A stretch of 42,077 nt of DNA from positions 1 through 42,077 of the forward strand of contig CAMJPM010000017.1 in assembly GCA_946407725.1 (NCBI GenBank), read 5' to 3'. The notes under the pieces are model-generated. The model had not been told where the DNA came from, ran no database searches, and saw only the letters and a program-made list of their open reading frames with translations. Shown here piece by piece: positions 1 through 42,077 of this stretch; the stretch's first letter is position 1; the number at the start of each line of letters is the position of its first letter. The DNA is from an uncultured Lachnospiraceae bacterium. GTDB taxonomy: Bacteria > Bacillota > Clostridia > Lachnospirales > Lachnospiraceae. Both the position numbers and the translations under genes were made by a program.

Positions 1-2029
1 TGTGCTCTTCGTCCTTTTTCCCCTCCCCCAGGATGAGATAATTCCTCTCGTCCAGGTCATAAAAGACATCCTCACCGAAAAAGGCGTTGGCGCGTACCTC
101 GGTCAGGTCCATCTGTCCCATCTCATATAAGGGACACTTGTAGGACGGGGTGAACTTCGTCATAAGAGGGAAATTATTGAAGGTCACCACAATGGAATTA
201 CCCGTGCTCTTATGGTTATTAAGCCTCGTAAGGTCAGAGGGGTAGATCAGGGGTCTCACCTGGGTCTGGCTGGAAATATTGATATTTCCACTCTTATCCT
301 GAAGCCCTGAGGACACGCTCTGGGTCCTGACGGTCATATTTCCGCACATTTTAGAAAATTCCTCACAGGTGGGGATATCGTTTGAACCGATGAAAAGCTT
401 GATGCCGCAGTTACCCTTTACGATATCCGCCACGGTTTCCCCGTATACATTTTTCAGCTGGGCGAAGGACTGGACTATCATCTCGAACCAGATCTTCCTG
501 GAACGGCCTACAGTGATCATCTTGTCAAATTTCTCGATCTTTGGCATATTACCGAACTCATCCAGGAGGAAGAATACGTTCCTTGGGAGAGACAGATCCT
601 CCCTGGCACTAGCCACCTTGATAAGCGCCTTATAGATACAGAGGATGAACACTGCGGCAAGGGCGTGTCTCGTATCCTTCTCATCCGGTATCTTTAAGAA
701 CAGCGCCGTAGGCCTGTCCGCAAATTCCACAGGCTTTATATCCGTGGCGGATGTAAGGGCGCACAGTCCTTCATCGTTAAACATGGACAGCTTGTCGAAG
801 GCTATACTCATATATGATGAAAGGGTCTGGTCGGCAGCTGATAAAACCTGCCTGGAAAGACCCACTGCCTTCGAGAGCTTTGACCTCCCCTCAAAGTAGT
901 CCTTCAGGCTCGCAAACTCATCCTCGGAATTTGAGATCGCTTTATTGATATTGTAGAAGCAGAACTTATCCTTCGTCATTTCAAGCTTCGGGTCTTCACT
1001 GTCCTCCAGCATGGCAAGGGCGGTTGCCATTATTATGGATCTGGCACCCTTCTCCCACACCGGGTCCTTCTCATTCTCTATTGGACAGATAACACTGATA
1101 AGGTCATTCAGATCCTCGTAGCACATATCGTAAAGCTTCTGCTTCTCGACCATCACCTTTTTTATAAGGTCGATCCTCACTGCATAGGCCACATTTTCCC
1201 ATTCATACCACGGCTCATCCTCGTCGAATTCCGATATGTCATGGGCTCTCTTCATATCCGGATAATTCTCTATGGAATCCAAATGCTCCAGGATACCGGC
1301 CCCGATATGGAGATACTGCTGATAGGTGTCATAGATATCCCCCAGAGGATTCCAGCGGAAGGAACTGTAGGGATCACGGAGATCCAGCACCATGCATTTA
1401 TAGCCGTTTTCATTGAGGAGCTTTGAATGCATCTGGAAAAGCTCCCCCTTGGGGTCCGTGCAGATCATGGAGGAGCCTGCCTTTGCGCGGCCCAGTATCT
1501 GTACCACCGGATTCACAAAGGTGGTGGTCTTACCGGAACCGGTAGCTCCTATGATGATGCCGTGAGCCGGAGGCATGATATTGATGTCCATATCCTTTTT
1601 CTTGCTGTTATAAACGGCATACAGGGGGATGCCGTCCTTCTTCAGCTCGGAAAGCTTCGAAAACTGGGTCTTTGGGAAAAGTTCATTTCTCTCCTTTTCC
1701 TCCATCCAGCGGGAATTCTCAAGGGAGCCTTCAACCCGCTCCGCCTTTCCGCGAAGAAGGCGGTTCGATGCCCTGAAAACGCCTCTGGTGCCGTAGACAA
1801 AATTGAGGGTGACTATTATAACAATCTCCACCGTCCCCAGCATAAGGGACTCCGGCTTGAAGATATCCCAGAAGCCCGCGCCTGCCAGGGTCATGCCCTT
1901 CCCAAGCATGGCGTTTGTAAGGGCTAAGAGCATGGCAGAGCTAAAGATACCCAGCAAAACCGCCGACACTATAAGCACCGGTGTCCATCTCAATATCAGT
2001 TTCAGATCGTCCTGCAACTCTTCTCTCAT
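1..2029 (-). CDS. VirD4/TraG-type coupling ATPase, 3' end outside window
   Basis: Read on the minus strand from the ATG at 2029; the frame stays open for 676 codons and leaves the window. Two hydrophobic segments lie at about residues 11-35 and 60-80. A Walker A (GATGSGKT) sits near residue 161 and a Walker B-like LLDEFGN near residue 485, the layout of the T4SS-DNA_transf (TraG/VirD4) family: inner-membrane hexameric ATPases that pass substrates to a type IV secretion channel. The ATG directly follows an in-frame stop, and the nearest strong ribosome site (AAGGAG) is about 15 nt away, a long spacing. It begins 51 bp after the CPBP gene with no terminator between, so it may be the distal gene of the 11355-leftward operon. 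The family is clear. Whether it serves conjugation or the neighbouring proteins is not visible here. Confidence 0.93.
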   Translation of the reverse strand, partial: MREELQDDLKLILRWTPVLIVSAVLLGIFSSAMLLALTNAMLGKGMTLAGAGFWDIFKPESLMLGTVEIVIIVTLNFVYGTRGVFRASNRLLRGKAERVEGSLENSRWMEEKERNELFPKTQFSKLSELKKDGIPLYAVYNSKKKDMDINIMPPAHGIIIGATGSGKTTTFVNPVVQILGRAKAGSSMICTDPKGELFQMHSKLLNENGYKCMVLDLRDPYSSFRWNPLGDIYDTYQQYLHIGAGILEHLDSIENYPDMKRAHDISEFDEDEPWYEWENVAYAVRIDLIKKVMVEKQKLYDMCYEDLNDLISVICPIENEKDPVWEKGARSIIMATALAMLEDSEDPKLEMTKDKFCFYNINKAISNSEDEFASLKDYFEGRSKLSKAVGLSRQVLSAADQTLSSYMSIAFDKLSMFNDEGLCALTSATDIKPVEFADRPTALFLKIPDEKDTRHALAAVFILCIYKALIKVASAREDLSLPRNVFFLLDEFGNMPKIEKFDKMITVGRSRKIWFEMIVQSFAQLKNVYGETVADIVKGNCGIKLFIGSNDIPTCEEFSKMCGNMTVRTQSVSSGLQDKSGNINISSQTQVRPLIYPSDLTRLNNHKSTGNSIVVTFNNFPLMTKFTPSYKCPLYEMGQMDLTEVRANAFFGEDVFYDLDERNYLILGEGKKDEEH

Positions 2030-2080
2030 TTAATGTCGATGCCGCTCCTTCCGGCTAAATGACCAGATGACATTCCGCCA

Positions 2081-2983
2081 TCAGGCTTTATTAAACAATC
2101 TGCTTATATATCCGCTTGTCCTTTCCAGTTCATATACCCGGTAGGCGAAAAGCGCTGCCCCCGCGCCTGTGAATCCAAGGACCGTTATAAGCAGCTTATC
2201 CTGCCTCAGTGCTTCCTCCGAACCCGGCAGAAGGGCATACATATACCAGAGCACGGTTCCCGGCAGATTGAAGCCCAGATGCAGCAGTATGGAATAAAAT
2301 ATATTGTCCTCCCTGATGGCAAGCTTTCCCAGTATCCACGCCATGACGACTGAATAGAGGAACCAGATCGCCGAACCGTGCATCATGCCGAAAACAAAGC
2401 TTACGGCGATCAAGGCCCATTTTTCGCCCCAGTGCGGAAGCAGCCTGTTCAGCATGTATCCCCTGAATATAACCTCCTCCACCAGTGGAGTAAAAAAAGT
2501 ATTCACTGCCACTCCGAAAAGGATGCTCCAGCTCCTGTACAGCTTCCCGATCTGCACTTCATACCCCTCTACAGGCCCGATGGAGGGTAAAAGAGATATA
2601 AGGGCGGAGATGAAAAGTGCCGTGCCAGCACCGAACAGTACCGCCATCAGGCTCTTAACAAGGCTCAGATCGTCCCTGTAAAGGGATGCGTCCTCGAAAA
2701 AGGTGCTGCCCTTTTTCCTGGAATATCTCCTCAAAATGAAGAAAGTGGTAAAAACAGTGAATATGCTGCATACACTGCTCTTCTCATGGAGAAATTCCTC
2801 ACGGGTTACCCCCGGACGGAATACCATGGATCCTATAAGGATGAATCCCATATTCAGACTGATATACAATAACACCGGCCACACGGCGGGGAAAAAGTAG
2901 CGGATAAATTTAATAAACCCCTGTTCCGCTTTTTTACGGGCTTTACCGGTTTCAGGCTCTTCACCCCTTAGATTAATACGCAT
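2081..2983 (-). CDS. CPBP-family intramembrane metalloprotease
   Basis: This 300-aa polytopic membrane protein carries the three CPBP (CAAX protease/bacteriocin-processing, Abi) motifs: EEVIFRG at residues 169-175, FGMMHG with His202, and HLGFN at 235-239. Family members are glutamic-type proteases inside the membrane; some process or confer immunity to peptides, others process prenylated proteins. Several hydrophobic segments span the chain from about residue 30, after a basic cytosolic N-terminus. It starts 3 bp after the stop of the 161-aa gene, so the two are co-transcribed and probably translationally coupled. Its substrate is unknown. In this operon it could act on the 918-aa membrane protein or the coupling ATPase complex, which is inference only. 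Confidence 0.9.
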   Translation of the reverse strand: MRINLRGEEPETGKARKKAEQGFIKFIRYFFPAVWPVLLYISLNMGFILIGSMVFRPGVTREEFLHEKSSVCSIFTVFTTFFILRRYSRKKGSTFFEDASLYRDDLSLVKSLMAVLFGAGTALFISALISLLPSIGPVEGYEVQIGKLYRSWSILFGVAVNTFFTPLVEEVIFRGYMLNRLLPHWGEKWALIAVSFVFGMMHGSAIWFLYSVVMAWILGKLAIREDNIFYSILLHLGFNLPGTVLWYMYALLPGSEEALRQDKLLITVLGFTGAGAALFAYRVYELERTSGYISRLFNKA

Positions 2984-2986
2984 ATA

Positions 2987-3472
2987 TTACAGTCCTGAAT
3001 AAACCTGCAAAGCTTCAAATCTTGCACGGCTTAAGGAAAGGAGGGCCTGATCCGCTTCCACCTGGGCTATATTCGTGTCTATGGCATCGAGATACATGGA
3101 AAGGGCATCTTTAAGCTCGCTCCTCCACATAGCCTCTGTCACCCGGGAGCTTTTTTCCTGAACCTCCGTCACTATACCCATAAGCTTATCTCTAAGTTCC
3201 TCCGGCACATCCTTCATTTTCAGGTCATCGGGCTTAAGGGTACTGTCCAGGCTGTCCTCAATGTCCATAAGCTCTCCGATATGATCCTCGGGGTCTGTAT
3301 CCTTATCCTCTCCCGCGTCATTATCGATATCATTTACCATTTCCAGAATGTCATTTCTGGTATCCCGCAGAAATGTAAGCCTCTCCTCATATTCCTTCTC
3401 CATATCGCTGTAGAAATCCAGCTCGTTTTGGATAAGACCCGCCATTCTTGTATCTGTGTCCATTACATCCAT
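2987..3472 (-). CDS. Small acidic helical protein, unknown function
   Basis: 161 aa, no signal peptide and no membrane segment. The sequence is almost wholly helix-forming, with an acidic linker (DNDAGEDKDTDPEDH) near residues 50-65 between two predicted coiled-coil halves. A GAGGAGG ribosome site precedes the ATG. It starts 15 bp after the stop of the 918-aa coiled-coil gene and ends 3 bp before the CPBP protease, so it belongs to the same operon. I do not recognise a family. Size and position would suit a chaperone or adaptor for the larger proteins, but nothing in the sequence proves that. Confidence 0.8.
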   Translation of the reverse strand: MDVMDTDTRMAGLIQNELDFYSDMEKEYEERLTFLRDTRNDILEMVNDIDNDAGEDKDTDPEDHIGELMDIEDSLDSTLKPDDLKMKDVPEELRDKLMGIVTEVQEKSSRVTEAMWRSELKDALSMYLDAIDTNIAQVEADQALLSLSRARFEALQVYSGL

Positions 3473-3487
3473 CTGCCGCCCTCCTCA

Positions 3488-6244
3488 TCACATTCCGCCC
3501 ATGTTCGGCGCGAGTGCTTCTCTCTTCTTTCTCCTCTGCTGATATATCTCTCTGGAATTATTCAGGTTCCTGCGGTTATTATTGATTTTTTCTTCATTCT
3601 CTACGTAGTCATTCATGGTCTTTTTCATACGTTCGCTTAATTGCTTCTGTGCTTCCGCCACTTCATTCTTCAGATCAACCAGCTCCTTTTCTCTCCTGTT
3701 CTTATCCGCCTGTGTTTCATTATGTATCTTAACGGCTTCAAGGTTTTTACGGAAATTCAATTCATTGAGCTTATCCACGTAATCCTCTGAACGATCTTTG
3801 GCAAATCTGAGATTCAGGTTATCCTCATCTGTTTTGCTTTTATTGAAGGCACCGGCCTTTTCATATACATCCAGATACTCTTTCTCCAGGAACCCCTGTC
3901 TTTCCGGATCTTTAAGCGCGTCTCTCAGCTTTCCGATGGAATCATAGAGCTCCTTCTGTTCCTTCGGGGCATTGTCCATATTCCTGTTATTCCCGTCCAG
4001 AAGATCTTCCTGAAATGAACTTAACATAGAATCTCTGAAAAGCCTGAGCTTATCCTTATTTTCCCTGGCCTCCCGCACTTCATTCATATATTTTTTATAA
4101 TCCTGAATAACGTTCTTTCGCGGTTCGGGCTCGCCCTCCACCGGAAATTCATTCAGCTTATGATTCACATCCTGGGCAGAAAACCATGCCCTCTTAACCT
4201 CCTTCGGGACATTTTCATTCCAGTCCTTCTTGCCATCTTCCCCGGCATGCTGATATTCCTCCTGTATGGTCCGCCTCAAGTTATATGCCGCTTCATAAAG
4301 CTCCACCTTAGACGGTGCATTGAAATTATCCATGTCATATTCCTTGTTCAGGGAATAGGCATCCAGCTTTTTCTGATACTCATTCAGATTTTTCTTTAAT
4401 TCGTCGCTGTACTTATTTTTATGGATCCTGGTCTGGCTGATAAGCTTACTGCAGGTGTCTTTTGCTTTGCTCTCGGTTTCCTCATCTAACTGATGATCCG
4501 TATAAGCCTTCATGTAAGTATCATTATTGATGGTTTCTATGTTTACGAAGGTCAGGTTATCATTTATATTTTTACTCGCATCAGCTGCATTGCCGGCTTC
4601 ATTCAGGAATCTGCCCTCATTGTCCTTCAGATACCGGGCGTATTCCAGCTCCTTTTCATTTGCAAGGTGCTGCAGCTCCTCCATGATATTCTTATCTTTT
4701 TCTATATTGCCGCCGATCTCCTTCTCATTCTTTTCCAGAGCGTCCTGTTCATCTGACAGACGTATTACATCCTGTTCGGCAGCATTGAGTTCCTCATCAG
4801 CTTTAGCTATTTCCTGTTCGAGGTTTGCGTTATTCTGAGGCTGATTCCGGTTCTCTGCATTCTGAACCGGATTCAGGTTCTGGTTCGCATTCAGGTTCTG
4901 GTTTGCATTCAGATTCTGATCCGCCGCATTCACGGGCTGAACCGGAACCGGTCCCTGATTCTGTCCCTGGTTCAGAGCCTGATTCTCCCTGTTCTGAGCC
5001 ATGTTCTGACCTTGGTTCACTGGCTGTCCCTGACCGAAGGCCTGTCTCATATAGGCTTCGGTGGGCCTGTTCAGCAGATCCATTACGTTCTGCCCGGCAT
5101 TCTGCAGCTGTGCATTCATCATCTGCGGATTCTGCTGCAGTGCATCCCCTCCCATGTCCAGAAGTCTCTGATCCATCACATTTTGCAGGTTCTGCGCTGC
5201 CATCCGGTCCTGACCCATCCCATTCATCTGCATCCGGTTCTGCATATCCATCTGGTTCTGCATTCCCATCTGATTCTGCATTCCCATCTGGTTCTGATCC
5301 TGCATTCCCATCTGGTTCTGGTATTGCTGCATATCCATCTGGTTCTGATAGGGCTGCATATTCATCCGGTTCAGGATCTGCAGCTGTTCAGCCATTTCAT
5401 TTATTCTCTGCTGCTGGTTCCGAAGCTGCATCTGCTGATCCATCAGCTCCTGCTGCTGCCGGTTTATCATATCCATCAGCTGCTGGTTCCGGAGCTGTAT
5501 CTGCTGGTTCATCAGATCCTGCTGCTGCCGGTTCATCATATCCTGCAGCTGCTGGTTCTGGTTCTGCAGCTGCTGGTTCCAGTCCATCATATCCTGACCA
5601 AACGGGGGCATCATCTGCTGCTGTGCCTGCATCATCTGCTGCTGCGCCTGCATCATCTGGGGCTCCTGTGCCTGAACCATCTGGGGCTGCTGAAGCTGCA
5701 TCATCTGGGGCTGCTGCGCTTGAACCATCTGGGGCTGCTGAACCTGGATCACCTGGGGCTGCTGCGCCTGAACCGTCTGGGGCTGCTGAACCTGGATCAC
5801 CCGGGGCTGTGCCTGTGCCGCCTGGGGCTGCGCCTGTGCCGCCTGGGGCCGGGCAGCACCGGGATTGTTCCTAAGGCCTCTCACTTCGCCCCTAAGAGAC
5901 AAGAGCTGCTCCTTCAGCTTCTGGATATCCTCCATTTCCCTGCCGGCCTTCTCCCTGGCCTTCTCCCTCTTATCCTCGGCGGCCTCCCTGTTTTGTGCCT
6001 GTTTCTGATGCTTTATCTCATTACGAACCTTCCTGGTCCTCCAGTAGCGGAAGAGGTTATAGGCACCGTTTACCAGCTTCATGGCAAGGAAGACCCAGAG
6101 CATTATAGGATTCGCCGCAGCGGCTACCAGCAGCGGAAAGCTTAAGAACTTGGTAAACTTGTCAAGCTTACTGTCCTTCAGCTTACCGTTTTCGTCCACC
6201 ATATCCCTTAATTTATCTTTTCCGGTATTCCTTGCCTCTGCCAT
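3488..6244 (-). CDS. 918-aa membrane-anchored Q/M/N-rich coiled-coil protein
   Basis: The N-terminus (about residues 30-68) has one or two hydrophobic segments ending in a basic stretch (RYWRTRKVRNEIKHQKQ), so the rest is probably cytosolic. A coiled coil follows at about 70-125. Residues about 130-420 are low complexity: short repeats of the type QQPQMVQAQ, then longer repeats built on NRQQQxLMxQQxQLRNQQ, then NQMGMQ units. From about 455 onward it is a charged coiled-coil protein ending in a basic tail (QQRRKKREALAPNMGGM). An AAAGGA ribosome site precedes the ATG. It follows the phosphatase gene by 87 bp and leads into the 161-aa, CPBP and TraG-like genes. No family is recognised; a scaffold role is inference. 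Confidence 0.85.
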   Translation of the reverse strand: MAEARNTGKDKLRDMVDENGKLKDSKLDKFTKFLSFPLLVAAAANPIMLWVFLAMKLVNGAYNLFRYWRTRKVRNEIKHQKQAQNREAAEDKREKAREKAGREMEDIQKLKEQLLSLRGEVRGLRNNPGAARPQAAQAQPQAAQAQPRVIQVQQPQTVQAQQPQVIQVQQPQMVQAQQPQMMQLQQPQMVQAQEPQMMQAQQQMMQAQQQMMPPFGQDMMDWNQQLQNQNQQLQDMMNRQQQDLMNQQIQLRNQQLMDMINRQQQELMDQQMQLRNQQQRINEMAEQLQILNRMNMQPYQNQMDMQQYQNQMGMQDQNQMGMQNQMGMQNQMDMQNRMQMNGMGQDRMAAQNLQNVMDQRLLDMGGDALQQNPQMMNAQLQNAGQNVMDLLNRPTEAYMRQAFGQGQPVNQGQNMAQNRENQALNQGQNQGPVPVQPVNAADQNLNANQNLNANQNLNPVQNAENRNQPQNNANLEQEIAKADEELNAAEQDVIRLSDEQDALEKNEKEIGGNIEKDKNIMEELQHLANEKELEYARYLKDNEGRFLNEAGNAADASKNINDNLTFVNIETINNDTYMKAYTDHQLDEETESKAKDTCSKLISQTRIHKNKYSDELKKNLNEYQKKLDAYSLNKEYDMDNFNAPSKVELYEAAYNLRRTIQEEYQHAGEDGKKDWNENVPKEVKRAWFSAQDVNHKLNEFPVEGEPEPRKNVIQDYKKYMNEVREARENKDKLRLFRDSMLSSFQEDLLDGNNRNMDNAPKEQKELYDSIGKLRDALKDPERQGFLEKEYLDVYEKAGAFNKSKTDEDNLNLRFAKDRSEDYVDKLNELNFRKNLEAVKIHNETQADKNRREKELVDLKNEVAEAQKQLSERMKKTMNDYVENEEKINNNRRNLNNSREIYQQRRKKREALAPNMGGM

Positions 6245-6302
6245 TGTCTTATCCTTTCTTCTTTTGTTCCGGGCGATCTACAGACCGAAAATATATTCTG
6301 TT

Positions 6303-6336
6303 ATTTTACCATAACAAGTGCGACAAAAATGTCACA
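6303..6336 (-). promoter_or_regulatory. Candidate promoter/operator before the 918-aa gene
   Basis: On the minus strand a near-palindrome TGTGACA-TTTT-TGTCGCA (6319-6336) overlaps the phosphatase stop codon. It is followed 21 bp after its TGACA by TAAAAT (6303-6308), preceded by TGG as in an extended -10. The sigma factor gene at 11505 has the same box (TGACATTTYTGTCRCAC) at exactly the same 21-bp distance from its TATAAT. This suggests an internal promoter with a shared regulator. Confidence 0.5.
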
Positions 6337-8059
6337 GATCATCTGCGCTTCCCCTGTATTCAAGAACCATCATGGTGATATCGTCATACTGCGGCGCTTC
6401 TCCCACGAAACGGTCCACCTCCTTATGTATCCCGTCAAGGAAATCCGCTACGCTGTCCTCTGCGTGGTCATTTAATGCCTTAAGCATCCTCTCCATGCCG
6501 AAAAGCTCTTCTTCCTTATCCTGTGCCTCCAGCAGGCCGTCCGTGTAAACGAAGATGCGGTCCCCCTTCTCAAGCTTCCATTCATTCTCCTCAAATTCCA
6601 CTCCCTTGAATATGGCGAGTCCCGGCCCGTTTACACCCTTTTCAAGTATGAATTCCTTTTTGCCCGAATGCCCCTTCCGGTAAATGCAGGGGTATTCATG
6701 GCCGCCGTTGGCTGCTGTGAGAAGCCCTGATGCAACGTCAAGGATCCCCAGCCATACCGTCACGAACACCATGACTTTATTCCCTTCCGCCAGTATGTCG
6801 TTTACCTCCGCCAGTATCTCACCCGGGGTCAGTCTTTTATATGACCGGGATACATTCCTTATGACGGTCTTTGCCCCCGCCATGAAAAGAGCTGCCGGTA
6901 TTCCCTTTCCCGATACATCCGCCATCACGAGTGCCAGGTGGTCACGGTCTATGAAGAAGAAGTCAAAGAAATCCCCCGCCACCTCCTTGGCCGAATCCAT
7001 GGAGGCGCAGAGGTCAAATTCCTTTCTGTCCGGGAATGGCGGGAATACACTTGGAAGCATCTGGGACTGTATCTGTCCCGCGATGGCGAGCTCAGTATCC
7101 AGCCTTTCCTGCTCCGCTGTCATCAGAGTGATCTTTTTTACGGAGCTCCGGATATCCTGTTCCATTTTCCTGACAGATGCATAAAGATCCCCTATCTCAT
7201 CCTTATTCTTTATCAGGATTCCATCAAAAACCGGCTCTGCGTCCTTCAGCCCCCTCTCCCCCATCTCACTGTATTTTCCGGCGGCCTTTGACAGCATGGT
7301 CACGGGGCGGAGGACCCTCGTGGTTAAAATGTATGAGATGGAAAGGGCAAAAACAACCATCATCAGGAAGATCGAAACCAGAGTAAACCTCGCCGTCATC
7401 ATTGTATCATTGCTTATGGCACGATCCTTGATGTCAACGGAGAGATATATCATGAGCTCCCCGTTTCTGTCTCTTACGGGAACTGTGTGGGTGATCATGG
7501 GTCCCGCCGCCTCCGTTGAATAAAGGAAGGATTCTATCGGCTCACCTGTTTTCCTGTAATAGTCTTCGTGCCTGTTTATCCTTTTCCCAAGGGGATACCG
7601 ATACTTCTCGTAATCCGAATCAAACATCACCACAAAGGCCCTGTCGTCCTCATCGTATGCCATTATGGTAATGGATCCGAAATCACCTCTGTGTCTGAAG
7701 CTTTGGAGCACCCTCATGATCTCCCTGTATTCCGGTCTTTCTTTCAGGGTGTCATAAAGGCTGTAATATTCATCAGTGACATATGCATCCATTGAATCTT
7801 TCGCGGTTTCTGAGACAGAGTTAAATATCTCAAGGGTCTCATTCCTTATCTCCTTAAGTGAATTCTGATCCAGAAGAGACATAAGTATCTTCTCCGTATC
7901 CTCCGCAAATTCGATATAAATATCCTTTACGGACAACTGGACCACCCAGATGATCATGGCCTGGATAAGGATCCCTATTATCAGCACCCCCAGAAGCAAG
8001 ATCCAGAACGCCTTTACCTTCAGCGATATCCATTTCTCCCGTATCTTAAATATATTCAT
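6332..8059 (-). CDS. Membrane sensor PP2C-type (SpoIIE/RsbU-like) serine phosphatase
   Basis: 575 aa. TM1 is at about residues 16-40, an extracellular sensor region (Cache/PAS-like size) at 41-222, TM2 at 223-246, a HAMP segment at about 247-305 and a short linker helix. A SpoIIE-type PP2C domain covers about 330-570 with AGDFFD (361-366), ADVSGKG (380-386), YTDGLLEA (505-512) and DDIT (559-562), the metal-binding acidic residues. Such enzymes dephosphorylate anti-anti-sigma or similar STAS proteins in partner-switching pathways. No STAS or RsbW-like gene is next to it. Its ATG overlaps the stop of the 551-aa gene by 4 bp (ATGA), so it is translationally coupled to that gene. A 17-codon copy of its own 5' end lies at 9734-9787. 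Confidence 0.93.
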   Translation of the reverse strand: MNIFKIREKWISLKVKAFWILLLGVLIIGILIQAMIIWVVQLSVKDIYIEFAEDTEKILMSLLDQNSLKEIRNETLEIFNSVSETAKDSMDAYVTDEYYSLYDTLKERPEYREIMRVLQSFRHRGDFGSITIMAYDEDDRAFVVMFDSDYEKYRYPLGKRINRHEDYYRKTGEPIESFLYSTEAAGPMITHTVPVRDRNGELMIYLSVDIKDRAISNDTMMTARFTLVSIFLMMVVFALSISYILTTRVLRPVTMLSKAAGKYSEMGERGLKDAEPVFDGILIKNKDEIGDLYASVRKMEQDIRSSVKKITLMTAEQERLDTELAIAGQIQSQMLPSVFPPFPDRKEFDLCASMDSAKEVAGDFFDFFFIDRDHLALVMADVSGKGIPAALFMAGAKTVIRNVSRSYKRLTPGEILAEVNDILAEGNKVMVFVTVWLGILDVASGLLTAANGGHEYPCIYRKGHSGKKEFILEKGVNGPGLAIFKGVEFEENEWKLEKGDRIFVYTDGLLEAQDKEEELFGMERMLKALNDHAEDSVADFLDGIHKEVDRFVGEAPQYDDITMMVLEYRGSADDL

Positions 8060-8427
8060 ATCACAGGCTTTTTCTTTGCATCATGCTTTTTGGCTGCACC
8101 GTTCCCGCCGGCGTTTCTCTGCTTTCTGTCCTGTTTGTACCTTTCAATGGCCTTCTCGGATGATTTGCGGCGCCCTCCTGCATTCTTTGCTTTCCTTTCC
8201 TCATCATAGAGCTTCTTGAAGTCGGCGGCTGACACCGTATACTCCTTCCTCCTGTCAGAGGTTTTCATGGGGCCTCCCTTCTCTTCCCTTATGATGTCAA
8301 GGAGCAGCATGGCGGAAGAGAGGCGTGCAGCTCCATAGCCCGTCTTATCCTCTATCTTCACATCTCCGATCTGGTTATCACTGCCTTTTGTTTTCTTGAC
8401 GATGTACTCAGTCAGCGCTTTTTCAAG
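8011..8427. repeat. Tandem duplication, left copy (unit offset 1728 bp)
   Basis: This segment (3' part of the 551-aa gene plus the first 17 codons of the phosphatase gene) matches 9739-10155 at a constant offset of 1728 bp. Positions 8227-8427 are identical to 9955-10155 over 201 bp. Beyond 8427 the two genes diverge, with further high-identity islands (for example around 9067-9180 against 10771-10884). Confidence 0.9.
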
Positions 8428-9711
8428 ACTTTTCCTTTCCCCTTGAATTGCATGGAAGTCACCCGATTCCAAACCGGCATTCTTAAAATCCGTACCAACC
8501 ATACCGGTATTTTTCAGCCCCTTTACCTTTTCCTGAAGGGATTTTCTCGCTTCAATGTATCCGTTCAGGGTTCTTCTGACCTCTTCATACTCCTTTGTAT
8601 TGAATCCTCCCAAAAGACCCTTGCCTGTCCCGAACATTTCCGCGAGTCTTTCTATCTCTCCGTCATTCTTTCCTGTGATTGCAACATAAGCCTCGTACCG
8701 GGCTTCCTTAGGCAATTGTGTCTTGTGTATTTCATTAGTTTCAGGAGAACCAATATATATGGACCAGGCCATTTCCATACCATGCAGTATCATAACCGGA
8801 ATGCCTCTTCGTGTCGAAAAAACTGCGTCCTTCTCACCCAAAGGATCCCCGGGGTCATAGGCAGTAACCTCCATTGCAGGTCTTTTATCCTTGAAGGTTT
8901 CGTTGTATTTTTTTATGACTTCAGCTTCATCAGCTATAACTTTCTGGCTGTTTATATGGTTGGCGTGGGCGAAATCCGCAACGAACCTGACGATATCCTC
9001 TCCCGTTTTCTTCTTTCCCTTTACAAAGTCCTTCAGATACATCATGACATCCACATAACCATTACCGTATCTTTCGAAAGTATTGTAGGCTGATTTCAGG
9101 AAAGGAAGGTCGGTATCCTTATTGAGTCCTTTGCTGTAAGCGTCCTTAAGGAAATCACCGAAGCTGTATATTTCCTGAAGATCATCAGAACCCTCCTTAG
9201 CCGTGGGCTTCCAGTCTCTTATTGCCTTATCAAAGGCTGCAGGCAATACGGTTCCCTTCGCCGGTTGTATCTCAGGTGCTTCGGCATTAACAGCATCCGC
9301 TGCCGGCTTTATCTCCTGCTCTTTTCGCTCCACACCCAGTTCCGCAAGGTTGATCTTAAAGCCGAAAATGCGGTTTATGCGATTGAAGAATTCATCCAGG
9401 TCCCCCTGCTTTTTTCCCTTAAAAATATCTTCATAAATATAGCGGCAGACAGTCTTTCCATTAACCGTTTTCTTAAGGAATTCATCAAAACCTGCGAGCT
9501 TATTAACTAAATTCTGGGCATGTTCCTTATCATTAATACCAATTGCCCCATATAGAAAAGAAAAGTTCTCCATATACTCAGAATAAGCCTGTTTCAACTC
9601 ACCTTCAGGGAAAGAATCCGGCATCATATTCAATGTTCCTGGAACATTATCGAATATATCCGCATCTTCCTCATTTAATGTTATTTCTTTTCCATTAAAA
9701 TTCACTACCAT
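8056..9711 (-). CDS. Unknown family B protein, 551 aa
   Basis: I do not recognise a named family. Residues about 1-125 form a domain with the pattern NFNGKEITL...GFDEFL...VNGKTVCRYIYEDI...FFNRINRIFGF, present once here, once in the 523-aa protein and twice in the 745-aa protein. A linker follows, then a helical body, then a C-terminal module (LEKALTEYIVKKTKG...GYGAARLSSAMLLL) and a basic tail (NGAAKKHDAKKKPVI). There is no signal peptide or membrane segment, so it is probably cytosolic before any export. The 201 bp encoding the C-terminal module are identical to the upstream paralogue, whereas the middle is much less similar. AAAGGG is the ribosome site; the stop overlaps the phosphatase start by 4 bp. 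Confidence 0.85.
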   Translation of the reverse strand: MVVNFNGKEITLNEEDADIFDNVPGTLNMMPDSFPEGELKQAYSEYMENFSFLYGAIGINDKEHAQNLVNKLAGFDEFLKKTVNGKTVCRYIYEDIFKGKKQGDLDEFFNRINRIFGFKINLAELGVERKEQEIKPAADAVNAEAPEIQPAKGTVLPAAFDKAIRDWKPTAKEGSDDLQEIYSFGDFLKDAYSKGLNKDTDLPFLKSAYNTFERYGNGYVDVMMYLKDFVKGKKKTGEDIVRFVADFAHANHINSQKVIADEAEVIKKYNETFKDKRPAMEVTAYDPGDPLGEKDAVFSTRRGIPVMILHGMEMAWSIYIGSPETNEIHKTQLPKEARYEAYVAITGKNDGEIERLAEMFGTGKGLLGGFNTKEYEEVRRTLNGYIEARKSLQEKVKGLKNTGMVGTDFKNAGLESGDFHAIQGERKSLEKALTEYIVKKTKGSDNQIGDVKIEDKTGYGAARLSSAMLLLDIIREEKGGPMKTSDRRKEYTVSAADFKKLYDEERKAKNAGGRRKSSEKAIERYKQDRKQRNAGGNGAAKKHDAKKKPVI

Positions 9712-9733
9712 ATTTATTATCCCTTTCTGCCGC

Positions 9734-9787
9734 CTATGCCCTTACCTTCAGCGATATCCATTTCTCCCGCCTCTTAAATATATTCAT
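9734..9787 (-). pseudogene. Fossil 5' end of the SpoIIE-type phosphatase gene
   Basis: A 17-codon frame (MNIFKRREKWISLKVRA, then TAG) matches the first 17 residues of the phosphatase encoded at 6332-8059 except for two changes (I6R and K16R). Its ATG overlaps the stop of the 523-aa gene by 4 bp, exactly as the intact phosphatase ATG overlaps the stop of the 551-aa gene. It marks the junction of the 1728-bp tandem duplication that produced the two family B genes. Confidence 0.9.
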
Positions 9788-10155
9788 ACCACAGGCTTTT
9801 TCTTTGGACCCGGCTTTTTGGCTGCTCCCTTTTCCCCGGCGTTTCTCTGCTTCCTGTTCTCCTTGTACTCTTCAATGGCTCTCTCGGATGATTTGCGGCG
9901 CCCTCCCGCATTCTTCTTTTTCTTCTCAGCATCATAGAGTTTCTTGAAGTCGGTGGCTGACACCGTATACTCCTTCCTCCTGTCAGAGGTTTTCATGGGG
10001 CCTCCCTTCTCTTCCCTTATGATGTCAAGGAGCAGCATGGCGGAAGAGAGGCGTGCAGCTCCATAGCCCGTCTTATCCTCTATCTTCACATCTCCGATCT
10101 GGTTATCACTGCCTTTTGTTTTCTTGACGATGTACTCAGTCAGCGCTTTTTCAAG
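9739..10155. repeat. Tandem duplication, right copy
   Basis: Partner of 8011-8427 at an offset of 1728 bp. It includes the 3' end of the 523-aa gene and the phosphatase fossil. The stretch 9955-10155 is identical to 8227-8427. Confidence 0.9.
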
Positions 10156-11355
10156 TCTTTTCCTTTTCTCTGAAATTTTCATGAAATCAGCAATGCCCAA
10201 ACCTTTTTCATTAAAATAATCTTCTATGTTTTTACCTGCTACCAGATCCTTTGTTTTATTCTGAAGGGATTCTCTTGTCTGAATGTATTTGTCCAAGGCT
10301 TCTCTGACCCTTTCGTACTCCTCTGTATTGAACCCTCCAAAAAGACCCTTGCCTGTCCCGAACATTTCCCTGAGCCTTTTTATCTCTCCATCATTCTTTC
10401 CTGTAATTGCAACATAAGCTTCCTGCCGGGCTTCCATCGGGAGCTGTGTCTTGTATACATTATTACTCATGGGATAAACCACTTTAAGACAGTTTAAAAT
10501 TTTGACCGGAGTGAGTCTGGTTGACGAAAAAAAGCGGTTCCTGTCAGGGGATGTATCCGTATTGTCAAACTCCGGCACCTTCATTGCAGGCCTCAATTCC
10601 TTGAAGGCGGCGTTGTATTTTTTTACAATCTCAGCTTCATCCGGTATAAATTCCTCGTTGTTCATATGATTTGCTTGCGCAAAATCAGCAACGAATCTGA
10701 TGATATCTTCCCCCGTTTTCTTCTTTCCCTTTACAAAGTCCTTCAGATACATCATGACATCCTCATCACCGTATCTTTCGAAAGTATTGTAGGCTGATTT
10801 CAGGAAAGGAAGGTCAGTATCCTTATTGAGTCCTTTGCTGAAAGCGTCCTTAAGGAAATCACCGAAGCTGTATATTTCCTGAAGATGAGCAGAAGCACTA
10901 TGAGCCACGCTCTTCCAGTCTCTTATTGCCTTATCAAAGCTTCCTATTAATCCTGTCTGACTCACCCCCAGCTCCGCAGGTTTGATATCAAAGCCGAAGA
11001 TGCGGTTTATGTTGCCGAAAAATGTATCCAGTTCTGCCTTTGTCCCTATGCCGCCAATGTTCTCATAGATGAAAGCACAGACGGTTTTCGTAGTGCCCTT
11101 TACGGTAATCTCCTGCGAAAGGAATTCATCAAATTTTGATAAGCGGTTAACTTCATTCTGGGCGGCTACATTTTCACCTTCAGAAACAAGCCTGCATAAT
11201 CTGGAAAGAGTTGACATATATTCATAATAGGCATCATATATGGGATTTCCGAGAAGAAAAACCGCCGAGGTATCCAACCCCCCGGGAATTTTACCAAGAG
11301 CATCCACGTCCTGCTTATTTATTGTTATTGTCTTTCCATTAAAGTTCAGTTCCAT
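9784..11355 (-). CDS. Unknown family B protein, 523 aa
   Basis: Tandem paralogue of the 551-aa protein, with the same N-terminal domain (about residues 1-125, ending INRIFGFDIKPAELGV), helical body and C-terminal module, and a basic tail (EKGAAKKPGPKKKPVV). It lacks the roughly 30-residue Ala/Pro/Glu-rich linker found after the N-domain of its partner. The conserved block DLQEIYSFGDFLKDA-like (about residues 160-215, here HLQEIYSFGDFLKDA) is nearly identical in both, separated by divergent segments. AAGGAG lies 8 bp before the ATG. It is the first gene of the leftward unit that leads through the phosphatase to the TraG-like ATPase, and an ECF-type promoter candidate lies 52-80 bp upstream of its start codon. 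Confidence 0.87.
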   Translation of the reverse strand: MELNFNGKTITINKQDVDALGKIPGGLDTSAVFLLGNPIYDAYYEYMSTLSRLCRLVSEGENVAAQNEVNRLSKFDEFLSQEITVKGTTKTVCAFIYENIGGIGTKAELDTFFGNINRIFGFDIKPAELGVSQTGLIGSFDKAIRDWKSVAHSASAHLQEIYSFGDFLKDAFSKGLNKDTDLPFLKSAYNTFERYGDEDVMMYLKDFVKGKKKTGEDIIRFVADFAQANHMNNEEFIPDEAEIVKKYNAAFKELRPAMKVPEFDNTDTSPDRNRFFSSTRLTPVKILNCLKVVYPMSNNVYKTQLPMEARQEAYVAITGKNDGEIKRLREMFGTGKGLFGGFNTEEYERVREALDKYIQTRESLQNKTKDLVAGKNIEDYFNEKGLGIADFMKISEKRKRLEKALTEYIVKKTKGSDNQIGDVKIEDKTGYGAARLSSAMLLLDIIREEKGGPMKTSDRRKEYTVSATDFKKLYDAEKKKKNAGGRRKSSERAIEEYKENRKQRNAGEKGAAKKPGPKKKPVV

Positions 11356-11406
11356 ATCATTATCTCCTTTTTTAGAAAACGCTTATACGAAAAAGCTTTA
11401 CAATGC

Positions 11407-11435
11407 TATATACGGACAGGATACAAAAATCCGCC
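11407..11435 (-). promoter_or_regulatory. Candidate ECF-sigma promoter for the 523-aa gene
   Basis: Minus strand: GGCGGATTT (11427-11435), 12 bp, then CGTATATA (11407-11414). The same two boxes with identical spacing precede the genes starting at 16283 and 21077. A CGTA -10 is typical of Firmicute ECF sigma factors. Confidence 0.65.
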
Positions 11436-11462
11436 GCATCTTTTCGTTTCATTTCCCATTTA

Positions 11463-11494
11463 TGACATTTCTGTCACACCCATGGTGTTATAAT
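11463..11494 (+). promoter_or_regulatory. Candidate promoter of the sigma factor gene with two dyads
   Basis: An extended -10 (TG-T-TATAAT, hexamer at 11489-11494) would place the transcript start near 11501, only about 4 nt before the ATG at 11505. Upstream are two perfect dyads: TGACA-TTTC-TGTCA (11463-11476) and ACACC-CAT-GGTGT (11476-11488), the second abutting the -10. The first box recurs before the 918-aa gene. No Shine-Dalgarno sequence precedes the ATG, consistent with a leaderless or near-leaderless message. Confidence 0.6.
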
Positions 11495-11504
11495 CAGTGC
11501 AGCC

Positions 11505-12020
11505 ATGGATAAGGACAGTTTTGAAGCCGTTTATACGGCGAATTTCTCATATATTTATAATTACATCTATATGAGGGTTCTTCATAAAGAAACAACGGAA
11601 GATCTGACCAGCCAGACCTTCCTGAATGCGCTGAAAAATTTTGCTTCCTATGACAGTTCCCTTTCATCCGAACGCACCTGGCTCTGCAGGATCGCAGAGC
11701 ATCTCGTTATCGACCACATGCGGAGCTTTGCCGTGAAAAAGACGGACCTCTACGGTGAGGACTATCCTGAAATCCCCGTCTACGATTCCAGTGATATTTT
11801 TAAGGATGATGTAAATAAAGAGGTTGCAAGGCTTCTCTCCGGCTTAAAGAGCGATGAGCGGGAGCTTCTTTCCCTTCGCTTCGCGCTGGAGATGCCCATT
11901 ACGGAAATTGCGAAAAAGCTGGGCATCAGCCCGAACGCCGCCGGGAAACGCATAAAGCGCATCCTTGAGAAATGCCTCAGGGCGGAAGGCTTCCACAACC
12001 TCTCTGATTTCATATCTTAG
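11505..12020 (+). CDS. ECF-like RNA polymerase sigma-70 factor
   Basis: 171 aa, the usual ECF length. Region 2 spans about residues 8-78 (FEAVYTANFSYIYNYIYMRV...ERTWLCRIAEHLVIDHMRS) and region 4 about 108-165, with a helix-turn-helix (MPITEIAKKLGISPNAAGKRIKRI). It directs RNA polymerase to a dedicated promoter set, and the GGCGGATTT-N12-CGTATRTA elements in this window are the obvious candidates. It is the only sizeable plus-strand gene in the cluster, divergent from the 523-aa gene and convergent with the 745-aa gene, whose 3' end it overlaps by 11 bp. No adjacent anti-sigma gene is visible, so its control may run through the phosphatase or a distant factor (inference). The start is fixed by the family alignment, although no ribosome site is seen. 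Confidence 0.93.
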   Translation: MDKDSFEAVYTANFSYIYNYIYMRVLHKETTEDLTSQTFLNALKNFASYDSSLSSERTWLCRIAEHLVIDHMRSFAVKKTDLYGEDYPEIPVYDSSDIFKDDVNKEVARLLSGLKSDERELLSLRFALEMPITEIAKKLGISPNAAGKRIKRILEKCLRAEGFHNLSDFIS

Positions 12021-14247
12021 GAACTACCACCCGGGGTTCCTTTATCTTTCCCTTCTTTTTCTTCTCTGACTTATAACCCTCATAGTCAAACTTTGAACGC
12101 TCCATAAGGTCACTTATATCGACTTTCTTTACCTTCTGGATCTCATGGACATAATTATGATCCTTCGCCAGGCACTTCGCATGTCCCCTGGCGGTAAGGG
12201 CAAGTGCCGAAAAGGCAATATCGTAGCGCTCTTCACCGCTTTCAGTGCCTCTCTTGAAACGCTTGTCTTTTAAGTATTCCATGGACTTCCGCGCCACTTC
12301 TTCACAGATGGGCAGAAGCTCATCCTCAAATACACCCCCTGGTGTTTCACCGTCCGGATCCTTAAAATCCGCGGCACGCTTCAGGGCAGCCAGAAGATCG
12401 TTATATTTGCTGCTGTTGCTGCCCACCATCTTTTTTGTCTTATTAAACTGGTCATAAATATTACTGAGCTGCTTAAGGGATTCCCGGCTGAACTCCCAGT
12501 TATTCCAGGTCTTTTCATTCCTCATATCCTTAAAAAGGGATTCCTTCGCCATTTTCTTCTTTTCATCAGAAAGAGGGTAGTCCGCCTGAATGAAGTGTTC
12601 CTGCTCTGCTTTCAGATAATCCTTGTATTCCTGCACTCCCGCTGCATTCTGATCCTGAGGTGTCATCCTGCTCTCAAGGACCTCCTTGAATCTGTCTGCG
12701 AGAAGAGCCGGATTTTCAGGAATATCTTCAACTCCCGCATTCTCAAGGTAATAGCGTATATATTTCTCCTGGATCTCATTATTATCAACAGCTGAATTTA
12801 TATAGTCACGTATCGCCTTTGAACGGAGTGCCTCCGGACAGAGGTGGGCAGTCACATACAGCTTATTCTCCCCGGATATCTTCTCTCCCAGGAGCTTATC
12901 AAAATCAGTCTCCTTTATAAAACGCCCGGTACTTAAATTCAGCTCCCTTACCTCTGCCGTAAGGGCGTTGATGCGGTCAATGAAGGAAGCATAGTCAGGG
13001 GTTCCTTTCTTATTCACTATGGTCTGGGGCTTAAAGAAATAATCGGATATTCTCCTGAAGGTATTCTTCTCACTCTTTGAGAATACGCCTTTTTCATTTC
13101 CCCCGAAGATCCTCGCCTCTGCCGCACCGAGAGCTATGAAGTGTGCCATATCCTCCGTCTTATCCAGATCGAAGTAGTGATCCTCCATGTGGAAACGGCG
13201 GCTCTTCCCGCTCTTCAGCAGTCCTTCCATGGCAAGGGGCTGCTGAACTTCAGCTTCCGGCTGTACCCTGGGCTGTACCGCGGGCTTCGGCTGTTCCGGA
13301 AGCTTCTGCTCCCTGGGCGCTTCAGCCTCTGCTCCCTGAACATTCTCTGCCGGAACTACTGGTGGGACTACAGGCTCCACCGGCTGCTCTGCCTGCTGTA
13401 CAGCCTGCGGTAGTGGCTGCTCTGCCGGCACTACAATTTCAAAGCCAAAGATGCGGTTTATATCGTTAAAGAATCCGTCAAATTCTTCTTTTGTCCCTAT
13501 GCCCTCAATATTATCGTAGATAAAGCTGCAGATGGTCCTTCCTCTGAACTGCTCCGAAAGGAAATCCTGAAAACCATCGATCCGGTTAACTGCAGCACTG
13601 ACCCTTTCTTTGCTGCCGGCACGGAGCGCTTCGTCCAGCTCACGAAAAGCCTGCGTATAATCATCAAAGCGGGTTCTCCGTCCGCCGAGGGGCAATTGAT
13701 TTCCTGCAGCAGACAAAGCAGCAGTGACCTTCAGGAAAACAGCCTCATCGCCTTCCCTGAATCCTATCTCCCTTCCATTATGATCCACAGTCATTATATT
13801 TGCCGGCGCTTCTGCCTGCACTACCGGCTGCTCCACCGGCACTTCTGCCTGCGCCTGGGGCTGCTCTGCCGGCAGTGGCTCCACCCCCAAGGCTGCAGGG
13901 TCAATATTAAAGCCGAAGATATTATTTAAGTCACTGAAAAACTTATCTATTTGTGCTCTTGTACCTGCACCGATATCCTCATAGATGTAGCGGCAGACAG
14001 ATTTTCCATTAACCTTCCGGGAAAGGAATTCCGGAAAACCCGCAAGATCAGGAGCCGTAATATTGAACCCGGCATCATTACCTCTCATAATATCCGCGGT
14101 TATATTAAAAAGATTTTGTGAATAAGAATAAAAGTCCTCACTCAGCTCGCCCTGTGGGAAGTCGGCATAGGAAATCATAACTCCCGTAACAAATGTAAAA
14201 ATATCCTCATCAAATTCTATTTCTCTTCCATTTAAGGTCACTTTCAT
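12010..14247 (-). CDS. Chimeric family A/B protein, 745 aa
   Basis: No named family recognised. Two copies of the family B N-terminal domain lie at about residues 1-127 and 152-278, each followed by a Pro/Gln/Glu/Ala-rich linker. The remainder (about residues 345-745) aligns with the family A proteins: FSKSEKNTFRRISDYFFKP matches LSKKEKEVFRKACNVYFSP, and the C-terminal module (NSSKYNDLLAALKRAA...ERYDIAFSALALTARG...DISDLMERS) matches NSEEYNELKNRLKDAA...NRYEIAFAALGIASRG. The tail is basic (SEKKKKGKIKEPRVVVPKI). It therefore joins the two families. AAGGAG precedes the ATG, and it follows the 673-aa gene by 14 bp. The 3' end overlaps the convergent sigma gene. Confidence 0.87.
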   Translation of the reverse strand: MKVTLNGREIEFDEDIFTFVTGVMISYADFPQGELSEDFYSYSQNLFNITADIMRGNDAGFNITAPDLAGFPEFLSRKVNGKSVCRYIYEDIGAGTRAQIDKFFSDLNNIFGFNIDPAALGVEPLPAEQPQAQAEVPVEQPVVQAEAPANIMTVDHNGREIGFREGDEAVFLKVTAALSAAGNQLPLGGRRTRFDDYTQAFRELDEALRAGSKERVSAAVNRIDGFQDFLSEQFRGRTICSFIYDNIEGIGTKEEFDGFFNDINRIFGFEIVVPAEQPLPQAVQQAEQPVEPVVPPVVPAENVQGAEAEAPREQKLPEQPKPAVQPRVQPEAEVQQPLAMEGLLKSGKSRRFHMEDHYFDLDKTEDMAHFIALGAAEARIFGGNEKGVFSKSEKNTFRRISDYFFKPQTIVNKKGTPDYASFIDRINALTAEVRELNLSTGRFIKETDFDKLLGEKISGENKLYVTAHLCPEALRSKAIRDYINSAVDNNEIQEKYIRYYLENAGVEDIPENPALLADRFKEVLESRMTPQDQNAAGVQEYKDYLKAEQEHFIQADYPLSDEKKKMAKESLFKDMRNEKTWNNWEFSRESLKQLSNIYDQFNKTKKMVGSNSSKYNDLLAALKRAADFKDPDGETPGGVFEDELLPICEEVARKSMEYLKDKRFKRGTESGEERYDIAFSALALTARGHAKCLAKDHNYVHEIQKVKKVDISDLMERSKFDYEGYKSEKKKKGKIKEPRVVVPKI

Positions 14248-14261
14248 AGCACCATCTCCTT

Positions 14262-16283
14262 CTACATCTGTATCGTAGACCTCCGCTGCTTCTGCTTAGG
14301 CTTATTGGTCTTCTCGTAGGTCTTCTGCTGCTTTACCGTCCTGTCTGCCCGCTCCATCAGTTCGTTTATGGACAGTGTCTTGGAATCATGGAGGAGATGC
14401 TTTATATTATGCAGCTCGATCTTTTCAAGCACCGCTCCCCTGGATGCTATCCCCAGTGCTGCGAAGGCTATCTCATATCTGTTCTGTCCGTGATCTGATT
14501 TTCTTTCCTTTTCCTCCTTACCGGCTATGTATTTCATGGCGGCATCGCTGATGGCGTCATAGGTGCATTCCATCTGTGCCCTTTCTGCGGCTGACATTTC
14601 GCCCCCCTTTTCAATTTTCCTGTACATATGCGCGGCATCCTTAAGCCTGTTCTTTAATTCATTGTATTCCTCTGAATTGATATAGATCAGCCGGTCCTCA
14701 TTTTTGAACTGCTCATAAAGGTTGTTCATCTTCTTTAAGGAGTCCAGATTTACGTCCCTGCCGATATTCAGCCAGGGCTTACTTTCGCGGTAATCCTTCA
14801 GCATCCCGATAGTCACACTGTTGGATTGTTTATTGATCGCTTCATTCTCCTTATCAGTGAACGGCTGCTGCTCCCCCGGTTTGATCAGGTCCGGATCAAG
14901 GCCGGCATCCCTGAGCACAGCTTTCGATCTCTCTTCTACCTCATCAGAAAAAATACTCTGGAGCTCAAAGTTCACATCTTTTATTTCCCTGTCGCCCCCG
15001 TCCTTTCCCATCAATTTTTGTGAAATATAATACTGCTTTAATTCCCTGCTGATCTTTTTCCTTCCGAGGATATCGTTCATTTCTTTTTTATATGCGATTA
15101 TCTTTTTATAAAAAGGGCTGATATACTCGGCTGCTTTCCTCCTCTTGTCCATATCCTCAGGGTTATCGATTATCTTAACGAAATTATCCCTGTTGCTTAC
15201 GAACCTTGCATGCTCTTTATAGAGCCCCGCGATCTCATCCCTCACAGCGTCAACCCTGTGCAGAAAGAGATTCTGGTCCGGGCGACCGTCCTTCTGGATC
15301 GGCGAAAAATAAACATTGCAAGCCTTCCTGAATACTTCCTTCTCCTTTTTGGATAAGCAGTCTACGCTTTCCAGCCCATCATCCCCGTTATGTATATCAA
15401 GGTTTCCCTTCTCAAGCATCCCGTCGAGGATGAAATTCCTTTTTCCCTCTTCATCAAGTGTCATATAATATCTTCCGTATCTTGAGTTTTTGTCAGAGGA
15501 GAGCTGCTCGGACATATATTTTGGCTTCGACCCCATGGTCTTGTCACTGGTCCAGTTAAAATCAACCCTTTCCACAAGTTCATTTACTATTTCAGCGCGC
15601 TTTTCTTTAAGCTGGTCCTTGTTTAATCCTACAACATCCTCCGGCTTAACATTCTTTAGTATCTTCGGTGGAATTTCCATAGCTTCAAGGGATGCTTCAA
15701 AATACTTTTTTTCATCCTCTGACAGTGTTTTCTTATACTTATCGTTCCAGGAAAAAATACGCTTGCCTATTTCATCGTCAAACTTATACGTATTATACCG
15801 ATTCTGATCAAAAAAAACTAAATTGGTGGTAAGACTCTGCATACCCCCGGTACGCTTAATTAATGCTTCTGAGTTCTGTGTCATGATCATGGCTATTTTC
15901 TCACGGTCTTTATTATCAGGCGGCAGAGATTTAAACTGCTTTTCGTATTCCCTCGCTAGTTCGATCTGCAGCTGAAGAATGTAATCCGCAATTTCATCCA
16001 TCACCTTATCAGCCTTTTCCTTATCCACCACCACATGTCCGTCTTCCTTAATCGGTTCCCCGTTTTTATCCATGACTAACGGCATGATATGATCACAGGC
16101 CATATCATAGACTTCATCCATCTCATCCGAGGAAACGTAGGCATTAAGATCATTCAATTGCGCAACGTTAAGTCCAACCAGGAAGTCAATTATCTCAGCA
16201 GTGGTCTTATTCTCAAAGTTCCTGCTGTAATACTCTCTGATTTCTGATATTCTTTCTCCTCTTTCACTTACTTTCTCCGGCAT
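14262..16283 (-). CDS. Unknown family A protein, 673 aa
   Basis: One of three close paralogues (others at 19065-21077 and 23360-25375). N-terminal signature: RGERISEIREYYSRNFENK, then TTAEIIDF (about residues 7-33). A strongly conserved central block near residues 255-290 reads KPKYMSEQLSSDKNSRYGRYYMTLDEEGK and is followed by LSKKEKEVFRKACNVYFSP. The C-terminal module (NSEEYNELKNRLKDAA to NRYEIAFAALGIASRG) is followed by LSINELMERADRTVKQQKTYEK and the basic tail KPKQKQRRSTIQM. It looks all-helical with no signal peptide or transmembrane segment. First gene of a two-gene unit with the 745-aa gene, and an ECF-type promoter candidate lies 49-77 bp upstream. Function unknown. Confidence 0.87.
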   Translation of the reverse strand: MPEKVSERGERISEIREYYSRNFENKTTAEIIDFLVGLNVAQLNDLNAYVSSDEMDEVYDMACDHIMPLVMDKNGEPIKEDGHVVVDKEKADKVMDEIADYILQLQIELAREYEKQFKSLPPDNKDREKIAMIMTQNSEALIKRTGGMQSLTTNLVFFDQNRYNTYKFDDEIGKRIFSWNDKYKKTLSEDEKKYFEASLEAMEIPPKILKNVKPEDVVGLNKDQLKEKRAEIVNELVERVDFNWTSDKTMGSKPKYMSEQLSSDKNSRYGRYYMTLDEEGKRNFILDGMLEKGNLDIHNGDDGLESVDCLSKKEKEVFRKACNVYFSPIQKDGRPDQNLFLHRVDAVRDEIAGLYKEHARFVSNRDNFVKIIDNPEDMDKRRKAAEYISPFYKKIIAYKKEMNDILGRKKISRELKQYYISQKLMGKDGGDREIKDVNFELQSIFSDEVEERSKAVLRDAGLDPDLIKPGEQQPFTDKENEAINKQSNSVTIGMLKDYRESKPWLNIGRDVNLDSLKKMNNLYEQFKNEDRLIYINSEEYNELKNRLKDAAHMYRKIEKGGEMSAAERAQMECTYDAISDAAMKYIAGKEEKERKSDHGQNRYEIAFAALGIASRGAVLEKIELHNIKHLLHDSKTLSINELMERADRTVKQQKTYEKTNKPKQKQRRSTIQM

Positions 16284-16331
16284 TTTTTCTCCTTTTCAGC
16301 CTGTTCCGGCAGCACTGTTCCTATCTATTGC

Positions 16332-16360
16332 TACATACGATTGGCGGCGGGAAATCCGCC
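16332..16360 (-). promoter_or_regulatory. Candidate ECF-sigma promoter for the 673-aa gene
   Basis: Minus strand: GGCGGATTT (16352-16360), 12 bp, CGTATGTA (16332-16339). The spacer contains CCCGCCGCC, making the upstream half partly palindromic with GGCGG. Same spacing as at 11407 and 21163. Confidence 0.65.
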
Positions 16361-16397
16361 GACAGCAGCTTTTCCGCCTGCAGCCTTAATTTCTGCC

Positions 16398-18995
16398 TCA
16401 GCCTAAACCTGGTTTTTTCTGACCCTTCTTCCTGCTCTTACCCTTTTTCGGAACTTCAACCTGATTCTGGTTATGGAACAGATTCTCCCCAAAGTTCGGG
16501 TTCTCCTCATGCAAAAGACCGTTTAAGCCCCCCACATCCCTGACTGGCCCGTTGATCTCCACATTCTCCGCTTCAATATCGACAAAGCCGTCAGCCTCTC
16601 TGGCATCGGACATTTTGATTTTCTTACCGCCGATTACTTCTTTAACCTCAAGTCCCTTTGTCTGATTATTGAAAGTATCACTACCATTAAAGAATCTGTT
16701 GGGAATGGTATTGGAATAAGTCCGGTATGACAGTTCCATCATTCTCCTCGCAGGCTCTTCCCTGTCCTTATTGTGGAAGAGATCCTTTCTATGGTATATC
16801 AGATAGGCTCTCGCTTTATCCCCCATCTCTTCACAGACAGACCTTGCATCAAAGATATTGCTTTCCTTCAGATCCATATCCGCGAATTCCTTCATGGCTG
16901 CCATCATAGACTGGAACTGATCGGATTTCTTTTTCGACCGGGTCGCCTTTTCCAGCGCCTCATAGTTCCGTCTGGCCTCGCTCTGGCAGGTCAGGAGATC
17001 CATATATACCTTATTGGCCTTCTCCTTGCTCTTTTGCCTGTCTTCATACAGGTCGATGGCATCCTTATGCCTGTAGGCTTCCTGAAAGGCCTGTCTGAAT
17101 TCCATAGTGCTGTAATCCTTGACTTTTTCAAAGCCCTTCTGATCCAGAACCCCGGGTTCCTTCAGCTCTGACAGGGCAGCACTTATCTTATTATTTATTG
17201 ATGTCTTCTCCGCCCATTTTATTTCGTTGGGATTTTCATATTCCTTAATTACTTTATCCACAGCATCAAACCTGCTTTGGATCTCGCTTATACTCATATT
17301 CCTGCAATCGGAAAGAGACTGAAGATTTACCATTAGATCTCTTAGTGCTGCATTATTGACCTTATTGGCCTTTGTGATCTCCAAGACCTTTTCAAGCGCT
17401 TTCTCCGCCTTATGGGAAGTATCATCCACCTGATTATACAGTCTGACCACCCTGCCGTATTCCTTTGCTTTTCTCTTCTGTTCCTGTATCCTGACCCGGT
17501 TCTCTTCCTCTCTCTGTCTCCTCTCTTCTGCCTCCCGCTGCCTATCCTCCTCTCCGGCCTTGAAAAAGGCGGCATCGAAAGCTTCTTTATCCCGCTCCAT
17601 GCTCCTGCCGTTACGGATATAAGAGTCAGCCTTCTCAGGATCCACATAGTTCAGTATCCTTATGGCTTCCTTCACCTTCCAGCTGTTCAAGGCTTCACCG
17701 TCTACATAGGCGCTTATCTTATCCGACAGGGCTTTTGCCCAGTTGTCAAATTCAGGATCAGCCTTGCCAAATACAGACTCAAGATCCCTCTTCCCAAGGA
17801 AGCTTCTGATCGCACCCAGCATTTCCCCATAGGCTTTGCCTTCCCCTTCTCTTTCCGCTGACAGAGCATCGCAGATATCCTTGATATCCTTTTTGGTAAT
17901 CTCGACGTTATTGCCTTTGAAATTGTCATAAATTATAGTTCTCACATAATTAGCCCTGGATTCATACGCACTATCCCTGTTTTTTTGATTATCGAGGTAC
18001 GGGTTCAGGTAGCCTAGAGCAGCACTTTTTCCTATGGTGTCATCCGGCAGTCCTTTAATAAGCTCTCTTATCTGTTCTGTCAGATCATATTTGTTAAAGC
18101 GGGCGGCAAGTGCTGCATCACCTTTTTCCGGCGATATAAAGGGCAGCTTCCTGTTTACCCCCTTCTTCATATCCTCAATCAACTGCATGACCGGATGATC
18201 CTTGGAAAGACCCTTCGAGATTTCAAACAGTCCATATATAACCTCTTGAGGCAACTGCAGTTTGTCATCCTTTATGAAATCTCGATAATAATCCCGCCGT
18301 TTATCCTTGTTATCCCAGAAAGCGATGTAAACGTCTATGGAATCAATGAGCTTCCTTTGTGCCCCAGTGCGGTCATTTTCCGGGATTTTCAAAAGAGCGC
18401 TTTTCAGATCATTTATCTTTTTTTCAGGTACCCTTTCTCCCATGTGTCTCTGTATATTGAGAACCAGCTTCTTCAGATCCTCATTGACCCTGCCGTCAGA
18501 AGTAAGCTCGGCATCCATCATATCCTGGAAGAATACGTAGCTGTCATTATCCCCCATATCGAAGTAGAAATTTTTTTCACCTTTTATATCTCTGATCTCT
18601 CTGTATCTCGCGAGCATACGCCCGGCTTCCGCCTTCTGTGATGTGACAAGCTCCTGCCTTCCCGGATCATTTAAGAAAGCAGTTATGGCTTCCTTTATGC
18701 CTTTGACATCTACACCATCCTCCTGATCCTGCAGGTTCTGCTTATTGATATCACCAAGTATCCGTTCAAGCTCCTCCTGCACAAGGAAGTCTCCAACGGG
18801 TGTATTGGGGGCAAAGACTTTATAGTCGCTTTCACTCCACACATACCCATTTGAAACAAATTCTCTCAAATGTCTGCCTAAATATCCTATACTGGCGTTC
18901 GTTCCTTCCAGTTTCTCCAGATTATCAAAAAGAGCCTGAGGGCATTTCCAACCATGGGTAGCCACATTTGCTTCAACATTGATTCCATCTGCCAT
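16398..18995 (-). CDS. Unknown helical protein, 865 aa, same C-terminal theme
   Basis: No family recognised. It is mostly helical, with a charged coiled coil near residues 490-530 (EEDRQREAEERRQREEENR). Its C-terminal region contains a divergent copy of the module seen in the neighbours (KSDQFQSMMAAMKEFADMD...DKARAYLIYHRKD...PARRMMELSYRTYS). A distinct about 90-residue segment follows (KGLEVKEVIGGKKIKMSDAREADGFVDIEAENVEINGPVRDVGG) with a beta-rich look, and then the basic tail VPKKGKSRKKGQKKPGLG. No signal peptide or transmembrane segment. It starts 69 bp after the 670-aa gene with a hairpin in the gap. The downstream gap (16284-16397) carries the promoter of the next unit. Confidence 0.85.
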   Translation of the reverse strand: MADGINVEANVATHGWKCPQALFDNLEKLEGTNASIGYLGRHLREFVSNGYVWSESDYKVFAPNTPVGDFLVQEELERILGDINKQNLQDQEDGVDVKGIKEAITAFLNDPGRQELVTSQKAEAGRMLARYREIRDIKGEKNFYFDMGDNDSYVFFQDMMDAELTSDGRVNEDLKKLVLNIQRHMGERVPEKKINDLKSALLKIPENDRTGAQRKLIDSIDVYIAFWDNKDKRRDYYRDFIKDDKLQLPQEVIYGLFEISKGLSKDHPVMQLIEDMKKGVNRKLPFISPEKGDAALAARFNKYDLTEQIRELIKGLPDDTIGKSAALGYLNPYLDNQKNRDSAYESRANYVRTIIYDNFKGNNVEITKKDIKDICDALSAEREGEGKAYGEMLGAIRSFLGKRDLESVFGKADPEFDNWAKALSDKISAYVDGEALNSWKVKEAIRILNYVDPEKADSYIRNGRSMERDKEAFDAAFFKAGEEDRQREAEERRQREEENRVRIQEQKRKAKEYGRVVRLYNQVDDTSHKAEKALEKVLEITKANKVNNAALRDLMVNLQSLSDCRNMSISEIQSRFDAVDKVIKEYENPNEIKWAEKTSINNKISAALSELKEPGVLDQKGFEKVKDYSTMEFRQAFQEAYRHKDAIDLYEDRQKSKEKANKVYMDLLTCQSEARRNYEALEKATRSKKKSDQFQSMMAAMKEFADMDLKESNIFDARSVCEEMGDKARAYLIYHRKDLFHNKDREEPARRMMELSYRTYSNTIPNRFFNGSDTFNNQTKGLEVKEVIGGKKIKMSDAREADGFVDIEAENVEINGPVRDVGGLNGLLHEENPNFGENLFHNQNQVEVPKKGKSRKKGQKKPGLG

Positions 18996-19040
18996 TTTAA
19001 TTTTCCTCCATTATTGAATGATGTCAGCATCGAAGTTGAA

Positions 19041-19059
19041 TCAGGGTCTTTGACCCTGA
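19041..19059 (-). other. Intercistronic hairpin
   Basis: TCAGGGTC-TTT-GACCCTGA is a perfect 8-bp stem just after the stop of the 670-aa gene. On the minus strand it is not followed by a T-run, so attenuation or RNA processing/stability is more likely than full termination before the 865-aa gene. Confidence 0.55.
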
Positions 19060-19064
19060 CGATA

Positions 19065-21077
19065 TTACATGTTTATGTTGGCTTTCTTCTGCTTTTCCTT
19101 TGCCCTTGGCTTGTGGGTCTTCTCATAACGCTTCTGTTCTTTTACGGTCCTGTCAGAACGGTCCATGAGTTCATCTATGGACAGGGTCTTGGATTCATTG
19201 AGGAGATGCTTTATATTATGCATCTCGATCTTTGCATTGGCTGTTCCCTTATAAGCTACCCCGAGAGCTGAGAAGGCTATTTCATATCTGTTCTGGCCAT
19301 GATCTGTCTCTCTTGCCTTTTCCTCCTTGCCCTCTATGTATTTCAGAGCGGCATCACTGATAGCGTCAAAGGCAGCCTCCATCCTTGCCCTTTCATCGGA
19401 TGATATTTCCCGCTTTTCAGCACTGACCTTCTTATACATATCCGCCGCAGCCTTCAGTTTCTTTTCCAGCTCATTATATTCCTTTGAATTGATATAGATC
19501 AGCCGGTCCTCATTTTTGAACTGCTCATACAGATTGTTCATCCTCCTTAAGGAATCCATACTTATGTCCCTGCCGGTCTGGAGCCAGGGCTTATTGTGGT
19601 GATCCTTGAGTATCTCTGCAGTCACGCTGTTGGACATTTTATGGGCTGCCTCACTCTCTTTATCAGATAATTGTTTATCCTCTCCGTAGATCACATTCTC
19701 ATTCAGGTTGGCTTCACTGAGGACCTCCTTGGCTTTATCAATAGTATCTTGAGTGAAAGCATCCCAAAGCGCCTCGTTCACACGCTCTTTATCCGCTTCC
19801 TTACCCAGTTGAACCCCTGTTTTCACGAGAACATAATGCCTCTTTAATTCCTTATTGACCTTGTTCCTTCCAAGTATTTCGAACAATTCGTTTTCATAGG
19901 CCATCCATTTTTTATAGAAGGGGCTGATATATGAAGCTGCCCTCCTGCGCTTTTCAATATCAGAGGTATCGTCAAGTATATCCTTGAAGTTATCCTTATT
20001 TTCTATGAACCTCGCATGCTCTTTTCTTAGCTCTGCGATCTCATCCCTTATGGCGTCAACCCTCTTAATAAACAGCTCCTTGTCCGGAGAGCCGTCCTCC
20101 AGTACAGGCGAAAAATGAACATTGCACACCTTCCTGAATAATTCCTTCTCACTGTTGGATAAAAGCTCCGCATCAACAAGGTCATATCCCTTATTTTCTT
20201 TTTTCTCCTGAAAGACCTTAAGTCTCCCCTTCTCAAGTATCCCGTCAAGGATAAATCCCTGCCTGTCCTTTTCTTCTTCAAGCCCCATATAGTATCTTCC
20301 ATATCTCCTGTTTTTGTCAGAGGAGAGCTGCTCGGACATATATTTAGGCTTATCTCCCATGGTCTTATCCTGAAGCCAGTTGAGATCAGCTCTTTCCAAA
20401 ATGCCTCTGTTTGATCTTTCAACTGCCGCTTCATACTCTTTCTTTGATAAACCCACATCCTCCGGTTCAACATTCTTCAAAGATTCAGCCGACACATTTA
20501 TGGCATCAATACCCTTTTCGTAGAAATATTTTTCGTCCTCTGTCAGGGTTTCAAGATATTTTTCCTCTCTGGCTTTCAATGCTTTATAAAAGGGCACGTC
20601 ATATTTATAATGAAAGTACTTTGATCTCGTTGCCCCTACAGTGGCAATGGCAGTACCTACAGCAATGCTGTATTTTATGGCCACTTCCGAGGCCTTGGTC
20701 AAAAATACGGCTTTTTCCTCACGTCTGTTCTGATCCTCCGGTATGAGCTTCAACTGCTTTTTGTATTCTCTTGCCGCCTCGATTCTGAGTTGGAGGGCAT
20801 AGTCCGCAAATTCACCCATCCGCCGCTCAAGCTTTTCCATATCAAGATGCAGTTCCTTCTCTTTATCCTCATACACGGGATACAGAAAATTCTCATAAAC
20901 ATCCATTATATAATTCATCTCATCTAAATAGAGCATCTTATCTTCACAGGCGTCCGCAGAGAGAATCCCCCCCATGAAGTCAACTATCTCAGCAGTCGTC
21001 TTATTTTCAAAGTTCCTCTTGTAATACTCATAAAACTCTTCTCTCCTGTCTGCTCTTGTGTCTCTTAACGGCGGCAT
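19065..21077 (-). CDS. Unknown family A protein, 670 aa
   Basis: Paralogue of the 673- and 671-aa proteins. The N-terminal RNFENKTTAEIVDFMGG, central KPKYMSEQLSSDKNRRYGRYYM and C-terminal NSKEYNELEKKLKAAA to NRYEIAFSALGVAYKG blocks are all kept, and the tail is basic (THKPRAKEKQKKANINM). It diverges mainly between about residues 60-200 and 400-470. GAAAGGAG precedes the ATG. An ECF-type promoter candidate lies about 90-110 bp upstream. The 418-bp gap upstream of it also contains a direct-repeat array and a gene remnant on the plus strand. No known function. Confidence 0.87.
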   Translation of the reverse strand: MPPLRDTRADRREEFYEYYKRNFENKTTAEIVDFMGGILSADACEDKMLYLDEMNYIMDVYENFLYPVYEDKEKELHLDMEKLERRMGEFADYALQLRIEAAREYKKQLKLIPEDQNRREEKAVFLTKASEVAIKYSIAVGTAIATVGATRSKYFHYKYDVPFYKALKAREEKYLETLTEDEKYFYEKGIDAINVSAESLKNVEPEDVGLSKKEYEAAVERSNRGILERADLNWLQDKTMGDKPKYMSEQLSSDKNRRYGRYYMGLEEEKDRQGFILDGILEKGRLKVFQEKKENKGYDLVDAELLSNSEKELFRKVCNVHFSPVLEDGSPDKELFIKRVDAIRDEIAELRKEHARFIENKDNFKDILDDTSDIEKRRRAASYISPFYKKWMAYENELFEILGRNKVNKELKRHYVLVKTGVQLGKEADKERVNEALWDAFTQDTIDKAKEVLSEANLNENVIYGEDKQLSDKESEAAHKMSNSVTAEILKDHHNKPWLQTGRDISMDSLRRMNNLYEQFKNEDRLIYINSKEYNELEKKLKAAADMYKKVSAEKREISSDERARMEAAFDAISDAALKYIEGKEEKARETDHGQNRYEIAFSALGVAYKGTANAKIEMHNIKHLLNESKTLSIDELMDRSDRTVKEQKRYEKTHKPRAKEKQKKANINM

Positions 21078-21162
21078 ATTTTTCTCCTTTCAAGACTATC
21101 CCGTGTGTTCCTGTCTTTAGTCCGGATCATGTTCCGGCATCCTGTAATCCACTCACTATGAA

Positions 21163-21191
21163 TATATACGATTGACCGCGGAAAATCCGCC
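21163..21191 (-). promoter_or_regulatory. Candidate ECF-sigma promoter for the 670-aa gene
   Basis: Minus strand: GGCGGATTT (21183-21191), 12 bp, CGTATATA (21163-21170). Same boxes and spacing as at 11407 and 16332. As at 16332, the upstream half is a dyad (GCGGATTTTCCGC). Confidence 0.65.
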
Positions 21192-21228
21192 GCTCCTGAC
21201 AGTCATTGGCACAGTTCTTTTGACGTCC

Positions 21229-21312
21229 CGCCAAATAACCGAAAAATATTTCGCCAAATAACCGAATAAATTTTTGCCGAATAACCGAAAAATATTTCGC
21301 CAAATAACCGAA
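21229..21312 (+). repeat. Four 15-bp direct repeats with exact 23-bp period
   Basis: CGCCAAATAACCGAA begins at 21229, 21252 and 21298; the third member (21275) reads TGCCGAATAACCGAA. Period is 23 bp throughout and the 8-bp spacers are A/T-rich. The array ends just before a TATTAT -10-like hexamer (21325-21330) and an AAGGAG/ATG at 21358, so it looks like a phased operator or iteron set controlling the plus-strand remnant gene. It is not CRISPR: there are no unique spacers. Confidence 0.85.
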
Positions 21313-21357
21313 TAGGTGATATTGTATTATAAACTGAATAGAAAAAAGGAGTTTTTT

Positions 21358-21432
21358 ATGAGTGATTTTAAGAAGAGAGTCGTTGACAGGCTTTTGGAAA
21401 GAAAGCTGAGATCGCTCTTGATCAGGCTCTGA
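21358..21432 (+). pseudogene. Remnant of an AAA ATPase gene, N-terminal 24 codons
   Basis: An ATG with a good ribosome site (AAGGAG, 6-bp spacing) opens a 24-codon frame, MSDFKKRVVDRLLERKLRSL..., ending TGA. The start resembles the N-termini of DUF4143-type AAA ATPases (a pattern like IVDxxLExKL just before the P-loop), recalled from family knowledge and not searched. The frame stops where the P-loop should begin, and no further ATPase sequence follows before 21488. A genuine short peptide is the alternative. Confidence 0.45.
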
Positions 21433-21487
21433 TTCAATCGGATGTCTGAAGGATTAACAGTCAACGGGGATAGTTTACTTTATATTC

Positions 21488-21513
21488 GGAGCGGCTTAAA
21501 AGCCGCTCCTTTT
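21488..21513 (+). terminator. Plus-strand hairpin with T-run
   Basis: GGAGCGGCTT-AA-AAGCCGCTCC is a 10-bp perfect stem followed by TTTT on the plus strand. It overlaps the last codons and stop of the minus-strand 614-aa gene and would end transcripts from the remnant gene at 21358. On the minus strand it lacks a T-run. Confidence 0.55.
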
Positions 21514-23340
21514 AAGCGCAGGTTTCTCTTTCTTCACCTGTCTTTTGGAGCCGGAGGACTGGATAATTTTCTCCTCCGCCTTCGCATTCATGCCTTCTTT
21601 GGCTTGAAGCGCCGAAAGGTTCGTGTCCTTAACCTTCTGACCAACCCGGACTGCCATCCTTTTCGCCTCTATCTGCTCCTCCTTATTCAGGACTTCCTGA
21701 AGAATGGAGGTGAGACCCTTTAATTCCTTTGCTCCTGCCAGTCTCTCTTTACCTGCCGGGGTACTGGGAGCCTTGCCGTTCTTTTCCCTGTGTTCTATAT
21801 AGAGATCAGCATTTTTACTGAGTGTGTTGAGCTTGTTTATGGTCTCCGCCAGAAGTTTCTGCTTTTCTTCACTGTTCATGGGGGTCGGTCCATCAAGGGT
21901 CTCCATCATCCCGTTCTTTAGCTTCTTTAGATTATCCCTGACCTTTTCTGCCGTTTCACGAAGCGTAATATGCTCATCGGATTCCTTTTTAAAGACCCCT
22001 GAACGTGCGGTACTGAACTTTGTAAGAGCGGCATCAAGGGCAGCCGTATGTTTCCTCATGATGGGAGTCCTTGCAAGCTCCCGGCCCAGCTCTCCGATCA
22101 TATGATCCAGGCCCCTCTTTCCGATAAAGCCCTTTTCTGCAGAGGTCAGCTGGTCAGCTTTTCCAAAGAGGGAAAGGGTTTCGGGAGTCGGATCAAGTGA
22201 CTTTTCGTAAAGCTCCCTGCACACCTCAAGCATATCTTCCTTAAGGTTGTCCAGCTTTATCCTGTAGGCAGCCTTCTCATCCCGGCTCATGTGCTTTCTG
22301 TTATTGACATAGTCGTTCTTCAGACGCTGGATCTCGTTGCCCTTTTTGAAAAAATCATCAAGGGGATACTGGGCAAGTGCCCTTTCAAGGCTGTCCGCAT
22401 TTTCAGCTTTCAGCATTTCGGCATTAAACTGGGGTAAAAATGTCTGCAGCCCCCAGTAGGCGGTTTCACAGGATCCTCCCGCTGCCACCAGATCTATTCC
22501 CGACTGAAGAGCCTCTGTCTGGACCCTTGCCATGTCGGTAATGCCTGCCTTAAAGGCCTGTACATGAGGATGATCCTTATCCGCCTCTTTACCGGCCTCA
22601 TATCCGTCCAGCCTTTTTCCAAGCTCATAAGCCATCCGTTTACATTCCAGGTCAAATTCGGCTGTGAGCTTATCTGCGCCGTTTTTATCCTTGACACCCA
22701 GTTCATGGTTCATCGATATCTTTACGACTGTGTTTTGAAGAAACTCCTCTTCCTCTTTGGAGCCTTTCTCCCAGAGTCCGAGGAAATTCCCCAGGACATC
22801 GTTTAACTGCATAAATACATTTACAGAATTGGTATTGAGCCTTGGGGACTTTGACCAGATGGCCTGTGCCTTCATCTCCTCAAAATACGCTGCATTCCCC
22901 GGTTCTGCTTCGATATTATCCAGTTCCCTTCCGAGGAAATTCCGCAGGTCACTCTTCCCATGCTCATTCAGCCTGCCCTTTGTAAAACAGGACAGTGCCC
23001 CACCCGATTGAAATGACATCTCGATCATTGCAGTGGCCTGCAGTGCATGGGAAAAAAAGGCGAACTCCTTCAAGGTCTTTTCATCGAACAGGTCGTTATG
23101 TTCACCGTCGACGATCATATTATCCAGCCTGGTCTCAAACTTCTCGGGAGTATAGGGTTTTCCCGTCTTCTTATCAATATACTTTTCAGGATGGGCTTCG
23201 TAATCCCTCCTTATTCCGGAACGCATATGATCCGTCAGGTCATTGACCTTTTTGATGGTATATTCCCTTATGGTCTGTTCAAACTTTCTCGCCTGATCCT
23301 CGGTTTCGATCTGTTCTATCAGTTCTGTCCACGCTGGCAT
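21496..23340 (-). CDS. Unknown helical protein, 614 aa, same C-terminal theme
   Basis: No family recognised. All-helical look, no signal peptide or transmembrane segment. The C-terminal third carries the module as ESDEHITLRETAEKVRD...NADLYIEHREKNGKAPSTPAGKERLAGAKEL (about residues 455-560), then a helical extension and a basic tail ending RQVKKEKPALKRSGF. It begins 19 bp after the 671-aa gene, so the two form one unit. The stop codon sits inside a strong hairpin (21488-21509). Function unknown. Confidence 0.85.
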   Translation of the reverse strand: MPAWTELIEQIETEDQARKFEQTIREYTIKKVNDLTDHMRSGIRRDYEAHPEKYIDKKTGKPYTPEKFETRLDNMIVDGEHNDLFDEKTLKEFAFFSHALQATAMIEMSFQSGGALSCFTKGRLNEHGKSDLRNFLGRELDNIEAEPGNAAYFEEMKAQAIWSKSPRLNTNSVNVFMQLNDVLGNFLGLWEKGSKEEEEFLQNTVVKISMNHELGVKDKNGADKLTAEFDLECKRMAYELGKRLDGYEAGKEADKDHPHVQAFKAGITDMARVQTEALQSGIDLVAAGGSCETAYWGLQTFLPQFNAEMLKAENADSLERALAQYPLDDFFKKGNEIQRLKNDYVNNRKHMSRDEKAAYRIKLDNLKEDMLEVCRELYEKSLDPTPETLSLFGKADQLTSAEKGFIGKRGLDHMIGELGRELARTPIMRKHTAALDAALTKFSTARSGVFKKESDEHITLRETAEKVRDNLKKLKNGMMETLDGPTPMNSEEKQKLLAETINKLNTLSKNADLYIEHREKNGKAPSTPAGKERLAGAKELKGLTSILQEVLNKEEQIEAKRMAVRVGQKVKDTNLSALQAKEGMNAKAEEKIIQSSGSKRQVKKEKPALKRSGF

Positions 23341-23359
23341 ATTTATGTTTTCTCCTTTT

Positions 23360-25375
23360 TTACAGGTTCATTGTGGCTTTCTGCTGCTTCTTCTTTGCCT
23401 TATTCCTGCTGCTTTTCTCATAGGTCTTCTGTTCTTTTACTGTCCTGTCTCCCCGGGCCATAAGCTCATCTATGGACAGGGTCTTGGATTCCCTGAGAAT
23501 ATGCTCTATATTATGCAGCTCGATCTTTTCAAGGGCCGCTCCCCTGGAGGCTACTCCCAGAGCTGCGAAGGCTATTTCATATCTGCTCTGTCCATGAGCT
23601 GTCTCTCTTTCCTTTTTCTCCTTGCCATCTATGTATTTCAGAGCCGCATCGCTTATGTCATCAAAGGCGCTTTCCATCTCTGCCCTTTCTTCAGGCAACA
23701 GTTCCCGGCCTTCTTTAGTCACCTTCCTGTACATATGCGCTGCATCCCTGAGCCTGTTCTTTAATTCAGTATATTCCTCTGAATTGACATAGATCAGACG
23801 ATCCGCATCTTTGAACTGTTTATACAGATTGTCCATCTTCTTTAAGTTGTCCAGATTCACATCCCTGCCGGTCTGAAGCCATGGCTTATTGCTGCGGTAT
23901 CCTTCCAGCATCCTGATGGTTTCGCTATTGGCCCTTTTATTAAGTGCCTCCCGCTCATTTTCAGAAAATGGTTTTTCCTCCCCGGATTCCAGCAGCTGGT
24001 GTTTTATTTCCTGGATACTGTCTCCTATGTCCTTTTCAAAAGCAGTCCGGATCGCCTCGTCCACTGCTTCCTTTTTCGCGTCTTTACCTGGTTCAGTACC
24101 TGTTTTTTGGGAAATATAATACCTTTTTAAGTCTTTGCTTATCTTTTTACTGCCAAAGATTTCCCTCATTTCTTTTTTATACGCTTCTATTTTCATATAG
24201 TGCGGGCTGATATATTTGGCAGCCTGCCTGCGCATGTCAGGATCTTCGTCATTCTGAAGAATTCCTGCGAAGTTGGGCTTTTTTTCAATGAAATCTGCGT
24301 GCTCCCTGTACAGTCTCGCAATCTCATCCCTGATGGCGTCAACTCTCCTTATAAACTGCTCTTTATCGGGCTCGCCGTTTTCCTTTATGGGTGAAAAATA
24401 GACATTGCACGCCTTCCCGAATACTTCCTTTTCCTTTTTCGATAAGCAGTCCACGCTGACCTGGTCACCGCTCTCCTTATATATAGAGAGGTTCCCTTTT
24501 TCAATCATTCCATCAAGAATGAAACCTTTTTTTCCATCCTCATCAAGTGTCATATAATATCTGCCATATCTGGAGTTTTTGTCAGAGGAGAGCTGCTCGG
24601 ACATATATCTGGGCTTCGACTTCATGGTCTCGTCACTTGCCCAGTTCAAGTCAACCTTTTCCATAAGGTTACGATGTGCTTTTCTGCTCGCTGCTTTTAG
24701 TTCATCTTCATTTAAGCCCACTTTTTCAGGGGGAGTATTCTTCAGGAGCTTTGGTGCGACTTCCAAAGCGTCATTGCCCAGCTTAAAATAATCTTTCTCA
24801 GTCTCTGACAGCGTTTCAAGATAATCCGAAACCCTGGAACTCAAAACCTCCAAAAACTTATTTTGATATTTATAATTAAAGGCATCCCCTCTTTGGTTTT
24901 GTACAGCATACACACCAATAGTTACAGCGGCAACGTACTTGTGGCACGGCTCTGTCTGCTGGGTCCTGTACATCGCTATCTTATTGCGGAAATCCTTATC
25001 TCCTGCCTCTTCGGGTATGAGACTGAGCTGCCTTTTGAATTCTTTTACTACCTCGATCTGCAGCTGAAGAGCATAATCCGCATATTCACCCATACGCTGC
25101 TCTATTTTATCCATCTCAAGAGTATATCTTCCGTCTTCATTTTTAACCGCATCCCCGTTTTTATCTCTTACCACAGGCATCAGATAATCCACGAAAGAAA
25201 AACCTATTTCTCCTATCTCATCATCGGAGATCAATTTGCTGTCAAATTGGTTCGCAAGAGTATTTCCTCCCATAAAGTCAATTATCTCAGCGGTCGTCTT
25301 ATTCTTATAGTTCCTGTTGTAATACTCTTCGATCTTTGAGCGCCTTTCCCCTCTCTTTCCATATTCCCTGATCAT
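23360..25375 (-). CDS. Unknown family A protein, 671 aa
   Basis: Paralogue of the 673- and 670-aa proteins, closest to the 673-aa one by eye (RYGRYYMTLDEDGKKGFILDGMIEKGNLSIY and CLSKKEKEVFGKACNVYFSPI are shared almost word for word). N-terminal RNYKNKTTAEIIDFMGG; C-terminal NSEEYTELKNRLRDAA to SRYEIAFAALGVASRG; basic tail ASSRNKAKKKQ-like (SSRNKAKKKQQKATMNL). It is the most upstream gene of the large-protein cluster. The ribosome site is AAAGGAAC, 12 bp before the ATG. A degraded version of the ECF-type promoter lies about 103-131 bp upstream. Confidence 0.87.
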   Translation of the reverse strand: MIREYGKRGERRSKIEEYYNRNYKNKTTAEIIDFMGGNTLANQFDSKLISDDEIGEIGFSFVDYLMPVVRDKNGDAVKNEDGRYTLEMDKIEQRMGEYADYALQLQIEVVKEFKRQLSLIPEEAGDKDFRNKIAMYRTQQTEPCHKYVAAVTIGVYAVQNQRGDAFNYKYQNKFLEVLSSRVSDYLETLSETEKDYFKLGNDALEVAPKLLKNTPPEKVGLNEDELKAASRKAHRNLMEKVDLNWASDETMKSKPRYMSEQLSSDKNSRYGRYYMTLDEDGKKGFILDGMIEKGNLSIYKESGDQVSVDCLSKKEKEVFGKACNVYFSPIKENGEPDKEQFIRRVDAIRDEIARLYREHADFIEKKPNFAGILQNDEDPDMRRQAAKYISPHYMKIEAYKKEMREIFGSKKISKDLKRYYISQKTGTEPGKDAKKEAVDEAIRTAFEKDIGDSIQEIKHQLLESGEEKPFSENEREALNKRANSETIRMLEGYRSNKPWLQTGRDVNLDNLKKMDNLYKQFKDADRLIYVNSEEYTELKNRLRDAAHMYRKVTKEGRELLPEERAEMESAFDDISDAALKYIDGKEKKERETAHGQSRYEIAFAALGVASRGAALEKIELHNIEHILRESKTLSIDELMARGDRTVKEQKTYEKSSRNKAKKKQQKATMNL

Positions 25376-25477
25376 TTTTTTCTATACCGTTCCTTTCATC
25401 TGTTGATATCCTGCTACCATAAAGTGTGTGCTTATATAAAACATAGGAGACCGTTCTGAAAAGTTATCTCCTGTTAT

Positions 25478-25506
25478 TACATACGGATAAGTTGAAAATA
25501 AAAGCC
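25478..25506 (-). promoter_or_regulatory. Weak ECF-type promoter candidate for the 671-aa gene
   Basis: Minus strand: GGCTTTTAT (25498-25506), 12 bp, CGTATGTA (25478-25485). The -10 half is a perfect match to the element at 16332. The -35 half keeps GGC and 5 of 9 bases. Confidence 0.35.
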
Positions 25507-25573
25507 AATATTTAAAACACATTGACTCCTGGCTGCGTTTTTCTGTTGTTAAATTTGGAATTGTCCGATATAA

Positions 25574-25711
25574 TCACAGATGCGGAGTGCTGCCTGCATT
25601 GTGGCGGTTATCCATATGCGACACATCCATAAGAGTAGTAGGCAGTTCCAGTATCTTCACCCGGATTCCTGCTTCCTTAAAATTTTTGTTATCTACAAAT
25701 GCGTAATTCGG
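25574..25711 (-). pseudogene. Probable serine recombinase fragment
   Basis: A 45-codon minus-strand frame reads PNYAFVDNKNFKEAGIRVKILELPTTLMDV, then a short tail and TGA. The phrase (G)IRVKILELPTTLxD is typical of the N-terminal catalytic domain of resolvase/invertase-like recombinases, from family memory and not searched. No start, catalytic Ser region or downstream domain is present, so this is a relic. It lies in the 404-bp gap 25376-25779 beside the toxin-antitoxin-like pair. Confidence 0.45.
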
Positions 25712-25731
25712 GGTTAAGGTCTCCAGACGTC

Positions 25732-25772
25732 AAAAAAAGACGGATAACCACGCCAGTAAGCGCAGCTATCCG
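25732..25772 (-). terminator. Rho-independent terminator after the nucleotidyltransferase gene
   Basis: On the minus strand, GGATAGCTGCGC-TTACTG-GCGTGGTTATCC (a 12-13-bp stem with some G-U pairs, 25741-25772) is followed by CTTTTTTTG (T-run 25732-25738). It lies 8 bp beyond the nucleotidyltransferase stop. Confidence 0.8.
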
Positions 25773-25779
25773 CCATAAG

Positions 25780-26244
25780 TTATACCGCCCTCTCCGTTTT
25801 AAGCCGTGCCTGTTTTATCATGCTCTGTCTTTTTGCTGTTTCCATGGCAATCCTGCCCCGCTTAAGTTTTTCCCTGACAGAAGGTCTTTCATCTATGGAT
25901 CCGGGCTTTCTTTCCCTGGCCTTTTTCTCAGCTTCTGCGAGTTCTTCCCTTTCCTTCCTGAGGTAGTTCTCCAGTGGCTCATCCTTATCCTTTTGAAGGG
26001 GACTAATATCAACCCTCACGCCGCCGATTATCAGCTTCTCGTCATTAAGGAAAGCCGCCACTACATCCTTTGGCTCCTCTCCTCTGTATACCAGCATTAT
26101 GTCAAGGTCAGATCCCGCTTTTTCAAGTCCCCTGCAGCGGCTCCCGGTAATGACAGCTTCCGTCACTTCTGCTTCCATTCCGTAGTCCTCAAAGATTTTT
26201 TCAGCCTTATCCCTGACATATGTTTCGATCTGCCCTGCGGTCAT
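25780..26244 (-). CDS. Nucleotidyltransferase (MNT/AbiEii-like), toxin candidate
   Basis: 154 aa. GSR at residues 34-36, DxD at Asp46/Asp48 (GSDLDIML) and a third acidic residue Asp79 (RVDI) make the minimal nucleotidyltransferase active site. The enzymes transfer NMP to protein or RNA targets, and in toxin-antitoxin pairs the target is often tRNA or the partner protein. The C-terminal half is highly charged and helical (about residues 85-154), including ERPSVREKLKRG, a phrase seen in accessory-element proteins. AAAGGA precedes the ATG. It begins 15 bp after the wHTH partner gene and ends at a strong terminator, giving a neat two-gene operon. Confidence 0.8.
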   Translation of the reverse strand: MTAGQIETYVRDKAEKIFEDYGMEAEVTEAVITGSRCRGLEKAGSDLDIMLVYRGEEPKDVVAAFLNDEKLIIGGVRVDISPLQKDKDEPLENYLRKEREELAEAEKKARERKPGSIDERPSVREKLKRGRIAMETAKRQSMIKQARLKTERAV

Positions 26245-26259
26245 AGTTTTCCTTTAAAA

Positions 26260-26988
26260 TCATACTTTTATATCTCTCCCATATTCACGTAAAGCTCTTT
26301 CCAGTTTTTGTACTGCCCCTTTTCTTTTTGCATAGCGCATCATGGTTGCTTCATCCACAAGAAATTCATGGAATGCCCCTTTAACAATCGCTGTTTTTTC
26401 ACCATCAGGCACTATGCGGCTTATTAGTTTATCTACCAGTACGTCCACAAGGATTTTTTCTATCCTTGAATGCCAGGGCTTGTCTAATCCCTTTGGTGTT
26501 TCCGATGGAAGTCTTTCTATAACGATCTCATTATCCTGATAATACCGGTAATACATGTCCAAAGATGGTTTCAGCATCACCCTTCCCGGATATTCACTAT
26601 TCAGGGTGTTAAATACAAAATCGATCCAATCGTTCTCTACCGCGATTATTATAGTATTATGCGCAATCAGGTGATTCATGAACAGATTCAGCTGAGTTAG
26701 CTCAAAAACCTGGAAATGAATGTTATCATAATGTTCTTCGATCTTCGTTGCAATATCTTTCGCATCATCGGAATAATCGTGAGAGTAAAGTATTCTTTTT
26801 TCTCCAGCAGTATACTGATTCCAACCCATATGGATGACTCTTCCGTCAGACACCAGTTTTTGAAGAGCATATTTGCTTTGCTGTTCATTAAGGCCATATT
26901 CCTGTTTCATTATCTGACTGAATTCTTTCCTTGTAAAAGACTGTTTAGTTGTAAGACTCTTAGGAATTGTTGTTCCACCCTTGATCAT
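26260..26988 (-). CDS. wHTH regulator/antitoxin partner, DUF6577/AbiEi-like
   Basis: 242 aa when started at the ATG at 26988, which has AAAGGAGG 8 bp upstream. A GTG ten codons further up would give 252 aa but lacks its own ribosome site and lies in an operator-like repeat. The N-terminal about 75 residues look like a winged helix (RKEFSQIMKQEYGLNEQQSKYALQKLVSDGRVIHMGWNQYT). The rest (FELTQLNLFMNHLIAHNTIIIAVENDWIDFVFNTL...LKPSLDMYYRYYQDNEIVIERLPSETPKG) resembles the DUF6577/AbiEi-like family found upstream of nucleotidyltransferases. It probably represses its own promoter through the paired repeats at 27007-27117. The family assignment is from memory. Confidence 0.7.
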   Translation of the reverse strand: MIKGGTTIPKSLTTKQSFTRKEFSQIMKQEYGLNEQQSKYALQKLVSDGRVIHMGWNQYTAGEKRILYSHDYSDDAKDIATKIEEHYDNIHFQVFELTQLNLFMNHLIAHNTIIIAVENDWIDFVFNTLNSEYPGRVMLKPSLDMYYRYYQDNEIVIERLPSETPKGLDKPWHSRIEKILVDVLVDKLISRIVPDGEKTAIVKGAFHEFLVDEATMMRYAKRKGAVQKLERALREYGRDIKV

Positions 26989-27006
26989 AGTAACGGCCTC
27001 CTTTAT

Positions 27007-27117
27007 CGGAATTTCCACAGTATTTTATATTTACTGCGAATTTTCAAAAAATCATACTCTATTTCCATAAAATCGTCAACGGAATTTTCGCTGTATTTTA
27101 TTTTACTGCGGAATTTC
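27007..27117 (-). promoter_or_regulatory. Two imperfect 38-bp operator-like direct repeats
   Basis: Copy one (27007-27045) and copy two (27080-27117) are 73 bp apart. Both run CGGAATTT, then C/T, then a core close to CTGTATTTTATTTTACTGCG ending in GAATTT. Each core is itself a dyad (CAGTA...TACTG). They sit immediately upstream of the wHTH gene and contain A/T-rich -10-like hexamers, so autoregulation by the wHTH protein is likely. Confidence 0.65.
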
Positions 27118-27393
27118 TGCGAACATTAATTTGAAAAGGTATCTCCCTTTACGGAAATGCCTATGAATATCTATTTCTCAGAAACCATATAAATATGAAG
27201 TTTATCAACGTTTTTACAAATAAATCAGCATCTTTTGTCTGCTGACGCAATTTAAATCAGCATCGGATCAGCAGATCGCCTTTTGATGAAAAGAAAAAAT
27301 CAGCAGCAAATAGATCTCTCTTTCCTCCTTTATTTTTTCTGTGTTTTCCGGCTGTCAAAATAAACAATCATGCCCTCTGTACGTCACCGTTCT

Positions 27394-27420
27394 GGAGGTT
27401 CGATTCCGATACAAGCTGCT
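27394..27420 (+). other. tRNA 3'-end-like fragment
   Basis: GGTTCGATTCC (27397-27407) is a canonical T-loop sequence, followed by a stretch that could be acceptor sequence and, 10 bp later, a strong terminator. No D-arm, anticodon arm or matching acceptor 5' strand is found upstream, and the T-stem does not pair well. It may be a relic of a tRNA gene or of an integration site. Confidence 0.35.
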
Positions 27421-27429
27421 TTATTCATT

Positions 27430-27458
27430 AAAAACTCCCACAACCTGTGGGAGTTTTT
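27430..27458 (+). terminator. Strong bidirectional terminator
   Basis: AAAAACTCCCACA-ACC-TGTGGGAGTTTTT is a perfect 13-bp stem with A/T-tracts on both sides, able to work in either direction. It lies in the 553-bp gap 26989-27541. The left part of that gap holds the operators; 27120-27380 shows only A/T-rich sequence with small AATCAGCA repeats (for example 27222 and 27254). Confidence 0.8.
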
Positions 27459-27541
27459 AGTTTTCGGAAGTCAGGTCCGGACTGTTTTAAGATTATCCCT
27501 TATAGCAGCAACAGCTTCATTATCTGCCACGGTAATTTCTC

Positions 27542-27859
27542 TTAAAGCTGATCATTTACTTCCTGCACCATCATCTGATATATCTTTGTACAGTCATCTG
27601 TCCCGAGCTTAACAAACCCTGATATGCTGCCGTCTCTGCCGTCTCCGTAGCACAAAGCCTCTACAAGTTTGGGGATATCCTCTTCCTTTGCACCGAGCTC
27701 CTCAAAATTCCCGGGCATACCTATATCCTTAAGGAACCTTTCAAGACAGCGGATACCTTCAAGTGCCGTTACTTCCGGATCATCAAAATCCATCTGGCAG
27801 CCCCATACCCGTACTGCCAGCTTTGCGAAGCGCATCACATCATGCTTGTAAATGTAAAA
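27542..27859 (-). pseudogene. 3' remnant of an iron-containing alcohol dehydrogenase
   Basis: About 98-105 codons match the C-terminus of BDH-type NAD(P)H-dependent Fe-alcohol dehydrogenases (RFAKLAVRVWGCQMDFDDPEVTALEGIRCLERFLKDIGMP...EEDIPKLVE). In these enzymes the missing N-terminal part binds cofactor and the metal. Homology continues a few codons upstream of the first possible start (FYIYKHDV) and then meets a TAA. The 50 bp between here and the nitroreductase gene contain no more of the gene. A large 5' deletion has inactivated it. Confidence 0.8.
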
Positions 27860-27910
27860 TTATCCATATCCTATATGCTTACTTTCTTATTGTTTAAGGC
27901 TCTTTAATGA

Positions 27911-28423
27911 TTACAAATAGCTGACTGTTTCTGATAAAGGCTTTCTGCTGTCGTGATTTTCAAGCGGCCCGGCTCCCTCTGCAGCATAGCCGAGATCAAG
28001 GAGCATAAGGATCTCCTCGTTTTCCGGAAGTCCAAGATCTTCCCTGAGTTTATCCGGATCGAAATAATTCAGCCAGCAGCTGTCAACACCTTCATCAGCA
28101 GCCGCAAGTATCATATGGGTAGCGACTATCGTTGCATCCTCTATACCGGAATCCCTTTTTTCTCCCGGATAGGTAAATACGTTGTTCTTATCAAATGCTA
28201 CGGCTATGACTGCGGGCGCATTGTAACGGCAGGGTGTGGCCTTGTCCACTTTTGCGAGAACCTCCGGGCTCTGGATCACATACACGTGCTGCTCCTGGAG
28301 ATTCTTTGCAGTAGGAGCAAGTCGTCCGGCATTAAGGATCGCATCCAGTTTTTCCTGCTCCACCTTTCTGTCACTGTACTTTTTACATGAATAACGTTTT
28401 TTTATCACCTCTTTGAATTCCAT
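27911..28423 (-). CDS. Nitroreductase-family FMN oxidoreductase
   Basis: 170 aa, a short member of the family. RYSCKKYSDRKV (residues 10-21) and LAPTAKNLQEQHVYVI (about 35-50) are the usual FMN-phosphate-binding regions. The middle has NAPAVIAVAFD and the C-terminal half has DEGVDSCWLNYFDPDKLREDLGLPENEEILMLLDLGYA, matching the second flavin-contacting segment. Such proteins are dimeric FMN enzymes that reduce nitro compounds, quinones or related substrates with NAD(P)H; the substrate cannot be read from sequence. A GGAGG ribosome site lies 7 bp before the ATG. It is 62 bp downstream of the glutathione peroxidase gene, so the two may form an oxidative-stress pair. Confidence 0.9.
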   Translation of the reverse strand: MEFKEVIKKRYSCKKYSDRKVEQEKLDAILNAGRLAPTAKNLQEQHVYVIQSPEVLAKVDKATPCRYNAPAVIAVAFDKNNVFTYPGEKRDSGIEDATIVATHMILAAADEGVDSCWLNYFDPDKLREDLGLPENEEILMLLDLGYAAEGAGPLENHDSRKPLSETVSYL

Positions 28424-28485
28424 TTGTTTCCTCCTTTGAAAAAGACTGTGTTTTCTCCATGGCTGTATCTAATAAAGCTGCCAAA

Positions 28486-29025
28486 TTATAAAAGTCCCTT
28501 AATGCAGTCTTCCACCTTTGACATATCTGCGGTAGGCTCAAATCTTGCGACCACATTTCCTTCCCTGTCTAAAACGAATTTTGTGAAATTCCATTTGATG
28601 TCCGGCTTCTTATCCCACTCCGGATCCTTCTCTGCGAACATTTTTTCAAGCAGAGCCTTGTACTCGTGATCCTCAAAGCCCTCAAATCCCTTCTGTGACT
28701 TAAGATACGTGTAAAGCGGAAGCTCGTTTTCTCCGTTAACATCCGCCTTTTTCATCTGGGGAAAAGTCGTATTGTAGTGAACAGTACAGAACTCATGGAT
28801 CTCGTCATCAGTTCCCGGAGCCTGTCCGCCAAACTGATTGCAGGGAATATCAAGTACTTCAAGTCCCTTATCATGATAATCCCTGTAAAGCTGCTCGATA
28901 GGTGCATACTGTGGCGTGAAGCCGCATCCTGTTGCCGTATTCACAACCAGTATCACCTTTCCCTTGAAATCAGAAAGGTTCAGTTCTTCGCCTTTGCCTG
29001 TAATAATAGTGTAATCATAAATCAT
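28486..29025 (-). CDS. Glutathione peroxidase family protein (thiol peroxidase)
   Basis: 179 aa. The catalytic tetrad elements are visible: Cys34 in GCGFTPQY, Gln68 in CNQFGGQAPG, and Trp/Asn in KWNFTKF near residue 145. The enzyme is a Cys rather than Sec form, usually reduced by thioredoxin in bacteria, and removes peroxides. It has an extra acidic loop (GFEGFEDHEYKALLEKMFAEKDPEWDK) at about residues 112-140. A GGAGG ribosome site lies 10 bp before the ATG. The upstream region to 29115 is A/T-rich with a TATAAT-like stretch. It leads into the nitroreductase gene. Confidence 0.93.
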   Translation of the reverse strand: MIYDYTIITGKGEELNLSDFKGKVILVVNTATGCGFTPQYAPIEQLYRDYHDKGLEVLDIPCNQFGGQAPGTDDEIHEFCTVHYNTTFPQMKKADVNGENELPLYTYLKSQKGFEGFEDHEYKALLEKMFAEKDPEWDKKPDIKWNFTKFVLDREGNVVARFEPTADMSKVEDCIKGLL

Positions 29026-29115
29026 AATTATTTTTCCTCCGAAATCATCAAATCATTACTGCTTGTTTATATTTTGTAATATTATATTGTATCAAATGTT
29101 TTGTCAAGTTTTTTT

Positions 29116-29237
29116 TCAGATGAATTCTGACCTATACCATACCTTATATTTTGTTCCAACCGTCTCTATCCCCGCAGTTCCGGCGATCTTACCATCTGCA
29201 AGAGCGATGGTCTCGATTTCATTTGGCTTACTGAATA
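29116..29237 (-). pseudogene. Open frame continuing the MATE gene after a G6 run
   Basis: Directly after the MATE stop the minus strand is open in the +1-shifted frame for about 40 codons (LIFSKPNEIETIALADGKIAGTAGIETVGTKYKVWYRSEFI, TGA at 29116). Adding one G to the GGGGGG run (29242-29247) would fuse it to the MATE protein. The codon pattern looks coding (ALADGKIAGTAG is GNAT-like). It is either a frameshifted extension or the tail of a lost gene. Confidence 0.4.
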
Positions 29238-31025
29238 TTAACCCCCCATTAAGATTGACACCACATTTAGATGATAAGCGTAGCTATAGGTTATTTCGCT
29301 GGAAATCTTCTGCACCATCACAATACCGATCTTGGAAAAGCCCTCTGTATCCTGCTCAAAGACAAGCGGATTGTATGGCTCATCATAGTTACGGAGAATG
29401 ATCCGGATCCTGTCCCCGATCCGGAAAACCTTGATATCCATATATGCTTTTTTATTATTCTGTCCTGTAGTTTTTCTGTGATCAATATAATCTGCTGCGA
29501 TCTCTTCTGTGCATAGAGAAGCTTTATTCGCAGTCCTTCTGTCCACACCGTTTTCAAGCAGGAACCCCTGCAGTTTTTCGGAGACAAAGGTTACATCCTC
29601 TGCATCCACCGGCACACTCACATCCAGTTCCGTTACCCGGTCTTTATCTGTCTCAAGTCTGAGCAGGCTTTCAAGTGAAACAGGGAAAGATCTGGTAATC
29701 AGTACAAAGATCAAGTAAAACATGATAAAGAACGGAATAAAACTGAATCCCATCGCAAGCCAGATACCTGTAATGCCCAACGCCTTCCCCATAAATGGTA
29801 TCAGCACGGGATACAGGATGCTGTCCGGGATAACGGCGACTGCAAGTGATAACAGCAGATGTCCGGTAGATTCGTATACCGCATTGAAGGCAAAAGGGAA
29901 AACAACCACTATGCCGCTTATTGCAATCAGAATGAGCCCTGTATTTGCATCGGGATTGTCTGCAATATTATAGAATGACAGAAGCGGATTCTTTATGGCA
30001 ATAAAAATAAGGGCAAGTACCGCTGCATAGGCTGTTCCAAGCTTCAATGCGGTAATGAATGTTTTCTTTATTCCTTCATTGTCCCTTCCTCCGCTTAAGA
30101 TCCCGATAAGCGGCTCGCTGGAATAGAATACACCCCTTCCGACAGTACGCACTAAACTATAAATAGTCTTGATGATTGAAACCAGTGCGAGAACTGCGGT
30201 TCCCTCCGCAAAAGAAACAAGAATGATATTATTAACAACGGATCCGCTGATAGAATCCAGCATATTATCTACAGATGATGGAAATCCTCTACGAAGCATA
30301 TCCAGGGAATCAACGGTATTTTTCCGGTTGACGGGACAAAACCTGAACTTCACGGATATGCCTCTCCGCTTCATCATCACACATGTCATGATAAGCTGTG
30401 CCATCGTTCCCATTGCAGAACCTATTCCCAATCCTGCTATTCTTATTTCAACCGGAAGGTTCATTACAAGGACAACAGATGTTACTACATTAACCACTAC
30501 ACATACCACGCTGCATATCATACGGTCTGCCTGATATCCGTAAGTAGCTATGACAAGCTGGAAAAGTGAACCCAGGGCAAAAAACATGATCTCAAGACAG
30601 GCTGTACGGACATACAGGCGTCCCATTGTCACTGCAGCAAATTCCGCTTTTCCGGCGCCTCCGATTTGAAGCACTGCATCTGTCTGAAAGAGGCACAGAG
30701 CAAGAAATATACAGTCAATAATAATGGTAAATATCATCGCCAGGGAAAAAATCCGGTCATAATCCTCCATATCGTTCCTTCCCATGGCGTTCAGCAATTT
30801 TAAGAATGCCCCCTGCAGGATCATTCCCGTAAATGAAAGCATAAGTCCGATCACCGGCATCCCAAGAGCTATAGCAGCCACGGCATCTGTTCCCAGAAAA
30901 TGTCCGGCCACAATAGTATCAACCATAAAGGTCATTGACTGAACAAGGGCATATACCAGACATGACGGTATAGCTTTCTTTACGGTATTAGCAGATAATA
31001 CATTTGATTGCAGCTCTGTGACCAT
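29238..31025 (-). CDS. MATE-family transporter with C-terminal RsbW-like ATPase domain
   Basis: 595 aa. Residues about 10-440 form a 12-helix MATE/MVF-type carrier, a cation-driven antiporter of drugs or metabolites (typical internal-repeat phrases FMVDTIVAGHFLGTDAVAAIALGMPV and VVNNIILVSFAEGTAVLAL). Residues about 450-590 are cytosolic and resemble an HATPase_c domain of the RsbW anti-sigma kinase type (NKASLCTEEIAADYIDHR as N-box; DRIRIILRNYDEPYNPL as G1-like box). Fusions of this kind suggest transport tied to signalling. AAAGGA precedes the ATG. It starts 30 bp after the GGDEF gene, so they are probably one operon. The last codons run into a G6 tract, and the reading frame may be shifted there. 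Confidence 0.88.
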   Translation of the reverse strand: MVTELQSNVLSANTVKKAIPSCLVYALVQSMTFMVDTIVAGHFLGTDAVAAIALGMPVIGLMLSFTGMILQGAFLKLLNAMGRNDMEDYDRIFSLAMIFTIIIDCIFLALCLFQTDAVLQIGGAGKAEFAAVTMGRLYVRTACLEIMFFALGSLFQLVIATYGYQADRMICSVVCVVVNVVTSVVLVMNLPVEIRIAGLGIGSAMGTMAQLIMTCVMMKRRGISVKFRFCPVNRKNTVDSLDMLRRGFPSSVDNMLDSISGSVVNNIILVSFAEGTAVLALVSIIKTIYSLVRTVGRGVFYSSEPLIGILSGGRDNEGIKKTFITALKLGTAYAAVLALIFIAIKNPLLSFYNIADNPDANTGLILIAISGIVVVFPFAFNAVYESTGHLLLSLAVAVIPDSILYPVLIPFMGKALGITGIWLAMGFSFIPFFIMFYLIFVLITRSFPVSLESLLRLETDKDRVTELDVSVPVDAEDVTFVSEKLQGFLLENGVDRRTANKASLCTEEIAADYIDHRKTTGQNNKKAYMDIKVFRIGDRIRIILRNYDEPYNPLVFEQDTEGFSKIGIVMVQKISSEITYSYAYHLNVVSILMGG

Positions 31026-31055
31026 ATTTATTTCCTTTCATTATGTCTCCATTTT

Positions 31056-32357
31056 TCAAAAATCTTTGTCCCCATAAATACTCAGTCCGTCTCTGCCGTG
31101 GGCTTTAACGTAATACAGCGCTTTATCCGCTGAACCTAATATCTCCAGAAATGTCTTACCGTGATCCGGGAACAGAGCGGCACCAATGGAAAGGCTTACA
31201 TCTTTGGCATAAATCTCATCTTTCACCCTTTCCTTCAGGACACTGCGCAGTTTTTTCCCCAGCGTTACAACATTATCCCTGCTGTCCACATTTTTCATAA
31301 GGACCAGAAACTCATCCCCTCCAAACCTGCCGCAGATATCCATGCCCTTAAAGATGTCCCGGATGACACTTCCGATCTGTTCAAGCACCTTATCACCTAC
31401 AGTGTGTCCGTAGGTATCATTTATGTTCTTAAATTTGTCGGCATCTATGATCATGAGCGCAAGGGTTTCGTTCTCTTTGGCCTTGTTCAGTGATGAACGG
31501 ATCATATCCTCGCACGTAGCCTTGTTGTACAGCCCGGTCAGACGGTCCAGTTTGGATCTCTCCTCCAATTCCATTTTCAACAGCTGCTGTTCAGTGACAT
31601 CATTGATAAGCCCGATGATTCCGCTCACATTTCCGTTGCTGTCAAAAACAGGGCGTTTTATAAGCTCCAGATACTCCGTCTTTTCGTCGGATTTTTCTTC
31701 AATTATATAGTTAGTACCCACACCGGTCTTTATTATGCGCTGATCAGACTCAAATGCCAGCCGTGCATTTTCTTTATCCTTTCTTATGTCCATATCTGTC
31801 TTGCCCCTGATGGTCCACTTGCGTTCTTCGGCATCATTGAGGTGATGCCAGTAGTGGGTTGCAAAGACATATCTTCCCATGGAATCCTTAAGATAGATAT
31901 TGGATGGAAGCTGTCTTAACATGTTCTCAATCTCGGCAAATGTAGCCGAATCCTTGCTTCGGATAGCATTGTTAACCCTTAATCTTACAAGTTCATCTTC
32001 CTCGGGAAGAACGATATAGTCACTTATTTCCTCTTTGATGCAGGTCAGCATTTCTTCTCTTGAATGCTTAAGTGTCAGCACCACCGTGGGGACGGAAACA
32101 AATCTCATATCGCTTTTCATTTTTTTATGCATGTCAAAGTTATATTCGATGCCTCTTTTGGCATCAACAACAATACATGCCAGCTGTTCCCTGGGACCCA
32201 TGACCATCTCGATCATTTCATTTGTATCACGTGCTATCACGGTATCGTATATCTGGGACATGATCTCTGTAAAATGAGCATATTCCGGGCAATCGGGAAG
32301 CCTTATTATCATCTGTGGTTTATGAACACTTCTTGATTTTTTGTCTTCGATAGACAT
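31056..32357 (-). CDS. Diguanylate cyclase with degenerate receiver and PAS domain
   Basis: 433 aa, no membrane segment. Residues about 15-135 look like a receiver-type fold (CIVVDAKRGIEYNF, VPTVVLTL, ISDYIVLPEEDELV). A PAS domain lies at about 140-260 (LPSNIYLKDSMGRYVFATHYW...RPVFDSNGNVSGIIGLINDVTEQ), and a GGDEF domain at about 265-433 with an intact GGDEF at 346-350, so it should make cyclic di-GMP from GTP. The inhibitory I-site RxxD is replaced by KGMD (338-341), which would weaken product inhibition. AAGGAG lies 11 bp before the ATG. The MATE gene follows 30 bp downstream. Confidence 0.93.
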   Translation of the reverse strand: MSIEDKKSRSVHKPQMIIRLPDCPEYAHFTEIMSQIYDTVIARDTNEMIEMVMGPREQLACIVVDAKRGIEYNFDMHKKMKSDMRFVSVPTVVLTLKHSREEMLTCIKEEISDYIVLPEEDELVRLRVNNAIRSKDSATFAEIENMLRQLPSNIYLKDSMGRYVFATHYWHHLNDAEERKWTIRGKTDMDIRKDKENARLAFESDQRIIKTGVGTNYIIEEKSDEKTEYLELIKRPVFDSNGNVSGIIGLINDVTEQQLLKMELEERSKLDRLTGLYNKATCEDMIRSSLNKAKENETLALMIIDADKFKNINDTYGHTVGDKVLEQIGSVIRDIFKGMDICGRFGGDEFLVLMKNVDSRDNVVTLGKKLRSVLKERVKDEIYAKDVSLSIGAALFPDHGKTFLEILGSADKALYYVKAHGRDGLSIYGDKDF

Positions 32358-32388
32358 GCTTTGATTATACTCCTTGCTCTTTTATTTA

Positions 32389-32426
32389 AACTGTTCAGAC
32401 CCCCATTCCACACCTTCTGAACAGTT
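32389..32426. repeat. Inverted repeat AACTGTTCAGA / TCTGAACAGTT
   Basis: Perfect 11-bp arms with a 16-bp loop rich in C, in the gap between the GGDEF and DAHP synthase genes. A related half, AACTATTCAGA followed by CCCC, occurs at 41872-41887, suggesting a dispersed intergenic repeat family. Confidence 0.6.
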
Positions 32427-32488
32427 ACAAAAAACCTTTGAAAGAGGATCTGATCAGGGAATACATTAATATCTGCAAAACGATGGCA

Positions 32489-33517
32489 CTAAAGTAGTTC
32501 CGCTATCTCGTATATGAGTTTCTCCGAGGCTTCCCAGCCGAGACACGGATCCGTAATGGATTTTCCGTAGCATCCTCCTCCCGGCTTTTGGGCACCGTCT
32601 TCTATATAGCTCTCTATCATGAATCCTTTGAGTATCTTTGCGACCCGCTCATCATGCCTTGCGGAATGGAGCACCTCTTTTACGATCCTTCGCTGCTCAA
32701 AGGGATTCTTGTTGGAATTGCAGTGGTTGGTATCAACTATCAGCCCGGGATTCTGAAGATCCATCTCATCATAACAGTCACAAAGCCTGACCAGATCCTC
32801 AAAATGATAATTCGGTTTCATCAGGCCATGCTGGTCCGTATAGCCCCGGAGTATGGCATGTGTATGTTTATTTCCGTCCGAATGTACCTGCCAGCCCCGG
32901 TAAATAAAGGTATGTCCGTTCTGAGCCGCGCTTATGGCGTTCATCATGACCCGGTAATCTCCCGAAGTGGGATTTTTCATGCCCACCGGAACGCTTATGC
33001 CGCTTGAAGTGAGCCTGTGCTGCTGGTCCTCCACCGAACGGGCTCCCACTGCCACATATATTAGCAGATCATCGAGATATCCGTAGTTTTCAGTGTAAAG
33101 CATTTCATCCGCGCATGCAAACCCCGTTTCCATAACGGCACGCATGTGCATATGTCTCGTGGCTTCGATGCCTTTGAACATATTCGGTTTCTCCGTGGGA
33201 TCGGGCTGATGGAGCATTCCCTTGTACCCTTCCGCGTTAGTTCTCGGTTTGTTTGTATATATCCTGGGGAGGATGAAGATCTTGTCCTTCACCTTTTCCT
33301 GCACCGGCACAAGCCTTTCAATATAGTCTATTACGGCTTCCTCATTATCAGCCGAACACGGGCCTATTATCAGGATCAGTTTGTCCCGTCTTCCTTCAAA
33401 AATCGACACAAGCTCGGCCCTTCTTGTCTGCACGGTTTCATTCATCTGTGCGGTCAGCGGATACATTTCCTTTAGTTCAGCCGGTATTGCCAGCTGCCGT
33501 TCATACACCATTCCCAT
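32489..33517 (-). CDS. aroF: 3-deoxy-7-phosphoheptulonate synthase (DAHP synthase, class I)
   Basis: 342 aa, full length for the AroF/G/H type. Recognisable blocks: IIGPCSADN (about residue 50), PRTNAEGYKGMLHQPDP, GARSVEDQQHR, PVGMKNPTSGD, HAILRGY, IVDTNHCNSNKNP and the C-terminal GFMIESYIEDGAQKP with metal-binding Cys, His, Glu and Asp. It condenses phosphoenolpyruvate with erythrose 4-phosphate, the first step of the shikimate pathway. AGGAGG lies 7 bp before the ATG. It begins 62 bp after the prephenate dehydratase gene, forming an aromatic amino acid unit. Which amino acid inhibits it cannot be told here, so the letter of the symbol is conventional. Confidence 0.95.
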   Translation of the reverse strand: MGMVYERQLAIPAELKEMYPLTAQMNETVQTRRAELVSIFEGRRDKLILIIGPCSADNEEAVIDYIERLVPVQEKVKDKIFILPRIYTNKPRTNAEGYKGMLHQPDPTEKPNMFKGIEATRHMHMRAVMETGFACADEMLYTENYGYLDDLLIYVAVGARSVEDQQHRLTSSGISVPVGMKNPTSGDYRVMMNAISAAQNGHTFIYRGWQVHSDGNKHTHAILRGYTDQHGLMKPNYHFEDLVRLCDCYDEMDLQNPGLIVDTNHCNSNKNPFEQRRIVKEVLHSARHDERVAKILKGFMIESYIEDGAQKPGGGCYGKSITDPCLGWEASEKLIYEIAELL

Positions 33518-33579
33518 AATCTTTCCTCCTATGCTTTATAGATATACGCATTCGCACTGTAATGTTTTCATTGAAAACT

Positions 33580-34155
33580 TTACAGTACCGAATTTCCATC
33601 AGTTTTCATTTCTTTTTCACGGGAGACAACCACAAACCGTGTTTTATTGTCATCTCTTTCATTTATCTTTTCTTCCAGCACCTTGAGTCCGTAAATTGCC
33701 GCCGTTTCCACGCTTGCAATGGCAGCTACGGACATATCACGCATCCTCGTCACCTCCCTGGCGGCTATGGCGGTGTTTGCGGCGGGAATAACAGAATATC
33801 CCCTTTTTTTTATGTATTCGTCACACTGCTCCAGTGCTTTCTGATGGGATATGACCTTTTTTATATCGGATATCCTGCTGCCGCGTACCCCAAGAAGGTT
33901 CTGCACTATCGGAAGCTCATACTCAGCATTTACATACAGCTCTCCTTCATCTATCAGCTGTCTTACAGCCTTCACTTCTCCCGCGTAACTGTTCTCTATC
34001 GGAAGGACCGCCGCGTCACAGTCTCCTTTTACAACAGCCTCATAGGCATCCCTGAAATCCCCGAAGGAGACATGTATCTCATCCGGGAACAGCCTTCTGG
34101 CTGCAACATGTGCAAACGCGCCTTCTATCCCGCTGTATGCTATTTTTTTCGGCAT
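33580..34155 (-). CDS. pheA: Prephenate dehydratase lacking the ACT regulatory domain
   Basis: 191 aa. The catalytic PDT domain is complete: PIENSYAGEV (residues 52-61), SHQKALEQC (103-111), AAIASVETAAIYGL (144-157) and the signature DNKTRFVVVS with TRF at 172-174. It decarboxylates and dehydrates prephenate to phenylpyruvate for phenylalanine synthesis. Usual bacterial enzymes are about 270-290 aa because an ACT domain for phenylalanine inhibition follows. Here the protein stops 17 residues after TRF, and no ACT-like sequence is found in the 62 bp before the DAHP synthase gene. AGGAGG precedes the ATG. Feedback control may therefore be absent or lie in another protein. Confidence 0.92.
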   Translation of the reverse strand: MPKKIAYSGIEGAFAHVAARRLFPDEIHVSFGDFRDAYEAVVKGDCDAAVLPIENSYAGEVKAVRQLIDEGELYVNAEYELPIVQNLLGVRGSRISDIKKVISHQKALEQCDEYIKKRGYSVIPAANTAIAAREVTRMRDMSVAAIASVETAAIYGLKVLEEKINERDDNKTRFVVVSREKEMKTDGNSVL

Positions 34156-34235
34156 ATATTACCTCCTGTCCGGCCCGACAACAGCTCTACGACATTATTC
34201 CTTTCGGTGCCCCTGCGATAATCGAGCAGAGGAAA

Positions 34236-34272
34236 GGTTCTGTTGACTTGGAAGTCATTGAGAACCGTCCCC
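34236..34272. repeat. REP-like palindrome, degraded copy
   Basis: GGTTCT (34236-34241), a dyad TTGACTTGGAAGTCA-like centre, then AGAACCGTCCCC (34261-34272) and GTGACTT. It matches, in reverse orientation, the better copy at 37061-37104. The repeat supplies the last codons and stop of the PrsW-like gene. Confidence 0.75.
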
Positions 34273-35109
34273 GTGACTTATCCGTGACCTATGAAGTATG
34301 ATCAGTTCCCCTACAGTCAGGGCAATGAGAAAAATATAGACAACAAACCATATAAGAAGTATCCAGTCACTTAAATCCAGTGCAAAAATGGTGCCGTCAT
34401 AGATGCCGTGGATCAGAATTGGAATAAGAAGCGCCGGCAGATGCCAGAACCTGCTGCCGCTTACAATTGCTTTCCCGATAAAGTAGCCCATGATAACCTG
34501 AACACAGAAATGAAGAGGCATTACTCCCCGGAGAACAGCAACAAAAACATCCCCGGATATATACATAACATCCTCTATCATTTCAAAACCGAGAGCCACC
34601 AGGCCGCAGCAGACGACTGAGTTAAAGATCGGACGCTTCCCTGACAGTTTTTTCTGAAAAATAAAATACAGGGAAACTATATACTTTCCGATTTCCTCAG
34701 GAATGGAGGCTTCTATGAAGGCTTCCCTGAAAAGGTAGGAAAATGTGACAGGTTCACTTTCGTTAAGCTCCTCTATCTCCTCTTTTACGGCAAAGGGATC
34801 ACCGCTTTTAAATGCCTCCAGAATGGGAAAACTGCCGGCGTTCACTGCAGCTTTTATCTCATCAATGGATAGGAGAAAAAAACTGATAAAAACCGCGGAC
34901 CACGCTCCCCAGAGGATCATCCACAGCACACTTCCCTTCGGGAAAGGATCATTCTTTTTATAACCCACCAGCTTTACGACAAGAAATACCGAAACTGCTA
35001 TGGAAAAAATATAACATAATATAAACATAATTTTTTTGAAATTAACGGCATTGGAAATCCCCGTAATAATCTTATCTGTAGATGATCCTTTCAAGCGAAC
35101 CGTCTGCAA
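34255..35109 (-). CDS. PrsW-family membrane protease-like protein
   Basis: 284 aa with about eight hydrophobic segments. PrsW motifs are present: IPEEIGKY (E-E-x-x-K type) near residue 143, FEMIEDVMYI (E...D) near 177, LHFCVQVIMGYFIGKA and ILIHGIYDG (two His). In Bacillus PrsW cleaves an anti-sigma factor; other members have unknown substrates. The TTG at 35109 overlaps the end of the preceding TNT-like gene by 38 bp and has AAAGGA 5 bp upstream. An ATG at 35028, just before the first membrane segment, has no clear ribosome site. The C-terminal SHGDGSQ and stop come from the REP-like repeat, so the original 3' end may have been replaced. Confidence 0.8.
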   Translation of the reverse strand: MQTVRLKGSSTDKIITGISNAVNFKKIMFILCYIFSIAVSVFLVVKLVGYKKNDPFPKGSVLWMILWGAWSAVFISFFLLSIDEIKAAVNAGSFPILEAFKSGDPFAVKEEIEELNESEPVTFSYLFREAFIEASIPEEIGKYIVSLYFIFQKKLSGKRPIFNSVVCCGLVALGFEMIEDVMYISGDVFVAVLRGVMPLHFCVQVIMGYFIGKAIVSGSRFWHLPALLIPILIHGIYDGTIFALDLSDWILLIWFVVYIFLIALTVGELIILHRSRISHGDGSQ

Positions 35110-35917
35110 GAAGATCCTTTACCGGTGATGGGAGCAATACCTGTGTAGCCTTTCCGGGCTCATCAAACCATGGATATACCGATCCCGCCCGTCCCTTTAT
35201 GGGCTTTCTGACAACAAATACGCTGTAGTTCTTATACTTTGAACCGGGTGCAAGTGAATAATCCTGATACGGATGCCCGACCAGAGAAACGAATGTGCCG
35301 TAGTCACTGCCGTATCTGTCAATATAAGTATAGGGTTTCAGTGTATAGTCGAATGATTCCCCATAGAAACCATCATTTTCCGGCCATATTATATCACCGG
35401 AAGCGCTGTCATAATACCTGGGATTTCTGTAAACATCTTCATACTCGGCCCAGAGTATGTCATCCGGCCTGTTTTCTCCCCATCCTGACACAAATGCCTC
35501 ATCCTCAGGCGAATATGCCTCTGCTAATCCCAATGACACGTATGCTGTGAAATAATAGTCGTATAATCCGAGACAGGCATCCAGAGCCGGGTCAACATCC
35601 ACGCTTCCTGTCTTATATGCAACGATTCTGTCTCTTTTTTCATTGTTTACAAATACTCCGTCAGACCAGTCTTTTGCAGCAAGAATACCAATCCGTTTTG
35701 AAACGGGATTCGGAGAAAATCCATAAACAGCATTCGGATTAACAATAATATCGCCGGAAATCTTATTATTCTCCACAGGTGAATGCTCATAGGAAAAACC
35801 TGTCTGTCCTGCACTTAAGTATTCCTCCGGGATCACGGGACTGGCTGCAAATACCGGGATCATTAAACTCATTGCAAGAATAATAGAAATAACAAGTGAC
35901 AAAAGTTTCTTTTTCAT
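35072..35917 (-). CDS. Secreted protein with TNT-like (NAD glycohydrolase toxin) C-terminus
   Basis: 281 aa with a clear signal peptide (MKKKLLSLVISIILAMSLMIPVFAA, cleavage near 25). Residues about 50-170 are an unrecognised domain. Residues about 176-280 resemble the TNT family: WPENDGF (178-184), IDRYGSDYG (199-207), LAPGSKYKNYSVFVVRKPI, then PWFDEPGKATQ (249-259) and VKDLLADGSLERI. In the mycobacterial founder such domains hydrolyse NAD. Arg201 and Gln259 fit conserved positions, but the usual ERxLPP-like Arg appears as QDYSLAPGS, so activity is uncertain. GGAGAAATC precedes the ATG. The PrsW-like gene follows with overlap and no classical immunity gene is recognised. Confidence 0.7.
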   Translation of the reverse strand: MKKKLLSLVISIILAMSLMIPVFAASPVIPEEYLSAGQTGFSYEHSPVENNKISGDIIVNPNAVYGFSPNPVSKRIGILAAKDWSDGVFVNNEKRDRIVAYKTGSVDVDPALDACLGLYDYYFTAYVSLGLAEAYSPEDEAFVSGWGENRPDDILWAEYEDVYRNPRYYDSASGDIIWPENDGFYGESFDYTLKPYTYIDRYGSDYGTFVSLVGHPYQDYSLAPGSKYKNYSVFVVRKPIKGRAGSVYPWFDEPGKATQVLLPSPVKDLLADGSLERIIYR

Positions 35918-35953
35918 TATGATTTCTCCTTTAATTAAAGTCTGGCGTAATTT

Positions 35954-35987
35954 AAACCTGAAGTGCTGTGACCGGCACTTCAGGTTT
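35954..35987. terminator. Hairpin between the DUF3089 and TNT-like genes
   Basis: AAACCTGAAGTGC / GCACTTCAGGTTT is a perfect 13-bp stem with an 8-bp loop, 23 bp beyond the DUF3089 stop. The T-run is better on the plus strand (TTTTATTTAT) than on the minus strand, but the position fits termination of the minus-strand DUF3089 transcript. Confidence 0.6.
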
Positions 35988-36010
35988 TATTTATCATTCG
36001 CTTTTAGAAT

Positions 36011-37000
36011 TTATTTGGATTTTCGGTCGAAATATGCCCTTATTCTTGTCTGTACATTTTCTTTGATATTATCCCAGTAGGCGGGGTAGTCTGCAAGGTG
36101 CAGGCTGGCATGTCCAAACAGGTTATCCCCTATTTCTTCCGGGATCACAACATACTGGTCAGCAAGCGTGGTGCAGACAACGACCCCTCTTTCCACGTCA
36201 AGCTGCGCATCTGCGCGGCCGGGATGGTTTATCTCAAAATCCACAGGAAAGATTCCGTTATCCCCGAGGATCGAAAGCCTGTCCCCAATGTTTTCCGATG
36301 AAGGTGCATAGGTATCATCACGTTTCCAGTTCAAAGGATTGATGGAAATAGCATTCTTCATCACGGTGATGTTTTTCTCATCCCTGTTCTCAGGTCCTTC
36401 GACGTTCCAGGATACGATCACCCCTGTATCGTTTGCTGCCTCAGCGAATTTAAGGGCGGGATTGGCTTCCAGATCATCTGTTGTGATCGCATAGCCTATC
36501 ACATATGCCGCCACCATCTTTTCAAGATAGTCTGCATGCTCCTGAAAATACTCCCGAAGCGCGGTCTTTAACATCATGGATCCCTGGGAATGACTTGCAA
36601 GGATAAAAGGGCGTCCCTGGTTGTAATGCTCAAAATAATAATCCAATGCCGCAAAAACATCCGTCCGCTGTTCATTCATCTGGAAAGCCATGAACTCTTC
36701 AGGATCCATGCTGCCCACCGCGCAAAGATTGCTCTGCCTGTAATATGGCTCATACATATTTGTGAGCTCCATGAAAAGCGACGGGGCTTCCTTCTGATGT
36801 TCCTTTACTCCGTAACGCATCATGGCGTCATCGATCGGTACGATCTTCGGGGCATCAGGTGCCGGGTTCATGTAAACCGTGGGATATACAAAAAAAGTAT
36901 CCACTTCTTTATCCGTATTCTCCGGAAGATATGCCCAGTTGTTTTTGTCAGAATAGTCGCTTGGAACCCCTACAATATTCGTTACTTTATAATCTGCCAT
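36011..37000 (-). CDS. DUF3089-family alpha/beta-hydrolase-like protein
   Basis: 329 aa, no signal peptide visible. DUF3089 features: an N-terminal DTFFVYPTVY strand, then PFILASHSQGSMM (nucleophile elbow, here SHSQG in place of the usual GHSQG) near residue 132-145, GYAIT, SWNVEGPEN and a C-terminal HPGRADAQLDVERGVVVCTT...FGHASLHLADYPAYWDNIKEN with a candidate catalytic His. The family is predicted to be serine hydrolases; the substrate is unknown. It has a GGAGG ribosome site. A REP-like palindrome separates it from the subtilase gene upstream, and a hairpin follows it. Confidence 0.85.
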   Translation of the reverse strand: MADYKVTNIVGVPSDYSDKNNWAYLPENTDKEVDTFFVYPTVYMNPAPDAPKIVPIDDAMMRYGVKEHQKEAPSLFMELTNMYEPYYRQSNLCAVGSMDPEEFMAFQMNEQRTDVFAALDYYFEHYNQGRPFILASHSQGSMMLKTALREYFQEHADYLEKMVAAYVIGYAITTDDLEANPALKFAEAANDTGVIVSWNVEGPENRDEKNITVMKNAISINPLNWKRDDTYAPSSENIGDRLSILGDNGIFPVDFEINHPGRADAQLDVERGVVVCTTLADQYVVIPEEIGDNLFGHASLHLADYPAYWDNIKENVQTRIRAYFDRKSK

Positions 37001-37060
37001 TCAAACCTCCTGTTTTATATGGTTTTAGTTATTTTAACATATCTTAGCAGTTTAAGTCAC

Positions 37061-37104
37061 GGGGACGGTTCTTAATGACTTGAAGTCAATATAGAACCGT
37101 CCCC
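37061..37104. repeat. REP-like palindrome GGGGACGGTTCT / AGAACCGTCCCC
   Basis: 12-bp perfect arms (37061-37072 and 37093-37104) around an inner dyad TGACTT-G-AAGTCA. A further CCCGTCCCC half-site lies at 37134-37142. The inverted, degraded sister copy is at 34236-34272. Palindromes of this sequence are common in Clostridia genomes (general knowledge). Confidence 0.85.
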
Positions 37105-37147
37105 TTTGATTTCCAGAAAAATGACCCATTAACCCCGTCCCCATAGC

Positions 37148-40100
37148 TCATCTGACCTTGAGCTTTGTCCTGTATTTTTTCTTTGACCCTGTTTTTCCTT
37201 CGCCGTACTCTGCGATGATATTTGTCCGTCCGGGCTTCAGGATCATGATATTTCCGTTTTCATCAACTGTGGCAACTTTAGCATTGGTTGATTTCCAGCT
37301 TGTGGGGGAGAAGGTTGTCTTACAGAGATACGAATAAGCGCTTAAACCGCTGTCCCCCATATTGGCGTCAGCTTTTTTCTGCATTTCAGGTATCTGCACA
37401 AAAAGATGCATCTTTTTGTCAAGAGCCTTCCAGGAGCCTCCCTTCACCTTCTGCTCACAGCTTATATCAATCTCACCCCTCTTCTTCGGGGTAAGCACGC
37501 CTTTCTTATTTAACTTCGCTATTTTCTTATCACTGCTTATATAACGGTGCTTTGCCGAGCTGTCGTAGCCGGCCGCAGTTTCAAAGAAACCGCTCACATC
37601 CGCCTTTGTTCCCCCGATAACAGCCGCATTGGAGGACAGGGTAAAAACATATCTGGCATTTCCGGTGCTTACTGTGGAAATACCTTCTCCGTCTGAAAGG
37701 TGCAGCGGAGAGGCAGGGTCCGAATAATCAATTCTCTTTTCCGTTTTCTCTTTCTGCTTTTCCGGTGTATCCCCATAATGGGGCAGGGTATCCTCTTCCG
37801 TATAGGACATGAAGAAGCCTCCTCCCTTAATTCCCAGGAAATACACCTTTCCGTATCCTGCAACCGCCACCGGCTGATAGGCTCTGGTGTCTGCCATTCT
37901 TTTCTTACCCGGCTTAAATCCATCCTCAGTGTGCGAGAAATCAAAGAAGTAATTGTCCGATGTAACCTTTCCGGTACCGTCTTCATTTTCTGTTGCTTCA
38001 TAGGGAAGAGTCATGTATATACCGTTCTTCACGCCGCATCCCCTGTAACTTCTCCACTCTTCCATTCTAAGCCCCTCAGGCAGGGAATCGGAAAGAGTTT
38101 CCGCCTTAAAGGGGTCTAATGTTATCTTTTCCATGATAAAGAGAGCATATTCCTCATTTTCATTGATTCCCGATCCTGTCACGTAAATTGCGGAGGGCTT
38201 TCCGTCTTTTTCCTCATGAGCTATAAGCATACTATCCAGATATACATTATTAAGCTCTCCCAGATATTTTCCCTTTCCGGTTTCCGGATCCATACTGTAT
38301 ACAACAGTATCATAATATTCAGCATCCTCTGCTTCATCATAAAAATACTTTGTTCTGAAATAAAGGAATTTTTCCCCATCATAATAAAGATCAGCCTGCA
38401 TGTCATTTTCATCGGGTTTCTCCAGGATCCAGTCCTCTCCCTCCGGAATATCCTCTCCTCCTTCCACTGGTTCAAAATCCAAGGTTTTCACAACCCTTGT
38501 ACCATCGTGGAAATAGAGCCTGCCTGTATCGGGCCGGGATCCGGCAGACACTATCATGCCGTTCCAGGCAGTAATTGAACCGCCGTCAAGGAAAGCCGGT
38601 TCCTCTGTTTTCCTCCATGTTCCATCCTTATATTCTACAGTAGAGTAACAATCGTCTATTTCATCACGAAAATTAAAATACAGTGACCCGTTCAGCGCAA
38701 TTCCGTTTATTGGCCTCAAATTCTTAAGCAATAACTGTGTGGCATCTGAAAGGGGCAGGGATTGACAGACGTCATCTGCTTTAATAAGAACGCCATCGGT
38801 GTCCACCGGGATAAGAAGCCGGCTGAAGCTCTGTCTTCCGTTTATTCTTCCCCTGTCTGTAACCGTAACGCATGTCTCTTTCTCTCTCCTCATGCCCTCC
38901 GGGATATTAAGGATGATCTCTTCAGAACCGTCCTTATTTTCCCTGATCTCTTTTATATTCAGGGTATGTCCTGAAACCGACCACTCACTGTCATATTGAG
39001 TTATATTAACTTCAGTTTCACTTAATTCCCCAAAGAAAAATCCATTTATATGCAGACCGTCCTTCTCCGCAGATATACTGTTAATAACCGGCGTATAACT
39101 GTCTTCATCCAGGGAATTCCTGACATTTGCGGCTCCCCCTGTTATGCACAGCTTCTTTAAATCATCATTCTGTACCGCTCCCGCAAGAACCCGGGCTGCC
39201 CTTTTAGCAGCTGATTCCTTGGGGAAGCTGGCTGCAATTATGGCGGTTTCCCCCGCGACGGCCGGCGCAGCCATGGATGTGCCGTCACTATTGGCATATG
39301 GATAAATCGGAGCATCCGTAATCCAGAGTTCCCCAATGGCAGCCTTTTTCAAGGTTTTCGTAAATTCCTGATTGTGAAGCACAAAGCGTATTTCCGGATC
39401 ATCAAGGTCAAATTCATTCCCCTTCAGGCTCTTATCCAGGATATATGTATCATAATTATACTTTTTTTTCATGGCAGGGGTGAGCCTCGGCCTTTCAAAG
39501 CTGCCTGATATAGTCTTCACATAGACCATAAGATTCCACTCACCCATATCCTCTACACGCATTTTAAAAACCAGGCTGTATTTTTTATCACCGGAAAGCT
39601 TCTTTAGTTTCCCGTCAGGTTTCACGGCCAGCACGGCAACACGGTTTTCTTCACCCTCCCCCAGAGTTTCCCCTGTGATACTGTCTTCATCCTTCTTACT
39701 GTAATCAGTTCCGGAAAGCTGTAGTTCATTATTCTCAAATTTCATTTTTGTTCCGTTATTATCATTTGCCTCATAGATAAAAGCATGTTCATTCGATTGA
39801 AAGTCATCGTAAAACACTTTACCATTTTCATCTGAAACAGGCTCTGAATGAACCTTGTCAGGTATAACTTCGCTTTTAATTCTGGCAATTGTTGAGTAAA
39901 TTCCGCTTCCCGGGGCAAAAATGCTGGCAGTGCGTATTCCGTAATTGGAAAAAATGCTTCTTTCCCCTTCATCATCCATGGAAGCCACTGCTATCATTCC
40001 CGGAAAATCCGATATGACGGAAGTCTCCGAAGCATTATATATATCGGTATTCATGTGATCATTTCCGGTCGCCCAGCAGACAACAATTCCCTTTTCACTG

Positions 40101-41260
40101 AGCTCCTTTGTACAGTAAATGTGAGAAAAATGACTTACGAATCCCCCGAAGGAGCAGTTTACCGCCACAACATTAACCCCTGCATCCCGGGCTGTGCTGA
40201 TATAATTAAACCCTTTGATAGTAGCGGATATGGCGCTCTGTCCATTATCGTTACTTGCATGTTTTACAGCCATTATCTTTGCGCCGTTTGCGGCCCCGCT
40301 GACACCATAACCGTTCCAGGCAGCCGCTATAATGCCTGCACAGTGGGTGCCGTGGCCGTTATTATCCATGGGATCATCCTTAGCTGTAGGTTTATCAGCG
40401 TAGTAATTCTCATATCCGGCGTTGATGCCGTATTTACCGCCTCCAAGGGCTTTGAGAGACGGATAATCCAATCCCTTGTCCCACATAACGTCCTTCAGGT
40501 CTTCATTCTCATAATCAACGCCGGAATCCACGACTGCCACCACTGTGTCTTTTGCATTGATTTTGTCCGGGTTATTCCAGTCAGGCACGTCCATTCCCCC
40601 AGGTCCGTCATTAAAGGCGTATTGTTTAAATGTAATATCCGGAGCATGTTCAGAAGCTGCTTCTGAGTTTGACGGGGATGTAAGGATTGCCGGTCCGCTG
40701 CCATACACGGCACCTTCCGGCTCACGGGTTTTCAGGACGCCGTACGCTGACTCCATTCCATCAATACTCTGTAAATAATTGGGCTCCGCAAATACCACCC
40801 CGGGTTTTCCGGAGTAAAGTTTAATAAGCTCCTCTGTCGGCATGGTGTCGGAATGTATGAGCTTCATAACGGTTTTTCCGCTGTCCTTTTTTATGGAGGG
40901 GAAAACGCCTGTAAGTGCGGAACTGAAAAGGGAGGACAGCCCCTCTTTTCCCTTTCCGTTGGCTTCTGCCGCAACCCCCTCTTCCTCAAAGGCTTCAGCT
41001 GCTTTGCTCACATCCATCAGGAAGCCGCTGTCTATGTCCGGTTCAGGCTTAAAAATGCCTGCAGACTGAGAGGCTATCTTCTTTTCATCCGCCACATCCG
41101 TCTTGATGCAAAGTATCACATCCCCCGGCACGTATTCGCCGGAAATGGCGGCCTCCGGAGGATCACTGCTGATCCCTTCAGCAAAAACCGGAAAGCTGAA
41201 GATAAGCGTCAGGATCAGCGAAGCAGATGTGATCAGAGCTATGTGTCTGTTATTTCTCAT
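37148..41260 (-). CDS. Very large secreted subtilisin-like (S8) protease
   Basis: 1370 aa. Signal peptide at 1-27. An inhibitor-like propeptide at about 40-160 (GEYVPGDVILCIKT...EELIKLYSGKPGVVFAEPNY). Catalytic Asp245 (VVAVVDSGVD), His303 (NGHGTHCAG), oxyanion Asn400 (ATGND) and Ser662 (SDGTSMAAP). Asn and Ser are 262 residues apart, against about 66 in subtilisin, because a beta-rich domain of about 190 residues (about 465-655, FYDDFQSNEHAF to GELWITDA) is inserted. After it come an unassigned beta-propeller-like region (about 720-1200, YFHDG, LYYDGEKFLYFRT, GYGKVYFLGI) and two Big2-like Ig repeats at the end. It is secreted and perhaps wall-associated. AGGAAAGG precedes the ATG, and the 67-aa gene lies 41 bp upstream. 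Confidence 0.92.
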   Translation of the reverse strand: MRNNRHIALITSASLILTLIFSFPVFAEGISSDPPEAAISGEYVPGDVILCIKTDVADEKKIASQSAGIFKPEPDIDSGFLMDVSKAAEAFEEEGVAAEANGKGKEGLSSLFSSALTGVFPSIKKDSGKTVMKLIHSDTMPTEELIKLYSGKPGVVFAEPNYLQSIDGMESAYGVLKTREPEGAVYGSGPAILTSPSNSEAASEHAPDITFKQYAFNDGPGGMDVPDWNNPDKINAKDTVVAVVDSGVDYENEDLKDVMWDKGLDYPSLKALGGGKYGINAGYENYYADKPTAKDDPMDNNGHGTHCAGIIAAAWNGYGVSGAANGAKIMAVKHASNDNGQSAISATIKGFNYISTARDAGVNVVAVNCSFGGFVSHFSHIYCTKELSEKGIVVCWATGNDHMNTDIYNASETSVISDFPGMIAVASMDDEGERSIFSNYGIRTASIFAPGSGIYSTIARIKSEVIPDKVHSEPVSDENGKVFYDDFQSNEHAFIYEANDNNGTKMKFENNELQLSGTDYSKKDEDSITGETLGEGEENRVAVLAVKPDGKLKKLSGDKKYSLVFKMRVEDMGEWNLMVYVKTISGSFERPRLTPAMKKKYNYDTYILDKSLKGNEFDLDDPEIRFVLHNQEFTKTLKKAAIGELWITDAPIYPYANSDGTSMAAPAVAGETAIIAASFPKESAAKRAARVLAGAVQNDDLKKLCITGGAANVRNSLDEDSYTPVINSISAEKDGLHINGFFFGELSETEVNITQYDSEWSVSGHTLNIKEIRENKDGSEEIILNIPEGMRREKETCVTVTDRGRINGRQSFSRLLIPVDTDGVLIKADDVCQSLPLSDATQLLLKNLRPINGIALNGSLYFNFRDEIDDCYSTVEYKDGTWRKTEEPAFLDGGSITAWNGMIVSAGSRPDTGRLYFHDGTRVVKTLDFEPVEGGEDIPEGEDWILEKPDENDMQADLYYDGEKFLYFRTKYFYDEAEDAEYYDTVVYSMDPETGKGKYLGELNNVYLDSMLIAHEEKDGKPSAIYVTGSGINENEEYALFIMEKITLDPFKAETLSDSLPEGLRMEEWRSYRGCGVKNGIYMTLPYEATENEDGTGKVTSDNYFFDFSHTEDGFKPGKKRMADTRAYQPVAVAGYGKVYFLGIKGGGFFMSYTEEDTLPHYGDTPEKQKEKTEKRIDYSDPASPLHLSDGEGISTVSTGNARYVFTLSSNAAVIGGTKADVSGFFETAAGYDSSAKHRYISSDKKIAKLNKKGVLTPKKRGEIDISCEQKVKGGSWKALDKKMHLFVQIPEMQKKADANMGDSGLSAYSYLCKTTFSPTSWKSTNAKVATVDENGNIMILKPGRTNIIAEYGEGKTGSKKKYRTKLKVR

Positions 41261-41301
41261 ATCCCATTCCTTTCCTAAAGCCTTTGTAAGTCAGGGGAAA
41301 T

Positions 41302-41505
41302 TCACTGGAAATTAAAGCTTGTGCTTCCAAGCTCCGCAGTATCAAGTGCTTCCCCCGCGCTCTTCTTATAATCACTGTAAGTTGCGGCCTCCGTCTTCTT
41401 GAAATCCAGCTTCAGATCCTGTTTTTCCGGAGCGAATTTCTTCTCCTCAACACGTATCTCCTGCTTCCGTTTTTCATTTACCTTTACTTCCCCTGCCTGT
41501 GGCAT
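41302..41505 (-). CDS. 67-aa charged protein of unknown function
   Basis: A perfect AGGAGG lies 8 bp before the ATG. The peptide is strongly charged (VNEKRKQEIRVEEKKFAPEKQDLKLDFKKTE) and ends in a less charged stretch (SAGEALDTAELGSTSFNFQ). No signal peptide or membrane segment. It sits 41 bp upstream of the subtilase gene with no terminator, so the two are likely one transcript. Not recognised. The 222-bp region upstream (41506-41727) is A/T-rich and shows no further gene. Confidence 0.7.
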   Translation of the reverse strand: MPQAGEVKVNEKRKQEIRVEEKKFAPEKQDLKLDFKKTEAATYSDYKKSAGEALDTAELGSTSFNFQ

Positions 41506-41727
41506 TTTTTATTTTCCTCCTATATAACCGGGATTCCTTCCGTGTGAAAAACAAACGGTTTTTCCCCTCCCCGGCAGACTGTCCGAAAACCATTTTTCCT
41601 ATTGCATAAATACATACTAAATATACGTTGTTTATGGACATTTGGCAATAAAAAACCCTTTTATCATTATTGTTTTTGTCGTATAATTACAATTATTCTG
41701 ATAACGATGAAAACGGAGGATTGATAT

Positions 41728-41847
41728 ATGAATAAAAAAGACCGGGATATTTCAATTCCATTACTGGCATTTACCTTTTTCTATGCAATCAGCATATACA
41801 TTCTGTTAATTGGATTTTACTTCTGGCATTGGCATAAAGAGGACTGA
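41728..41847 (+). CDS. 39-aa single-pass membrane peptide
   Basis: The peptide reads MNKKDRDISIPLLAFTFFYA..., with one hydrophobic segment (about residues 9-31) and a short HWHKED C-terminus. GGAGGA lies 7 bp before the ATG. Divergent from the 67-aa/subtilase unit. Short but well-formed; function unknown, perhaps an accessory membrane peptide. Confidence 0.65.
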   Translation: MNKKDRDISIPLLAFTFFYAISIYILLIGFYFWHWHKED

Positions 41848-41884
41848 TCCGTAATACATAGATTTTATGTAACTATTCAGAACC

Positions 41885-41952
41885 CCCTGTGATATGACCA
41901 TATTTTTCAACGAAAACTTGTTTTCGATTGGAAATATGGTCATATCACAGGG
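41885..41952. repeat. Perfect 21-bp inverted repeat with nested hairpin
   Basis: Left arm 41885-41905 (CCCTGTGATATG...) and right arm 41932-41952 are exact complements. The 26-bp loop contains a second stem CGAAAAC-TT-GTTTTCG (41911-41926). No T-run follows, so it is not an ordinary terminator. Confidence 0.9.
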
Positions 41953-41973
41953 CGGTAACGATTAGTTACCGCC
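41951..41973. repeat. 9-bp inverted repeat GGCGGTAAC / GTTACCGCC
   Basis: Perfect 9-bp stem with a 5-bp loop (GATTA). Its left arm shares two bases with the right arm of the 21-bp repeat, so the two structures compete at the junction. Confidence 0.85.
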
Positions 41974-41983
41974 CCCACACCGA

Positions 41984-42031
41984 GCAAAAAATGATTTCTT
42001 TGATTGTTTTTAATCAAAAATCATTTTTTGC
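41984..42031. repeat. 14-bp inverted repeat GCAAAAAATGATTT
   Basis: Arms at 41984-41997 and 42018-42031 are exact complements. A nested stem TTTGATT / AATCAAA (41999-42005 and 42012-42018) lies inside. Confidence 0.85.
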
Positions 42032-42032
42032 G

Positions 42033-42057
42033 GTAAAACGTCCAGCGGACGTTTTAC
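42033..42057. repeat. 11-bp inverted repeat GTAAAACGTCC / GGACGTTTTAC
   Basis: Perfect 11-bp stem with an AGC loop, one base after the previous repeat. Fourth structure in a row; the window ends 20 bp later. Confidence 0.85.
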
Positions 42058-42077
42058 GGGCACGTTTTGACCGACAG

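Follow-up and report, generated by a model that had tools for sequence, protein, structure and literature searches.

A candidate effector-translocating type IV secretion system in Lachnospiraceae with a family of putative substrates sharing a C-terminal module

Results and discussion

Gene content of the locus

The window, the whole 42,077-nucleotide stretch analysed here, is one entire contig of an uncultured Lachnospiraceae genome, and its VirD4 gene is therefore truncated by the contig end. Eight open-reading frames, all on the minus strand between 8056 and 25375, encode proteins of 551, 523, 745, 673, 865, 670, 614 and 671 aa (in order of position A1, A2, A3, B1, L1, B2, L2 and B3), and an ORF check returned the same coordinates and sizes as the first-pass annotation, whose VirD4-like ATPase likewise scored above the cut-off of its family (Table 1). 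A PHROGs search gave nothing for the unknown proteins of the window, and family searches found no recognisable enzyme domain in the eight proteins themselves. The small acidic protein is a candidate secretion chaperone, a relative of which (32% over 158 aa, 8e-9) lies immediately upstream of the gene for a module protein of 3065 aa in another genome (G341). By position, the 918-aa protein is the counterpart of an MQ-rich protein in other T4SS clusters; homology between the two was rejected, as BLAST gave nothing significant and the profile score was weak and biased.

Table 1 Features of the window with coordinates, strand and basis of assignment.
Feature	Position	Strand	Basis
VirD4-like coupling ATPase, 676 aa visible, truncated at contig end	2..2029	-	NF045973 281.5 bits (cut-off 250)
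CPBP intramembrane protease	2081..2983	-	PF02517 64.2 bits
161-aa acidic protein (27% D/E), candidate secretion chaperone	2987..3472	-	function inferred
918-aa Q/M-rich membrane protein (Q918)	3488..6244	-	hydrophobic N-terminus; no family match
SpoIIE-type phosphatase	6332..8059	-	PF07228 157.3 bits
A1, putative effector, 551 aa	8056..9711	-	26-row module profile, E 1e-8
C-terminal module, A1	8278..8667	-	whole-genome scan E 2.6e-8
A2, putative effector, 523 aa	9784..11355	-	26-row module profile, E 4e-11
C-terminal module, A2	10006..10398	-	whole-genome scan E 5.6e-11
Promoter-like site ahead of A2 and the same-strand run A2-A1-SpoIIE-918-161-CPBP-VirD4	11407..11436	-	28.0 bits, in matrix training; exact pattern match
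ECF-type sigma factor, presumed regulator	11505..12020	+	PHROG sigma family 1.9e-21
A3, chimeric putative effector, 745 aa	12010..14247	-	family comparison and module profile
C-terminal module, A3	12103..12669	-	module comparison
A-type N-terminal domain, copy 2 of A3	13435..13794	-	sequence comparison
A-type N-terminal domain, copy 1 of A3	13882..14247	-	sequence comparison
B1, putative effector, 673 aa	14262..16283	-	family comparison and module profile
C-terminal module, B1	14355..14957	-	module comparison; core predicted as confident helical bundle
Promoter-like site ahead of B1	16332..16361	-	17.1 bits, outside matrix training
L1, 865 aa, basic tail, no detectable module	16398..18995	-	module profiles
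B2, putative effector, 670 aa	19065..21077	-	family comparison and module profile
C-terminal module, B2	19164..19763	-	module comparison
Promoter-like site ahead of B2	21163..21192	-	27.7 bits, in matrix training; exact pattern match
L2, putative effector, 614 aa	21496..23340	-	26-row module profile, E 3e-7
C-terminal module, L2 (residues 427-605)	21526..22062	-	profile match
B3, putative effector, 671 aa	23360..25375	-	family comparison and module profile
C-terminal module, B3	23459..24061	-	module comparison
Promoter-like site ahead of B3	25478..25507	-	17.6 bits, outside matrix training

A shared C-terminal module with a basic tail

A1 and A2 share 61% identity and B1, B2 and B3 share 52–55%, whilst A3 is a chimera in which two A-type N-terminal domains precede a B-related C-terminal half (25–27%, E 5e-19 to 7e-27). 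A narrow profile of the C-terminal module, built from A3, B1–B3 and three relatives from the genus, did not reach A1, A2, L1 or L2, and a wider set of relatives was therefore needed. The resulting profile had 26 rows, just three of them from the window (B1, A3 and B2); A1, A2 and L2, which were not among the rows, all matched it and each scored above all 100 of its shuffles, a result which was repeated for A1 and A2 with both excluded from the profile. A whole-genome scan at E 0.001 gave 16 matches, with L2 absent from them. L1 was rejected as a module protein on several profiles and a homologue search: it scored 0.4 bits, with 25 of 100 shuffles equal or better, 1.4 bits (E 13) against another profile, and 8.2 bits (E 0.06, narrowly above its 100 shuffles) against one intermediate profile, and no relative was present among 962 ORFs. 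The proposal that all eight proteins have similar C-termini thus holds for seven (A1, A2, A3, B1–B3 and L2), in which a helical module is followed by a basic tail, and fails for L1, which has the tail alone.

Used as a genome search, as the first-pass annotation had suggested, the profile of C-termini recovers proteins that carry the module close to the end of the chain, within 90 aa of the C-terminus in 50 of 58; the module of family f11 is internal and lies ahead of a kinase-like domain. The core of the B1 module is confidently predicted to form a helical bundle. Fold comparison with the PDB gave no informative match for either the module or the entire B1 protein, the module resembling generic helical bundles alone, and no structure of the BID domain of Bartonella effectors was among the matches listed, which says nothing against a BID fold.

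The basic tails proposed earlier were borne out, the last 40 residues carrying a net charge of +4 to +10 in the eight proteins and +3 in the 918-aa protein, which is without the module. Across genomes the median charge of this segment was +6 in 50 module proteins, against −1 for the 220 other ORFs compared (p 2e-19, with orthologues not thinned), a pattern not seen in family f11. The VirD4 proteins of ten orthologous loci in the genus end in acidic tails of 116–197 aa, about half or more D/E, and the family f11 VirD4 is without such a long tail. A hydrophobic segment was found in 1 of 58 module proteins, compared with 84 of 220 other ORFs. Some module proteins are fused to enzyme domains: two contain a Fic domain scoring over the cut-off, and a PI3/4-kinase-like domain occurs in nine of the 29 scanned outside the window, over the cut-off in two and narrowly under it in the one encoded in the window's own genome.

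The VirD4 clade and its secretion cluster

The window VirD4 belongs to a distinct clade, found within a conserved chromosomal T4SS cluster of VirB4, VirB6-like proteins, pilin, SpoIIE phosphatase, ECF sigma factor and CPBP protease. Clade members, at 65–90% identity, are present in 13 of 48 genomes of the genus (its own included), whilst coupling proteins outside the clade reached at most 39% identity over long stretches, and up to 43% over short pieces, in the genomes searched. The VirB4 and VirB6 genes predicted to accompany this ATPase were located at the expected places on two other contigs of the same genome, C31 and C52. On C31, VirB4 scores 70.2 bits to P-loop_TraG (cut-off 25.8) and 527.8 bits to NF045975, under its cut-off of 590; two VirB6-like proteins score 172.1 and 144.6 bits to NF045848 (cut-off 90) and a pilin 46.1 to PF18895 (cut-off 26.6). 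The C52 copy of VirB4 shares 77% with that of C31.

The genome carries two T4SS copies, one on C31 and the other apparently split between the window and C52. As the end of C52 and the start of the window have no exact sequence overlap, we infer their adjacency from gene order, from the end of C52, which codes for an acidic tail, and from congruent trees (disregarding in the VirB4 tree the row named G333, a wrong ORF); the acidic tail of the window VirD4 would then be encoded on C52. The accessory genes recur with the cluster: CPBP relatives (47–57%) adjoin VirD4 at nine of the ten other VirD4 loci read in the genus, the tenth contig ending there, SpoIIE phosphatase relatives (42–48%) lie at the T4SS contigs of three genomes (G032, G005 and G333), and ECF sigma relatives (48–54%) are found on those of G032, G027, G005 and G333 and on C31.

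Co-occurrence and a common promoter

Module proteins co-occur with this VirD4/VirB4 clade in both the genus and the order, as the first-pass annotation had led us to look for. Within the genus the T4SS is present in 14 of 23 module-bearing genomes vs. 2 of 25 others (p 1.1e-4), and in the order in 9 of 17 vs. 12 of 278 (p 1.3e-7), or 7 of 10 vs. 14 of 285 (p 3e-7) with module matches below E 1e-6; other coupling ATPases showed no association (p 0.87). These statistics count related genomes as independent, and the order scans scored up to 10 candidates per genome in one case and up to three in the other. Twelve genomes of the order carry the VirD4 clade with no module detected, and in eight the situation is reversed; the overlaps in G163 and G179 are weak module matches, and the match in G154 was not recovered by the local profile. 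Module genes and T4SS share a contig in the window's genome, in G032 and G333 and, in another family, in G230, with weaker linkage in G154 (another genus).

A promoter-like motif found de novo precedes 20 of 41 genes for module proteins, against 8 of 249 other genes, and also lies upstream of the T4SS operons. Exact matches to its pattern, GGCNNATTTT-N11-YGTATAT, number 5–10 per genome in six genomes with the T4SS and/or many module genes, and 0–1 in ten chosen T4SS-negative genomes. Several module genes lie amid housekeeping genes but carry the T4SS promoter motif. The candidate substrate genes co-occur and have a promoter in common with the T4SS, the exceptions being nine genomes of the genus which bear the module without this T4SS, including G337 (98% complete, six matches) and G019 (96%, three matches).

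Interpretation and alternatives

We consider the locus to be probably part of a T4SS that translocates effectors, the substrates of which bear a bipartite signal of module and basic tail. The window would represent the VirD4 end of a chromosomal T4SS together with a battery of its protein substrates. Module proteins, synthesised in the cytosol without signal peptides, would present the helical bundle and disordered basic tail as a C-terminal signal docking on VirD4, probably aided by the long acidic tail of the latter, and VirB4 and VirD4 would push them through a channel of VirB6 and pilin into a second cell, in which their variable N-terminal portions, some Fic or PI3/4-kinase-like, may act. 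The recipient would more likely be something other than a sister bacterium. The ECF sigma factor, probably governed by a SpoIIE phosphatase/STAS switch, may switch on the T4SS and the dispersed substrates jointly. With two sigma factors in this genome, one may serve the CGTATA form of the promoter and the other the TGTATA form.

This layout resembles the Bartonella VirB/VirD4 T4SS, in which a C-terminal helical-bundle domain and a positive tail form the proposed bipartite signal of BID effectors, with variable N-terminal domains including Fic and coupling by VirD4 (described in PMC6509941), and by analogy the putative effectors may work in the same way. The present system differs in its Gram-positive host, long acidic VirD4 tail, larger proteins and ECF-type regulon, and no sequence similarity was detected between BID and the module.

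Chromosomal, dispersed effectors with a single common C-terminal domain are also the layout of the Xanthomonadales X-T4SS and its XVIPCD proteins (described in PMC6536674), and by the same secretion mechanism the module proteins could be toxins with immunity partners, directed against competing bacteria. We think this unlikely, as no consistent immunity partner was seen: in a crude size and distance test on the 36 module genes for which both flanks were known, a close same-strand gene of 50–300 aa lay downstream of 2 and upstream of 8, and peptidoglycan hydrolase and nuclease families were absent from the Pfam lists of the 29 module proteins outside the window. Less likely again is that the cluster is the conjugative system of an integrative element, with the module proteins as DNA-transfer accessories or element-borne cargo, even though VirD4 falls in the CD1115 conjugal family, VirB4 is nearest an ICE family, and the VirB6-like and pilin families are likewise those of CD1115-type and Mbov_039x ICEs. 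A relaxase ORF of PF03432, the one family searched, lies 1–2 kb from the T4SS end on C52, and a relaxase fragment ~1 kb from a module gene in G027 (contig C3); against this, G005, with the T4SS cluster and nine matches to the module, lacks any PF03432 match genome-wide, the nearest match in G032 is >250 kb from the cluster, and those of G027, G154 and G230 are on contigs other than the cluster's. Linked PF03432 relaxases are mostly lacking here, unlike in those ICEs, and a substrate battery and regulon are present. Among 72,556 plasmids none had a match to VirD4 that reached 60% identity or extended over 80% of the query, and the module genes sited amid housekeeping genes under the T4SS promoter, as well as the Fic and kinase-like fusions, also argue against conjugation. 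Very improbable, in our estimate, is that the module is a domain for assembly or membrane docking within a co-regulated intracellular structure, with the T4SS merely in the same regulon, which poorly accounts for the C-terminal position, the basic tail, the acidic VirD4 tail and the enzyme fusions; the fold-match Z level of the module is usual among unrelated helical bundles.

Significance

According to a December 2025 review (PMC12857230), the known functions of Gram-positive T4SSs are nearly all DNA transfer, and dedicated effector translocation is a long-standing question, with Streptococcus suis 89K the apparent first case. That system is similar in being a Gram-positive T4SS for which export of a protein, SspA-1, is reported, but it releases to the medium, and the available text of the review mentions no common C-terminal module family. 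A literature search, with preprints and most subscription papers outside its scope, listed no article dealing with T4SS effectors of Lachnospiraceae. On the preferred reading of an effector-translocating T4SS, it is possible, although we propose it only tentatively, that gut Lachnospiraceae and related families have a dedicated T4SS which injects effectors into eukaryotic cells, whether of gut protists, of fungi or of the animal host. Each genome would then encode up to about a dozen such effectors, some AMPylating, some kinases and others of unknown function, all in a single sigma regulon, and the system would have evolved separately from those of Bartonella and Legionella.

If confirmed, the finding bears on whether Gram-positive gut bacteria deliver proteins, beyond DNA, by T4SS, for which the Lachnospiraceae now offer a concrete candidate, with the machine itself, a C-terminal signal by which substrates can be diagnosed, a list of their genes and a motif for the promoter. 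Were it true, gut bacteria would deliver proteins directly, and a Gram-positive counterpart would be at hand for comparing how coupling proteins read their substrates.

The C-terminal module and its carriers

The first-pass annotation had proposed a C-terminal helical module, followed by a Lys/Arg-rich basic tail, common to eight large proteins of the window (A1–A3, B1–B3, L1 and L2). BLAST connected A3 to B1–B3, and a profile was iterated from same-genus homologues (26 alignment rows), whose core runs N-S-x-E-Y...L, Y-(I/L), G-x-x-R-x-x-x-A and K-x-V-x-L-x-x-L, with a basic tail thereafter in most rows. This profile detected A1, A2 and L2, all three absent from it, and did not find the module in L1, so the proposal stands for seven of the eight proteins and is not supported for L1. 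In the AlphaFold model of the B1 C-terminal piece (mean pLDDT 80.4 overall), residues 91–240 are all helical (block pLDDT 87–98) and the tail is disordered; as modelled, the fold is too generic for naming.

Profile scans placed the module in 23 of 48 genus genomes and 17 of 295 order genomes (own genome counted), with 16 matches across 14 ORFs in the source genome, L2 lying outside these. The module ended ≤90 aa from the C-terminus in 50 of 58 pooled proteins, and the last 40 residues of those 50 had a median charge of +6, against −1 in 220 other ORFs of ≥300 aa (p = 2 × 10−19, orthologues not thinned). Hydrophobic membrane-like segments occurred in 1/58 module proteins versus 84/220 other ORFs. 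Pfam scans covered 29 module proteins not encoded in the window (batches of 8, 9, 6 and 6; two additional proteins in the last batch lacked the status of module proteins) and gave two Fic domains over the cut-off of 24 (25.9 and 30.0 bits), both with the motif HxFxD-x-NGRxxR and one with 113 aa between module end and C-terminus. PI3/4-kinase-like matches were found in nine, of which two exceeded the 27.1 cut-off and seven fell short; one of these seven, on contig C38 of the source genome, where the module is internal, scored 26.3 bits. Neither domain was found in the eight window proteins. The module is also internal in f11, another family compared, where a gene of 442–443 aa lies close behind in three of three loci (L063, L083, L084); L063, the only f11 protein scanned, carries a PI3/4-kinase-like domain after it.

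A conserved type IV secretion system

The window makes up the whole of contig C17, one of the 162 that form a genome of 3.28 Mb. As described in the first-pass annotation, its minus-strand run reads VirD4, CPBP, 161 aa, 918 aa, SpoIIE phosphatase, A1, A2, A3, B1, L1, B2, L2 and B3, with a divergent sigma gene. The chimeric structure of A3 suggests domain shuffling among putative substrates, and the 161-aa acidic protein is a possible secretion chaperone.

Features by coordinate in the window and in fetched loci
Feature	Location	Coordinates	Observation
161-aa acidic protein	window	2987-3472	
Relative of the 161-aa protein	L071, other species	9436-10011	just upstream of a module protein of 3065 aa
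Eight large proteins (A1 to B3)	window, minus strand	8056-25375	
A3	window	12010-14247	chimera: B-type C-terminal half joined to two A N-terminal domain copies
DUF6577 protein	window	26260-27018	adjoins cluster; strong Pfam match, 166 bits
MatE transporter	window	29238-31025	C-terminus weakly similar to HATPase_c_2, E 0.038
Another SpoIIE phosphatase/ECF sigma pair	L050	6766-15227	near module protein; adjoins ABC exporter with separate C39-like peptidase (by eye)
ORFs of 122, 801 and 263 aa	G000:C87 (L242)	4923-8648	in succession behind one promoter site
Relaxase fragment	G027:C3 (L279)	about 30.6-33.6 kb	~1 kb from module gene

The window VirD4 has clade members, 65–90% identical to it, in 13 of the 48 genus genomes (own counted); outside the clade, long alignments were ≤32% identical and short ones reached 43% at most. 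VirB4 of the same T4SS was found at ≥66% in 16 of 48, the next best being ≤34%. Read from fetched loci, some of which carry only part of the gene set, the conserved cluster comprises VirD4, CPBP, an MQ-rich protein, SpoIIE phosphatase, two VirB6-like proteins, VirB4, STAS, a solute-binding lipoprotein, a pilin, a 1563–1722 aa protein and an ECF sigma factor, and related clusters are present in other genera and families.

The source genome holds two copies, one on C31, apparently continuing on C87, the other on C52. The C52 contig end falls within DNA coding the acidic tail of a VirD4, and the window starts just before where such a tail would be coded. In trees, window VirD4 (81/92) and C52 VirB4 (81/96) each cluster with G010, and C31 VirD4 falls in a different group (100/99). 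Ten genus orthologues of VirD4 close with a stretch of 116–197 residues in which D/E account for roughly half or more and K/R number 1–8; judged by sequence, these ends are complementary in charge to the basic tails of the putative substrates. VirD4 proteins of other families examined had no acidic tail of such length.

Co-occurrence and a shared promoter

Within the genus, the T4SS was present in 14/23 module genomes versus 2/25 others (p = 1.1 × 10−4), and among 22 good genomes in 6/11 versus 0/11 (p = 0.006). Across the order it was present in 9/17 versus 12/278 (p = 1.3 × 10−7; 9.5 × 10−7 without the own genome), and in 7/10 versus 14/285 with module E < 10−6, these scans scoring at most 10 and 3 candidates per genome; all p values treat genomes as independent, ignoring kinship. 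Other coupling ATPases were not associated with the module among genus genomes lacking this T4SS (p = 0.87). Outside the genus, module gene and T4SS lie 24 kb apart on one contig in G230, and 5 kb apart in G154, where the match (1.8 × 10−8) was missed by the locally run profile and the protein has no basic tail. These associations support the earlier protein-delivery reading, with exceptions inside the genus: G013, G030, G028, G009, G336, G337, G004, G019 and G026 have the module without the T4SS, and G010 and G017 the T4SS without module matches.

A word-pair enrichment search in the upstream regions of 41 module genes, set against those of 249 other genes, yielded GGGCTCATTTTT-N10-TGTATATA (best p = 1.6 × 10−8, uncorrected), present within 5 mismatches before 20/41 versus 8/249, two of the eight being module proteins by other searches. 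A matrix of 20 sites, two from the window, gave four window sites >10 bits, before A2, B1, B2 and B3 on the strand of each gene; those of B1 and B3, outside the matrix, scored 17.1 and 17.6 bits against a maximum of 15.5 in 20 shuffled windows. Sites also precede T4SS operons in G027, G005 and G032. A degenerate form had 7 exact matches in the source genome (G000), 10 in G027, 8 in G005, 6 each in G032 and G025 and 5 in G337, versus 0–1 in each of ten chosen T4SS-negative genomes; with one mismatch, 7–17 versus 0–5, the reversed-pattern control giving 0–5 per genome. Judged by eye in ORF tables, sites followed within ~330 bp by a gene of the T4SS or for a module protein numbered 7/11 (G000), 11/17 (G027) and 7/11 (G005), but just 3/12 in G032, whose reversed control yielded 4. 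The −10-like element in G000 goes with the T4SS copy, six C17/C52 sites reading CGTATA and seven C31/C41/C1/C87 sites TGTATA (post hoc). The three successive ORFs on C87 may be one interrupted putative substrate gene.

Conjugation or delivery: possible roles and a proposed mode of action

A conjugative role for this T4SS is less likely: G005 yielded no PF03432 relaxase, four further genomes yielded none with linkage to the cluster, and the plasmids searched had no close VirD4, although one relaxase ORF lies 1–2 kb from the C52 copy and the relaxase fragment in G027 is close to a module gene. The latter locus resembles a site where a mobilisable element was inserted or has decayed. The system may act against competing bacteria, but the neighbours of module genes showed no consistent immunity partner.

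Taken together, the findings above are consistent with an effector T4SS that would use a bipartite signal and, by analogy, work like the Bartonella BID system. As that system is described (PMC6509941), the likeness, which does not imply BID family membership, lies in the proposed way of working through a bipartite signal.
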